Source: Bacteroidaceae bacterium
GTDB lineage: Bacteria > Bacteroidota > Bacteroidia > Bacteroidales > Bacteroidaceae
Assembly: GCA_017467885.1 (NCBI GenBank)
Contig: JAFUKC010000011.1
Location: 1 to 50,440, forward strand
Direction of reading: 5' to 3'
DNA: 50,440 nucleotides
The position numbers and the translations under genes are program-made. The notes beneath the pieces were generated by a model, which ran no database searches, was not told the DNA's origin, and saw nothing but the letters and a program-made list of their open reading frames with translations. Positions 1-50,440 of this stretch are shown here, one piece after another (within the stretch, counting starts at the first letter, position 1; the number at the start of each line of letters is the position of its first letter).

Positions 1-158
1 AGACCAAGAGAAAAACTTAAATTTTCAACACCAAAAGAGTGCTTTTACAAATTTATTTTGTAATGTTGCACTTGCTAGTTGACTCTGCGGTAGAATAAAA
101 AATGATAACGTATAGAAAAAAAACTATAATCGGCGATACGAGATATTCGGCAAATTAA

Positions 159-166
159 TAATTTTG
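159..166 (+). promoter_or_regulatory. Bacteroidetes -7 promoter box for the Cys/Met PLP enzyme pair
   Basis: TAATTTTG matches the TAnnTTTG -7 consensus of Bacteroidetes promoters. It lies 23 bases before the ATG at 189, giving a short leader. The rest of bases 1-188 is AT-rich with no coding sequence that I can see. Confidence 0.6.
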
Positions 167-188
167 CGGTGCTATATTGTGAACAAAT

Positions 189-1367
189 ATGAAAAAACAG
201 ACTGAAGCAATTCATACAGCTTATCAGTTACCCGATGCCTATGGTGCATTAAGCATGCCAGTGTATCACTCGGTTGCTTACGAATTCAAAAATGCAGCCG
301 AGATGGCCGATGCATTCTGTGGCAGGTCTGATATGCCGGATTATTCAAGGGTGACAAATCCCACAGTGACCTATTTCGAGAATAGAGTGAAAGCACTTAC
401 CGGTGCCGAAAATGTAATTGCCTTAAGCTCGGGTATGGCAGCCATTAGCAACGCATTGATGGCTGTATCCGGGGCAGGAAAGAATATTATTTCATCGTGT
501 CACATGTTCGGAAATACCTTTTCGCTTATCTCTAATACACTGCTTCGTTTCGGTGTTACATCAAAATTATGTAATTTGACTGATGTTGAGATGGTTGAAC
601 GCATGGTAGATGCCGATACTTGTTGTATATATGTAGAAATAATCACCAATCCGCAGATGGAGGTGGCCGACCTTCGAGCTCTGTCACAAGTGACAAAAAG
701 ATACAACATTCCATTGATTGCCGATACGACAATGATTCCCTTTTCCGAGTTTAGTGCCAGGGATTTAGGGGTGGACATAGAAGTTGTGTCAAGTACCAAA
801 TATCTGTCGGGTGGAGCAACTTCCATAGGTGGACTGGTTATTGACTATGGTACGTGTGAGGGCTTCGGCAAGCGTATGAAAACAGAAATGTTGCATAACT
901 TTGGTGCTTATATGACTCCACAGGTGGCATATATGCATACTTTGGGTAGTGAAACGTTGAGTGTAAGATATCGTCAGCAGTCGTCAAATGCTTTGGAGCT
1001 TGCAAAGTTACTATGTACATTGCCTTCTGTCTGTAAAGTTAATTATGTGGGGTTGAAAGATAACTCTTATCATGATTTGGCAAAAAAACAATTTGGAGAA
1101 ACTGCCGGTGCCATGCTGACGATTGAGCTTGAGAGTTGCAGTGCTTGTTTTAATTTTATCAATCGTTTGAAGCTTATTCGTCGCGCAACCAATTTATTCG
1201 ATAACAGGTCGTTGGCTATTCACCCGGCAAGTACTATTTTCGGGAATTTTACGCAGCAACAGCGCGACAGTATGGATGTACTTGATACGACGGTACGTAT
1301 TTCCGTTGGCTTGGAGGCGGTGGAAGACTTGTTTGATGATATAAGGCAGGCACTTGAACAAGAATAA
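189..1367 (+). CDS. Cys/Met metabolism PLP-dependent enzyme (trans-sulfuration family)
   Basis: This 392-residue cytosolic protein belongs to the fold-type I Cys/Met metabolism family, which includes cystathionine gamma-synthase, O-acetylhomoserine sulfhydrylase and methionine gamma-lyase. The PLP-binding lysine is in SSTKYLSGG (about K204), and the phosphate-gripping region SSGMAAI sits near residues 80-86. The aspartate that pairs with the PLP ring nitrogen is probably in IADTTM near 178. Length is normal for the family. It is followed after 12 bases by a MalY/PatB-type enzyme, so the pair probably forms an operon for making or breaking sulfur amino acids. Sequence alone does not separate sulfhydrylase, synthase and lyase activities, so no symbol is given. 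Confidence 0.88.
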   Translation: MKKQTEAIHTAYQLPDAYGALSMPVYHSVAYEFKNAAEMADAFCGRSDMPDYSRVTNPTVTYFENRVKALTGAENVIALSSGMAAISNALMAVSGAGKNIISSCHMFGNTFSLISNTLLRFGVTSKLCNLTDVEMVERMVDADTCCIYVEIITNPQMEVADLRALSQVTKRYNIPLIADTTMIPFSEFSARDLGVDIEVVSSTKYLSGGATSIGGLVIDYGTCEGFGKRMKTEMLHNFGAYMTPQVAYMHTLGSETLSVRYRQQSSNALELAKLLCTLPSVCKVNYVGLKDNSYHDLAKKQFGETAGAMLTIELESCSACFNFINRLKLIRRATNLFDNRSLAIHPASTIFGNFTQQQRDSMDVLDTTVRISVGLEAVEDLFDDIRQALEQE

Positions 1368-1379
1368 GCAATAGTAGTT

Positions 1380-2555
1380 ATGGGTAGATATAATTTCGAT
1401 AAAGTAATTGAGCGTCGTGGTACAGGTGCGCTGAAGTACGATGTTTTACAAGAGCGATATGGCGTAAAAGATTTACTTCCTTTGTGGGTCGCCGATATGG
1501 ATTTTGAAACGCCGCCTTTTGTGGTGGATGCTATAAAAAAGCGTATGGAGCATCCTGTCTTCGGATATACGAAAACTCCCGATGAATTGTGGTCGATAAT
1601 ATGCCGATGGGTTGCCGAACATCATGGCTGGCAGATAAAGGAGGAGTGGCTGACATATATACCCGGTATTGTGAGGGGAATAGGTATGGCTATAAATGTT
1701 TTTGTTAAGGAGGACGAGAAAGTCATTATTCAGCCGCCGGTGTATCATCCGTTCCGTCTTACCACATTGGGCAATAACAGAGAGGTTGTATATAATCCGC
1801 TTCGTCGTAATATTGACGGTTCTTATGAAATGGATTTCGAGAATCTCTCGAAGGTTACCGATGATAAATGCCGTATGTTGGTACTTTCCAATCCACATAA
1901 TCCCGGTGGTATAGTATGGGATAGGAAGGCACTGATACAATTGGCCGATTTCTGCCATAGCAGGAATATTATTGTAATATCCGATGAGATTCATTGTGAT
2001 ATGACTCTCTGGAATAACAAGCATATTCCTTTTGCTTCAGTTTCGCCCGAAGCGGCTGCATGCAGCATCACATTCGGGGCGCCTTCTAAGACATTCAATA
2101 TTGCAGGAATTGTAAGTTCGTATGCTGTCGTTCCGAATGATGATTTACGCGAGCGTTTTTTCAGATGGCTTTCTGTAAATGAACTTAATGAACCGGCAAT
2201 ATTCTCACCCATTGCAACAATTGCTGCTTTCAACGAAGGTGAGGAGTGGAGAAAGGAGATGTTAAGATATGTAGAGGATAATATCGATTTTACGATTGAT
2301 TTCTGCAGGGAGCATATTCCTATGGTGAAACCATTAAGGCCACAGGCTTCCTTCCTTGTGTGGCTCGATTGTACAGCTATGCAGTTATCTCAACCACAGT
2401 TGGTGGATTTGTTTGTGAAAAAGGCAGGTCTTGCTTTGAATGACGGAACAATATTCGGTAAAGAAGGTGAGGGCTTCATGCGACTGAATGTGGGTTGTCC
2501 GAGAACTGTTCTTAAAGAGGCATTGGAACGGCTGGAGAAGGCTGTAAATGAATAA
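1380..2555 (+). CDS. MalY/PatB family aminotransferase / cystathionine beta-lyase
   Basis: This 391-residue class I/II PLP enzyme is of the MalY/PatB type, which cleaves C-S bonds of cystathionine to give homocysteine, pyruvate and ammonia. The Schiff-base lysine is in GAPSKTFNIAG (about K237). SNPHNPGG near 170-177 and SDEIHCD near 201-207 are the classic substrate and cofactor motifs of the subfamily. The first residues (YNFDKVIERRGTGALKYD) match the usual MalY-like N-terminus. It is probably cotranscribed with the trans-sulfuration enzyme 12 bases upstream: one enzyme could build cystathionine and this one cleave it. A terminator follows directly after the stop. Confidence 0.88.
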   Translation: MGRYNFDKVIERRGTGALKYDVLQERYGVKDLLPLWVADMDFETPPFVVDAIKKRMEHPVFGYTKTPDELWSIICRWVAEHHGWQIKEEWLTYIPGIVRGIGMAINVFVKEDEKVIIQPPVYHPFRLTTLGNNREVVYNPLRRNIDGSYEMDFENLSKVTDDKCRMLVLSNPHNPGGIVWDRKALIQLADFCHSRNIIVISDEIHCDMTLWNNKHIPFASVSPEAAACSITFGAPSKTFNIAGIVSSYAVVPNDDLRERFFRWLSVNELNEPAIFSPIATIAAFNEGEEWRKEMLRYVEDNIDFTIDFCREHIPMVKPLRPQASFLVWLDCTAMQLSQPQLVDLFVKKAGLALNDGTIFGKEGEGFMRLNVGCPRTVLKEALERLEKAVNE

Positions 2556-2597
2556 AAAAAGAGTTGTCCAAAATCATCTTATTGGACAACTCTTTTT
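2556..2597. terminator. Bidirectional rho-independent terminator
   Basis: The arms AAAAAGAGTTGTCCAA and TTGGACAACTCTTTTT form a perfect hairpin with A- and T-tracts on both sides. It separates the convergent MalY-type gene (plus) from the HAD nucleotidase gene (minus). Confidence 0.9.
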
Positions 2598-2613
2598 ACC
2601 GGATGGCTGCTTT

Positions 2614-3060
2614 TTACATAAGCAGATATTTTAGTACGGCATCCATATCAGGAAAACGTTCCGAACCTAAATGTATCCATTCTCCTTTAAATTCGCTTGC
2701 TCCATTCTTGCCGCGGTCGTCTATAAGATAATCTCCTTCGATAAGTTCTTTATGGTGTGTCAGTATCACACGCTTGTGAAACATTTCATCGGCGTATGTC
2801 TTTACCCACTCTATTTTATCGGATGCAGCAGTGGGGTTGCGCCAAGGAGATGTCGATAAGATGAAAACATCGTAGTGGCGTGATAACAGGCGTACTGCTT
2901 CTATTGCTCCGGGTATAGGTTTCATTAATTTGAATATTCCCGGTACCTCGTCGAGTCTTCCTGCATACTCTTTTTTTGTCTCTTCGCTTAATTGGTCTAT
3001 TCCCGACTGAAAATCGACCAAGACACCATCCATATCAAAAAATATTCTCTTCTTGCTCAT
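2614..3060 (-). CDS. 5'(3')-deoxyribonucleotidase-like HAD phosphatase (NT5C family)
   Basis: This 148-residue cytosolic HAD protein has the nucleophile motif FFDMDGVLVDF (D9 and D11 expected catalytic), a threonine/serine motif II in FILSTSPW, and motif IV in DYLIDDRGKNG. The cap is minimal and the length fits bacterial NT5C-type nucleotidases, which dephosphorylate (deoxy)nucleoside monophosphates. It has its own -7 box just upstream (3085-3092), so it may be expressed apart from the transglycosylase gene before it. The exact substrate cannot be read from sequence. Confidence 0.82.
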   Translation of the reverse strand: MSKKRIFFDMDGVLVDFQSGIDQLSEETKKEYAGRLDEVPGIFKLMKPIPGAIEAVRLLSRHYDVFILSTSPWRNPTAASDKIEWVKTYADEMFHKRVILTHHKELIEGDYLIDDRGKNGASEFKGEWIHLGSERFPDMDAVLKYLLM

Positions 3061-3084
3061 AGTTGCTGTTTATTTGTTGTGATG

Positions 3085-3092
3085 CAAAAATA
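3085..3092 (-). promoter_or_regulatory. -7 promoter box for the HAD nucleotidase
   Basis: Read on the minus strand the sequence is TATTTTTG, a match to TAnnTTTG. It sits 24 bases upstream of the ATG at 3060, between mtgA and the HAD gene. Confidence 0.5.
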
Positions 3093-3129
3093 ACAGAATT
3101 TAGTTAATATGTGTACAATTTCAGCTTTT

Positions 3130-3819
3130 TTATTTCTTCTGTCCGTCCGTTTTTCCTCCAAGGTTCACTTTCTGAATGTTTTTCATATTTGCGAGAATAT
3201 CCTTTTGACGTTTTAGAATATATTTCGAGGGCTTTTTCGAACTGAACCTGCGAGGGTTGGGCAGTGTAGCAGCAATAAGTGCACATTCTGAACGCGTAAG
3301 TTTATCGGGTGTTTTACCAAAATGATATTTGGCAACAGCTGCTGCACCGTATATGCCGTTGCCCATCTCAATGCTGTTCAGATAGGCTTCCATAATGCGT
3401 TCTTTGCCCCAGATAAGTTCTATGAGTACAGTGAAATATGCTTCGAGTCCTTTGCGTAACCACGAACGACCGTTCCACAGAAATACATTCTTTGCTGTTT
3501 GTTGGCTTATGGTGCTTGCTCCTCGCAGCCGTTTGCCCTCTTCGGCCTCTTTGCGAGCCTGCTTTATGGCTTCAATGTCGAATCCGTTGTGCTTGGTGAA
3601 CAGGTTGTCTTCCGAGGCTACCACAGCCAGAACAAGGTCGGGAGATATCTCGTCTATTGCAACCCATTCATGATGTATGGGTATATCTTCCTCTATCAAC
3701 CGAATAAGCATAAGAGGGGTGTAGGGTACAGGTACAAATCTATATATGACAACAACTGCAATGCTTATCAAAAACAGAGCAAGTGTGGTTTTTAATAATA
3801 TTTTTAATATTGATTTCAT
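3130..3819 (-). CDS. mtgA: Monofunctional biosynthetic peptidoglycan transglycosylase
   Basis: This GT51 enzyme of 229 residues polymerises lipid II into glycan strands at the outer face of the inner membrane. One N-terminal membrane segment (about residues 8-27) anchors it. Catalytic-domain motifs are in order: [15 protein letters not shown] with the general-base glutamate, [13 protein letters not shown], and [26 protein letters not shown]. No transpeptidase domain follows, which separates it from bifunctional PBPs. The lysine-rich tail is normal for the family. A 62-bp palindrome sits just upstream (3833-3894), between this gene and the DUF4919-like gene on the same strand. Confidence 0.93.
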
Positions 3820-3832
3820 TGTATCGGAACTC

Positions 3833-3894
3833 TACATTTATAAACTGTTTGAATTTATAAGAAGAGATATAAATTCAAACAGTTTATAAATGTA
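3833..3894. repeat. 62-bp perfect palindrome, likely arms-only derivative of the dispersed repeat family
   Basis: Two 27-base arms (3833-3859 and 3868-3894) are exact reverse complements around an 8-base centre. The arm portion ACTGTTTGAATTTATA resembles the terminal repeats of the larger elements at 24953, 29990, 42932 and 50300 (AGAAGYTGTTTRAATTT). It lies in a probable minus-strand operon between the DUF4919-like gene and mtgA, where the transcript would fold into a long hairpin. It has no clear T-tract, so it is not a textbook terminator. Confidence 0.75.
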
Positions 3895-3917
3895 TGATGG
3901 TGCTACACCATTTCTTT

Positions 3918-4580
3918 TTATTTCTTTTTTGCTGTATGCGAAAGGTAACGACTTACATCGATATACATGGTTCGCGATTGGAATTTTGCACTTGGTTCAA
4001 CAGTTATGATGTTGCAAAGTGTTTCGGTGTCGAGTTTGCGTGAATATACTTTTTCAATATTCAATATTCCATACATAAGATGGTCCTGGTCGTCGGGGCA
4101 GATAACACGAAACGGTGTTTTGCTGCTTTTCCCGTCACCGACGGTGGTTATCATCTGGAGAATATTGAAATACTTCTTTACATACGAAGTGGTCTCTTCC
4201 TCGGGCTTGCCAAGAGCATCTGCTGCTCGCCACACCTGAAAAAGTGCATTAAGGCTTACGGGGTTGTATTTCAATATTTTCTGCGCTGTGGCATACATCT
4301 TGTTGTAATTATTTTCGGCAGCAAATGTTTTTAGTGTCTCTTCATTTGCATCGTTGCCGCCATTATATTCCGGCAGATACGATTGTCCGTAATATACAAG
4401 TGCTATGTCATCTGTACGCAGCATGGGGTCGTCATTTAGGTACACTGCAAGTATATCATTGAAATATTGCCTTTCGTTCTCAACAGTTTCTTTTATGAGC
4501 TTAAAGTCTAATTGCGACTGTGCATTCATTGAAACTATGGCAATTAAAAGTGTGATAAATGTAAAACAAATTCTTTTCAT
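3918..4580 (-). CDS. DUF4919-like secreted protein of unknown function
   Basis: This 220-residue protein has an N-terminal signal peptide (MKRICFTFITLLIAIVSMNA, probable cleavage near AQS). I start it at the ATG at 4580, because residues before that in the longer frame precede a clear signal sequence. The mature part is mostly helical and tetratricopeptide-like (for example LNALFQVWRAADALGKPEEE), with conserved-looking ALVYYGQSYLPEY and DQDHLMYGI. I recall this pattern as the DUF4919 family of Bacteroidetes. It begins one base after the GH13 gene stop, so the two are translationally linked. No function is known to me. Confidence 0.7.
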   Translation of the reverse strand: MKRICFTFITLLIAIVSMNAQSQLDFKLIKETVENERQYFNDILAVYLNDDPMLRTDDIALVYYGQSYLPEYNGGNDANEETLKTFAAENNYNKMYATAQKILKYNPVSLNALFQVWRAADALGKPEEETTSYVKKYFNILQMITTVGDGKSSKTPFRVICPDDQDHLMYGILNIEKVYSRKLDTETLCNIITVEPSAKFQSRTMYIDVSRYLSHTAKKK

Positions 4581-4581
4581 A

Positions 4582-6270
4582 TCATTTGGTTTTAAATTTA
4601 AGAATAACTCCGTTGCAAGGTTCAATGTCTATTGCAATTTTTGCATCGGGCGACAGCGGTGTCTCAATCTTTCTGCCTGTCAGCAGGTCGATGGCTGTTG
4701 TCTTTTCATCGTTTGTGTATATAGAATAAAATGCAAAGGCTTCATTGGGTATGTATACCTCGCAATGGCGCCCTGTGTTGCCGAAATTGGTTACAACAAG
4801 CAGTAATTCGTCCGATGTTCCGCGAAGGAAGCTGTATATACGGTTACTGTCGTATTTTGTGCTGTGTGGATTGGCATACTGTAGATCGTAGAACTGACCC
4901 TCGCGCAATGCTTCTTCTTCGTTGCACAACTGCAGTAGGCGGGCATGGAATTGTTGTAATGATTTTTCGTTGTCGGTCAACAGCGAGTCATCATACTTTC
5001 CTCCATTCTTCCAACGGCGCAATGTATCGACGCTCCAATAATCGAATATGGTGGTACGTCCGTCTACACCGCTGTATCCCTCTTTATCCATACCTTTTTC
5101 GCCAAGTTCTTCACCTGCATACAGCATGAATGGCTGTGTTCCTACGGCTGCCGAAACTATCAGCGCTGCTTTTGCCCGTTCGGCTTCGGCTGCAAAGAAG
5201 TCGGAAGCGATACGTTGCTCATCGTGATTCTCAAGGAAGGTGAGCATGTGTTCACGTATGTCTGATGTCTGTTGCAACGTGTATGTTATCTCGTTTGCCG
5301 ATGTTCTTCCGCTCATAACCGAACGAAGTGTGTCGTATAAACCTACTTTGTCGTACAAATAATCGAAACAACCGTAATTTATGAATGTTCGATATATGTG
5401 CGGTTGGTATATTTCACCAATAAATATCAGGTGCGGATATTCTTCTTTGACTTTAGGCAGTGCCCAATGCCAAAAATCAACTGGTGTCATCTCTATCATG
5501 TCACAACGGAAACCATCAACTCCTTGTGCTGCCCAGTATTTAAGAATTTTTAGCATTTTTACCCATGTGTCGGGAACAGGGCTGAAGCAGCGATTGCCTG
5601 TACGGTAATCTATACCGTAGTTGAGTTTTACGGTGTCGTACCAATCGTTACGTCCGGGAGTGCCGAAACAATCGTTTCCTGTAGCACGCAGGGGGTGCTC
5701 GGAATATTCCGTATCGGCAGAATCTTTAGCATCGATGTTGCATCCGAATGATTGGCTGCCAAGATAATAGAAATTGTTATGGCCGGAAAAAAAGGTGTTT
5801 TTGTCGTCGAGGGTTCCAAAATCGTATGTTCCTTCGGGGCGGTTGTCGCTCTTGTAGTGACGGGCCACATGATTGGGGATGAAGTCCATGATTACTTTCA
5901 TGCCTGCTTTGTGTGTGCGCTCAACAAGTGCTTTGAACTCTTCACGACGTTGTGTTACGTTAACTGCAAGGTCGGGGTCGGTATCGTAATAGTCTTTAAT
6001 TGCATAAGGGGAACCTGCTTCACCTTTTACAGTTGCCGGATGGGTGTTCTCTATCCCGAACTCAGTGTAGTCGGTGCGTGTGGTGTGCTCAAGAATTCCT
6101 GTATACCACACGTGGGTTATGCCTAAATTGCGTATTGCCTTCAGTGCTTTAGAAGTTATATCGTTGAATTTTCCGCATCCGTTCTGCTTGATTGTTCCAC
6201 CCGAAACACAATTGGATGTTTCGTTGCCGAACAGACGGGGAAGAAGCTGGTATATGATAATACGTTGCAT
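4582..6270 (-). CDS. Cytosolic GH13 alpha-amylase family enzyme
   Basis: This 562-residue glycoside hydrolase of family 13 has no signal peptide, so it should act on alpha-glucans in the cytoplasm. Conserved regions are all visible: DFIPNH (about 129-134), GVDGFRCD with the nucleophile near D257, IFIGE with the acid/base near E286, and FLENHD with the stabilising aspartate near D350. A C-terminal beta-sandwich domain follows from about residue 480. It lies 47 bases downstream of fabD and one base from the DUF4919-like gene. Possible roles are glycogen or maltodextrin turnover; the exact specificity cannot be read. Confidence 0.9.
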   Translation of the reverse strand: MQRIIIYQLLPRLFGNETSNCVSGGTIKQNGCGKFNDITSKALKAIRNLGITHVWYTGILEHTTRTDYTEFGIENTHPATVKGEAGSPYAIKDYYDTDPDLAVNVTQRREEFKALVERTHKAGMKVIMDFIPNHVARHYKSDNRPEGTYDFGTLDDKNTFFSGHNNFYYLGSQSFGCNIDAKDSADTEYSEHPLRATGNDCFGTPGRNDWYDTVKLNYGIDYRTGNRCFSPVPDTWVKMLKILKYWAAQGVDGFRCDMIEMTPVDFWHWALPKVKEEYPHLIFIGEIYQPHIYRTFINYGCFDYLYDKVGLYDTLRSVMSGRTSANEITYTLQQTSDIREHMLTFLENHDEQRIASDFFAAEAERAKAALIVSAAVGTQPFMLYAGEELGEKGMDKEGYSGVDGRTTIFDYWSVDTLRRWKNGGKYDDSLLTDNEKSLQQFHARLLQLCNEEEALREGQFYDLQYANPHSTKYDSNRIYSFLRGTSDELLLVVTNFGNTGRHCEVYIPNEAFAFYSIYTNDEKTTAIDLLTGRKIETPLSPDAKIAIDIEPCNGVILKFKTK

Positions 6271-6317
6271 CGGTATTGGAAACTGTTAAATTATTTCAAT
6301 GTAATTATTGCAGGTTT

Positions 6318-7193
6318 TTATGCGTTTATTGCTGCTGTGATTTTCTTTATCATCCCTTGCAACACTGCACCCGGGCCACACTCTACGAATTCGGTTGCTC
6401 CGTCGTTTATCATTTTTGTAACGCTTGCTGTCCACAGTACCGACGACGTTAGTTGTGCTATAAGATTAGCTTTAATTTCTGCGGGGTCGGTGTGTGGAAG
6501 GGCATCCACATTCTGATATACGGGGCAGCGTGGTGTGCTTATTGTGGTTGCTTGTATTGCTGCTTCCAATTCATCTTTTGCGGGTTGCATAAGAGGTGAG
6601 TGGAATGCACCGCCTACATTAAGCGGCAGTGCTCTTTTTGCTCCGGCTGCTTTAAGTGCCTCGCATGCTTTCTGTACACCTTCAATGGTTCCCGATATTA
6701 CAATCTGTCCGGGGCAATTGTAATTGGCTGCAACAACTGTGTCACCGCCCGCTGTTATTTCGGCACATACGTTCTGTACGGTTTCATCGGGCAGTGCAAT
6801 TATTGCCGCCATTGTCGAGGGCTGCAGTTCACATGCCTTCTGCATGGCAAGCGCACGTTTGTACACAAGTTTCAATCCGTCTTCGAATGTCAGTGCACCG
6901 GCAGCAGTGAGTGCCGAAAATTCGCCAAGTGAGTGGCCTGCTACCATTGCAGGATTAAATTCCTCGCCCATAGCTAATGCCGATATTACAGAGTGTATGA
7001 ACATGGCGGGTTGTGTAACCTTTGTCTGCTTGAGGTCTTCGTCGCTACCTTCGAACATGATATCGGTAATGCGGAATCCGAGAATCTCATTTGCCTTTTC
7101 AAAATACTCTTTTGCCAAGGGGTTGCTGTCGTATAAATCTTTGCCCATGCCGCTGAATTGCGAACCTTGTCCGGGAAATACAAATGCTTTCAT
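6318..7193 (-). CDS. fabD: Malonyl-CoA:ACP transacylase
   Basis: This 291-residue enzyme moves malonyl groups from CoA to acyl carrier protein at the start of fatty acid synthesis. It begins MKAFVFPGQGSQ, the usual N-terminus, so I choose the ATG at 7193 rather than the upstream ATG at 7247. The nucleophilic serine is in GHSLGEFSAL (about S88) and the catalytic histidine in GGAFHSPLM (about H199). It is first in a minus-strand run that continues into the GH13 enzyme, with a -7 box at 7302-7309. All expected residues are present and the length is normal. Confidence 0.95.
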   Translation of the reverse strand: MKAFVFPGQGSQFSGMGKDLYDSNPLAKEYFEKANEILGFRITDIMFEGSDEDLKQTKVTQPAMFIHSVISALAMGEEFNPAMVAGHSLGEFSALTAAGALTFEDGLKLVYKRALAMQKACELQPSTMAAIIALPDETVQNVCAEITAGGDTVVAANYNCPGQIVISGTIEGVQKACEALKAAGAKRALPLNVGGAFHSPLMQPAKDELEAAIQATTISTPRCPVYQNVDALPHTDPAEIKANLIAQLTSSVLWTASVTKMINDGATEFVECGPGAVLQGMIKKITAAINA

Positions 7194-7301
7194 TTTTTTC
7201 TTGATTTTTAATGCTGTCGATACGGAAACAAACTGCTTCTTCATCACTTTTTTTATCCTTTCTCGACAGTGTTTGCGGTATAAATATTATAATTTCGACT
7301 G

Positions 7302-7309
7302 CAAATATA
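7302..7309 (-). promoter_or_regulatory. -7 promoter box for fabD operon
   Basis: Minus-strand TATATTTG matches TAnnTTTG, about 110 bases upstream of the fabD ATG. A TTGAAAA stretch lies at the expected -33 distance. Confidence 0.55.
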
Positions 7310-7375
7310 GTTAATTTTTCAATCGCATTCTCTTAAAAGCGTATGCATATATGAAGTTTTAAGAAAAAAAAGCAC

Positions 7376-7383
7376 TACCTTTG
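7376..7383 (+). promoter_or_regulatory. -7 promoter box for the polysaccharide locus
   Basis: TACCTTTG matches TAnnTTTG exactly, with a TTTTAAG about 19 bases upstream. It is divergent from the fabD promoter. The leader to the ATG at 7442 is about 50 bases and ends with an AAGGA-like ribosome site near 7427-7431. Confidence 0.65.
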
Positions 7384-7441
7384 CAATAATTTGCTCCTAT
7401 AAGCGTTAAAAACTATATATATTTATAAGGAATCTATTAAT

Positions 7442-9997
7442 ATGTGTAAAAATATTATGCAAAAATTATCGCTGTTATTGCTTTTTGTTTTTTCAGTGCA
7501 AATATCCTTTGCCCAATATAATCAGAATGTCAGAACCGCTAATAATCAAAATATCAACAGAACCAAAAATAATGTAAATACGCAAGGTGTTAACGGTGGG
7601 TTTGTATCAAACGATATTATGACCGATGAAGAGGTTGTGGAATATATTGTTGAAGAACAGGAGAAGGGGCGTAGCGAACGTGATATAATCGTGTCGCTTA
7701 TGAAGAAGGGGGTCACACAGCAGCAGCTGATGCGTATCCGAAACCAATATCTGCAGAAAGAGAAAGGAGATAAAACCAAACAGAAGAATAAGTTAAAGGA
7801 GGGTGACGAGATTTTTGAACGTACACGTGAGAAGACATCCGTTACCGAGGATTTAGGCTTCTTTCGCGATTCGTTGGATGTTGTCATTCCCGACTCAATA
7901 GCTTTGGATGAACTTATAAGGGAGATGGATAAAAAGCCCGAGATATTCGGACACAACATATTCAAGAATAAGGAACTGAATTTTGAGCCCAATCTGAATA
8001 TTGCAACTCCCGATAATTACAAACTTGGCCCGGGCGATGAGGTTATAATAGATATTTGGGGTGCTTCGCAATCAACGGTCATAAATGAGATATCGCCCGA
8101 CGGATACCTGAATATTGATATGTTAGGTCTGGTGTACCTTAATGGTATGACGGTGAAAGAGGCCGACAAATATCTTAAAGACCAATATAGCAAGATATAT
8201 GCAGGATTATCGTCGAGTGATCCTACAGCATACATAAAATTGTCGTTGGGGAAGATACGTTCCATTCAGGTGCGTGTCATGGGTGAGGTTGAGAACCCCG
8301 GAACCTATACATTATCGGCTTTTGCTTCAGTCTTCCATGCGTTGTATATGGCAGGCGGTGTGAATGAAATAGGTACCATGCGCGAGATAAAGGTTTTCCG
8401 TGACGACAAACAGGTGGTTGCGATTGACGTATACGATTATCTGTTGAATGGAAAAACCGGTGATGATGTACGTCTTGCCGATGGCGATGTGGTGTCGGTG
8501 GATACCTACGATTGCCTTGTGAATGTAGAGGGCAAAGTGAAACGTCCTATGTTTTATGAGATGAAGGCCAGTGAGACCGTTGCCGACCTTTTGCGTTACT
8601 CGGGAGGTTTTGCTCGCGAAGCGTATCGTGGCGATGTGCGTCTTGAGCGTATGGGTGTACGCGAACGTCAGATATTCACCCTTGATGCCGAAATGCAAAA
8701 GAGTTTTCTTGTGCGCGATGGTGACGTAATGACTGTCGATTCAATATCCGACACATACGAAAACATTGTGGAGGTTAAAGGTGCACTTTTCCGTCCCGGT
8801 AAATTCCAATTGGGCGGTTCAATAAATACGGTAAAAGAGCTTGTTGAAGTAGCAGGCGGCTTGAAACCCGAAGCGTTCGTGAATCGAGCCATATTGAATC
8901 GTCGTCTCCCCGATAAGACAATGGAAAACCTGTCGGTAGATATTGATGGCATAATGAAGGGTGTTGTTGTCGATATAGAATTGCGTAATAACGATGTTTT
9001 ATATATTCCCGATATAAACGAGATGCAAGAGACACAGGTTCTTATGATATACGGCGAAGTTGCATTTCCCGGAAAATATCGTTATGCCGCAAATACAAAG
9101 ATCGAAGATTTGATATTGATTGCCGGCGGTCTGAAGGATAGAGCATCTACGGCACGTGTCGAGGTGGTGCGTCGTATGCGCGATTCAGATGCCGTTGCTT
9201 CCAATGATACCATTGCATATACATATACTTTCCCTATAAATAAGGGCCTTTTGGTGTCGGAAGGATCGACATTTGTATTGCAACCTTACGATGCTGTTTA
9301 CGTAAGACGTTCACCATCGTATTACGAACAACAGAATGTGGAGATTCAGGGAGAGGCCAATTTCTCGGGTACATACGTGCTTAACCGTAAGAATATGCGT
9401 TTGAGCGACCTTGTGAAAGCTGCCGGGGGATTGACAGAGATGGCGTATGTGGAAGGTGCTCGTCTTGAACGTAAAATGACAGAAGAAGAGCGTAAACGTG
9501 CATTACAGACTTTAAAAGTTGTACAGCGACATTTGGATTCGCTTGAGATTGCAAAATTAGAGATTCCCGATGTTATTCCTGTGGGTGTCGAGTTGGATAA
9601 GGCGATTGCCAACCCGGGCAGTGATGCGGATATTGTTTTGCAGGATGGCGACCGATTGATTATTCCACAGTTTACCAACACTGTTAAGGTGGATGGAAAT
9701 GTAATGTTCCCCAACTCGGTGGCATTCAAAGAGGGCAAGAAACTTAAATATTATATAGAGCAGGCCGGCGGCTATGGGCAGAATGCAAAAAAATCGAAGG
9801 CTATCATCATCTATAAAAACGGAATGGTGGCAAAGGCTAAGAAGAACAGCCGTTCGCTCATTCAGCCCGGTTGTGAGATAATTGTGCCCACAAAAGTGCA
9901 GCGTAACTCACTTAAACTTGCCGAGTTGTTGAGTTTGTCGTCTACCTCGGCATCGTTGGCAACGGTAGTACTTGCTCTTATAAATCTTTTCAAATAA
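7442..9997 (+). CDS. SLBB-domain polysaccharide export outer membrane protein (Wza-like)
   Basis: This 851-residue envelope protein has a signal peptide (MQKLSLLLLFVFSVQISFAQ). A helical segment (about 57-110, IVEEQEKGRSERDIIVSLMKKG) follows. Next come a Poly_export domain with YKLGPGDEVIIDIWG near 195-210 and a long tandem array of SLBB domains, with recurring VEVxGxVxxPGxY and AGGL motifs to about residue 800. A hydrophobic C-terminal segment (LATVVLALINLF) may insert in the outer membrane, as Wza does with a helix. It is far longer than E. coli Wza (about 380 residues), which is usual for Bacteroidetes exporters. It starts a six-gene plus-strand locus and should form the outer membrane exit channel for the polymer made downstream. 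Confidence 0.92.
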   Translation: MCKNIMQKLSLLLLFVFSVQISFAQYNQNVRTANNQNINRTKNNVNTQGVNGGFVSNDIMTDEEVVEYIVEEQEKGRSERDIIVSLMKKGVTQQQLMRIRNQYLQKEKGDKTKQKNKLKEGDEIFERTREKTSVTEDLGFFRDSLDVVIPDSIALDELIREMDKKPEIFGHNIFKNKELNFEPNLNIATPDNYKLGPGDEVIIDIWGASQSTVINEISPDGYLNIDMLGLVYLNGMTVKEADKYLKDQYSKIYAGLSSSDPTAYIKLSLGKIRSIQVRVMGEVENPGTYTLSAFASVFHALYMAGGVNEIGTMREIKVFRDDKQVVAIDVYDYLLNGKTGDDVRLADGDVVSVDTYDCLVNVEGKVKRPMFYEMKASETVADLLRYSGGFAREAYRGDVRLERMGVRERQIFTLDAEMQKSFLVRDGDVMTVDSISDTYENIVEVKGALFRPGKFQLGGSINTVKELVEVAGGLKPEAFVNRAILNRRLPDKTMENLSVDIDGIMKGVVVDIELRNNDVLYIPDINEMQETQVLMIYGEVAFPGKYRYAANTKIEDLILIAGGLKDRASTARVEVVRRMRDSDAVASNDTIAYTYTFPINKGLLVSEGSTFVLQPYDAVYVRRSPSYYEQQNVEIQGEANFSGTYVLNRKNMRLSDLVKAAGGLTEMAYVEGARLERKMTEEERKRALQTLKVVQRHLDSLEIAKLEIPDVIPVGVELDKAIANPGSDADIVLQDGDRLIIPQFTNTVKVDGNVMFPNSVAFKEGKKLKYYIEQAGGYGQNAKKSKAIIIYKNGMVAKAKKNSRSLIQPGCEIIVPTKVQRNSLKLAELLSLSSTSASLATVVLALINLFK

Positions 9998-10002
9998 ACA
10001 GT

Positions 10003-11106
10003 ATGGCAATATTCAGCAATATAAATTTCTTTTGGTTGCTTCGTCGTATATGGAGCGACAGACGACGTATAATACGTAATGTATGCATATCTGTGGTTGT
10101 TGCCCTTGTAATAGCATTCAGTATACCTAAAACCTATGAATGTTCGGTGGTATTGGCACCCGAAAGTTCCAAAAACAGTTCCATGGGCTCATTGGCATCG
10201 TTGGCTTCTTTAGCAGGTGTAAGTCTTAATGGGGCCACCGGTGAAGATGCAATCTATCCCGAACTATATCCCCAAATAGTAGGTTCTACAAATTTTATGG
10301 CCGAGTTATATGCCATGAATGTACAATCGGGTGATGGTGAAATAAACACTACACTTTATAAATATCTTGCCGAAAACCAGAAGATGGCTTGGTGGGAATT
10401 TATAGTAAACGTTCCCAAGAGGATTCGTGCTATGTTTGCGTCGAAGAAAACAGGTACTTCTGTTCCCGAAAATGTTTCGTACTACAGCTACTCCGAGGCT
10501 GAAACAAGCGTGATAAACAAACTTAACAAATTGGTGACTTGCAAAATTAACCCCGGTAACGATGTTGTTACCATATCGGCAACAATGCAAGATGCGAAGA
10601 TTGCTGCACAGGTGGCCGATAAAGTTGCATCGCAGTTACAGGAATATGTAACAGATTATCGCACAAGCAAGGCTAAAAAGGATTATGAATATTCGTATAA
10701 ATTATATGAAGAGGCTAAAGCCGATTATGATAGGAAGCAGGCCGACTTTGCCCGTTATGCCGACAGCCATGCTCTTGGTACTATGAAGAACTTTTATAGG
10801 ATAGAGGAAGACCGTTTGCGCGATGAAGCCCAATTGGCCTATTCTATCTATACGCAGATGGCACAACAAAAGGAGATTGCAAAGGCAAAGGTGCAGGAGA
10901 ATACTCCGGTCTTTTCTGTTATGCAACCGGCTGTTGTTCCCATATTGGCGGTGTCACCTCGCAAAATGTTTATCTTGATTTCTGTGATTTTCCTTACTTT
11001 TTTCGGGCATGTTTGTTGGTTGCTGATTGAAAAAGATGCCAAAGAAGTGCTTAAAGAGAAACGTATATTAAGAAGAAAACGCGTAGAGGAATCCTCTAAA
11101 ACGTAA
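10003..11106 (+). CDS. Wzz-like chain-length determinant / polysaccharide co-polymerase
   Basis: This 367-residue inner membrane protein has a transmembrane helix near residues 25-42 (VCISVVVALVIAFSIP), a periplasmic domain with coiled coil (about 220-290), and a second helix near 325-343 (MFILISVIFLTFFGHVCWLL). This is the Wzz/PCP architecture that controls polymer length. It ends in a basic tail (KRILRRKRVEESSKT) without the autokinase domain and tyrosine cluster of Wzc, so it is a Wzz-type rather than Wzc-type partner. It lies 5 bases after the exporter gene. Confidence 0.88.
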   Translation: MAIFSNINFFWLLRRIWSDRRRIIRNVCISVVVALVIAFSIPKTYECSVVLAPESSKNSSMGSLASLASLAGVSLNGATGEDAIYPELYPQIVGSTNFMAELYAMNVQSGDGEINTTLYKYLAENQKMAWWEFIVNVPKRIRAMFASKKTGTSVPENVSYYSYSEAETSVINKLNKLVTCKINPGNDVVTISATMQDAKIAAQVADKVASQLQEYVTDYRTSKAKKDYEYSYKLYEEAKADYDRKQADFARYADSHALGTMKNFYRIEEDRLRDEAQLAYSIYTQMAQQKEIAKAKVQENTPVFSVMQPAVVPILAVSPRKMFILISVIFLTFFGHVCWLLIEKDAKEVLKEKRILRRKRVEESSKT

Positions 11107-11119
11107 TAATCTGTTTTAT

Positions 11120-12385
11120 ATGGGTGTTCTTGCCAAAATAAAAAAGTATCAACGAGTGATTGCGAATTTTTTTTCGCTTTCTCTCATTAATGGCATAAGC
11201 CATATACTTGCTCTTTTTACTGTTCCTTATCTTATTCGTGTATTGGGAATAGATAATTACGGTGCATATACTTTTATGTATGTTTTGGCACAATATATGT
11301 TGCTTGCCGGGAATTACGGATTTAAGTTTTCGGTAACCCGGCAGGTTTCAGTCTTTCGCGATGACAAACGAAAAATCTCTACAATCTTCAATGCCACTAT
11401 ATTTGCCCGTCTTTTCATCACTTTGCTTGTGATTATTTTGGGGTTAATATTTGTTACAATATTCTTAAATGGCGATGACCTTTTAATGTATCTATTTGCA
11501 TTCGGAATAGTGTTTGGAGATATATTTATTCCAACTTGGCTGTTTCAAGGAATGGAAGAGATGCGTTACCTTACAATTGTAAACGTAATATCAAAATTTG
11601 TTTTTGCTGTTCTTATATTCATATTCATAAAACAACCGGCTGATTATGTATATGTTATATTATTGAACTCCCTTGGATATATTGCAGCCGGTATTTTCAG
11701 TACTTGGATTGCTGTAAAGCATTTTGGCTTGCATTTTGCAATTCCACGAATTTCCGATGTGAAGTCGCAATTTAAAGACGGTTGGCATATTTTTGTTTCC
11801 AACATAGGAATGGAATTGTATCGCAATTCAAATGTTTTTCTGTTGCGTGTGTTTGTTGGTGAAACCGCGGTTGGAATATTCGGTTCGATAGAGAAATTGG
11901 TTAAAGCCGCACAATCTATATTGAATGCACTTCCACAAGCGTTCTTCCCCTATGTCAGTCGTAAGTTCTATAGCGGAAATGCAAGAAATAATGTTGTTGC
12001 GTTGGAACGGTTGCTAAAGTGGGCTTTTTTGTTGTTGTTTGTTGTTGACGTTGTGTTTGTCTGCAGTCCCAAACTTATTTCTATTTATTTGGCTTTGGAT
12101 TATAATATTGTGAAATATCTTGTTTGGTTACTTGCACCAGTTCTGTTATTTGGCTGCCTCAATTATATAATAGGTATTGTGGGATTGGTAAATATGGGTG
12201 CATCCGACAAATTTCAACGTAATATATGGATTACTGCTGCAACAAGCGTAACATTTATGCTGCTTTTCTGTAGAGAGTACTCCTATTATGCTGCAGCTAT
12301 AGCGTGGACTTGGGCCGAATTTATTCTCTTCGTACTGTGTTATAGGTCGGTGTGGAATATTAAACATAGAAAGGAGGTTGCCTGA
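11120..12385 (+). CDS. Wzx-type oligosaccharide flippase
   Basis: This 421-residue integral membrane protein has many hydrophobic helices and the polysaccharide-biosynthesis (MOP superfamily) N-terminus SLINGISHILALFTVPYLIRVLG, followed by DNYGAYTFMYVLAQY. It should flip the undecaprenyl-linked repeat unit to the periplasm. The base composition turns AT-rich here and stays so through the next four genes, which is common for polysaccharide loci and suggests horizontal exchange. The stop overlaps the next start by one base (TGATG). Confidence 0.9.
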   Translation: MGVLAKIKKYQRVIANFFSLSLINGISHILALFTVPYLIRVLGIDNYGAYTFMYVLAQYMLLAGNYGFKFSVTRQVSVFRDDKRKISTIFNATIFARLFITLLVIILGLIFVTIFLNGDDLLMYLFAFGIVFGDIFIPTWLFQGMEEMRYLTIVNVISKFVFAVLIFIFIKQPADYVYVILLNSLGYIAAGIFSTWIAVKHFGLHFAIPRISDVKSQFKDGWHIFVSNIGMELYRNSNVFLLRVFVGETAVGIFGSIEKLVKAAQSILNALPQAFFPYVSRKFYSGNARNNVVALERLLKWAFLLLFVVDVVFVCSPKLISIYLALDYNIVKYLVWLLAPVLLFGCLNYIIGIVGLVNMGASDKFQRNIWITAATSVTFMLLFCREYSYYAAAIAWTWAEFILFVLCYRSVWNIKHRKEVA

Positions 12386-13629
12386 TGGGACCCTTGGAGT
12401 TTATTGCAGTTGTTGCCATCTATCTTGAAATTGCAGTTTTGTCTTTCTGTGATTACAAACTGTGGCGTACAATGTACACTCCGTTGAATATGTTGATGTT
12501 ACCGTATGCTGCAATATTGTTTATCACTCTTATGTCATGTGGCAATATGGGAATAGTGGAGTTTTATTATCCGAGTCTGTTGTTGTGGATGATTGGATTA
12601 CTACTGTTTGCCGTGCCAAGTTATATATTTGGAGTATCTTTTTCTGGCATATTTAAGGATGATGATATCTGCAAAATAGATGATAATGTGTCGATGGGAC
12701 GTCTTAACATCATATCTGTAATTCTTATATTATTATTTTTGTTGAGATTTGTATTTATGCTGTTTAGTAGTCCTTATTTGCCGGGTTCAGAGGAGTTTGG
12801 AACCGATTATGCAGGTAAAGGCTTGTGGGGGCATCTTCATCGTATAATGCATGCTTTGACAATAATATATATATATAAATATGATAAGAATCATAAATAT
12901 TATCTTTTCCTTATATTGGGAATGTTTTGTGTTACATTTATATATGGTGTAAAATCTTGGGTACTTATACCAGCAATTGCCGGAATATGTATGAGACTTT
13001 ACAGTGGTAAAATGCAACTGAAATTAACTTTGTTCATAAAAGTTGCACTATTGGCTTTTGTGGTATTTTTTATTACTTACAGTCTATCATTGCTTTTGGG
13101 TAGAGAAAACTCCGAAGGGTTTGAAACTGTATTTATGTTTATATGTCGTGCTTTCGTACACTATATAATAAGTGGCCTTGTAGGGTGGAGCATGGATCTG
13201 CAAATGGGAATATTGGAAAATCCAAATTTCGATGTTCTTTTAGCAAATATTTTGAATCTATATAATGTTATAACAGGTAATGAATATGTATATGCCATAA
13301 ATCCTTTTTTTCTGCACAATGGTATAAACGGTTCTAATGTACGTTCGTTCTTCGGAACTATTTATGTTAATTCAAATCTGTTGCAATTTATATTACTAAC
13401 ATTGTTTGCCTCGGGTGTTTCTTACATGATGAAGGTGTGGGCATTTTTTTCGCGCAGTATTTTTGTAAATGTGGTATATTTCTTTATTGGTGGTATGCTT
13501 ATTATGGGTTGGTTCGATTATTTCTTGTATACATTGCCTTGTTTGGAGGTTCCGGCATGGGTACTTGTCTTATATCTTTTTGTATATAAAAAAAGTGCAG
13601 AATCGACAAAAAAGATTGTCGTTGTGTAA
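12385..13629 (+). CDS. Wzy-like O-antigen/exopolysaccharide polymerase
   Basis: This 414-residue protein has about ten hydrophobic segments and little recognisable sequence identity, as is typical for Wzy polymerases. Position supports the call: it is directly coupled to the flippase and sits between it and a glycosyltransferase. A longer periplasmic loop with charged residues lies around residues 280-330. A Wzy would join repeat units on the lipid carrier in the periplasm. The membrane-protein nature is certain and the polymerase role is inferred from context. Confidence 0.72.
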   Translation: MGPLEFIAVVAIYLEIAVLSFCDYKLWRTMYTPLNMLMLPYAAILFITLMSCGNMGIVEFYYPSLLLWMIGLLLFAVPSYIFGVSFSGIFKDDDICKIDDNVSMGRLNIISVILILLFLLRFVFMLFSSPYLPGSEEFGTDYAGKGLWGHLHRIMHALTIIYIYKYDKNHKYYLFLILGMFCVTFIYGVKSWVLIPAIAGICMRLYSGKMQLKLTLFIKVALLAFVVFFITYSLSLLLGRENSEGFETVFMFICRAFVHYIISGLVGWSMDLQMGILENPNFDVLLANILNLYNVITGNEYVYAINPFFLHNGINGSNVRSFFGTIYVNSNLLQFILLTLFASGVSYMMKVWAFFSRSIFVNVVYFFIGGMLIMGWFDYFLYTLPCLEVPAWVLVLYLFVYKKSAESTKKIVVV

Positions 13630-13640
13630 ATAATGTTTAG

Positions 13641-15743
13641 ATGAAAACTGCTATAATTATATTGAATTGGAATGGTTGTGATTTATTAACCTCTTGTCTG
13701 CAATCGTTGATGCAGGTACGTGGTGAATACTTTGTTGTGGTTGCCGATAATGCTTCGAGCGATGATTCTATTAATCGTGCAGCATCTTGGATACAAAGCA
13801 AAGGTATAGAATATCGTATTGTGGAAGAGGGTTGTGAGAATAATATTCTCGTCAACAATCATGAGGTTGTTTTATACAGCCTGAAATGTAATTATGGGTT
13901 TGCCAAAGGTAATAATATGGCAGTGGCCCTTGCCATGCAATCATCGCCCGAAAGAATATTGCTGCTTAACAACGATACCGAGGTTGAGCCCTGTTTTCTT
14001 TCTCAATTGGAAAACTTCTCGGAACAGCATCCTGAGTATAAGGCTCTTACTCCTCTTATTCATCTCTTTTACGACAAGAACCGCATTTGGAATGCAGGAG
14101 GACGTCTGTTTGCAGGCTTTCGCAAGTACTTTTATGCAAACCGTAAACGCGAAGAGATAAAAGAAACCGGGCACATCGATATTTCGTTTGTGACAGGTTG
14201 TGCACTATATTTTACCCCTGATTTACTCGATGAAGATAAGAAAATTTTTACCGAACGTTTCTTCTTTGGTGAAGAGGATTTTGAATTCTCCTTGCGAATG
14301 AAGAAGGCAAAGGTGAAGATGGCCTGTGTACTCGATTCGGTAATATATCACAAAGTAGGCTCGTCGATTAGCAACAAGGCTGTAGCTGGGAAATTATATA
14401 TACACTATCTGAATCGTTTTATTGATGTTCGTATACACTATGGGAAAATCTTTTATAATGTATGGAGTTGTTTTTACAAGCCGCTTATAAGACGTACGTT
14501 GAGGAAACAAGAATGTCCTAATTGGTTGATAGAGAACTTTATTACTCGTCTTTACAAGAATGCAGAATGTAAAAATCAGGTTACAGCAACAGATTTTAAA
14601 AAATCACTTGAAGGTGGTTGGAGTGGTGTTACTGGTCGTCCTTTACGTCTTTTTATGCTTGCCGATACAAGTAGTGACCACACAAAACGTTGGGTAAGCG
14701 CAACTGCAGCTCGTGGAGTTGAGATTTTTTTGTTTAGTTTCAACAATCGTGATGCTTCGTTTTACGAGCATTTACCAAATGTGATATATCATACTTTTGG
14801 AATATTCTCAACACTTAAGGACCAGCGTCGTAATGGTGCATTTGAAAAATTGCGATATTTAAAGACTTTATCGGTTTTAAAACGTTGTATAAAAGAGTTT
14901 AACCCCGATATGATACATGCACATTACGCATCGAGTTATGCTTTGTTGGGTGCTCTTTCCGGATTTCATCCATTCGTGGTTTCGATGTGGGGTTCAGATA
15001 TATATTTCTTTCCAAAAGTATCATTGCTGCATAAAGCTGTTTTGAAATATAATTTCAGAAAAGCCGACAGATTGCTTTCTACCAGCGAATGTATGGCTAA
15101 TGAAGCATCAAATTACACAAAAAAAGATATTAATGTAACTCCCTTTGGGGTAGATACCGATTTGTTTCGTCCAATAGTGGGGAATAAACCCGATGATGAG
15201 TTTGTTATAGCAACTGTTAAAACATTAGCAACTGTATATGGTATAGATACATTGATAGAAGCTTTTGCAATTGTAAAACAGCAGATGCCTTCAATGAAGT
15301 TGCGTCTTATTATTGCCGGTGAGGGAAAGGAAAAAGCGAATTTAAAGAATCTGTCCATGAAATTGGGAGTTGCCGACTATGTTGATTTTTTGGGCAAAAT
15401 ACCTAATTCTGATGTACCGCAGTTGTATGCAAATGTAGATGTCTACGTATCTTTATCGCGTAAAGAGAGTTTTGGTGTTGCTGCTATTGAGGCTATGGCC
15501 TGCGAAGTTCCGGTGGTTGTTTCCGATGCTGATGGTTTTAAGGAGGTTGTTCGTGATGCTACTTGTGGTTTCATTGTGCCTATGAATGATGCAGCTAAAG
15601 CTGCCGAGAAAATTATGTTTCTTTTGCAAAATCGAGACTTTGCTAAAGAAATGGGTGTTACTGCACGAGAATTTGTAGTGAAAAATTATTCGTGGACGGC
15701 TTCTGTTGATAAGATGATGTCTATATATAAGGAGATGATTTGA
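13641..15743 (+). CDS. Bifunctional glycosyltransferase: GT2 domain fused to GT4 domain
   Basis: This 700-residue protein reads through without interruption. Residues about 1-285 are a GT2 (GT-A) domain: AIIILNWNGCDLL, VVADNASSDDS, LLNNDTEVEP as the metal-binding site, and FFGEEDFEFSLRMKKA as the late catalytic ED motif. After a linker, residues about 330-700 are a GT4 (GT-B) domain: LRLFMLADTSSDHTKRW at its start, VSMWGSDIYF, TPFGVDTDLF, and the donor-binding E-x7-E in KESFGVAAIEAMAC. Both domains keep their key residues, so it may add two successive sugars. It is the only glycosyltransferase in the locus. An ancestral fusion of two adjacent genes is the simplest origin. Confidence 0.9.
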   Translation: MKTAIIILNWNGCDLLTSCLQSLMQVRGEYFVVVADNASSDDSINRAASWIQSKGIEYRIVEEGCENNILVNNHEVVLYSLKCNYGFAKGNNMAVALAMQSSPERILLLNNDTEVEPCFLSQLENFSEQHPEYKALTPLIHLFYDKNRIWNAGGRLFAGFRKYFYANRKREEIKETGHIDISFVTGCALYFTPDLLDEDKKIFTERFFFGEEDFEFSLRMKKAKVKMACVLDSVIYHKVGSSISNKAVAGKLYIHYLNRFIDVRIHYGKIFYNVWSCFYKPLIRRTLRKQECPNWLIENFITRLYKNAECKNQVTATDFKKSLEGGWSGVTGRPLRLFMLADTSSDHTKRWVSATAARGVEIFLFSFNNRDASFYEHLPNVIYHTFGIFSTLKDQRRNGAFEKLRYLKTLSVLKRCIKEFNPDMIHAHYASSYALLGALSGFHPFVVSMWGSDIYFFPKVSLLHKAVLKYNFRKADRLLSTSECMANEASNYTKKDINVTPFGVDTDLFRPIVGNKPDDEFVIATVKTLATVYGIDTLIEAFAIVKQQMPSMKLRLIIAGEGKEKANLKNLSMKLGVADYVDFLGKIPNSDVPQLYANVDVYVSLSRKESFGVAAIEAMACEVPVVVSDADGFKEVVRDATCGFIVPMNDAAKAAEKIMFLLQNRDFAKEMGVTAREFVVKNYSWTASVDKMMSIYKEMI

Positions 15744-15746
15744 TAT

Positions 15747-17333
15747 ATGGAGAAAATTAGTTTGTATTATAATACAATAATTCATTTAAATTTTAAGCAG
15801 ATTCTTTATCAATTTATCCATCGTGGACGTAAATTGATACGTCGTCTCTTTGGAGTTAAACATTCTTTTAAACATTATAGAAGCGGTACGGAGATTCTAT
15901 TGGATAGATGTATCCCAAAATACGAATCTTTTAAGGATGGTGTTTTTACATTTTTAAATTTATCTTCGGAGTACACAGGACGATGGGAAAATAAAGAGTA
16001 TGGCGATTTATGGAGTTTCAACATAAATTACATGGAGTACTTGTTGCAGTCGTCAACGACATACGATGAAGGACGTGAATGGATTTTTCGTTTTCTTGCT
16101 ACACAGCAAGAAAACGGGATAGGTATGTCGCCGTATTGTATATCATTAAGGAATGTGAATTGGATAAAATTTATATCTGAAAATTATAAAGCTTTCGATA
16201 CAGAGGAGTTAAAATGCATAGACCAGTCACTGTATTCGCAATATCGGATTCTGCTCGGTAATATGGAGTATAATTTGGGAGGAAATCATCTGCTCGAGAA
16301 CCTTTTCTCCATTTTGTGGGGTGCAGTATATTTTTCCGATGAAAAAATGTATGCTAAATGTGCTCGCGAATTACCTAAACAACTTGCCGAACAAACACTT
16401 TCTGATGGGGCAAATTATGAACAATCTCCAATGTATCAGTCTATTTTATTGGATAGAATACTCGATTGTTGTAATCTTTTAAACAATAATAAACGCTTTG
16501 AAAAGCAAGAGGAATTATATGAGATTCTTGAAAAAACAGCTTCTATAATGCTTGGATGGTTAAATTCCATCTCATACAACGACAACTCGTTACCATTGTT
16601 TAATGATTCAGCATTACATATATCACCATCGCTGTTGCAATTGCAGGAATATGCATGCAGATTGGGAATAAAATCGCGACAAATGGTTTCTGATGCATCG
16701 GGATACTATGTAGCCAATACAGAACATTATGAATTAAGAATGGACATGGGTGGTATTACGGCTTCATATATTCCCGGTCATTCACATGCCGATACTTTTA
16801 ATTTTGAAATGAGGGTCGATAATAAACCTTTTATTGTAGATACCGGTATCTCTACATATCAAAAAGGTGACAGACGTTTGTACGAACGCTCAACAGCTGC
16901 ACATAATACGGTAGTGGTAAATAATACCGATTCCAGCCATGTTTGGAGTGGTTTCCGTTGTGCAGAACGTGCAAAAGTTACGTTGTTGCATAAGAATGAA
17001 TTTTCAGTTGCAGCATTACACGATGGATACTCAAAGTTTGGGGTTAAGCATTGTCGCAAATTTACCTGGAACAATACTCTTGTAGAGATAATCGATACTC
17101 TTGGTGCCGATATGCCGGCAATCGCTTATTTGCATTTTGCACCAGAAATCAAATTGCAACTTATAGATGATAAAACTGTACATACATCCTGTTGCAATGT
17201 TTATTTTGAGAATGCCGATAAGGTGCTTCTGCAAGATTGCGAAATAGCAACCGAATATAATATTCTACACAAGACACATTTGCTTTGTATCCATTTTTGT
17301 GGAATGCTTAAAACTGTAATATCCTGTAAATAA
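15747..17333 (+). CDS. Heparinase II/III family polysaccharide lyase-like protein
   Basis: This 528-residue protein has an N-terminal (alpha/alpha) toroid with LWSFNINYMEYLLQ, GNHLLENLFSILWGA and YEQSPMYQSILLDRILD, then a beta-sandwich domain with the family signature GHSHADTFNFEMRVDNKPF and DTGISTYQKGDRR (about residues 345-375). The family cleaves uronic-acid polymers. Genes of this type inside export loci usually edit or trim the polymer being made. No signal peptide is evident, so its compartment is uncertain. It begins 3 bases after the GT fusion gene and ends 3 bases from a convergent gene. It is the last gene of the plus-strand locus. Confidence 0.87.
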   Translation: MEKISLYYNTIIHLNFKQILYQFIHRGRKLIRRLFGVKHSFKHYRSGTEILLDRCIPKYESFKDGVFTFLNLSSEYTGRWENKEYGDLWSFNINYMEYLLQSSTTYDEGREWIFRFLATQQENGIGMSPYCISLRNVNWIKFISENYKAFDTEELKCIDQSLYSQYRILLGNMEYNLGGNHLLENLFSILWGAVYFSDEKMYAKCARELPKQLAEQTLSDGANYEQSPMYQSILLDRILDCCNLLNNNKRFEKQEELYEILEKTASIMLGWLNSISYNDNSLPLFNDSALHISPSLLQLQEYACRLGIKSRQMVSDASGYYVANTEHYELRMDMGGITASYIPGHSHADTFNFEMRVDNKPFIVDTGISTYQKGDRRLYERSTAAHNTVVVNNTDSSHVWSGFRCAERAKVTLLHKNEFSVAALHDGYSKFGVKHCRKFTWNNTLVEIIDTLGADMPAIAYLHFAPEIKLQLIDDKTVHTSCCNVYFENADKVLLQDCEIATEYNILHKTHLLCIHFCGMLKTVISCK

Positions 17334-17336
17334 TAA

Positions 17337-17750
17337 TCACCACTTGTTAAGTGTGTAGCGCCTGTTTCCTTTGTGCATTATAAGCAGTTCATCATCGAGT
17401 TTATCGATAATGAAAGTTGTAGTTTCATCGTACAGGTAGAATTGTTGAAGTTCTTCGAGGCTGCATACATGCTCTTCTTCCAGAAATTTTCGAAACCCGC
17501 CAATGGTTAGAGTGTTATCCATGTATTTCATGTTGCCTATGAAACGCAACGGTAATCCTTCTTCGTAGTATTTGCCAATCTGTGCCATGTGCCGTTGGAA
17601 TGAATAGTATATGTCGGTTGGGTGGTGTATCTCATTATCACATTCCACCTGTTGTAATTTCCACATGCCATCCAACTCGCCGTTTATATATACCTTGTCG
17701 CATGCCGACAGGGCGAGTGTGAATATCAATATGTATATATACTTTTTCAT
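17337..17750 (-). CDS. Small lipoprotein with lipocalin-like pattern
   Basis: This 137-residue protein has a lipoprotein signal: MKKYIYILIFTLALSAC with the lipobox cysteine near residue 17. After it comes GMWKLQQVEC, a typical opening of Bacteroidetes lipocalin-like domains, and alternating beta-strand patterns such as TTFIIDKLDDELLIMHKGNRRYTLNKW. It overlaps the upstream Wzi-like gene by four bases (ATGA), so the two are coexpressed. Function is unknown; a role in capsule surface assembly is only suggested by its neighbours. Confidence 0.72.
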   Translation of the reverse strand: MKKYIYILIFTLALSACDKVYINGELDGMWKLQQVECDNEIHHPTDIYYSFQRHMAQIGKYYEEGLPLRFIGNMKYMDNTLTIGGFRKFLEEEHVCSLEELQQFYLYDETTTFIIDKLDDELLIMHKGNRRYTLNKW

Positions 17751-19381
17751 TTTTTATCGAATATAGTGCCGACGCGCGACAGAGTAAACATAATTCCGGT
17801 ATTTTCACCTATGATATTGCTCTTGTCATAGGCAAGGGATATACGGCCCAACCATTTGCTGTTGGCCGGTGCAATTGTAATATCGGCCAATAGCGAGGTT
17901 GTATATTTCTTCTCGTTGAACGGATTGGCGTATGTACCCAGATTCTCGCTGTAGGTGTACATCAGACGGTAACTCAATGGGATAGATTGTTCCAATGTCC
18001 CGTTGATACCGACTGTGTGTGCTGTTATGCGGTTGCCTCGGAATTGCAGGCTGCCGTTTGTGTTATATATTGGTGAGAAAACAAGCGGGTTTCCGATGCC
18101 CATTCCCCAATGATGCCATCCGGGATATATACCATGATTATAGTAATTGTCGGCACCATCCATCTGCTCGCTGAAGTTCTCGCTGGGGTCGTGATAAAGC
18201 GCCCCGCTTTGGTCTTCGGTCGATAGGTATTCGTATTGTATTGCAGAGATGAATGGCAGGTGATGCGATTTGTTTGTCACTCTTATTCCTAATTTAATAT
18301 CGCGCCAAGGGTAATAGATGATATTTCTGTTGCCTTTTCTATCCGATTGGTATTCGAAGAAAAAGAGTTGCGAGAAGTCTTCGAAGAAGTGCTCTCCGAA
18401 TATTCTTATGTCGGCCACTTTGGTGGGGATGGTAAATGCAGCATGCCAACTTCCCATTTGGTTTCCCGAGATGTTTGTTTGCTCAACTGTCGGTGTGTCG
18501 TCGCTGCCGCTCAACGGAATAAATGCTTTCCAAAAATCCATGGCTCGGCGAGGCATCGATATGATTTTACCATCCTTGTGTGTGTATATGTCACCACCGA
18601 ATTGTGTATACATCTCTAATCCTCCCTCGAATATCAGTGGAAACTTCTCGGCTTTGCCAATTTTTATGAAACCGGCTTTGCTGTGATAGAGCAGATTCTT
18701 TCCGTATTGTGTAGTGAGATTGTTACGGCTGAAGGATGATTGGAAGCCGGCATCGGTAAACATACCATAAGCGATGTGTCCTCTTATTTCCACCCATCCG
18801 TTTGTCCAAGGGAATGGGATGTAGTGAGGAATTTCCACTCTTATTTGTGGGATAGGGCGGCTGTTGCCACTATACGAAAGACCGCCGCTGCCCAGCATGC
18901 TTTGTTGCAGGCTGAACATGTTACCGAAGTATCTGTTCGCCTTGTTCGACGCAAGATTACTCCCTGAAAATTGCATTATGTCGTATTGCATCTCACCGTA
19001 TCGTTCTTTGCTGCCAACGCTGAAAGTAAGCCACTTCCAACTGATGTCGGCATACAACTGTTGAACAAAAAAGTCGGCTTTTTGGTTATGTCCGATAATA
19101 ATGTCGGCTACAGTATTTAAATGGAGGTTTCTATTTTTGCCTATTGTGGTTCCGAATGTTAATCCGTAACGAAGATATCCGTTATTATTCTCTACCGACG
19201 ATGTTCCTTGTCTGTTGGCTGTGAGCATGAATGGTGCATACTCGCCCGTAGAGGTTATTACGTTGAATTGTGTGAAATACCTCATATAGCTGTTCGATTG
19301 TGCATTTATTGTGCTCAAGGCAAAAAAGACTGTCGACAGAAATGTTATAATCCTTGTTATGTATGGTTTCTTTCCTCTCAT
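17747..19381 (-). CDS. Wzi-like capsule assembly outer membrane protein
   Basis: This 544-residue protein has a signal peptide (IITFLSTVFFALSTINAQ) and a long series of amphipathic beta strands. I recognise the capsule assembly protein Wzi family of Bacteroidetes from its start (RYFTQFNVITSTGEYAPFML) and from segments such as LYADISWKWLTFSVGSKERY and GWVEIRGHIAYGMFTDAGFQ. Such proteins sit in the outer membrane and anchor or organise surface polysaccharide. It is transcribed toward the export locus, from a -7 box at 19417-19424, and probably serves the polymer made there. Confidence 0.85.
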   Translation of the reverse strand: MRGKKPYITRIITFLSTVFFALSTINAQSNSYMRYFTQFNVITSTGEYAPFMLTANRQGTSSVENNNGYLRYGLTFGTTIGKNRNLHLNTVADIIIGHNQKADFFVQQLYADISWKWLTFSVGSKERYGEMQYDIMQFSGSNLASNKANRYFGNMFSLQQSMLGSGGLSYSGNSRPIPQIRVEIPHYIPFPWTNGWVEIRGHIAYGMFTDAGFQSSFSRNNLTTQYGKNLLYHSKAGFIKIGKAEKFPLIFEGGLEMYTQFGGDIYTHKDGKIISMPRRAMDFWKAFIPLSGSDDTPTVEQTNISGNQMGSWHAAFTIPTKVADIRIFGEHFFEDFSQLFFFEYQSDRKGNRNIIYYPWRDIKLGIRVTNKSHHLPFISAIQYEYLSTEDQSGALYHDPSENFSEQMDGADNYYNHGIYPGWHHWGMGIGNPLVFSPIYNTNGSLQFRGNRITAHTVGINGTLEQSIPLSYRLMYTYSENLGTYANPFNEKKYTTSLLADITIAPANSKWLGRISLAYDKSNIIGENTGIMFTLSRVGTIFDKK

Positions 19382-19416
19382 TTATGGCCGATTATATGTT
19401 TGCGGTCTTCTGTTTG

Positions 19417-19424
19417 CAAAGATA
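19417..19424 (-). promoter_or_regulatory. -7 promoter box for the Wzi-like gene
   Basis: Minus-strand TATCTTTG matches TAnnTTTG, 35 bases upstream of the ATG at 19381. Confidence 0.6.
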
Positions 19425-19492
19425 GGGATTTTTCCTCTTTCACATCTTCTTAATTATAAAATTCTCCTCTTTTGATGATTTATCGTTTTTTT

Positions 19493-19507
19493 CGATAGCT
19501 GCTATCG
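19493..19507. promoter_or_regulatory. Candidate LysR-type operator upstream of the SLC13 gene
   Basis: CGATAGCTGCTATCG is a 7+1+7 palindrome and holds a T-N11-A pattern (T at 19492, A at 19504). Its centre lies about 60 bases upstream of the start site implied by the -7 box at 19552-19559, where LysR regulators usually bind. A LysR gene follows the transporter gene. The regulator-site pairing is inferred. Confidence 0.4.
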
Positions 19508-19551
19508 GTAAAACAAATGGATTGTAATAAGAAAAATCTTTAATATAATAG

Positions 19552-19559
19552 TAATTTTG
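19552..19559 (+). promoter_or_regulatory. -7 promoter box for the SLC13 transporter
   Basis: TAATTTTG matches TAnnTTTG. The implied leader to the ATG at 19672 is about 105 bases and AT-rich, with a poor ribosome-binding site. Confidence 0.6.
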
Positions 19560-19671
19560 CATAAATTAAATCTTTGCCTGCTATTATAAGAAAATAGCGT
19601 TATACTTGGTTTACAGCAAAGTGTGTTGTTGAAATAATTAATTTAATATAAATAATTTAACAAACTAATCT

Positions 19672-21189
19672 ATGTTTAAAAGTTTTCAAGGCTTTACCCA
19701 GCTGGAGAAGATTCAGAAGGACAAGCAACACAAAAGAAAGAGAAACGTTTCTTGGACAACGTTAAAATTGCTCTTTATTATTTTGATTACATGCGTTGTG
19801 GCTGTGATGCCTACCGAGTATTTTGGTATCGAGGGTCTTACAACAACCCAGCATCGTGTAATTGTAATGTTTATATTTGCTGCGCTGATGTGGCTTACCG
19901 AGGCTCTGCCTTCTTGGGTTACGTCAATGGTTGTGGTGGTTGTTATGCTGCTTACCGTTTCAAACAGTGCATTCAATTTCCTTATAGGCAATGATGAACA
20001 GTTTGGTCAGTTGGTTAAGTATGCCGATATCATGCATTGCTTTGCCAACCCTACAATTATGCTGTTCATCGGTGGTTTTGTGTTGGCTATAGGTATGACT
20101 AAAACAAAGCTCGATGTTGCTCTTGCAAGAGTTCTGCTTAAGCCTTTCGGTACAAAATCGGAGATTGTATTGTTGGGATTCATTTTGGTTACTGCCATCT
20201 TCTCGGCATTTGTAAGCAATACTGCTACAGCTGCAATGATGTTGGCATTCCTTGCTCCGGTGCTTCGTTCACTTCCCGCCGACGGCAAAGGTCGCATAGC
20301 ACTTGCACTTGCCATACCCGTTGGTGCCAACCTTGGTGGAATGATGACACCAATCGGCACACCTCCTAACCTTATTGTTCTCGACAACCTTGAAAAATTC
20401 AACGGTATATCCATAACCTTTACCGAGTGGATGATGCGTATGATTCCTTTTGTACTTGTATTGTTGTTCATCTCTTGGCTGTTGTTACGCTTCCTTTTCC
20501 CATTCAAACAAAAGAATATCGAGATAAAGATCGACGGTGAGATGCGTTGGGATTTCCATACGATTGTGGTTGTTGCCACATTTGTTGTTACAATCTTCTT
20601 GTGGATGTTCGGTAAAGAACTTTGGGGATTGAACACCAATGTGGTTGCAATGATTCCCATTGCCGCTTTCTGTGCTTCGGGAATCCTTCAACGTCGCGAC
20701 CTTGAAGAGATTAACTGGAGCGTTCTGTGGATGGTTGCCGGTGGTTTTGCGCTTGGTGTGGCTCTTGATAACACAGGCTTGGGTAAGACACTCATCAATG
20801 CAATACCTTTTGCTACATGGTCGCCTTTGGTTGTAATGATTATTTCGGGCCTTGTATGTTTTGTGTTCTCTAATTTTATCTCTCACTCGGCTGCAACTTC
20901 GTTGCTTGCTCCCATCCTCGGCTTGGTTGCAAGCGGTATTTTGTCACCCGAAACATCAACTCCCGAAGCTATCTCTTCATTTGAAGCTATGGGTGGTGCA
21001 TCGGCTCTGATGGTTGGTGTTGCAATCTCGGCATCGGTGTCTATGATTCTTCCCATCAGTACACCTCCCAATGCTATTGCTCACTCAACAGGTTTCATAG
21101 AGCAGAAGGATATGATGAAGGTTGGCATCTCTATCGGTCTGATAGGTTTGGTACTTGGTTATGCAATGCTTATCTTCTTTAAGTTTTAA
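19672..21189 (+). CDS. SLC13/DASS family sodium:anion symporter
   Basis: This 505-residue inner membrane protein of the divalent anion:sodium symporter family carries dicarboxylates, citrate or sulfate in its relatives. After a basic N-terminus it has about eleven hydrophobic segments. The two inverted halves each carry a substrate/sodium motif. The first is SNTAT (182-186) with TPIGTPPN (about 226-233). The second half has ISHSAATS (403-410) where SNTA is usual, with PISTPPN further on. The SNT to SHS change could alter ion or substrate binding. A LysR gene follows on the same strand after a terminator. The substrate is not determined. Confidence 0.88.
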   Translation: MFKSFQGFTQLEKIQKDKQHKRKRNVSWTTLKLLFIILITCVVAVMPTEYFGIEGLTTTQHRVIVMFIFAALMWLTEALPSWVTSMVVVVVMLLTVSNSAFNFLIGNDEQFGQLVKYADIMHCFANPTIMLFIGGFVLAIGMTKTKLDVALARVLLKPFGTKSEIVLLGFILVTAIFSAFVSNTATAAMMLAFLAPVLRSLPADGKGRIALALAIPVGANLGGMMTPIGTPPNLIVLDNLEKFNGISITFTEWMMRMIPFVLVLLFISWLLLRFLFPFKQKNIEIKIDGEMRWDFHTIVVVATFVVTIFLWMFGKELWGLNTNVVAMIPIAAFCASGILQRRDLEEINWSVLWMVAGGFALGVALDNTGLGKTLINAIPFATWSPLVVMIISGLVCFVFSNFISHSAATSLLAPILGLVASGILSPETSTPEAISSFEAMGGASALMVGVAISASVSMILPISTPPNAIAHSTGFIEQKDMMKVGISIGLIGLVLGYAMLIFFKF

Positions 21190-21213
21190 CAGGAACCTTT
21201 AGAGTTTATATAT

Positions 21214-21272
21214 AAATCCGACTCACAACCACTCATTTTTCTGTTTCGATGGTGGTTTTGTGAGTCGGATTT
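21214..21272 (+). terminator. Rho-independent terminator after the SLC13 gene
   Basis: AAATCCGACTCACAA pairs with TTGTGAGTCGGATTT, with an upper CCAC/GTGG extension across a small bulge. The T-tract is short. It ends three bases before the probable LysR -7 box. Confidence 0.7.
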
Positions 21273-21274
21273 CT

Positions 21275-21282
21275 TATCTTCG
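21275..21282 (+). promoter_or_regulatory. Near-consensus -7 box for the LysR gene
   Basis: TATCTTCG differs by one base from TAnnTTTG and sits 19 bases before the ATG at 21301, giving a very short leader. Confidence 0.4.
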
Positions 21283-21300
21283 CAAATCTAATATGGAAAT

Positions 21301-22203
21301 ATGGAATTGAGGCAGCTTAAATATTTTGTGAAGAGTGCCGAGTATTTGAACTTCTCGGAGGCGGCAAAACATCTTTTTATTACGCAAAGCACCTTATCGC
21401 AACAGATTAAACAGTTGGAGTTTGAACTTGGTTTTACTCTGTTTTTGCGTAACAGCAGGCATATTGTACTTACCGAAGCCGGTGAAGAGTTCCTGCCGTT
21501 CGCATTAAAGACAATACAAGATGCCGAGGATGGGGTACAACGTTTATACGATTTACAGCATGTGAAAACTGGAACTCTTCGTGTAGGTGTGACGTATAGT
21601 CTCAGTACCGTACTTACCGAAGGGTTATTGGAATTCATGAAGCGTTATCCCGATATTAAATTGGAAATATATTATAAAACAGTAAACGAGTTGCTCGAAC
21701 TGTTGCAAGAGCGTAATCTCGATTTTATTCTTTCCTACAAACCACTCACCAATACTCCGGCTGTCGACTCCATGCCTCTGTTCGATAATTCTCTTTCTGT
21801 TGTGGTTAGCAAAGACCATCCGTTGGCAGCCAAAGAGAAACTTCGTTTATCCGATTTACAAGACTCTCAGTTGGTGTTGCCGTCGGTAGGCTTGCAAGCA
21901 CGTATGATGCTCGACAGGCTGATGGAGAATAAGGATTTCAAACTTTCGTCGCATGTAGAACTTAACGAAACAAATATATTGTTGCAACTTGTTGCCACAG
22001 GCATGTATGTGACAATTCTTTCTACATCGGCAGTGTTTGGTAATCCCCGATTCAAGTCTATACCTATTGATGAGCCCGGTAATATAATGCAAGCGTCGTT
22101 GCTTAGTCTCAAGGGTGCGTATCAAAAGGCTGCAGCAAAAGAGTTTATTACCATCTTGTTGGAAACTGATGCCGTGAAACGCCGTCTTATGAATATAATA
22201 TGA
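21301..22203 (+). CDS. LysR family transcriptional regulator
   Basis: This 300-residue regulator has an N-terminal winged helix-turn-helix (MELRQLKYFVKSAEYLNFSE, then AAKHLFITQSTLSQQIKQLE) and a substrate-binding domain from about residue 90 (GTLRVGVTYSLSTVLTEGLL). The full length fits the family, including the CynR/CbbR-like branch. The gene follows the SLC13 transporter on the same strand. A palindrome with LysR spacing lies upstream of that transporter (19493-19507), so the transporter is the best candidate target. The inducer is unknown. Confidence 0.93.
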   Translation: MELRQLKYFVKSAEYLNFSEAAKHLFITQSTLSQQIKQLEFELGFTLFLRNSRHIVLTEAGEEFLPFALKTIQDAEDGVQRLYDLQHVKTGTLRVGVTYSLSTVLTEGLLEFMKRYPDIKLEIYYKTVNELLELLQERNLDFILSYKPLTNTPAVDSMPLFDNSLSVVVSKDHPLAAKEKLRLSDLQDSQLVLPSVGLQARMMLDRLMENKDFKLSSHVELNETNILLQLVATGMYVTILSTSAVFGNPRFKSIPIDEPGNIMQASLLSLKGAYQKAAAKEFITILLETDAVKRRLMNII

Positions 22204-22250
22204 TAAATGCATATTCTTTCTTTTATCTTGATTATTTCAGCTCTTTGTTG

Positions 22251-22258
22251 TAAATTTG
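22251..22258 (+). promoter_or_regulatory. -7 promoter box for the thioesterase
   Basis: TAAATTTG matches TAnnTTTG, 27 bases upstream of the ATG at 22286. Confidence 0.6.
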
Positions 22259-22285
22259 TGTGCTATTAACTAAATAAAGTCTATA

Positions 22286-23029
22286 ATGGAGAAGTATAAT
22301 GTAATAAGACGTATCCCGAGTTTCGATACAGATATGTCGGCAACATTGCGTCCGGCATCATTTCTTAATTATGCACAAGAGGCTGCCAATATACATGCCG
22401 ATTACATTGGTGTGGGATATGATAATATGCATATTACACGTAAGGCATGGGTGCTTGCCCGCATGCATGTGATTTTTCATAAGTTGCCAAAATGGCGCGA
22501 AAATATAAACGTGCAATCGTGGCATAAAGGTGCAAGCGGATTCCAATTTCTTCGTGATTTTGTTGTATATGATAAAGAGGGTAGCGAGAAACTTATCTCT
22601 GCAACAACATCGTGGCTGGTTATAGATATTGACACCCGTCGCTTGTCTAAATACCCCGAACTTGCCAATGATGAGGAGAAATCAATTAAAGAAGATGTGA
22701 TAGCAGAAGCTGCACCAAAAATCATGATGCCCAAGGAGGCTGTTCCTGCACTTGTGGCAAAACATTTGGCAAACTACTCCGACCTTGACATGAATGGGCA
22801 TGTAAACAATGTGAAATATACCGAGTGGGCGATGAATGTCATTGAGCTGGAGGTGACAAACAATAAACCGCTTAAGGAACTTATAATTAATTTCAATAAC
22901 GAGGTTAAGGCCGGCGACGAGGTTGAGCTTTATCGTTATTGTGAAGAAGGCGAAGATGGTTCGCTCGTATATTATATCGAAGGTAAGGTGAACGATAAGT
23001 CCTCTTTCGTGGAGAAACTTGTTTTTTGA
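22286..23029 (+). CDS. Acyl-ACP thioesterase (FatA/FatB-like, double hotdog)
   Basis: This 247-residue cytosolic enzyme of the acyl-ACP thioesterase family releases fatty acids from acyl carrier protein. The first hotdog domain spans about residues 1-130 (NYAQEAANIHADYIGVGYD, ARMHVIFHKLPKWRENINVQ). The second begins near 155 and holds the catalytic pattern SDLDMNGHVNNVKYTEW, with Asp, Asn and His in the usual order. Length and layout match bacterial members. It has its own promoter, and the upstream LysR gene is only a neighbour as far as the sequence shows. Confidence 0.9.
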   Translation: MEKYNVIRRIPSFDTDMSATLRPASFLNYAQEAANIHADYIGVGYDNMHITRKAWVLARMHVIFHKLPKWRENINVQSWHKGASGFQFLRDFVVYDKEGSEKLISATTSWLVIDIDTRRLSKYPELANDEEKSIKEDVIAEAAPKIMMPKEAVPALVAKHLANYSDLDMNGHVNNVKYTEWAMNVIELEVTNNKPLKELIINFNNEVKAGDEVELYRYCEEGEDGSLVYYIEGKVNDKSSFVEKLVF

Positions 23030-23094
23030 TTGGCAGTGGTTTCTTAACCGAATAATCAAATAGATACACAAAACATTTTTTATATAGTTTCAAA

Positions 23095-23140
23095 ATAAGA
23101 GAGGAGTTACCCGATAAATTTCGAGTAACTCCTCTCTTAT
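23095..23140. terminator. Long hairpin, probable terminator
   Basis: The 16-base arms ATAAGAGAGGAGTTAC and GTAACTCCTCTCTTAT are perfect. The T-tract is better on the minus strand. It lies between the thioesterase gene and the gene remnant at 23163. Confidence 0.7.
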
Positions 23141-23162
23141 AATAGAATTCAAGAAACAGCCT

Positions 23163-23303
23163 TTAGAAATTAAGACGCAGTGCTATTCCGGAAGATTCAA
23201 GCGAGGCGTATGGCTGCAAATTCATTTTACAGTCAGTTCGTCGTTGCTCGAAATCAACATTGATAACAAAATATCTTATTCGTATATTGGGAGTATAGAT
23301 GTT
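23163..23303 (-). pseudogene. Eroded C-terminal fragment of an outer membrane protein
   Basis: On the minus strand a frame of 46 codons plus stop, opened by an upstream in-frame stop, reads like an outer-membrane protein C-terminus. Segments are RIRYFVINVDFEQRR, then MNLQPYASLESSGIALRLNF. Alternating hydrophobic residues and the final aromatic (LNF at the stop) are typical of the last strand of a beta-barrel. There is no start region, signal peptide or remaining body. It is best read as the tail of a deleted gene. The parent family cannot be named. Confidence 0.5.
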
Positions 23304-23339
23304 TTAGAAAAATAGTTAGAAACTGTTTATTAAATGATG

Positions 23340-23843
23340 TTATTCTATTTCGAATGTTCTAATTTCGCAATTGCCCATGACCGGAATTTCGTGTTGCGGT
23401 TTGTCTTCGATAACACTTTGTAACATTTTAAGAAAAAAGCCGTGGCTGAATACCAATATATTTTTACCGGCATACTCCTTATTTATAAGTTGCAGGAATG
23501 CTCCGGCTCTTGTGCCGACAGCTTCGTTGCTTTCTACACTCTTGTTCAGTGTTGCATTTATCATCGAGAGTCCTGTAAGGTTACCCATATTGCGCTCGCG
23601 TAGCAGTGGGGTGGTTATAATCGGCACATCTTTTTCCTTAAGTGCAATTTTGGCTGTATCCACGCAGCGTTTCAGGTCGCTGCATAGTACAACATCGAAA
23701 TATATTGCCTTCAGTTTCGCTTGCAAGGCAGCAGCCTGTTCTTCTCCTTTTTGTGATAGTTTGCCGGGTGTCTGCCCTTGAAAAATTCGTCGGGCATTAT
23801 CTTCGGTTTCACCATGGCGTATAATATATAAGGTGGTAGGCAT
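23340..23843 (-). CDS. Histidine phosphatase superfamily protein (phosphoglycerate-mutase-like)
   Basis: This 167-residue enzyme has the phosphohistidine motif IIRHGETEDN (about H9), the conserved RxxxGxL-type segment RERNMGNLTGLS near 83-94, and the second histidine in LVFSHGFFLKML (about H135). Relatives include CobC-type alpha-ribazole phosphatases and other small-molecule phosphatases. No cobalamin genes are nearby, so substrate assignment is not supported. It follows pheS on the same strand, separated by a hairpin. Confidence 0.87.
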   Translation of the reverse strand: MPTTLYIIRHGETEDNARRIFQGQTPGKLSQKGEEQAAALQAKLKAIYFDVVLCSDLKRCVDTAKIALKEKDVPIITTPLLRERNMGNLTGLSMINATLNKSVESNEAVGTRAGAFLQLINKEYAGKNILVFSHGFFLKMLQSVIEDKPQHEIPVMGNCEIRTFEIE

Positions 23844-23859
23844 ATTGTTGGAATATTTT

Positions 23860-23898
23860 AAGAGGGTGAGCCAAAATTATATTTTGACACACCCTCTT
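23860..23898. terminator. Hairpin between pheS and the histidine phosphatase
   Basis: The arms AAGAGGGTG and CACCCTCTT, with inner CAAAAT/ATTTTG pairing, form a stable stem. It lies just beyond the pheS stop. T-tracts are weak, so termination is likely but not certain. Confidence 0.55.
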
Positions 23899-23917
23899 TG
23901 AAAATGTATTTTTGTTA

Positions 23918-24937
23918 TCAGTTTGCGCTTTCAAACAGTTTTAGGAAGCGTACATCATTCTCACTGAACAAGCGAAGGTCCTTTACCTGATATTTAAGGT
24001 TTGTGATACGTTCAATACCCATTCCGAATGCGTAACCCGAATAAATTTTACTGTCGATTCCGCACAACTCAAGTACGTTGGGGTCGACCATTCCGCAACC
24101 CAGAATTTCCACCCATCCTGTTCCTTTGCAGAAGGGGCAGCCTTTACCGCCACAAATGTTACAACTTATATCCATCTCGGCCGAGGGTTCGGTGAATGGG
24201 AAATATGATGGACGCAGGCGTATTTTGGTGTCGGTTCCGAACATCTCCTGTGCAAAGAGCAACAGTACCTGTTTCAAGTCTGTGAATGATACGTTTTTGT
24301 CGATGTAAAGGCCCTCTACCTGATGAAAGAAACAGTGTGCACGATAGCTGATAGCCTCGTTGCGGTAAACACGCCCCGGGGCTATGATGCGAATCGGAGG
24401 CTGTGTTGTTTCCATGACACGACTCTGTACACTGCTTGTGTGTGTACGTAAGATTATGTCGGGGTGAGCCTCTACAAAGAATGTATCCTGCATGTCGCGA
24501 GCGGGATGATCCTCGGCAAAATTCATCGACGAGAACACGTGCCAATCGTCCTCAACCTCGTTTCCATTGGCTATTGAGAAGCCCAAACGTGCAAAGATGT
24601 CCACAATCTCGTTTTTTACAATGGAAAGCGGATGACGTGTACCCAAGGTCGAAGGGTAGGAGGGGCGTGTAAGGTCCATCTCGCACAACTCTTCGTCGTT
24701 GTTCGAGAGTTGTTCCTTTAGCGCATTGAACTGCTCCTGAATAGCATTCTTCAATTCATTAAGACGTACACCCACTTCTCTTTTCTGCTCGGCCGGAACT
24801 TCGCGGAATTGCGCCATAAGCCCGTTGATTATACCTTTTTTACTTAAATATTTAAGGCGAAGGGCTTCCAATTCCTCAGCATTGCCGGCTGTAAGCCCTT
24901 TAACCTCTTCAAGCAGTTGGTTTATTTGCTCTATCAT
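23918..24937 (-). CDS. pheS: Phenylalanine--tRNA ligase alpha subunit
   Basis: This 339-residue class II synthetase subunit charges tRNA-Phe as an alpha2beta2 enzyme with PheT. The N-terminal coiled coil covers about residues 1-85. The catalytic core follows, with HPLSIVKNEIVDIF, motif 2 in APGRVYRNEAISYRAHCFFH, and motif 3 in YSGYAFGMGIERI. A cysteine-rich loop CNICGGKGCPFCKGTGW (about 258-274) is present, as in many bacterial PheS. pheT is not adjacent. The leader region upstream contains one copy of the dispersed repeat (24953-25149). Confidence 0.96.
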   Translation of the reverse strand: MIEQINQLLEEVKGLTAGNAEELEALRLKYLSKKGIINGLMAQFREVPAEQKREVGVRLNELKNAIQEQFNALKEQLSNNDEELCEMDLTRPSYPSTLGTRHPLSIVKNEIVDIFARLGFSIANGNEVEDDWHVFSSMNFAEDHPARDMQDTFFVEAHPDIILRTHTSSVQSRVMETTQPPIRIIAPGRVYRNEAISYRAHCFFHQVEGLYIDKNVSFTDLKQVLLLFAQEMFGTDTKIRLRPSYFPFTEPSAEMDISCNICGGKGCPFCKGTGWVEILGCGMVDPNVLELCGIDSKIYSGYAFGMGIERITNLKYQVKDLRLFSENDVRFLKLFESAN

Positions 24938-24952
24938 AGTTTTTTATATTTT

Positions 24953-25149
24953 AGAAGCTGTTTAAATTTCTAAAAAAAAGTTTTTATTATACCGGAAGCT
25001 GTTTAATTCGTTATCTCGTTGTTTTTTTATATTCAAAATGTCTGTTTCACCTTTTTGCGGTTACATAGCCCGCTTGCGCCCTTAAAAAAGAAGCAAGCAT
25101 CCTATTTTTGCTCTATAAAAACTAAACGATATAAATTTGAACAGCTTCT
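24953..25149 (+). repeat. Dispersed MITE-like repeat, copy A (197 bp)
   Basis: The left end is AGAAGCTGTTTAAATTTC; the right end, read inward on the other strand, is AGAAGCTGTTCAAATTTATA. The internal block TTTTTGCGGTTACATAGCCC (25053-25072) is shared with copy C on the same strand and with copies B and D on the other. The core hairpin has lost a few bases (CGCTTGCGCC instead of CGCTATGCGCC). A second left-type end, GGAAGCTGTTTAATTC, occurs inside near 24994, so this copy may be nested or rearranged. It lies between pheS and the RSH gene, which are divergent. No other gene is visible in 24938-25363. Confidence 0.85.
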
Positions 25150-25190
25150 TATGCAAAAACAAAATCGTCGCGAAGTTAATGAATTTAATG

Positions 25191-25198
25191 CAAAAATA
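25191..25198 (-). promoter_or_regulatory. Candidate -7 box for pheS
   Basis: Minus-strand TATTTTTG matches TAnnTTTG. If used, the pheS leader would be about 250 bases and would contain all of repeat copy A. Confidence 0.4.
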
Positions 25199-25363
25199 AT
25201 GTGAGTTATGTAATTAATTTGATAACATTATCTCATAGTGTTGTGATGTTTTTAAAAAAATAAAAGAAATTTGAATAAAATTATTTGTGTATTGAAAGAT
25301 TTTTAGCAAATTCGCACTTTCGCTTGATAGGCTGTATATAATATTGCTGTATTTTTTATTACT

Positions 25364-27235
25364 ATGGAATATAAGGAAATCGATTGCGGAGTGGAGGAGT
25401 TGCTCGAAACGTTGGCACGACGTTTGTCTGAAGAGGATGTTACACGTATAAAGGATGCATATCTCTTTGCAAAAGAGGCACATAAGGAACAACGGCGTAA
25501 ATCGGGTGAGCCCTATATAATGCATCCGCTGGCTGTTGCGCGCATTGTAGCCAACGAGTTGGGATTGGGAGCGAATCCTATTATTGCCGCTTTTCTGCAC
25601 GATGTAGCCGAAGATACACAATACACCATCGATGATATAAAACAGCGTTATGGCGATGACGTGGCATTTCTTGTAAATGTGGTAACAAAGAAGAAAAAGA
25701 AGCAGTATGAATCGTCGAAGCAGATAGATAATTATAAACAGATGCTTGCATCGTTGCACTACGATATTCGTGCTTTGCTTATCAAACTTGCCGACCGCCT
25801 GCATAATATGCGTACATTAAGCAGTATGCGTCCCGATAAGCAGATGAAGATTGCCGGCGAAACAGACTATTTTTATGCACCATTGGCGCATCGTTTGGGA
25901 TTATATCACATCAAGCGCGAGTTGGAGAATCTCTCTTTCCGTTATCGTTGTCCGCGTGAATATGCCCAATTGGAAGATGCCATTGCCGATGAACAGATGG
26001 AGAAGGTTACAGCGTTGCGTACATTTATGTCGAAGATAGAGCAGATGCTTGAGGAAAATGATATTATGCTTGCACGTACCGAGTTACAGTGCCGTGGCCC
26101 GTACAGTACGTGGAAAAAGATGCATGCATCGGGGTGTGATTTCAATCATGTTGAAGGTAAGTATTATATTCGTATCATATATCCTTACGGACACGACTAC
26201 TCCGAGAAGGATATGAGCCTTAAAATATATTCGTTGCTCACCGACCGCTTTAAAGAGAAACCGGGCAGTGTAGCCAACTTTATCGACTCACCAAAGGAGA
26301 ACGGCTACCAAAGCTTTCATGTGAAGCTGCTTACCGATGCCGGTACATGGGAGGAGATACACATATCATCGGAACGTATGGTGCGTAAATCGCAGTTCGG
26401 TTGTCTTTCGGAGCGCAATGATGGGAATATTGTAAATTGGATTGAAAAGTTCAAATTGTTGTTGCAAGATATTGCTTCACATGGAAAGGAGATGGAGTAC
26501 ATGGAAGGTGTAACCTCTTCGTTCTACAACGATGATATTATGGTGTTTACGCCGCAGGGTAAAGGTGTCATTTTGCCTAAAGATGCTTCGGCACTCGATT
26601 TTGCTTTCGAAATACATAGCAAATTGGGCGAACATGCACAATTCGCAAGGATAAACGGTATTTTATCTTCGGTAAAGACAATTCTGCATCGCGGTGATTG
26701 TGTCGAGATAGGTACAAATGAAAATGTTGTGCCTTCGGCCGATTGGCTTGAGCATGTATCTACTTATAAAGCAAAATCGCATCTGCATTCGATTCTGAAC
26801 AAACAGAAACAGTTGCAATATAAACGCTGTTCCACTTGTCATCCGCTACCGGGCGATGAGGTTATAGGCTTCCGTTCCGAGGATGGCTCTATAACATTGC
26901 ATCGTCGCGATTGTAAGTCGGCAATTCGTTTAGCCTCACAAAAGGGTGATGATATTGTTGCCGTAAACTTCGAGGAGGATATAGATTTTCTCTATCCGGC
27001 GAAGATAAGCATTACAGCCATCGACCGTTATCATCTTTTGAGCGATATTATAGATTGCATAACAAACCGTCTGCATCTTTCATTAAATCATATTATAACA
27101 GAAAGTATCGACCAGATTGTTACATGTACAATGGTTTTCTCAATCCATTCTTCGGCTGAATTACAAAAGGTTATTGCAGATATCTCCACCATCGATGGAG
27201 TAGACGAGGTCAAACAGCATGTAGATGTAGAATAA
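25364..27235 (+). CDS. RelA/SpoT homologue (RSH), hydrolase motifs intact, synthetase motifs divergent
   Basis: This 623-residue protein makes or breaks (p)ppGpp in its relatives. The HD hydrolase domain (about 25-200) keeps every key residue: YIMHP (H54), FLHDVAEDT (H79, D80) and KLADRLHNMRTL (D144). The synthetase-like region (about 230-345) is eroded. RGPYSTWKKM is followed by FNHVEGKYYIRI, where active enzymes have a FDxxxDLxAxR pattern, and WEEIHISSERM replaces the usual EIQIRT. NGYQSFHVKL is kept. TGS (about 390-450), a small C/H-containing segment (CSTCHPLPGD near 489) and an ACT-like tail (about 545-620) follow. At 623 residues it is about 100 shorter than typical Rel. It is probably a hydrolase-biased paralogue. 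Confidence 0.85.
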   Translation: MEYKEIDCGVEELLETLARRLSEEDVTRIKDAYLFAKEAHKEQRRKSGEPYIMHPLAVARIVANELGLGANPIIAAFLHDVAEDTQYTIDDIKQRYGDDVAFLVNVVTKKKKKQYESSKQIDNYKQMLASLHYDIRALLIKLADRLHNMRTLSSMRPDKQMKIAGETDYFYAPLAHRLGLYHIKRELENLSFRYRCPREYAQLEDAIADEQMEKVTALRTFMSKIEQMLEENDIMLARTELQCRGPYSTWKKMHASGCDFNHVEGKYYIRIIYPYGHDYSEKDMSLKIYSLLTDRFKEKPGSVANFIDSPKENGYQSFHVKLLTDAGTWEEIHISSERMVRKSQFGCLSERNDGNIVNWIEKFKLLLQDIASHGKEMEYMEGVTSSFYNDDIMVFTPQGKGVILPKDASALDFAFEIHSKLGEHAQFARINGILSSVKTILHRGDCVEIGTNENVVPSADWLEHVSTYKAKSHLHSILNKQKQLQYKRCSTCHPLPGDEVIGFRSEDGSITLHRRDCKSAIRLASQKGDDIVAVNFEEDIDFLYPAKISITAIDRYHLLSDIIDCITNRLHLSLNHIITESIDQIVTCTMVFSIHSSAELQKVIADISTIDGVDEVKQHVDVE

Positions 27236-27247
27236 TATCTCTCTAAA

Positions 27248-27288
27248 CAATAAAAAAAACAGATATTTGATATCTGTTTTTTTTATTG
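27248..27288. terminator. Bidirectional terminator between the RSH gene and clpC
   Basis: CAATAAAAAAAACAGATAT and ATATCTGTTTTTTTTATTG are perfect arms with a 3-base loop. T-tracts occur on both strands. It separates two convergent genes and abuts the clpC stop codon. Confidence 0.9.
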
Positions 27289-29814
27289 TTATTTTTCAAT
27301 ATCGAAGCGTAACTTCTCATCTCCTTCGCAATGTACGGTAATCTTGTCACCGGGTTGTAATTTGCCGTTAAGAAGCAATTCCGAAACCTCGTCTTCAATC
27401 AGATTCTGCAGGGCACGCTTAAGCGGGCGGGCACCAAACTGAACATCGTAACCTCTCTTTGCCAAAAGTTGCTTTGCTTCGTCGGTAAGTTTTATGCCAT
27501 ATCCCATTTCTTCTATGCGGCGTACAATGTGCTCCAGCTCCAAATCTACGATGTTTTTTATGGCATCGAGGGAAAGCTGGTCGAAATTTATTATTTCGTC
27601 TACTCGGTTAAGGAATTCGGGTGCAAAACGTTTGTGCAATGCTTTCTGTATTACGTCACGTGAGTATTGCTTGTTGTCCAAACGTTCTTCTTTTGTAAAT
27701 CCTACACCCAGTCCGAAGTCCTTCAGTTCGCGCGTACCAATGTTCGATGTCATTATTATTACCGTATTGCGGAAATCTACAGTGCGGCCATAGCTGTCGG
27801 TGAGGCGTCCTTCGTCCATCACCTGCAACAGCAGGTTGAATACATCGGTGTGTGCTTTCTCTATTTCGTCGAGCAATACTATGGAGTAGGGTCGACGACG
27901 CACACGTTCGGTAAGCTGTCCTCCCTCTTCGTAACCAACATAACCCGGAGGCGCACCTACAAGACGAGAAACGGTGAACTTTTCCATGTATTCACTCATG
28001 TCTACACGTATAAGAGCATCGGCCGAACCAAACATGAATTTTGCCAATTCCTTTGCAAGCAATGTCTTTCCAACCCCGGTGGGTCCCAGGAACATGAATG
28101 TTCCTATCGGCTTGTTGGGATTCTGCAGCCCGACACGACTGCGCTGTATAGCTTTTGTAAGTTTCTCGATGGCATTATCTTGTGCAATAACTTTACTAGT
28201 GAGTTCGCTCTTCATGTTTCTCAAGCGTGTCCATTCATCCTGTTGCATACGTTGCAGGGGAATACCCGATATCATTGCAACCACATTTGCAATATTCTCG
28301 GCGTCGACTATCTCACGTTTGTCACGCATACTTTCAAGCCAACTCTCTTTTTTGCTCTTGTAGAGTTCTTTCATTTGCTTTTCTTCGTCGCGATGTTTGG
28401 CTGCCAATTCAAAATTCTGTGCTTTTACGGCAGCCATCTTCTCTTCTTCCATGCGAGCAATGCTCTTTTCAAGTTCTTCAATCTCGGCAGGAACCTTTAT
28501 ATTGCTTATGTGCATACGTGCTCCGGCTTCATCGAGGGCATCTATAGCCTTGTCGGGGAAGCAACGGTCGGTTATATACCTGTCTGTCAATTTGACACAC
28601 GTTTCCAATGCTTCGTCGGTATATGTGACATTATGGTGCTCTTCGTATCGTTCTTTGATATTGTTCAATATTGCAAGAGTATCTTGTGGTGATGTGGGCT
28701 CTACAAGAACCTTTTGGAAACGACGCTCCAACGCTCCATCCTTTTCAATGCTTTTGCGATATTCGTCGAGCGTAGTTGCGCCGATGCATTGTATTTCACC
28801 ACGTGCCAATGCCGGTTTAAGAATGTTTGCAGCATCCATTGAACCGGGTGATGAACCGGCACCCACAATTGTGTGTAACTCGTCGATAAAGAGTATTATA
28901 TTGGGGCTTTTTTCGAGTTCGTTGAGTATCGAGCGCAGACGTTCCTCGAACTGGCCGCGATATTTCGTTCCGGCAACCACAGCTGCCATGTCGAGTGAAA
29001 TTATGCGTTTGTCGAACAGCATACGCGAAGTCTTACGCTCCACAATTCTTTGTGCAAGTCCCTCGACAATAGCCGATTTTCCAACTCCGGGTTCACCGAT
29101 AAGTACCGGGTTGTTCTTCTTCCTGCGGCTCAAAATTTGTGAGATACGTTCAATCTCCTTCTCACGGCCGACAACAGGGTCAAGACGCTTCTCTTTTGCC
29201 GCTTGCGTCATATCAATGCCGAAATTGTCGAGTACAGGTGTGTCGTTCGAGGGTTTGGCTTCGCGTGTGGCCGAATAAGATTGACGATTTCCCGGCGCAT
29301 CGCTATTGTTATGCATCATTTCTTCATCCTCGTCATCTTCATCGGTGAAACCGAATCCTCCTTTTATCTCTTTACTCTCGCCGTTTATGGCTTTAATGGC
29401 ATTTTGTACCTTGTCGTAAGTTACATCATTTTGCATAAGAATGTTTGATGCCACACTGCTTTCGTCACGAAGTATCCCTAAAAGGACATGTTCGGTGTTG
29501 GTGTTGCTTTTCAGGTTACGTGCTTCCAAGGCACTGAAACGCAACACCTTCGCTGTATTCATATTCATCTCTATGTTTTCGTTGCGAGGCTCATCGTTGC
29601 TTTCTGCAACTTTTATGCGTTCCTCGATTGTCTCCTTGATTTTTTCTGTATCCACCTTCAGATATTCCAATATCTGCTTTGCTATTCCATCTTCATTTCG
29701 CATTATACCAAGCAACAGGTGCTCGGGTGCGATACTGTTGCTGCGAAGACGGTATGCCTCTTCCTTGCTCTTTATCAATATTTCAGACATTTTTTGCGAA
29801 AATTCATTGTTCAT
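27289..29814 (-). CDS. clpC: ClpC-type AAA+ chaperone/unfoldase
   Basis: This 841-residue HSP100 protein unfolds proteins for ClpP or refolds aggregates. Two Clp N-repeats lie at about 1-145. The first AAA+ domain has GEPGVGKSAIVEGLAQR (Walker A) and IILFIDELHT (Walker B). A UVR-like coiled insertion (about 420-465, IARMEEEKMAAVKAQNFELA) marks ClpC rather than ClpA. The second AAA+ domain has GPTGVGKTLLAKELAKF and VLLDEIEKAH. I choose the ATG at 29814, not the one at 29832, because GAGGAGG sits about ten bases before it. An acidic, asparagine-containing linker (DEDDEDEEMMHNNSD) follows the N-domain. Its promoter is at 29865-29872. Confidence 0.95.
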   Translation of the reverse strand: MNNEFSQKMSEILIKSKEEAYRLRSNSIAPEHLLLGIMRNEDGIAKQILEYLKVDTEKIKETIEERIKVAESNDEPRNENIEMNMNTAKVLRFSALEARNLKSNTNTEHVLLGILRDESSVASNILMQNDVTYDKVQNAIKAINGESKEIKGGFGFTDEDDEDEEMMHNNSDAPGNRQSYSATREAKPSNDTPVLDNFGIDMTQAAKEKRLDPVVGREKEIERISQILSRRKKNNPVLIGEPGVGKSAIVEGLAQRIVERKTSRMLFDKRIISLDMAAVVAGTKYRGQFEERLRSILNELEKSPNIILFIDELHTIVGAGSSPGSMDAANILKPALARGEIQCIGATTLDEYRKSIEKDGALERRFQKVLVEPTSPQDTLAILNNIKERYEEHHNVTYTDEALETCVKLTDRYITDRCFPDKAIDALDEAGARMHISNIKVPAEIEELEKSIARMEEEKMAAVKAQNFELAAKHRDEEKQMKELYKSKKESWLESMRDKREIVDAENIANVVAMISGIPLQRMQQDEWTRLRNMKSELTSKVIAQDNAIEKLTKAIQRSRVGLQNPNKPIGTFMFLGPTGVGKTLLAKELAKFMFGSADALIRVDMSEYMEKFTVSRLVGAPPGYVGYEEGGQLTERVRRRPYSIVLLDEIEKAHTDVFNLLLQVMDEGRLTDSYGRTVDFRNTVIIMTSNIGTRELKDFGLGVGFTKEERLDNKQYSRDVIQKALHKRFAPEFLNRVDEIINFDQLSLDAIKNIVDLELEHIVRRIEEMGYGIKLTDEAKQLLAKRGYDVQFGARPLKRALQNLIEDEVSELLLNGKLQPGDKITVHCEGDEKLRFDIEK

Positions 29815-29823
29815 ATCTTCTTT

Positions 29824-29830
29824 CCTCCTC
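29824..29830 (-). promoter_or_regulatory. Strong Shine-Dalgarno site of clpC
   Basis: Minus-strand GAGGAGG lies 9 bases upstream of the ATG at 29814. Such a strong site is rare in this window, where most genes have weak ones. It decides the start codon. Confidence 0.75.
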
Positions 29831-29864
29831 AATCAATTCTTTTTTGAATATTCGTTTCGGGTTG

Positions 29865-29872
29865 CAAAAATA
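29865..29872 (-). promoter_or_regulatory. -7 promoter box for clpC
   Basis: Minus-strand TATTTTTG matches TAnnTTTG, about 50 bases before the clpC ATG. Repeat copy B lies upstream of it, outside the transcript. Confidence 0.5.
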
Positions 29873-29989
29873 CAATCCTTGTCGTTCTGCTCGTAATTTA
29901 TTTACATAATATTCCTAACAAAAACCATGCCAAAGTATTAAAAATACATAACACAATTTCTATCCATGGCTGTTTTTCTGTTTTCATTT

Positions 29990-30150
29990 AGAAGTTGTTT
30001 AAATTTATATCCTTGAAATTTTTATAGGTCTTTTTTAGTATGTTTTTTCATTTTTCAAAGGCGCATAGCGGGCTATGTAACTGCAAAAAAGGCAAGCATA
30101 ACTCGCGTATAATGTAAACATAATATTAGAAAGAAATTTAAACAGCTTCT
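29990..30150 (-). repeat. Dispersed MITE-like repeat, copy B (161 bp)
   Basis: The left end is AGAAGTTGTTTAAATTTATA; the right end, read inward, is AGAAGCTGTTTAAATTTCTT. It is in the opposite orientation to copies A and C. Inside are CCTTGAAATTTTTATAGGTC and the hairpin CATAGCGGGCTATG (30064-30077). It is the shortest complete copy: about 30 bases present in copies C and D after the core are missing. It lies between the divergent genes clpC and aspS. Apart from this and the promoters, nothing else is visible in 29833-30355. Confidence 0.88.
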
Positions 30151-30237
30151 AAGACGCGTCTGAATATAAAACGTTTATTCGGGAACTATATTTTAAACAA
30201 TTCATATATTAACAGTGGTTATTCCCTTTTTTTTGCT

Positions 30238-30245
30238 TAATTTTG
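30238..30245 (+). promoter_or_regulatory. -7 promoter box for aspS
   Basis: TAATTTTG matches TAnnTTTG. The leader to the ATG at 30356 is about 105 bases. Repeat copy B lies upstream, outside the transcript. Confidence 0.6.
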
Positions 30246-30355
30246 CAGTTGCTGTGAAAGATTGGTTGCAATCACTGTAATATTGAAGTTTTATATATTA
30301 AGTTTGTTTGTACAGTTTTTCCGGCTTCCAAGAATAAAACCGAAAATATAATACA

Positions 30356-32119
30356 ATGTATCGTACAAAAACCTGTGGCGAGCTGCGTATCGCCGATGTA
30401 GAGAAAAACGTTACACTTTGCGGATGGGTGCAACGTGCCCGTAAAATGGGTGGTATGACATTCGTTGATGTGCGTGACCGTTACGGTGTTACGCAGCTTG
30501 TGTTCAGTGAGGATGTAAATGCCGAATTATGCGAGAAAGCTTCGCACCTCGGTCGTGAATATGTTATTCAGGCAACAGGTGTTGTGCGTGAGCGTCAGAG
30601 CAAGAACGCCAATATTCCTACGGGTGATATTGAGATTATCGTGGATTCATTGAATATCCTTAATGTGGCAGATACACCTCCTTTTACGATAGAGAACAAT
30701 ACCGATGGTGGTGATGATTTACGCATGAAATACCGTTACCTCGATTTGCGTCGTGAGGCTGTACGCAAAAACCTCGAGATTCGGCACCAAATGACAATGG
30801 AGGTACGTCGCTATCTCGATTCTTTGGGTTTCATCGAAGTGGAGACACCTATGCTTATTGGTTCTACTCCCGAGGGTGCTCGCGATTTTGTGGTACCTTC
30901 GCGTATGAATCCCGGGCAGTTCTATGCTCTTCCGCAAAGCCCGCAGTTGTTCAAACAGTTGCTTATGGTTTCCGGTTTCGACCGTTATTTCCAGATAGTG
31001 AAATGTTTCCGCGATGAGGATTTGCGTGCCGACCGTCAGCCCGAATTTACTCAAATAGACTGTGAAATGAGTTTTGTCGAGCAGGAGGATGTGATAACAA
31101 TATTCGAAGGCATGGCAAAGCATCTCTTCAAGACCATAAGAGGGGTAGAACTGAACGAGGCTTTCCCACGTATGACATGGCACGATGCTATGAAATACTA
31201 CGGTAGCGACAAACCAGATACTCGTTTCGAGATGAAGTTTGTAGAGTTGATGGATATTATGAAAGGGCATGGTTTTGGTGTATTTGACAGTGCCGAATAT
31301 ATCGGTGGTATATGTGCAAAAGGTGCTGCTGTATATACACGCAAACAACTCGATGCGCTTACCGATTTTGTACGTCGTCCGCAGATTGGTGCAAAGGGTA
31401 TGGTATATGCACGTGTGGAGGCTGATGGAACTGTTAAATCGAGTGTAGACAAATTCTACTCGCAGGATGTTCTTCAGCAGATGAAAGCTGCTTTCGGTGC
31501 CGAGCCCGGTGATTTGATACTTATCTTAAGCGGTGATGATACAATGAAGACACGTAAACAGTTGTGTGAATTACGTCTTGAGGTTGCCGGGCAGCTTGGC
31601 TTGCGCGACAAAAACAAGTTCTCGTGTCTTTGGGTTGTTGATTTCCCGCTTTTCGAGTATAGCGAAGAGGAAGGACGCTATATGGCAATGCATCATCCTT
31701 TTACCTCTCCGAAACCCGAGGATGTACCTTTGCTCGATACAGACATGGGTGCTGTTCGTGCAAATGCTTACGACATGGTTATCAACGGTGTAGAGGTTGG
31801 TGGCGGCTCTATACGTATCTTTGACAGTGAATTGCAGAACAAGATGTTTAAATTGTTGGGCTTTACTCCCGAACGTGCACAGCAACAGTTCGGGTGGTTG
31901 CTTGATGCGTTCAAATACGGTGCTCCTCCTCATGGCGGCTTGGCTTATGGACTCGATCGTTGGGTGAGTCTTTTTGCCGGTCTTGACAGTATTCGCGACT
32001 GTATCGCATTCCCGAAGAATAACTCGGGTCGTGATACCATGATAGATGCTCCTGCAGCTTTGGAGCAGGCACAACTCGATGAGTTGAATATTGCTTTGGA
32101 TTTAAAAGATAAGAAATAA
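30356..32119 (+). CDS. aspS: Aspartate--tRNA ligase
   Basis: This 587-residue class IIb synthetase charges tRNA-Asp. The OB-fold anticodon-binding domain is at about 1-110 ([26 protein letters not shown]). The catalytic core includes the flipping-loop region [20 protein letters not shown]. Motif 2 is [19 protein letters not shown], and motif 3 is [16 protein letters not shown] near the C-terminus. The bacterial GAD insertion lies between them (about 290-410). Length is normal. A 56-codon membrane protein gene follows after 7 bases and is probably cotranscribed. Confidence 0.97.
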
Positions 32120-32126
32120 CTCAATT

Positions 32127-32297
32127 ATGGGCAATAAAATTGCGAAACATCAGGTTCCGGGCCAAAAGAAGCGTAAACGCAATGCTGAAAAACATCGTCG
32201 GCAATTGATGAAGAATATTGCAATAATAGTTGTAGCAATAGTTTTTCTACTGTTTATGTTAGCAGCCTTCCTGCATCCTCCAATAGAGGTCAGATAA
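32127..32297 (+). CDS. 56-residue single-pass membrane microprotein
   Basis: The frame begins ATGGGCAATAAAATTGCG, 7 bases after the aspS stop. Residues about 1-30 are strongly basic (KKRKRNAEKHRRQ). A hydrophobic helix follows at about 31-49 (IAIIVVAIVFLLFMLAAFL), then a short tail ending PPIEVR. By the positive-inside rule the basic N-terminus should be cytoplasmic. Its stop codon lies within the left base of the terminator stem (32294-32349), which supports a gene ending exactly there. I do not recognise the family; a conserved small protein linked to aspS in Bacteroidales is plausible. Confidence 0.7.
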   Translation: MGNKIAKHQVPGQKKRKRNAEKHRRQLMKNIAIIVVAIVFLLFMLAAFLHPPIEVR

Positions 32298-32349
32298 AAA
32301 GAAATTGGGTTGTCCTGAAAGTTTAACGGACAACCCAATTTCTTTTTAT
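32294..32349. terminator. Bidirectional terminator after aspS and the microprotein gene
   Basis: ATAAAAAGAAATTGGGTTGTCC pairs perfectly over 22 bases with its partner ending in TCTTTTTAT at 32349. A- and T-tracts lie on both flanks, between convergent genes. Confidence 0.92.
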
Positions 32350-32375
32350 CTTTTACAATAAATATGGCTGATATA

Positions 32376-32786
32376 TTACCAAAACCATCCTCGCTTTTTC
32401 TTGGGTAACTCCTCGCCATTTTCCGAATAGATATCGGCCCACGTCTTTTTACTATTTATCATTTCATATATGCGTCCCCAATCGGGCAAGCCACCCAGGT
32501 TTTTGTCGTCGATAAAAAGGTCGGCATCTATTTTGCAATAGCCTCCCTCGCTATCTACATTCTCTTCGGGGAAATTCTTGTTTACAGCATAAAATTCCAC
32601 ACCACGTTCTCTGCACCAATCGACTGCTTCTTGCAATAGCGGGCCTTTACGTACGGTCCACAGTATAAGGCGATGGCGTTCGTTTGTTAACATCTTTAAG
32701 GTGGTTGTAGCAAATGGAATTTCTTTACCAATCTCGGGGTATCGGTGTTCCACAACCGTTCCGTCAAAGTCAATAGCAATTATCAT
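32376..32786 (-). CDS. BT0820-like HAD superfamily phosphatase
   Basis: This 136-residue HAD protein has the nucleophile motif IAIDFDGTVVEHRYPEIG (about D6 and D8), motif II in RLILWTVRKG, and the acidic motif IV in DLFIDDKNLGGLPDWG. This matches the small family I know from the Bacteroides protein BT0820, a putative phosphatase. It lacks a large cap domain, which suits larger substrates. The basic, aromatic C-terminus (KKKRGWFW) is unusual. Substrate unknown. Confidence 0.82.
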   Translation of the reverse strand: MIIAIDFDGTVVEHRYPEIGKEIPFATTTLKMLTNERHRLILWTVRKGPLLQEAVDWCRERGVEFYAVNKNFPEENVDSEGGYCKIDADLFIDDKNLGGLPDWGRIYEMINSKKTWADIYSENGEELPKKKRGWFW

Positions 32787-32814
32787 ATTAATTGTGTTTT
32801 TGTTTCATCTTTTG

Positions 32815-32822
32815 CGAAGATA
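32815..32822 (-). promoter_or_regulatory. Near-consensus -7 box for the BT0820-like gene
   Basis: Minus-strand TATCTTCG differs by one base from TAnnTTTG and sits 28 bases before the ATG at 32786. Confidence 0.4.
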
Positions 32823-32954
32823 ATGATTTATTTTTAATTTACAAGATAATCTTGTAATGTCGTTATATTGTAGTTTTTCTGTATTTGTTGTTTGTTTTTA
32901 TCTATACGGTTTTCTGTTGATTTCGAGAGTTCTTGTTTTATATCGTCAGGATGC

Positions 32955-33602
32955 TTATCTCTTTTGTTGTCGGAGATACTCTTTACACACAGCAGTAAGT
33001 CCGCATGAAGCGCATTCGGGTGTACGTGCCTTGCATACATATCGACCATGCAGTATGAGCCAATGATGTGCTTTGGGAATCAATTCTGCTGGAAAATATT
33101 TCATAAGTTCTGTTTCAACGCTATATGGAGTTGTGCAACGCTTGGGGACAAGTCCTATTCTGTGGCTGACGCGAAATACATGTGTGTCGACTGCCATTGC
33201 TGACTTATTATATACGACAGATTGTATTACATTTGCTGTTTTGCGACCAACCCCGGGAAGTGTTATCAGCTCTTCGAGTGTATCGGGAACCACACCACCA
33301 AAATCACTGCATAATTTCCGAGCCATCCCAACAAGGTGTTTGGCTTTGTTGTTGGGGTATGAAATACTTTTAATGTAATTGAACACTTCATCGGGATGTG
33401 CTTCGGCAAGTTCGGCCGGGCCGGAGTAGCGGGCAAGCAAGTCGGGGGTGACCATGTTTACACGCTTATCGGTGCATTGCGCCGACAATATTACAGCTAC
33501 AAGCAATTCATAGGGATTGTTATAATTAAGTTCGGTTTCGGCAACAGGCATTGCTTTTTCGAAATATTCTATTACCTGTTTATATATTTCCTGCTTTTTC
33601 AT
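32955..33602 (-). CDS. nth: Endonuclease III
   Basis: This 215-residue DNA glycosylase/AP lyase removes oxidised pyrimidines in base excision repair. The helix-hairpin-helix LPGVGRKTANVI contains the catalytic lysine. The conserved aspartate is in AVDTHVFRVSHR. The C-terminus carries the iron-sulfur cluster motif C-x6-C-x2-C-x5-C (CKARTPECASCGLTAVC). I start at the ATG at 33602 (MKKQEIYKQVIEYF), because the longer frame adds a non-homologous leader that crosses the -7 box at 33628-33635. Confidence 0.96.
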   Translation of the reverse strand: MKKQEIYKQVIEYFEKAMPVAETELNYNNPYELLVAVILSAQCTDKRVNMVTPDLLARYSGPAELAEAHPDEVFNYIKSISYPNNKAKHLVGMARKLCSDFGGVVPDTLEELITLPGVGRKTANVIQSVVYNKSAMAVDTHVFRVSHRIGLVPKRCTTPYSVETELMKYFPAELIPKAHHWLILHGRYVCKARTPECASCGLTAVCKEYLRQQKR

Positions 33603-33627
33603 AGTTGGTTTTATTTCTCCATTTATG

Positions 33628-33635
33628 CAAATGTA
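33628..33635 (-). promoter_or_regulatory. -7 promoter box for nth
   Basis: Minus-strand TACATTTG matches TAnnTTTG, 25 bases upstream of the chosen ATG at 33602. Confidence 0.55.
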
Positions 33636-33751
33636 ATAAAGTAATACGGTCCGACAAAAACGGGAACACCACAAAATATTAATTTTGATATTATTTTACA
33701 ATCAGTTATTTATTAATATAAGGTGTAAATTCTGTTATGACGATTTTTTAT

Positions 33752-33759
33752 TACCTTTG
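33752..33759 (+). promoter_or_regulatory. -7 promoter box at the start codon of the hemolysin-III gene
   Basis: TACCTTTG matches TAnnTTTG and ends only 7 bases before the ATG at 33767. Transcription would start at or within a few bases of the start codon, giving a leaderless message. Confidence 0.55.
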
Positions 33760-33766
33760 CGGTGCT

Positions 33767-34420
33767 ATGGATAAAAAATACACAAAAGAGGAGGAGTGGA
33801 TAAATGCCGTATCGCATGGTGTAGGTTTCGTTATGTCTGTTGCGGTATGTACCTTTTTTTTAGTATACGGATATAAGAGCGGTGATACTATAACAAAAAC
33901 AAGCCTATGGCTTTACATGCTTGGTGTGTTGTCGTCGTATCTGTTTTCTACATTATATCACGCGTGCAGGGCGTCGTCAGAATGGAAACAGTGTTTGCGC
34001 AGGATTGACCATGCTGCAATATATTGGCATATTGCCGGCAGTTATTCACCTATAACGCTTATTGCTCTGCGGGATGTCGATTATTGGGGGTGGGGTATTT
34101 TCTTCTTTTGTTGGTTGTGTGCATCTGTGGGGACATTATTGAGTATATTTAATTTTAATAAACAAAGTCGTCTCGAAACGCTCTGTTATGTACTTATGGG
34201 AATGACAATTCTTGTGGCTTTCAAACCATTTTACGAGAATGTCGACGGGTGGATTTTGTTTTGGGTGATAGCCGAGGGTGTAAGCTACATCATTGGTGCC
34301 ATATTATACAGTTTTCATAAAGTAAAATATATACACTCGGTTTTTCATCTCTTTGTAATTATTGGTGATGTTTGCCACATGATTGCTGTCTGGAAAATAA
34401 TTGAAATTTATTTGAGTTAA
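33767..34420 (+). CDS. Hemolysin III / PAQR family membrane protein
   Basis: This 217-residue integral membrane protein has seven predicted helices. It belongs to the PAQR/hemolysin III family, whose bacterial members are putative metal-dependent membrane hydrolases or homeostasis proteins. Family motifs are visible: NAVSHGVGF near the N-terminus, STLYHAC, RIDHAAIYWHIAGSYSP, and a C-terminal HLFVIIGDVCHMIAV with the usual histidine. I choose the ATG at 33767 (MDKKYTKEEEW) over the frame start at 33737, because the family begins there and a -7 promoter box occupies the earlier bases. The name does not imply toxin activity. Confidence 0.88.
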   Translation: MDKKYTKEEEWINAVSHGVGFVMSVAVCTFFLVYGYKSGDTITKTSLWLYMLGVLSSYLFSTLYHACRASSEWKQCLRRIDHAAIYWHIAGSYSPITLIALRDVDYWGWGIFFFCWLCASVGTLLSIFNFNKQSRLETLCYVLMGMTILVAFKPFYENVDGWILFWVIAEGVSYIIGAILYSFHKVKYIHSVFHLFVIIGDVCHMIAVWKIIEIYLS

Positions 34421-34469
34421 ATTGCGAAGAAAGGATGTGGCTTGTGACTGTTTCCAAGGGCTAAGATAA

Positions 34470-34694
34470 GAAACCTTTGTGTTATACGATAAACGTTTTC
34501 CATCTGTATTTGTGGATGAATTTTTGCATCCCGAAAAACTCCTAAAAAACGTAAGATAAAGCCCCCCCTATGCCAACAAAATATGGACGAGAGGTGCAGA
34601 TCAATTTCTATTAAAGTTGCACAGTGAGGGCAAGAGTATTAAATATATTGCAGCCCAAATGGGCAGAAGCCAAAGAGCAATAGTAATTAGATAG
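34470..34694 (+). pseudogene. Decayed C-terminal fragment of a helicase-like protein
   Basis: One frame with a single internal TAA (34557-34559) reads FVLYDKRFPSVFVDEFLHPE, then after the stop YANKIWTRGADQFLLKLHSE and GKSIKYIAAQMGRSQRAIVI, ending at a TAG. The second part has the helix-turn-helix pattern (G.SI..IA..MGRS..AI). I recall this pattern at the C-terminus of some UvrD-like helicases of Bacteroidetes, but I cannot confirm the parent family. No start or body remains between the hemolysin-III stop and here. Together with a terminator it fills most of the gap 34421-34826. Confidence 0.5.
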
Positions 34695-34730
34695 AATAAA
34701 GTTATTCAATAATAATACTCTATTATTCTG

Positions 34731-34760
34731 ATAAAAAAACAAACAAGTTTGTTTTTTTAT
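34731..34760. terminator. Hairpin with A/T tracts upstream of the transporter promoter
   Basis: ATAAAAAAACAAAC and GTTTGTTTTTTTAT are perfect 14-base arms with a 2-base centre. This is a bidirectional terminator shape that isolates the next promoter. Confidence 0.65.
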
Positions 34761-34775
34761 CCGCTCGCCTTTCCG

Positions 34776-34783
34776 TATCTTTG
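34776..34783 (+). promoter_or_regulatory. -7 promoter box for the transporter / radical SAM pair
   Basis: TATCTTTG matches TAnnTTTG, with a TTTG at 34748-34751 as a loosely spaced -33 element. The ATG is at 34827. Confidence 0.6.
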
Positions 34784-34826
34784 CATTCGTTACGCTGTGC
34801 AGGAGTGCAGCAAAAAAAAGATTTTT

Positions 34827-35510
34827 ATGAATAAGGTATCGGAAAACCCTTTCAAAAACCGAACAGGTGGCGACATGCCACTCGTTGTAATTACCGCACT
34901 CTTTGTTACCTGCTATTTGGTATCGAATATAATGGCAGTGAAGGTGATAGGTTTCTTCGGTTTGTTTTATTTTGATGCAGGAACAATAACCTTTCCTTTC
35001 GCATACATGCTTGGTGATGTACTTACCGAGATATGGGGCTATCGTAATGCCCGTAAGGTTATATGGATTACTTTTGTGTGCAACTTGCTTATGGTATTTT
35101 GTACTCAAGTGGGTGTGTGGCTTCCTTCGCCCGATTATCTCGATACAGCATCTCAGTCCTACAACAGTATATTCAATTACGTGCCTCGTATTGTGGTGGC
35201 ATCGTTGACAGGTTTCTTGCTTGGTGAGTTGTCGAACGCATGGTTCATGGAACGAATAAAGATGGTTACCCGCGGTCGTTTTTTATGGCTGCGTACTATA
35301 GGCAGTTCCATTATCGGTTATCTGCTCGATACCGTACCCTTTGTGCTGATAGCCTTTCTTGGAACACTTACCACACGTGATTTATTACTTATGATGGCGT
35401 CGCAGTATTTTATGAAACTCTCCATCGAGATGCTCTTTGGTACTCCGTTGGCCTATGCCGTAATTCTTTACCTTAAACGTGAAATTCTGCGAACACGCTG
35501 CAATGGATAG
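34827..35510 (+). CDS. Queuosine precursor transporter (YhhQ/DUF165 family)
   Basis: This 227-residue membrane protein has about six helices and the YhhQ-family pattern: TCYLVSNIMAVKVIGF, FPFAYMLGDVLTEIWGYRNAR, and NAWFMERIKMVTRGRFLWLR then SSIIGYLLDTVPF. In E. coli YhhQ takes up the queuosine precursors preQ0 and preQ1. I start at ATG 34827 (MNKVSENPFKN); the earlier frame runs through the promoter. Its last bases overlap the start of the radical SAM gene by 8, so the two are translationally coupled and probably share a pathway. Confidence 0.88.
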   Translation: MNKVSENPFKNRTGGDMPLVVITALFVTCYLVSNIMAVKVIGFFGLFYFDAGTITFPFAYMLGDVLTEIWGYRNARKVIWITFVCNLLMVFCTQVGVWLPSPDYLDTASQSYNSIFNYVPRIVVASLTGFLLGELSNAWFMERIKMVTRGRFLWLRTIGSSIIGYLLDTVPFVLIAFLGTLTTRDLLLMMASQYFMKLSIEMLFGTPLAYAVILYLKREILRTRCNG

Positions 35511-36186
35511 ATATTCTGTTATACACACAAAAATGCCTCGCGAATTTGTGCTGCTGCAAGGTGGCGGTTGTCGGTGGGGCAGATGTACCTTCTGTAATTA
35601 TCACGAGGATGTGAGCAATACCCCTTATGAACTGAACAAAAGTGTTCTGCAACAGGTGACAGGCCTATACGGGGTGTTGGATGTGATAAATTCCGGTTCG
35701 GCAATGGAACTCGACGAATGTACGATAGAACTGATTTCTACAGTGGTACGTGAGAAAAATATTCACACTTTGTGGTTCGAGGCACATTATATGTATCGTC
35801 ATCGGTTGAACGATTTTGCCAAATGTTTTGCTCCTGCATGTGTAAAGTTCCGTTGCGGCATAGAAAGTTTTGACCCCTCTTTGCGTGTATCGTGGAATAA
35901 AGGCGTTCCTTCTGCTGTTACTCCGCAGGATGTGGCACGTTACTTCAGCGGTGTGTGTCTGCTATGTTGTACAGTGGGCGACAGTCGCGAAAGAATTCTT
36001 TCCGACATTGCCACAGCACGTAACAATTTCGAGTATTTCAGCGTAAATGTATTTTGCGATAACGGAACACCGGTTCGGCGCGATGAACAACTTGTCGAGT
36101 GGTTTCTTCGCGAGGTGTATCCCCAATTAAATGAAGCTCCGGGGGTAGAGGTTTTGCTCGAGAATACCGATTTAGGCGTAGGGTAG
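35503..36186 (+). CDS. Radical SAM protein coupled to the queuosine-precursor transporter, possible queuine-salvage enzyme
   Basis: This 227-residue protein starts at ATG 35503 inside the end of the transporter gene. It has an iron-sulfur motif in LLQGGGCRWGRCTFCNYHED with spacing CX4CX2C, not the standard CX3CX2C. A similar spacing occurs in the Elp3-like motif CPYGKCLFC. Other barrel features are VINSGSAMEL, TLWFEAHYMYRHRL and KFRCGIESFDPSLRVSWNKG. Queuine salvage in some bacteria uses a radical SAM lyase (QueL) that turns queuine into preQ1. The coupling to YhhQ makes a similar role the leading hypothesis, but the family is not confirmed from sequence alone. Confidence 0.75.
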   Translation: MDRYSVIHTKMPREFVLLQGGGCRWGRCTFCNYHEDVSNTPYELNKSVLQQVTGLYGVLDVINSGSAMELDECTIELISTVVREKNIHTLWFEAHYMYRHRLNDFAKCFAPACVKFRCGIESFDPSLRVSWNKGVPSAVTPQDVARYFSGVCLLCCTVGDSRERILSDIATARNNFEYFSVNVFCDNGTPVRRDEQLVEWFLREVYPQLNEAPGVEVLLENTDLGVG

Positions 36187-36204
36187 TATGCTTATATATT
36201 TATA

Positions 36205-36226
36205 AGGTGTAGCAACACCTGTTTTT
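36205..36226 (+). terminator. Rho-independent terminator after the radical SAM gene
   Basis: AGGTGT-AGCA-ACACCT is followed by GTTTTT. A second hairpin, ATTACTGTT/AACAGTAAT (36231-36252), follows directly. Confidence 0.7.
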
Positions 36227-36333
36227 GTATATTACTGTTACAAAACAGTAATTTTATAATAACCGAATGATAATATTTCTGTAATAAAATTGAAACATCG
36301 TTTTTTGATTTTTGCAGTGTAAAAAAACAAAGA

Positions 36334-36426
36334 ATGATGCACAAGGAACGTCTCCGGAATATTTGTGATTTTAACCCGGGTTTTACAAATGGTACGGATG
36401 CTCTTCGAGTGGCATGTTTAAGTTAA
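36334..36426 (+). CDS. Possible 30-codon leader ORF before the porin/pst genes
   Basis: An ATG-ATG start opens a 30-codon frame (MMHKERLRNICDFNPGFTNG, ten more residues) that stops 12 bases before the porin ATG. A near-consensus -7 box (GATTTTTG, 36307-36314) lies upstream, so the frame would fall in the leader. No ribosome site or family is recognised. It could be chance. The rest of 36187-36438 holds only hairpins. Confidence 0.25.
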   Translation: MMHKERLRNICDFNPGFTNGTDALRVACLS

Positions 36427-36438
36427 ATTTATTACAGA

Positions 36439-37410
36439 ATGAAAACTAAATTTATTTTTGCAGCCTTGTTGGCTTGCACAGTGTTTGGAACAAATGCGCA
36501 GAATGCGCAGGATGAACACAACGGTAAAACGATTCTTCAGGTATTCGGAAATTTCCACAGCGGCTTCGGCTCGCAACGCGATGATCGCGGCTTCGAACTC
36601 GAGCGCAGTTACCTTGGCTACGAATACTCTTTTGGTAAATCTCTTTCGGTTAAAGGTGTAATGGATATTGGTGCTTCAACCGATGATTACGAGCGCATCG
36701 CCTATATCAAAAACGCTCAAATCAGCTACAAAACAGGTCGTCTGACACTTAACGGCGGTCTTATCTCCACAACACAATTCAATATGCAGGAGAAGTTCTG
36801 GGGCTATCGTTATGTTATGAAATCGTTCCAAGACCTTTACAAATTCGGTAGCAGTGCCGACCTCGGTCTCTCGGCAACATATCGTTTTGCCGATTGGATT
36901 TCGGCCGATGCCATCATTGTAAACGGTGAGGGCTATAAAATGGAGCAGACCGACGATGGTCTGTTGTATGGCTTGGGCGCCACAATCAACCCCTTTAAAG
37001 GGCTTACACTTCGCGTGTACGGTGGAATAAACGAGGGTGTCGAGGATGGAGAGGAAAACACTGTAAATTATGCGATGTTTGCCGGTTACCGTAACAACCT
37101 CTTTTCAATTGCTGCCGAATATAACATTCTTCAGAATGCAAAGTTTAAAGACAATCACGACCAATATGGTTTATCAATCTACGGCTCGTTGAAATTGGAC
37201 AAGAATTGCGAAATCTATGCGCGCTACGACGATTTGTCTTCGAAAGACGATTGGAATGAGGCCAAGGATGAATCAGCTGTAATGGCCGGTGCACAGTTTA
37301 AATTGGGCAAGAATGTGAAAATAGCACCTAATATCCGTGTCATCATGCCTAAGGCCGATGGTTCCGACGAGAAATGCATGGGTTACATCAGCTGCTATTT
37401 TGGTCTTTAA
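36439..37410 (+). CDS. Phosphate-locus outer membrane porin
   Basis: This 323-residue beta-barrel protein has a signal peptide (MKTKFIFAALLACTVFGTNAQ) and alternating strand patterns through to a C-terminal aromatic-rich strand (MGYISCYFGL). Segments such as FELERSYLGYEYSFGKSLSVKG and RLTLNGGLISTTQF fit the short phosphate-selective-porin-like proteins of Bacteroidetes. It lies 51 bases before pstS on the same strand, so it probably lets phosphate across the outer membrane for the ABC system that follows. Substrate is inferred from context. Confidence 0.82.
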   Translation: MKTKFIFAALLACTVFGTNAQNAQDEHNGKTILQVFGNFHSGFGSQRDDRGFELERSYLGYEYSFGKSLSVKGVMDIGASTDDYERIAYIKNAQISYKTGRLTLNGGLISTTQFNMQEKFWGYRYVMKSFQDLYKFGSSADLGLSATYRFADWISADAIIVNGEGYKMEQTDDGLLYGLGATINPFKGLTLRVYGGINEGVEDGEENTVNYAMFAGYRNNLFSIAAEYNILQNAKFKDNHDQYGLSIYGSLKLDKNCEIYARYDDLSSKDDWNEAKDESAVMAGAQFKLGKNVKIAPNIRVIMPKADGSDEKCMGYISCYFGL

Positions 37411-37461
37411 TTCGGTGATGCTCTTTTAAATAACATTTCTAACAATTAATAAACGATTATT

Positions 37462-38526
37462 ATGAAAAAGATTTTTGGTTTTGTGATTTATTCGGCTATT
37501 GCACTTATGACATTAGCTTCATGTGGTAAAAAGTCTGTCGACGCCGGTCGTGATTCGGTGGAACTTACCGGAGCCGGAGCAACTTTCCCGTTGCCTTTCT
37601 ACAATGTTGTTTTCGAAAAATTTGCACTGATAAATGATGACGAGGTTGCTTATGGTGGCATTGGCAGCGGTGGTGGTGTACGAAACCTTAAAGACCGTAT
37701 TGTCGATTTTGCCGGAAGTGATGCATTTCTCTCCGATAAGGAGATGAACGAAATGTCACCTGTTGTGCATATCCCTTCGTGTATGGGTGCTGTGGTGCTT
37801 GCCTACAATCTTCCCGGTGTAGAGAAACTCAATCTTTCGGGTGATGTTGTAGCCGATATCTTTGCAGGCAAAATACGTCGCTGGAACGATGCACGCATTG
37901 CCGAGATGAATGCAAGTGTGGCACTTCCCGATACAGAGATTGTTCCGGTATTTCGTTCGGATGGCAGTGGTACCACATTTGTCTTTACCGATTATCTGTC
38001 GAAGGTAAGCAACGATTGGAAACAGAACTACGGTGCCGGAAAATCGGTTAACTTCCCTGTAGGGCAGGCTGCAAAAGGTAATCCCGGTGTTGCCGGTGTC
38101 ATTTCACAGACGGTGAACAGTATCGGCTATGTAGGTTCGGAATACGCATTTGCTCAAGGTGTTCCCTATGCAAGCATGCTCAATGCATGTGGCGAGTTTG
38201 TGATGCCTGACGCACAAACAATCTCTGCTGCTGCATCGGGTGATATTCCGGCCGATACACGTACATCGATAACAAACTCCGCAGCCCAAGGCGCTTATCC
38301 CATAAGTACTTTCACATGGTTGATAGTTTACAAAGAGCAGAACTATGCAGGCCGTACCATCGAGCAGGCACAAGGCACAATGGATTTATTGCAGTACATA
38401 ATTGGTGAAGAAGCGCAGAAGATGACTGCCGAGGTTAATTATGCTCCTCTGCCCAAAAAGGCTGTTGAATTGAGCAAAACAAATCTTAAACAGATTACAT
38501 TCGACGGTGTTGCTATCTTGAAATAA
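37462..38526 (+). CDS. pstS: Phosphate ABC transporter substrate-binding lipoprotein
   Basis: This 354-residue lipoprotein has its signal MKKIFGFVIYSAIALMTLASC with lipobox cysteine C21. Phosphate-binding loops of PstS are present: LTGAGATFPLPFYNVVFEKF, GIGSGGGVRNL, DFAGSDAFLS, and FRSDGSGTTFVFTDYLSKV. It should capture phosphate in the periplasm and deliver it to PstCA. The pstC gene begins 6 bases after its stop. Length is normal. Confidence 0.95.
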   Translation: MKKIFGFVIYSAIALMTLASCGKKSVDAGRDSVELTGAGATFPLPFYNVVFEKFALINDDEVAYGGIGSGGGVRNLKDRIVDFAGSDAFLSDKEMNEMSPVVHIPSCMGAVVLAYNLPGVEKLNLSGDVVADIFAGKIRRWNDARIAEMNASVALPDTEIVPVFRSDGSGTTFVFTDYLSKVSNDWKQNYGAGKSVNFPVGQAAKGNPGVAGVISQTVNSIGYVGSEYAFAQGVPYASMLNACGEFVMPDAQTISAAASGDIPADTRTSITNSAAQGAYPISTFTWLIVYKEQNYAGRTIEQAQGTMDLLQYIIGEEAQKMTAEVNYAPLPKKAVELSKTNLKQITFDGVAILK

Positions 38527-38532
38527 AAAACG

Positions 38533-39390
38533 ATGAACGATAGAATATTCAGAATAATACTGTTCTCCTCGGCTTTACTGATGCCTGTTATTTGTGGGGG
38601 AGTTATCTACTCCCTCACAACCGACGCGTCAGAGGCTCTGGGGCATTTTGGGTTCTTTCATTTTCTTACCTCATCCGAGTGGAACTATACCGAGGGTGCC
38701 GAGAGCTACGGTGCACTGCCATTTATAACCGGCACCATACTTACAACATTGTTGGCTTTGCTCTTTTGTATTCCTTTTTCGTTGCCCGTCTCTTTGTTCG
38801 TTGGTGAATACTTTAAAGGGACAAAAATGGCCGAGATGCTTGGTACTGTAACCGACTTGCTTGCAGGTATTCCGTCTATAATATACGGCTTATGGGGCTT
38901 CTACACGTTACGTCCCTTGATTATGGCTTTGAACATCTCTCCGCAAGGTTCGGGAATACTTACTGCGTCGCTTGTGTTGGCTATAATGATTGTTCCTTAT
39001 GCTGCGTCGTTGAGTGCCGAGTTTATAAAAATGGTGCCAAATGAATTGAAAGAGGGTGCATACAGCATGGGTGCCACACGTGCCGAGGTTATACGTCACG
39101 TGATATTTCCTGTTGCCGGCCCGGGAATATTCTCCTCTTATATATTGGCAATTGGAAGGGCACTTGGTGAAACCATGACAGTTACGATGTTAATCGGTAA
39201 TACAAATAACATTCCCCACTCGTTAACATCAACAGGCAACACAATGGCAAGTATAATAGCCAATCAGTTTGGCGAGGCCGAAGGCCTGCGTTTATCATCG
39301 CTTATAGCCATTGCATTAGTGCTGTTTCTAATTACAGCTTTGATAAATATGATAGGAAAGTTTCTTATCAAACGTGCAAGAATTATGTGA
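38533..39390 (+). CDS. pstC: Phosphate ABC transporter permease PstC
   Basis: This 285-residue inner membrane permease has six helices. The ABC-permease coupling motif is in ELKEGAYSMGATRAEVIRHVIFPVAGPGI, with conserved GRALGETM downstream, both typical of PstC. The periplasmic loop after helix 1 (FFHFLTSSEWNYTEGAESYG) is usual for this subunit. It pairs with PstA to form the channel. Its stop and the pstA start are separated by two bases. Confidence 0.95.
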   Translation: MNDRIFRIILFSSALLMPVICGGVIYSLTTDASEALGHFGFFHFLTSSEWNYTEGAESYGALPFITGTILTTLLALLFCIPFSLPVSLFVGEYFKGTKMAEMLGTVTDLLAGIPSIIYGLWGFYTLRPLIMALNISPQGSGILTASLVLAIMIVPYAASLSAEFIKMVPNELKEGAYSMGATRAEVIRHVIFPVAGPGIFSSYILAIGRALGETMTVTMLIGNTNNIPHSLTSTGNTMASIIANQFGEAEGLRLSSLIAIALVLFLITALINMIGKFLIKRARIM

Positions 39391-39392
39391 TT

Positions 39393-40256
39393 ATGAAAAA
39401 GATTGTGAAAAAACGTCGGTTATATGTAAACCGTATTTTGTTTTTGTCGGTATGTTTTTTTGCTCTGCTTACGGCAGTACCTCTCATTGCTATTTTAGGT
39501 GAGGTGCTGGTACGTGGTTGGGAGCAACTTAATTGGTCGTTCTTTACCGAACCTACACCCACGGCCTTTAAAGCAATGAAGGCTATTCGTGCAGGTGAAG
39601 CTATTCCCGGAGGTATAGCAAACGGTATAATAGGAACGTTGTTGATGCTTGGTATGGCAACATTGTTTGCAGTGCCTATTGGTATAATGTGCGGTATATT
39701 TCTTGCCGAGAACAGCAAAAGTCGTTTTTCGATGTTTGTGAGTTATCTGACCGATCTGCTTCAGGGTACTCCGTCTGTTATAATAGGTATAATAACATAT
39801 ATATGGGTGGTCGTTCCAATGAAAGGATACTCGGGCATTGCAGGTAGTGTGGCACTTTTCATAATGATGCTACCTTTGATAATACGCTCAACCGAAGAGA
39901 CAATGAAAATACTTCCGGTATCGCTTAAAGAAGCAGGCCTTGCTCTTGGAGGCAGCTATGCACGTGTGGTGATGAAGGTGCAGCTTCCTGCGGCTTTCGG
40001 CGGAATATTTACCGGTGTTCTGCTTGCTGTGTCGCGTGTGATAGGAGAAACAGCACCTCTTATGTTTACAGCTCTTGGATGCTCGATGATTCGTTGGGAG
40101 GTAGACAAGCCTATAGCGGCCGTTCCGTTACTTATTTGGGAGTTTTTCAACGATCCTAATCTTCAGGAACTTATCTGGGGAGCTTCATTGTTTCTGCTTT
40201 TGTTTGTATTGTTCCTTAATATTACGGCAAAAGTTCTTGCAAAAAAATGGGCTTAA
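39393..40256 (+). CDS. pstA: Phosphate ABC transporter permease PstA
   Basis: This 287-residue permease has six helices. The coupling motif is in SLKEAGLALGGSYARVVMKVQLPAAFGGI, and SRVIGETAPLMFTALG is a PstA signature. I start at ATG 39393 (MKKIVKKRRLYVN), two bases after the pstC stop; an in-frame GTG six bases earlier overlaps pstC and is unlikely. It acts with PstC and PstB. Confidence 0.94.
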   Translation: MKKIVKKRRLYVNRILFLSVCFFALLTAVPLIAILGEVLVRGWEQLNWSFFTEPTPTAFKAMKAIRAGEAIPGGIANGIIGTLLMLGMATLFAVPIGIMCGIFLAENSKSRFSMFVSYLTDLLQGTPSVIIGIITYIWVVVPMKGYSGIAGSVALFIMMLPLIIRSTEETMKILPVSLKEAGLALGGSYARVVMKVQLPAAFGGIFTGVLLAVSRVIGETAPLMFTALGCSMIRWEVDKPIAAVPLLIWEFFNDPNLQELIWGASLFLLLFVLFLNITAKVLAKKWA

Positions 40257-40311
40257 GAACTGTTTGGCTTTCTAAAACAACAACTAATTATAACTATTTA
40301 ATCTTTAAATC

Positions 40312-41079
40312 ATGGAAATAATAAAACCTATAATAGAATTCAACGATGTTTCTGTTTCTTATACTCGCACTACAATGGCTGTCAAAAATGTATCGGCAAC
40401 AGTTGAACCAAACAGCATAACAGCCATTATGGGTCCCTCGGGTTGTGGTAAAAGTACACTTCTGCGTGCTGTAAATCTTATGCACGAACTTTACCCCAAT
40501 ATACGTGTGCAAGGTGAAATTTTGCTGAATGGTGAGAATATACTTTCTATGGAGCCTATTGATGTACGTCGCAAAGTGGGAATGGTTTTTCAACGTCCCA
40601 CTCCTTTTCCCACCATGAGCATATACGATAATGTTCTTGCAGGTTTTACGCTTAACGGAATACATCTTGCAAAATCGAAAAAAGACGAGGTCGTAGAGAG
40701 GTGTTTGCGAAGTGTTTCGCTGTGGGATGAAGTGAAGGATGTACTTAATAAAAAAGGTACATTTCTTTCCGGTGGTCAACAGCAACGCCTATGCATAGCT
40801 CGTGCACTTGCCCTTAAACCCGATGTGTTGTTGATGGACGAGCCTACCTCGGCACTCGACCCGATAGCCACCAAACACATCGAAGAGTTGTTGGTGCAAT
40901 TGAAAGACGAGGTTACAATTCTTATTGTCACTCATAATATGGGACAAGCCAAACGCATCTCTTCACGCTCTATGTTTATGTATTTGGGTGAACTTATAGA
41001 ATACGATGATACCGAGCGTATGTTTACCAATCCGAAAGACGAACGTACCAAGGCTTATCTTACAGGAAAAATGGGGTAG
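40312..41079 (+). CDS. pstB: Phosphate ABC transporter ATPase PstB
   Basis: This 255-residue ATPase powers phosphate import. Walker A is GPSGCGKST, the signature is [16 protein letters not shown], Walker B is [13 protein letters not shown], and the switch histidine is in [26 protein letters not shown] is typical of PstB. The 55-base gap from pstA contains an isolated sequence resembling one end of the dispersed repeat (AGAACTGTTTGGCTTTCT near 40258). No phoU follows, unlike many pst operons. Confidence 0.95.
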
Positions 41080-41088
41080 TACTGTGTT

Positions 41089-41122
41089 CCACCTTGCAAA
41101 AAGGTGGTGTATTTTGTGTTTT
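41089..41122 (+). terminator. Terminator after pstB
   Basis: CCACCTT-GCAAA-AAGGTGG is followed by TGTATTTTGTGTTTT. A second stem, CCGAAACGAAGT/ACTTTGTTTCGG, lies further on (about 41130-41164). Confidence 0.65.
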
Positions 41123-41244
41123 AACGTTTCCGAAACGAAGTCCATCGATATACTTTGTTTCGGATTTACATCTTTTAGTATCCGGATACTACGATAAAAA
41201 CGATAAAAAAAGCCTGATGGTGTACAATATAAAAACGCTTTTTG

Positions 41245-41252
41245 TAATTTTG
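41245..41252 (+). promoter_or_regulatory. -7 promoter box for the MFS transporter
   Basis: TAATTTTG matches TAnnTTTG, about 40 bases upstream of the ATG. Confidence 0.6.
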
Positions 41253-41291
41253 CAACTCGATTAGTGCAAACGTTGTTTGCCCCGAAATTTG

Positions 41292-42509
41292 ATGATTATG
41301 CAAAACAGAGTGCTCGACAGGTTGTGGACACGCAGTTATATTTTACTGTGTATTGCCACTTTTCTGATGTCGTTTTCGTTTTTTCTGCTTGTACCCACTT
41401 TGCCGTTCTACCTTGTGCAGAAGATGGGTGTCGCCCAAGAACTTGTAGGGCCTGTGCTCTCGTGTTATGTGGTAGCGGTTCTGTGTGTAAGGCCGTTTGC
41501 CGGCTTTGTGGCCGATATGTTCAAACGTAAGCAGGTGTATATCATCTCTTATATGTTGTTTGCTGTGGCCTTCTTGGGATATCTTATTGTGCGAAGCAAT
41601 CTGCTTCTTTTTGTGTTATTACGCATTTTTCATGGTTTTGCATTTGGAGCCTTGAATACAACCGGTAACACCCTTGTTATAGATATAATGCCATCGTCGC
41701 GCAGGGGCGAAGGGCTTGGTTATTTCGGGGTTATGAATAATCTTGCAATGGCATTCGGTCCTATGGTGGGTCTTTTTATTATATCGGGTGGCGATTATAT
41801 GATGTTGTTTGCTGTGTCGTTGCTGTTTGCCTGTGTGGGGCTTTGCCTTGGTACATTGGTGAAGGCTCCCAACCGCACACCTGCAAAAAAGGTAAATGCT
41901 GTTATTTCAATCGACCGTTTTTTTATGATAGAGGGGTTACCGGCCTGTTTCTCTCTGTTTCTGTTGGCAATTCCTTATGGTATGACAACAAGCTATATGG
42001 CTATGTACGCTGCTGAATCGGGCATAACATCGCATTCGGGGTTGTTTTTTACCGTCATGGCTTTCGGCCTTATTGTTTCGCGTCTTATATCAGGGAAGAA
42101 GGTCGATAGAGGCATGGTTACACAAACAATTAGAAACGGAATGTTTATTGCACTTCTTGGTGTTGCGGGTGAAGCACTCCTTTCGTTGGTTGCGGCACAT
42201 AATCTTTTAATGGGATATTCTCTATATTTTGCATCGGCAATGTTAGTGGGCTATGGTTTCGGCACAATGTTTCCGGCTTTTAATACGTTGTTTGTCAGCA
42301 TGGCGCCAAATTCACGCAGGGCAACGGCCAACGCCACATATCTTACAGGTTGGGATGTGGGTATAGGTTGCGGCATGCTTTTGGGTGGAAATGTTGCAGG
42401 TGTTGGTTACGCTATCTGCTTTATGCTTGGAGCTGTATTGGTTATTGTATCTCTCCTCTTTTTTGTAGCTTATGTAACCCGTCATTACAACTCTCATAAA
42501 GTACACTGA
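41292..42509 (+). CDS. Major facilitator superfamily transporter
   Basis: This membrane protein of about 405 residues has twelve predicted helices. The first cytoplasmic loop carries the MFS motif A-like RPFAGFVADMFKRKQVYII. RIFHGFAFGALNTTGNTLV and PSSRRGEGLGYFGVMNNLAMAFGPMVG are typical of drug-type or sugar-type MFS exporters. I prefer the ATG at 41292 to the TTG at 41277; the ATG two codons later is also possible. It has its own promoter and a terminator follows at 42668. Substrate unknown. Confidence 0.88.
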   Translation: MIMQNRVLDRLWTRSYILLCIATFLMSFSFFLLVPTLPFYLVQKMGVAQELVGPVLSCYVVAVLCVRPFAGFVADMFKRKQVYIISYMLFAVAFLGYLIVRSNLLLFVLLRIFHGFAFGALNTTGNTLVIDIMPSSRRGEGLGYFGVMNNLAMAFGPMVGLFIISGGDYMMLFAVSLLFACVGLCLGTLVKAPNRTPAKKVNAVISIDRFFMIEGLPACFSLFLLAIPYGMTTSYMAMYAAESGITSHSGLFFTVMAFGLIVSRLISGKKVDRGMVTQTIRNGMFIALLGVAGEALLSLVAAHNLLMGYSLYFASAMLVGYGFGTMFPAFNTLFVSMAPNSRRATANATYLTGWDVGIGCGMLLGGNVAGVGYAICFMLGAVLVIVSLLFFVAYVTRHYNSHKVH

Positions 42510-42667
42510 CTCGTATTTAAAAAATGGCTTTTTAACGATTTAATATTCCTATTTGTGCTTTTTGTTTCGCGATTTCTTGCCTATTTCATTATTTATAAAT
42601 ATATTTGCAATATAACTAATCAGTTATAATAATATAGTTTTTTCTTAGTTGTTTAGTAAATGTGGGG

Positions 42668-42701
42668 CAGTTGCTTTGTGAAAAGCGACTGTCTTTTTTT
42701 T
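42668..42701 (+). terminator. Rho-independent terminator downstream of the MFS gene
   Basis: CAGTTGCTTT pairs with AAAGCGACTG (one G-U) around a short loop and is followed by TCTTTTTTTT. It lies 159 bases after the MFS stop. Confidence 0.8.
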
Positions 42702-42796
42702 GTGGTTTTATTTGTAAATTAAGATTTTTATCTCTTCTCTATTTTAAATTATCGGTGGCTCACTGTGATTCTGACAGTGCTGAGGGTTTGAAATTG

Positions 42797-42881
42797 CTTT
42801 TGCTATAATGGTTGCCAATGGTTCTGCATAATGCATTGCCAATGGTAATTCTATTACTTTTGCTATGCGCTGTGCAGAACC
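42797..42881. repeat. Repeat-rich noncoding segment with inverted and direct repeats
   Basis: GGTTCTGCA (42820-42828) and TGCAGAACC (42873-42881) are inverted. TTGCCAATGGT occurs twice (starting near 42812 and 42837), and CTTTTGCTAT occurs twice at the edges. A small CACTGTGATTCTGACAGTG hairpin lies just before. The minus strand holds a 41-codon ATG frame made largely of the same repeats. It may be a structured RNA or a decayed repeat. The rest of 42510-43280 holds a terminator, repeat copy C and a promoter. Confidence 0.45.
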
Positions 42882-42931
42882 GCATCAAACAGTTATACTA
42901 AAAACCAAAAAGGTTTCGTATTGATAAATTT

Positions 42932-43121
42932 AGAAGCTGTTTGAATTTCTTTCGAAAAAGTTTATTATATTATCCGCGAGTTGTGCTTGCCTTTTTATGT
43001 TCTTTTTTGCCTGTTTTTCCCTTTTTGCGGTTACATAGCCCGCTATGCGCCCTTAAAACATGAAAAAACATTCTAAAAAAGACCTATAAAAATTTCAAGG
43101 ACATAAATTCAAACAACTTCT
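42932..43121 (+). repeat. Dispersed MITE-like repeat, copy C (190 bp)
   Basis: The left end is AGAAGCTGTTTGAATTTCTT; the right end, read inward, is AGAAGTTGTTTGAATTTATG. The internal block TTTTTGCGGTTACATAGCCC (43022-43041) is followed by GCTATGCGCCCTT, giving an intact CATAGC-CC-GCTATG hairpin. It is the most complete copy and the reverse complement of copy D over the shared part. An extra end-like TAAACAGTTTCTA follows directly (43122-43134). It sits upstream of the V-ATPase promoter (43159-43166), outside the transcript. Confidence 0.9.
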
Positions 43122-43158
43122 TAAACAGTTTCTAAAAATAACAGTATTTTGTATAATT

Positions 43159-43166
43159 TATCTTTG
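43159..43166 (+). promoter_or_regulatory. -7 promoter box for the V-ATPase operon
   Basis: TATCTTTG matches TAnnTTTG. The leader to the ATG at 43281 is about 110 bases. Confidence 0.6.
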
Positions 43167-43280
43167 TTTTAGTTTACCGATACGATAAAAATGGTTACTT
43201 TTGTATTCATTTTTTTAATACATAAAAACATAAAAGAAAAAAGGGGCAACCTTAAATTGGAAATTTTAATTAATCTATAT

Positions 43281-43868
43281 ATGGAAAATAAAATTCAGGA
43301 ATTAACCGAAAAAATCTACAACGAAGGTGTTGAAAAAGGTAATGCCGAGGCTGAACGTATTATTGCCGAAGCACGCAAAGAGGCTGCTGTGATTGTTAAG
43401 GAGGCACAGGTACAAGCCGACGCTCTTGTTGCCAATGCACAGAAAAGCGCTGATGACCTTATGGCAAACACCCGTTCCGAACTTAAATTGTACGGAGCAC
43501 AGGCTGTGGGTGCCCTTAAATCGGAGACGGCATCACTTGTTACCGATGCCATTGTGAAGGCAGCCGTTAAAGAGGCCTTGAGTGGTGATGCTCTCAAAAA
43601 TATAGTATTGAAAATTGCCGAGCGTTGGAGTGCCAATGAGGCATTGGTTATTTCAACCTCTGAGGCTGATGAACTTAAAGCCTATTTTGCAGCAAAAGCC
43701 AAAGCTTTGCTCGATAAAGGTGTAGAGATTAAAGAGGTTAACGGAGTGAAAGCATCCTTCTCAATTGCTCCCACCGATGGTTCCTATAAGGTGAATTTCG
43801 GAGAGGCCGAGTTCGAAGCATTCTTGAAATCTTTCCTTCGTCCCCAAATGGTAGAACTTTTATTCTGA
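43281..43868 (+). CDS. V-type ATPase subunit E (peripheral stalk)
   Basis: This 195-residue protein has a long charged N-terminal coiled coil (about 1-75, QELTEKIYNEGVEKGNAEAE and AEARKEAAVIVKEAQVQADA), then a globular C-terminal domain ending LRPQMVELLF. That is the layout of V/A-ATPase subunit E, which links the catalytic head to subunit I. I choose the ATG at 43281 (MENKIQELTEK), because the longer frame adds a hydrophobic leader unlike the family. It is the first gene of the operon. No partner stalk subunit G/H gene precedes it. Confidence 0.88.
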   Translation: MENKIQELTEKIYNEGVEKGNAEAERIIAEARKEAAVIVKEAQVQADALVANAQKSADDLMANTRSELKLYGAQAVGALKSETASLVTDAIVKAAVKEALSGDALKNIVLKIAERWSANEALVISTSEADELKAYFAAKAKALLDKGVEIKEVNGVKASFSIAPTDGSYKVNFGEAEFEAFLKSFLRPQMVELLF

Positions 43869-43874
43869 TAACAG

Positions 43875-44702
43875 ATGAGCGACTACTATTGCCTGGTTGC
43901 AGGATTGCCCGATGTGGCTTTCGATGGCGGTAAGTTGAATTTTTCCATTGAAAATTTCAAGGAGGAGATTTACCCTGCATTGTCATCTGACGATGCACGT
44001 AAAATAGATCTCTTCTTTCTCGCGTGGGACAACAAGAATTTGTTGACCGTTCTGCGTCGTGGTGCCGAAGCTCCGTTGCAACGTACAGGTTGTTACACTC
44101 GCGAACAACTTGTGGAGTTGGTTACATCGGCTAGCGAAGGCGACCCTCGTCGCGATGGTGTTCCGTCGTATTTGTACGATTTTATGGAATACTATTTCGA
44201 GAACGAAACACGCGAAGATTTCATTTGGGAGGATTTGCTTTCGGCTCATTATTATGCATACGCAATGGCTACATCCAACAAATTCCTTTCGGAGTGGTTC
44301 ACGTTTAACCTTAACGTGAACAATCTGTTGGTTGCATTGCTTGCCCGTAAATATAAATTGAACGTATCTGATTGTGTAATAGGTGATAACGAGATTGCCG
44401 AGTCGATACGCACCTCGGGCGCAAGAGATTTTGGGCTCGGTGGTACGATAGAATACCTCGAAACAGTTGTGCGCCTTAGCGAGAACGAAAAATTGCAAGA
44501 GCGCGAACACGCCCTCGACGAGTTACGTTGGAATTGGCTCGAGGATAATTCGGTGTTCAATTATTTTACTGTTGAAAAACTGTTTGTGTTCTTGCAAAAA
44601 TTGGATATAATTGAGCGTTGGGCAATACTCGACGCCGAGACAGGTATGCAAAAATACAACGAACTTATCAATGCTTTAAAAGGGGGAATGATTACCGCCT
44701 GA
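43875..44702 (+). CDS. V-type ATPase-associated DUF2764 protein (subunit X)
   Basis: This 275-residue cytosolic protein begins MSDYYCLVAGLPDVAFDGGK, as DUF2764 proteins do, and lies between E and A as in other Bacteroidetes V-ATPase operons. It is rich in acidic and aromatic residues and mostly helical, for example EYYFENETREDFIWEDLLSA and DELRWNWLEDNSVFNYFTVE. No subunit C or F gene is seen before A. A stand-in role for subunit C, the socket between rotor ring and shaft, has been supposed from position and fold, but is not proven. Confidence 0.82.
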   Translation: MSDYYCLVAGLPDVAFDGGKLNFSIENFKEEIYPALSSDDARKIDLFFLAWDNKNLLTVLRRGAEAPLQRTGCYTREQLVELVTSASEGDPRRDGVPSYLYDFMEYYFENETREDFIWEDLLSAHYYAYAMATSNKFLSEWFTFNLNVNNLLVALLARKYKLNVSDCVIGDNEIAESIRTSGARDFGLGGTIEYLETVVRLSENEKLQEREHALDELRWNWLEDNSVFNYFTVEKLFVFLQKLDIIERWAILDAETGMQKYNELINALKGGMITA

Positions 44703-44738
44703 ATGCTTTAACGATAAAAAAGAAATAAAATATATAAT

Positions 44739-46496
44739 ATGGCAACAAAAGGAAAAGTAACCGGTATTATAGCGAATATGGTGTTGCTGGCTGTCGATGG
44801 CCCTGTGGCACAAAATGAAATATGCTATATTAAAACCGGCGGCGACCGTTTAATGGCCGAGGTCATTAAAATTAACGGAGCCAAGGTGTACGTTCAGGTG
44901 TTTGAGAGCACACGACGTCTAAAGATAGGCGAAGAGGCTGAGTTTACCGGGCACATGCTCGAGGTTTCTCTTGCGCCGGGTATGCTCTCGAAGAACTACG
45001 ACGGTCTGCAGAACGATTTGGATAAGATGGAAGGTGTCTTCCTAAAGCGTGGTGATTACACCAATCCGCTCGATGAAGAACGTTTGTGGAAGTTCGAACC
45101 CCTTGTAAAAGCAGGTGACAAGGTTGGTGCAGCCGCATGGCTCGGTAGTGTAGAGGAGAACCACCAACCGCTTAAGATTATGGCGCCTTTTGCTTTGGAG
45201 GGTGAATGGACTGTAAAATCAATTGCAACAGCAGGAGAGTATCGCATCACCGATACAATAGCAGTAATTGTAAGCGCCGATGGCGAGGAAAAATCACTCA
45301 ATATGATTCAGAAATGGCCTGTACGTGTGGCTATGGAGGATTATAAAGAGAAACCGCGTCCCTTTAAACTTCTCGAAACAGGTGTTCGTACAATCGACAC
45401 ACTAAACCCTATTGTAGAGGGCGGTACCGGATTTATCCCCGGCCCCTTCGGTACAGGTAAAACCGTGTTGCAGCATGCAATCTCGAAGCAGGCCGAAGCC
45501 GACATCGTTATTATAGCAGCGTGCGGTGAGCGCGCCAACGAGGTTGTGGAAATCTTTACCGAGTTCCCCGAACTTATCGACCCACATACGGGACGTAAGC
45601 TTATGGAACGTACAATCATCATCGCAAACACCTCGAACATGCCGGTTGCAGCTCGCGAGGCTTCGGTATATACAGCCATGACAATTGCCGAGTATTATCG
45701 TGCAATGGGCTTGAGAGTATTGCTTATGGCCGATTCAACATCACGTTGGGCGCAGGCTTTGCGCGAGATGTCGAACCGTATGGAGGAGTTACCCGGCCCC
45801 GATGCCTTCCCTATGGATATTTCGGTTATCATTGCAAACTTCTACAGTCGTGCAGGTTATGTTGTGCTGAACAACGACAAGGTGGGTTCAATTACATTCA
45901 TCGGTACGGTATCGCCCGCCGGTGGTAACCTCAAAGAGCCTGTAACAGAGAATACTAAAAAGGTTGCACGCTGTTTCTATGCTTTGGAGCAGGACCGTGC
46001 CGACAAGAAACGTTATCCCGCTGTTAACCCCATCGATTCATATTCCAAATATATCGAGTACCCCGAGTTCGACGAATATATAAGCAGTCGTATCGGCGAG
46101 GGATGGCTCGACATGGTAAACGAAGCCAAAACACGTTTGTTGCGCGGTAAAGAGATTGCCGAGCAGATAAACATTCTTGGTGATGACGGTGTACCCGTAG
46201 AATACCACGTGACATTCTGGAAATCGGAGCTTATCGATTTTGTTGTATTGCAGCAGGATGCTTTCGATGATATCGACTCTGTTACTCCCCTTGAGCGTCA
46301 GCAAGCTCTGCTCGAGATGGTAACCGATATTTGTCGTTCCGATTTCAATTTTGATAGTTTCCTCGAGGTAACCGATTTCTTCAAGAAGGTTATCAACCTT
46401 TGCAAGCAGATGAACTACTCCGAGTTTAAATCGGAAAAGTTCGAAGGATATTACAATCAGCTGCAGAAGTTGTTGGCAACAAAAAAGAGTGTTTAA
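44739..46496 (+). CDS. ntpA: V-type ATPase catalytic subunit A
   Basis: This 585-residue catalytic subunit has the P-loop GPFGTGKTVLQHAISKQAE (about residue 234), the catalytic glutamate region ACGERANEVVEIFTEFPEL, and the subunit-A-specific insertion between about 110 and 200. LMADSTSRWAQALREMSNRM and GRKLMERTIIIANTSNMPVA are typical. It hydrolyses or makes ATP in the peripheral V1 head. Length is normal for bacterial V/A-type A subunits. The ion (H+ or Na+) cannot be told without subunit K, which is beyond the window. Confidence 0.96.
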   Translation: MATKGKVTGIIANMVLLAVDGPVAQNEICYIKTGGDRLMAEVIKINGAKVYVQVFESTRRLKIGEEAEFTGHMLEVSLAPGMLSKNYDGLQNDLDKMEGVFLKRGDYTNPLDEERLWKFEPLVKAGDKVGAAAWLGSVEENHQPLKIMAPFALEGEWTVKSIATAGEYRITDTIAVIVSADGEEKSLNMIQKWPVRVAMEDYKEKPRPFKLLETGVRTIDTLNPIVEGGTGFIPGPFGTGKTVLQHAISKQAEADIVIIAACGERANEVVEIFTEFPELIDPHTGRKLMERTIIIANTSNMPVAAREASVYTAMTIAEYYRAMGLRVLLMADSTSRWAQALREMSNRMEELPGPDAFPMDISVIIANFYSRAGYVVLNNDKVGSITFIGTVSPAGGNLKEPVTENTKKVARCFYALEQDRADKKRYPAVNPIDSYSKYIEYPEFDEYISSRIGEGWLDMVNEAKTRLLRGKEIAEQINILGDDGVPVEYHVTFWKSELIDFVVLQQDAFDDIDSVTPLERQQALLEMVTDICRSDFNFDSFLEVTDFFKKVINLCKQMNYSEFKSEKFEGYYNQLQKLLATKKSV

Positions 46497-46516
46497 CATT
46501 TTAAGTGAGTAAAATT

Positions 46517-47851
46517 ATGGCTACTGAAGCATTTCAGAAAATATATACGAAGATAAACTCCATCACCAAGGCAACATGCTCGCTTAAGGCAACCGGTGTT
46601 GGATATGACGAGTTGGCCACAGTAAACGGCAAACTTGCACAGGTTGTAAAAATTATGGGCGACGAGGTTACCTTGCAGGTGTTTGAAGGAACCGGAGGTA
46701 TCCCCACAAACGCCGAGGTTGTTTTTATGGGTAAGGCTCCATCGCTTAAAGTTAGCGAACAACTTACAGGCCGTTTCTTCAATGCTTATGGCGACCCTAT
46801 CGATGGAGGTCCTGCAATTGAAGGCCGGGAGGTTGAGATTGGTGGCCCTTCGGTGAATCCTGTTCGTCGTAAACAGCCTTCGGAACTTATTGCCACCGGT
46901 ATTGCCGGTATCGACCTTAACAATACGCTGGTTACCGGCCAGAAGATTCCTTTCTTCGCCGACCCGGACCAACCCTACAACCAGGTTATGGCAAACGTTG
47001 CCATGCGTGCCGAGACCGATAAGATTATTCTTGGCGGTATGGGTATGACCAACGACGACTACCTCTATTTTAAGAATCTGTTCTCCAACGCAGGTGCACT
47101 CGACCGCATCATCTGTTTTATGAACACAACCGAGGACCCCGCTGTTGAGCGTCTTCTTATTCCTGATATGGCACTTACCGCTGCCGAATATTTTGCTGTC
47201 GAGAAGAACCAAAAGGTTCTTGTGTTGCTCACCGACATGACAATGTATGCCGATGCGCTTTCGATTGTGTCGAACCGTATGGACCAGATTCCCTCGAAGG
47301 ATTCAATGCCCGGTTCGCTTTATTCCGATTTGGCAAAAATCTACGAGAAAGCGGTACAGTTCCCCGCAGGAGGTTCAATCACCATTATTGCGGTTACAAC
47401 GCTTTCGGGTGGCGACATCACACATGCTGTTCCCGATAATACAGGTTATATTACCGAAGGCCAGCTCTTCTTGCGTCGCGACAGCGATATCGGTAAAGTT
47501 ATCGTCGACCCATTCCGTTCACTTTCGCGTCTTAAACAGCTTGTTGCCGGTAAAAAGACACGTAAGGACCATCCGCAGGTGATGAATGCAGCCGTTCGTC
47601 TTTATGCCGATGCGGCAAATGCAAAAACAAAACTCGAGAATGGTTTCGACCTTACCGATTACGATAAGCGTACATTGTCGTTTGCAAAGGATTATTCCGA
47701 TAAGTTACTTGCAATAGATGTGAACCTTAATACCACCGAGATGCTCGATGTGACATGGGGTCTCTTCTCGAAATATTTCAAACCCGAAGAGGTTAACATC
47801 CGTCAGGAGCTTGTAGATACATATTGGATAAACAAAGAGGTTGAAGCATAA
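46517..47851 (+). CDS. ntpB: V-type ATPase regulatory subunit B
   Basis: This 444-residue non-catalytic nucleotide-site subunit alternates with A in the head. MATEAFQKIYTKINSITKAT is the usual start, so I choose ATG 46517 over the upstream GTG at 46505. It has PFFADPDQPYNQVMANVAMR at the degenerate P-loop position, FMNTTEDPAVERLLIPDMAL, and SIVSNRMDQIPSKDSMPGSL. It lacks a canonical Walker A, as expected. Its stop overlaps the start of subunit D by one base (TAATG). Confidence 0.95.
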   Translation: MATEAFQKIYTKINSITKATCSLKATGVGYDELATVNGKLAQVVKIMGDEVTLQVFEGTGGIPTNAEVVFMGKAPSLKVSEQLTGRFFNAYGDPIDGGPAIEGREVEIGGPSVNPVRRKQPSELIATGIAGIDLNNTLVTGQKIPFFADPDQPYNQVMANVAMRAETDKIILGGMGMTNDDYLYFKNLFSNAGALDRIICFMNTTEDPAVERLLIPDMALTAAEYFAVEKNQKVLVLLTDMTMYADALSIVSNRMDQIPSKDSMPGSLYSDLAKIYEKAVQFPAGGSITIIAVTTLSGGDITHAVPDNTGYITEGQLFLRRDSDIGKVIVDPFRSLSRLKQLVAGKKTRKDHPQVMNAAVRLYADAANAKTKLENGFDLTDYDKRTLSFAKDYSDKLLAIDVNLNTTEMLDVTWGLFSKYFKPEEVNIRQELVDTYWINKEVEA

Positions 47852-48453
47852 TGATTGCATTTCAATATAATAAAACATCGCTTCAGCAACTCGAAAAGCA
47901 GCTGAAGGTACGTTTAAGAACCCTTCCTATCATTAAGAATAAGGAGAGTGCATTGCGTGTCGAGGTGAAGAGGTGCAAAGCCGAAATGGCTCTGCACGAT
48001 AAAGAGTATGCCGATATGCTGGAGCAGTACAGGGCACTTTTTGCACTGTGGAACGAGTTCGATGCATCGCTTGTGAAGACCGGTAACCTCTCCATCGGCC
48101 GTCAGAAGGTTGCAGGTGTGCAGGTTCCTGTTTTGGAACGCGCCGATTTCATTGTGGCACCTTACAGCATGTTTAATTCGCCAAAGTGGTTTGCCGATGG
48201 AATAGAACTTCTTAAACAGATGGCAATGACGGCAATACGTCGCGAATTGCTTAACCGTAAACTGCAACTGCTGGAAACTGCACGAAAAAAGACCACCCAA
48301 AAGGTGAATCTTTTCGAGAAGGTACAGATTCCCGGTTATCAAGATGCTATTCGTAAGATTAAACGTTTTATGGAGGACGAAGAGAATCTCTCGAAATCGT
48401 CGCAGAAGATTCTCAAATCGTTGCTCGAACAAAGAGAGGAGGTTGTGGCATGA
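47851..48453 (+). CDS. ntpD: V-type ATPase subunit D (central shaft)
   Basis: This 200-residue protein forms the central rotor shaft. It begins with a basic coiled coil (YNKTSLQQLEKQLKVRLRTL) and ends in a long helix (ALEFLRREL-like RRELLNRKLQLLETARKKTT). A loop region around residues 85-105 (TGNLSIGRQKVAGVQVPVLE) matches the family. It overlaps the B gene by one base and the I gene by four (ATGA), so translation is coupled through the set. Confidence 0.9.
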   Translation: MIAFQYNKTSLQQLEKQLKVRLRTLPIIKNKESALRVEVKRCKAEMALHDKEYADMLEQYRALFALWNEFDASLVKTGNLSIGRQKVAGVQVPVLERADFIVAPYSMFNSPKWFADGIELLKQMAMTAIRRELLNRKLQLLETARKKTTQKVNLFEKVQIPGYQDAIRKIKRFMEDEENLSKSSQKILKSLLEQREEVVA

Positions 48454-50288
48454 TAAGTAAGATGAATAAATTGACAATGCTTGTGTATCACAAGGACTAT
48501 CGCGATTTCCTCGTAAAGTTGCGTGATGCCGGTGTTGTACATGTTTCAGAACGCAAGAGCGGTGTTGCTGAAACGCCCGAATTGCAGGATATGTTGCAAC
48601 TCTCGAACAGATATCTGCGTATAATTAAAAACGTGGAGCGTTTCTTGCCCGAGAAACCACAGCTTGCAGCGGCTGTAACCGACAAAGCACCTGCCGCACT
48701 CGATAAGGCCGAAACAATGTTCACCGAAATAGAACGTCTTAAACAACAGTTGCAGCTTATTGAAAAAGACATAACTTCGTTGGCTATATGGGGCGATTTC
48801 GATTACACGCTTATCGAAAAACTCTCCAATGCCGGTTATGCGATAAATTTCTTCCAGACAACTGTAAAAGGTTTTAACCCCGAGTGGAGTAATCTCTACA
48901 ATGCTATCATCGTAAACCAAACGGGCTCTAAATTGTGCTTTGTAACGGTTACACATACCGATGTTGTTGTGGATATTGATGCAGAAACTGCAAAATTACC
49001 GTCAGCCTCGCTGTCGGGTCTTAAAGCAGAAGCCGATTCAACCAAGGCTGCCATCGCAACCATTGAAGAGAATCTTCGAACATTTGCAGTTGCCGACATC
49101 GAAACGTTGCGTGCCGGTCATGCAAGCCTGCAACAGAATATGGAGTTCTCGAAGGTTATGCTTAATGGCGAAAAGGTCTCGGGCGATAAATTGCTGTTGC
49201 TCGAAGGTTGGGTGCCCGAGCAAGAGAAAGAGTCGCTTGTGCAGATGCTCGATGGCGAATCGCTGTTCTACGAACTCGACCGCCCGCAGCCCGGTGACGA
49301 CGTACCCATCCGTTTCAACAACAACGGTTTCTTCCGTCTTTTCGAGCCTATTTGCGAGCTTTATATGCTCCCCAAATACAATGAATTGGATCTTACTCCC
49401 TTCTTTGCACCGTTCTATATGATATTTTTCGGTCTTTGTTTGGGAGACATGGGCTACGGCCTTGTAATGTCGTTGGTTTCAATAGCATTGCTTGCAGGTA
49501 AAAAGGTTAGCGGTTCAATGAAAGGGTATGTGAATCTTGTACTTACCCTTGGTCTTTCGACCATGCTCTGCGGTTCTCTCACCGGAACATTCTTTGGCTT
49601 TAATCTTTATGAGTGGAATATTCCGCTTCTCGATTGGTGGCGCGACCATGTTTCATTCTCGGCAATGAACCCCGAAACAGGAAAGCTTAACGATCCCAAC
49701 CCCATGCTCTTCAACCTATCGTTGATATTGGGTGGCATACAGATATTCTACGGTATGATAATAAAGGTGGTGAATATCACCATTCAGACCGGTTTCAAAT
49801 ATGCACTCTCTACATTGGGCTGGCTCATAATACTGTTTACTGCCGTAGTTTCAATGCTTGTACCTTCGATACCTGTTACCGTAACCTATGTGCTTTATGG
49901 TATAGGTGCTGTAGGGGTGTTCCTGCTGAACTCGCCGGGACAGAATCCGATTCTTAACATCGGTCTTGGCTTGTGGGATACATACAACATGGTTACAGGT
50001 CTGCTTGGCGATATTCTTTCTTATGTCAGGTTGTTTGCCCTTGGTCTTTCGGGTGGAATTCTTGCAATGGTTTTCAACAGCCTTGCAACAGGTATGAGCC
50101 CCGATAATGCTATACTCGGTCCTGTAGTTACGGTTCTTATATTCGTTATAGGACATTTTATAAATATGTTCATGAATGTGCTGGGAGCATTGGTACACCC
50201 CATGCGTCTTACCTTTGTTGAGTTTTTCAAAAACTCGGGCTACGAGGGAGGTGGAAAGGCCTACAAGCCGTTCAAACAGACTATTTGA
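48450..50288 (+). CDS. ntpI: V-type ATPase membrane subunit I (stator)
   Basis: This 612-residue subunit a/I has a soluble N-terminal half (about 1-310) with coiled coils and the opening MNKLTMLVYHKDYRDFLVKL. A membrane half from about 330 has about seven helices. FFAPFYMIFFGLCLGDMGYG and LLGDILSYVRLFALGLSGGI, which carries the essential arginine, are the hallmarks. It forms the ion half-channels against the K ring. The window ends 152 bases after its stop, where subunit K is expected, but repeat copy D begins 12 bases downstream. Confidence 0.95.
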   Translation: MISKMNKLTMLVYHKDYRDFLVKLRDAGVVHVSERKSGVAETPELQDMLQLSNRYLRIIKNVERFLPEKPQLAAAVTDKAPAALDKAETMFTEIERLKQQLQLIEKDITSLAIWGDFDYTLIEKLSNAGYAINFFQTTVKGFNPEWSNLYNAIIVNQTGSKLCFVTVTHTDVVVDIDAETAKLPSASLSGLKAEADSTKAAIATIEENLRTFAVADIETLRAGHASLQQNMEFSKVMLNGEKVSGDKLLLLEGWVPEQEKESLVQMLDGESLFYELDRPQPGDDVPIRFNNNGFFRLFEPICELYMLPKYNELDLTPFFAPFYMIFFGLCLGDMGYGLVMSLVSIALLAGKKVSGSMKGYVNLVLTLGLSTMLCGSLTGTFFGFNLYEWNIPLLDWWRDHVSFSAMNPETGKLNDPNPMLFNLSLILGGIQIFYGMIIKVVNITIQTGFKYALSTLGWLIILFTAVVSMLVPSIPVTVTYVLYGIGAVGVFLLNSPGQNPILNIGLGLWDTYNMVTGLLGDILSYVRLFALGLSGGILAMVFNSLATGMSPDNAILGPVVTVLIFVIGHFINMFMNVLGALVHPMRLTFVEFFKNSGYEGGGKAYKPFKQTI

Positions 50289-50299
50289 TAAAGAAAATA

Positions 50300-50440
50300 A
50301 GAAGTTGTTTGAATTTATGTCCTTGAAATTTTTATAGGTCTTTTTTAGAATGTTTTTTCATTTTTTAAGGGCGCATAGCGGGCTATGTAACCGCAAAAAA
50401 GGGAAAAACAGGCAAAAAAGAACATAAAAAGGCAAGCACA
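50300..50440 (-). repeat. Dispersed MITE-like repeat, copy D (cut by window end)
   Basis: The left end is AGAAGTTGTTTGAATTTATG. After it come CCTTGAAATTTTTATAGGTC and the hairpin CATAGCGGGCTATG (50373-50386). The visible 141 bases match the reverse complement of copy C closely, including the stretch ending GGCAAGCACA. It starts 12 bases after the subunit I stop and is therefore probably inside the V-ATPase transcript, before the expected K gene. The other end is outside the window. Confidence 0.88.

Follow-up and report, generated by a model that had tools for sequence, protein, structure and literature searches.

Bacterial MITEs are usually viewed as the decayed local remains of a single insertion sequence, with an interior that is irrelevant, and a TNA target duplication is known from the IS1031 group of the IS5 family. 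REP/BIME sequences consist of a palindrome of 20-40 bp with a GTAG-type tag.

MITEs with folding transcripts are already known (PMC10969869, PMC2229807). The Correia/NEMIS repeats of Neisseria are described there as mobile elements of about 155 bp with TIRs, TA termini and folding transcripts (PMC2229807, PMC10969869), and ERIC/IRU/RU-1 as a mobile imperfect palindrome of 127 bp with a 7-bp TIR and TA termini, the transcript of which folds (PMC2229807). The CIR repeats of Caulobacter and Brucella, two alphaproteobacterial genera, are outlined in the same source as two arms joined by a linker and carrying a GANTC motif (PMC2229807). The hupL MITE of Ca. Thiomargarita nelsonii is, in the excerpted account, a high-copy element with 10-bp direct repeats that has no ISfinder parent according to its authors and whose homologs sit inside YhgA/PD-(D/E)XK genes (PMC4853749).

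Among the open-licence PMC papers listed by our searches, we found no account of the element described here, of its core or of its TIR letters. The element departs from the relic view in that the core of its interior is its best conserved part and recurs, at the corresponding place of the structure, in four or more types of hairpin.

Four copies in the window

The window analyzed here, a stretch of 50,440 nucleotides that forms one contig of a Bacteroidaceae assembly (1.44 Mb, 63% complete), contains four copies of the repeat, all of them found where the first-pass annotation had placed them and with bounds refined by 1 bp, the element being read from GAAG to CTTC with GAAG starting at the first element base. 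Copy A (24954..25148, minus strand, 195 bp), a member of Bacteroidales subfamily 2, lies between pheS-like and relA/spoT-like genes and is flanked by TTA at 24951-24953 and TTA at 25149-25151, and copy B (29991..30149, plus strand, 159 bp, with a shortened interior) lies between genes for a Clp ATPase and a class II tRNA synthetase with the non-identical flanks TTA and TAA. Copy C (42933..43120, minus strand, 188 bp) is full length, has TTA at 42930-42932 and TTA at 43121-43123, and neighbors an MFS transporter gene and a gene whose only match, to DivIVA, is sub-threshold. Copy D (50301..50440, plus strand), with TAA at 50298-50300 as its left flank, lies 12 bp past a V-ATPase subunit I gene and stops at the contig end (all gene assignments by Pfam). 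The complete window copies measure 159-195 bp and have paired TIRs, with neither a long ORF nor a transposase inside.

The core, GGCGCATAGC-NN-GCTATGTAAC, spans 22 nt and is complete in copies B (30060..30081, plus strand, GGCGCATAGCGGGCTATGTAAC), C (43030..43051, minus strand) and D (50370..50391, plus strand), and copy A (25060..25080, minus strand) is short of one base, absent from its CTATG arm; the core strands thus confirm that the copies lie in both orientations. Allowing up to three mismatches, the end motif GAAGYTGTTTRAATTT occurs 13 times in the window, more often than in any of 100 shuffles (mean 4.1, maximum 11). A covariance model built from 43 copies of other hosts only gave its best four window matches to copies D (E = 1.1e-8), C (1.2e-8), B (1.1e-5) and A (0.0018), and the next match followed at E = 1.1. 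Much of the covariance-model signal in the window is supplied by the core.

Insertion marks and copies in the genus

The first-pass annotation had seen no clear target duplication longer than 3 bases; a 3-bp TNA duplication does exist and stands as TTA/TTA at copies A and C, with the flanks of copy B being non-identical and the right side of copy D unseen. Across the 49 Bacteroidales elements with both ends, the flanking 3-mers were identical in 35 (21 TAA, 14 TTA), and TNA was present on both flanks in 43. The comparison of empty and filled sites, made between species and at the one site of copy A, found this site empty in all 25 syntenic loci of other genus members: pheS and spoT remain adjacent in 25 of the 29 other fetched genus loci, and the gap without the element measures 203-313 bp in 25/25, as against 426 bp, including the 195-bp element, in the own assembly. 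Of the 44 genus genomes, counting the own one, 42 have a match to the joined flanks of copy A, and G019 aligns across the insertion junction. In the remaining four of the 29 loci the start of spoT was not found; one ends after 386 bp, and one of the four, that of G039, has an element elsewhere downstream of pheS.

A wider search turned up further copies, with similarity that reaches beyond the AT-rich ends. Copy C has 27 matches in its own assembly, a minimum, since 11 of the 27 touch a contig end and copies are therefore undercounted, and a match to copy C is present in 37 of the 44 genus genomes, own included. By covariance model, the counts were 19 in the own assembly, 11 in G003 and 2 in G019, with none in G035, G284 or G191. 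The window repeats are a non-autonomous DNA transposon (MITE), with TIRs, 3-bp TNA duplications, many copies and sites that are empty in relatives. Between the two readings proposed at first, that of a MITE is upheld, also by copies dispersed both ways and by the presence in the genus of an insertion sequence (IS) of the IS5 family that has this TIR; that of a structured element akin to REP/BIME sequences is not supported, the element measuring 159-195 bp with TIRs and duplications and its core strand showing no preference towards neighboring genes (tandem arrangements, 21 v 19 and 17 v 14).

An IS5-family relative

A transposase with the same termini was sought, and an IS5-family IS with the exact TIR was found in one genus genome. 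At this locus (L239, in G033), a TTA and directly after it the exact 16-nt TIR lie some 100 bp ahead of a transposase ORF that matches DUF4096 (1.8e-25) and DDE_Tnp_1; the IS is truncated, its right end being unseen. Sequences related to L239, often fragmentary, were detected in 10 of 30 genera of the family (31 of 251 genomes), and the five intact IS relatives that were measured are 853-899 bp long, with ends identical to the TIR at 12-14 of 16 positions, TNA on both sides and identical flanking 3-mers in four of the five. The exact TIR of L239 and the similar ends of its relatives identify the ends of the element as IS5-family ends, and the window element is an IS5-type MITE in this genus. 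The likeness is confined to the 16-nt end, which rules out the reading of the copies as IS fragments and led us to reject an IS-derived interior; the sub-terminal 30 nt of IS and element show no significant likeness (p 0.17, 0.34).

From these shared ends we infer that an IS5-family transposase would move the element in trans in this genus. DDE_Tnp_1 matches are present in 17 of the 44 genus genomes, at 29 places. The own assembly, at 63% completeness, has zero DDE_Tnp_1, DDE_Tnp_1_2, DDE_Tnp_4 and DUF4096 matches, and the copy-rich G003 has no DUF4096 match; in G284 and G191 the IS is present and the element is absent by covariance model.

A conserved core on hairpins of several phyla

The conserved internal hairpin noticed by the first-pass annotation turned out to hold the main finding, its core being the best-conserved stretch of the element. 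Among all 22-column stretches in 42 Bacteroidales copies, conservation peaked in the core (0.961), compared with 0.950 in the TIRs and 0.822 in the rest of the element; these copies were picked without using the core, so its conservation is not just a product of search selection. A paired exchange within the core was seen in two of the 42. A similar picture was obtained in one Lachnospiraceae genome sampled through TIR pairs alone, in which 13 of 20 stretches were full-length copies, 11 with CATAG-4-CTATG and two with one arm base changed; the others comprised three internal deletions, three end stumps of 47-50 bp and one different interior.

An exact search with the query GTTACATAGC-NN-GCTATG-N-GCC (19 fixed bases) in a collection of genomes from 84,980 species (257 Gb, both strands) yielded at least 115 stretches against about 2 expected. 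The 80 matches listed came from Bacteroidales (22), Ca. Venteria (14), other Gammaproteobacteria (13), SAR324 (2), and Clostridia and relatives (29). The stretches hold 120 core instances, of which 112 have at least 40 nt on each side; in these, the median number of predicted pairs spanning the core was 46.5, compared with a mean of 15.3 with shuffled flanks, and 88 of the 112 beat all 19 of their own shuffles, so that the core mostly sits at the tip of a long hairpin. A cut-off of 20 spanning pairs, passed by 103 of the 112, was discarded as uninformative because one of ten shuffles also passed it in 110 of the 112.

Other collections were searched more narrowly. IMG/VR gave no exact core match and none for the reversed control either, hence a weak absence; limited searches found no match to copy C or two other copies in plasmids and none to one Clostridia copy in phages. 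At the gathering score, Rfam had no match on the window and none on an element in 16 loci. One Rfam match (Clostridiales-1) lies in L088, outside the element, and the others were weak and at chance level.

At least four hairpin types carry the core, and their hosts belong to Bacteroidota, Bacillota, Pseudomonadota and SAR324. Type 1, found in Clostridia, gammaproteobacteria and SAR324, has GGA ends and TNA duplications, with identical flanking 3-mers in 65 of 75 copies, TNA on both sides in 69 of 75, and a length of 156 bp in 34 and 158 bp in 19. Type 2, from Methylomicrobium, has ATACTTCGCG ends, of which seven pairs were found, five of them delimiting 161 bp. Type 3, from Clostridia, has GAGCGTGTTTGAAAA ends and is mostly 160 bp long, with 8 of 13 copies flanked by TA left and right. 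Type 4 is the Bacteroidales type of the window, and its subfamilies swap a whole helix, a T-run for an A-run, with pairing retained. The core is shared and occupies the same position in similar structures; common descent of the whole elements is not claimed as proven.

One strand of these hairpins is favored. The GGCGCATAGC strand folds better in 73 of 73 type 1 and 55 of 57 Bacteroidales copies, with a mean advantage of 15.9 and 9.5 kcal/mol, respectively, and on this strand G.U outnumbers A.C by 115 to 79 in type 1 (23 to 14 in columns) and 98 to 41 in Bacteroidales (23 to 11), the pair columns having been picked regardless of strand. Of 47 pairs predicted for 43 type 1 copies, 34 vary at both positions while pairing is retained; these strand and covariation counts come from related copies and are not independent trials. 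A plain palindrome would not be expected to show such a strand bias, which is compatible with selection acting on RNA or single-stranded DNA, two options that the data do not separate. A coding interior was also considered, frames through the core being open in some copies, and was rejected, given that the core shows little variation at third codon positions and that the overlapping ORFs of at least 120 aa, 19 in number, have no common end.

Proposed explanation and its rivals

The explanation that we favor, at a probability of roughly two in three, is that of an IS5-type MITE with a hairpin foldable on one strand, whose apical core would be a recognition site for a common bacterial factor. 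An IS5-family (DUF4096 plus DDE) transposase would recognize the same TIR and move the element in trans. The interior is more than a spacer, namely, a long imperfect hairpin that has stayed foldable on one strand and has the core at its apex. Less certainly, the foldable strand may act in folded form as a single-stranded nucleic acid, with RNA the more probable kind. The putative factor that binds the core, which is likewise less certain, could be an RNA-binding protein of the host or a transposition factor of wide distribution; hairpins with the core would then spread or persist better. A core of this kind would explain its presence, in several phyla, on hairpins whose ends differ and whose stems are unrelated.

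The strongest competitor, which we consider possible though clearly less probable, holds that one ancestral structured MITE spread across phyla while its stems and TIRs diverged, leaving the core as a mere tip that needs no outside factor. In Clostridia as in gammaproteobacteria, type 1 most often measures 156 bp. The type 2 interior, with its core masked, still matches that of type 1, at 14.5-35.2 bits in 9 of 10 copies and 7.3 bits in the other (the best of 400 random controls reached 10.2 bits), so that a single interior lies under two kinds of ends. The type 1 sequence profile scores 15-31 bits on the window copies and, once the core is masked, none above random, yet the type 1 covariance model from other hosts reaches 52 bits for copies C and D against 27-31 from the profile, which indicates that structure adds something. 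Nevertheless, with the core masked, type 3 had nothing matching outside it and type 4 showed no detectable sequence likeness to the other types, which counts against a simple one-family reading, all the more as the core in the Bacteroidales and second Clostridia types is nearly exact. A mere tip, moreover, should allow many paired exchanges, and few are seen.

An improbable reading is that movement is RNA mediated, the transcript being mobile and the core serving, in the manner of SINEs, as a handle for a reverse transcriptase or an enzyme of similar kind. It would account for the one strand held foldable and draws on the hosts outside the genus, where covariance-model copies are numerous (at least 150 in G048, a Venteria genome, 99 in G044, 75 in G047, 47 in G049, 32 in G050, 28 in G045 and 12 in G046) and no DDE parent appeared in the families searched. 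Against RNA-mediated movement stand the precise TIRs with TNA duplication and the genus IS of the IS5 family that shares this end.

For the favored explanation, too, the other hosts set a limit: DUF4096 was absent from all seven of these copy-rich genomes, and thus IS5 is not established as the general mobilizer; some hosts, then, keep 75 to at least 150 copies without a DUF4096 transposase. DDE_Tnp_1_2 and DDE_Tnp_4 gave no match in 13 genomes, a scan of 1.05 Mb of loci for TIRs paired over distances of at most 4 kb brought up no convincing autonomous element, and 100 ORFs beside 62 loci included no transposase among the 25 best-represented families per library. DDE_Tnp_1 loci of five other-host genomes were examined as candidate parents and rejected, no element-type TIR pair being present among the loci listed. 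The DDE_Tnp_1 locus L173 has a single TIR-like end only. The copies in other hosts are either moved by another family or have a helper that is missing from these assemblies.

Very improbable is a core that serves as a double-stranded site for a recombinase or other protein, for example, like dif of XerCD: the core strand resembles the arms of dif, but its spacing differs, two copies swap a base pair inside the core, one strand is favored, and dozens of active sites per chromosome would be expected to do harm. Least probable of all are fixed, immobile intergenic palindromes such as terminators or REP/BIME-like sequences, which would suit the intergenic position of nearly all examined copies (5 ORF-spanned cases) and transcripts that would fold but not the target duplications and empty sites, the lack of a gene-strand preference or the mere 2 of 53 Bacteroidales copies between converging genes.

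The explanation by an IS5-type MITE with a recognized core can be carried one step further. The 22-nt folded motif might be a universal handle of bacterial mobile hairpins, bound as RNA or single-stranded DNA by a conserved factor, which would be the reason that small elements with differing TIRs and unrelated stems carry it, in analogy to eukaryotic SINEs, which borrow the handle of another system; we regard this extension as tentative and rather doubtful. Should the core prove to be a recognition site, there would be a common bacterial factor still to be discovered; were descent alone responsible, the element would be a structured one outside Rfam that is either very old or very mobile.

Comparison with known systems

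Compared by description, Correia/NEMIS repeats are similar to the element in size, TIRs and mobility and differ in their TA termini and restriction to Neisseria, and the portions available of the two papers report no core across phyla (PMC2229807, PMC10969869). ERIC/IRU/RU-1, as outlined in part of one source, shares with the element the mobile imperfect palindrome, the folding and a role of the strand, which matters for the known effect of ERIC (PMC2229807), but length, TIR and termini are different, and one gammaproteobacterial copy of the element was unmatched among 20,395 E. coli records. The CIR repeats, in the same partial account, resemble the element in their RNA structure and in an exposed motif that is conserved from one genus to another (PMC2229807). 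The hupL MITE, compared only by the description in excerpts of its report, is like the element a high-copy MITE, and its host Thiomargarita is related to Ca. Venteria (PMC4853749). IS5-family MITEs are alike in TIR sequence, TNA duplication, size, intergenic scatter and the lack of their own transposase; unlike them, the element has a strongly conserved, structured interior that is not IS derived and a core that is found in other phyla under other TIRs.

Reduced and expanded forms of the element

Examination of locus L152 revealed a 58-bp element (positions 5216-5273) in which the 22-nt apical hairpin motif, the core, is joined nearly directly to the ends, with TTA at each flank. This is the shortest form with the core among those observed. 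In the window, a 27-nt perfect inverted repeat with an 8-nt loop (3833-3894) consists of the terminal-repeat-like sequence TAAACTGTTTGAATTTATA without an interior and is perhaps an element stump or a terminator.

An insert, CCTACATGGATGTAGG...GGAGCGGAAGC, is common to the Methylococcaceae copies L063, L110, L142, L147, and L164, where it occupies roughly the same position in one arm, and a different insert lies close to the core in several copies from Candidatus Venteria. Within copy A of the window, a partial terminal repeat, GAAGCTGTTTAATTCG, was found at 24995-25010. At L088, a Clostridiales-1 RNA (Rfam, 131 bits; 726-887) is located ~300 bp away from an element.

In the copy-rich genome G044, the 47-50 bp stumps at L202, L205, and L206 comprise two terminal repeats with few bases in between, retain TTA or TAA at both flanks, and are apparent core-less derivatives. 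L200 of this genome has the same terminal repeats, with TAA on each side, enclosing an unrelated interior that lacks the core, and would represent a further passenger of the same mobiliser.
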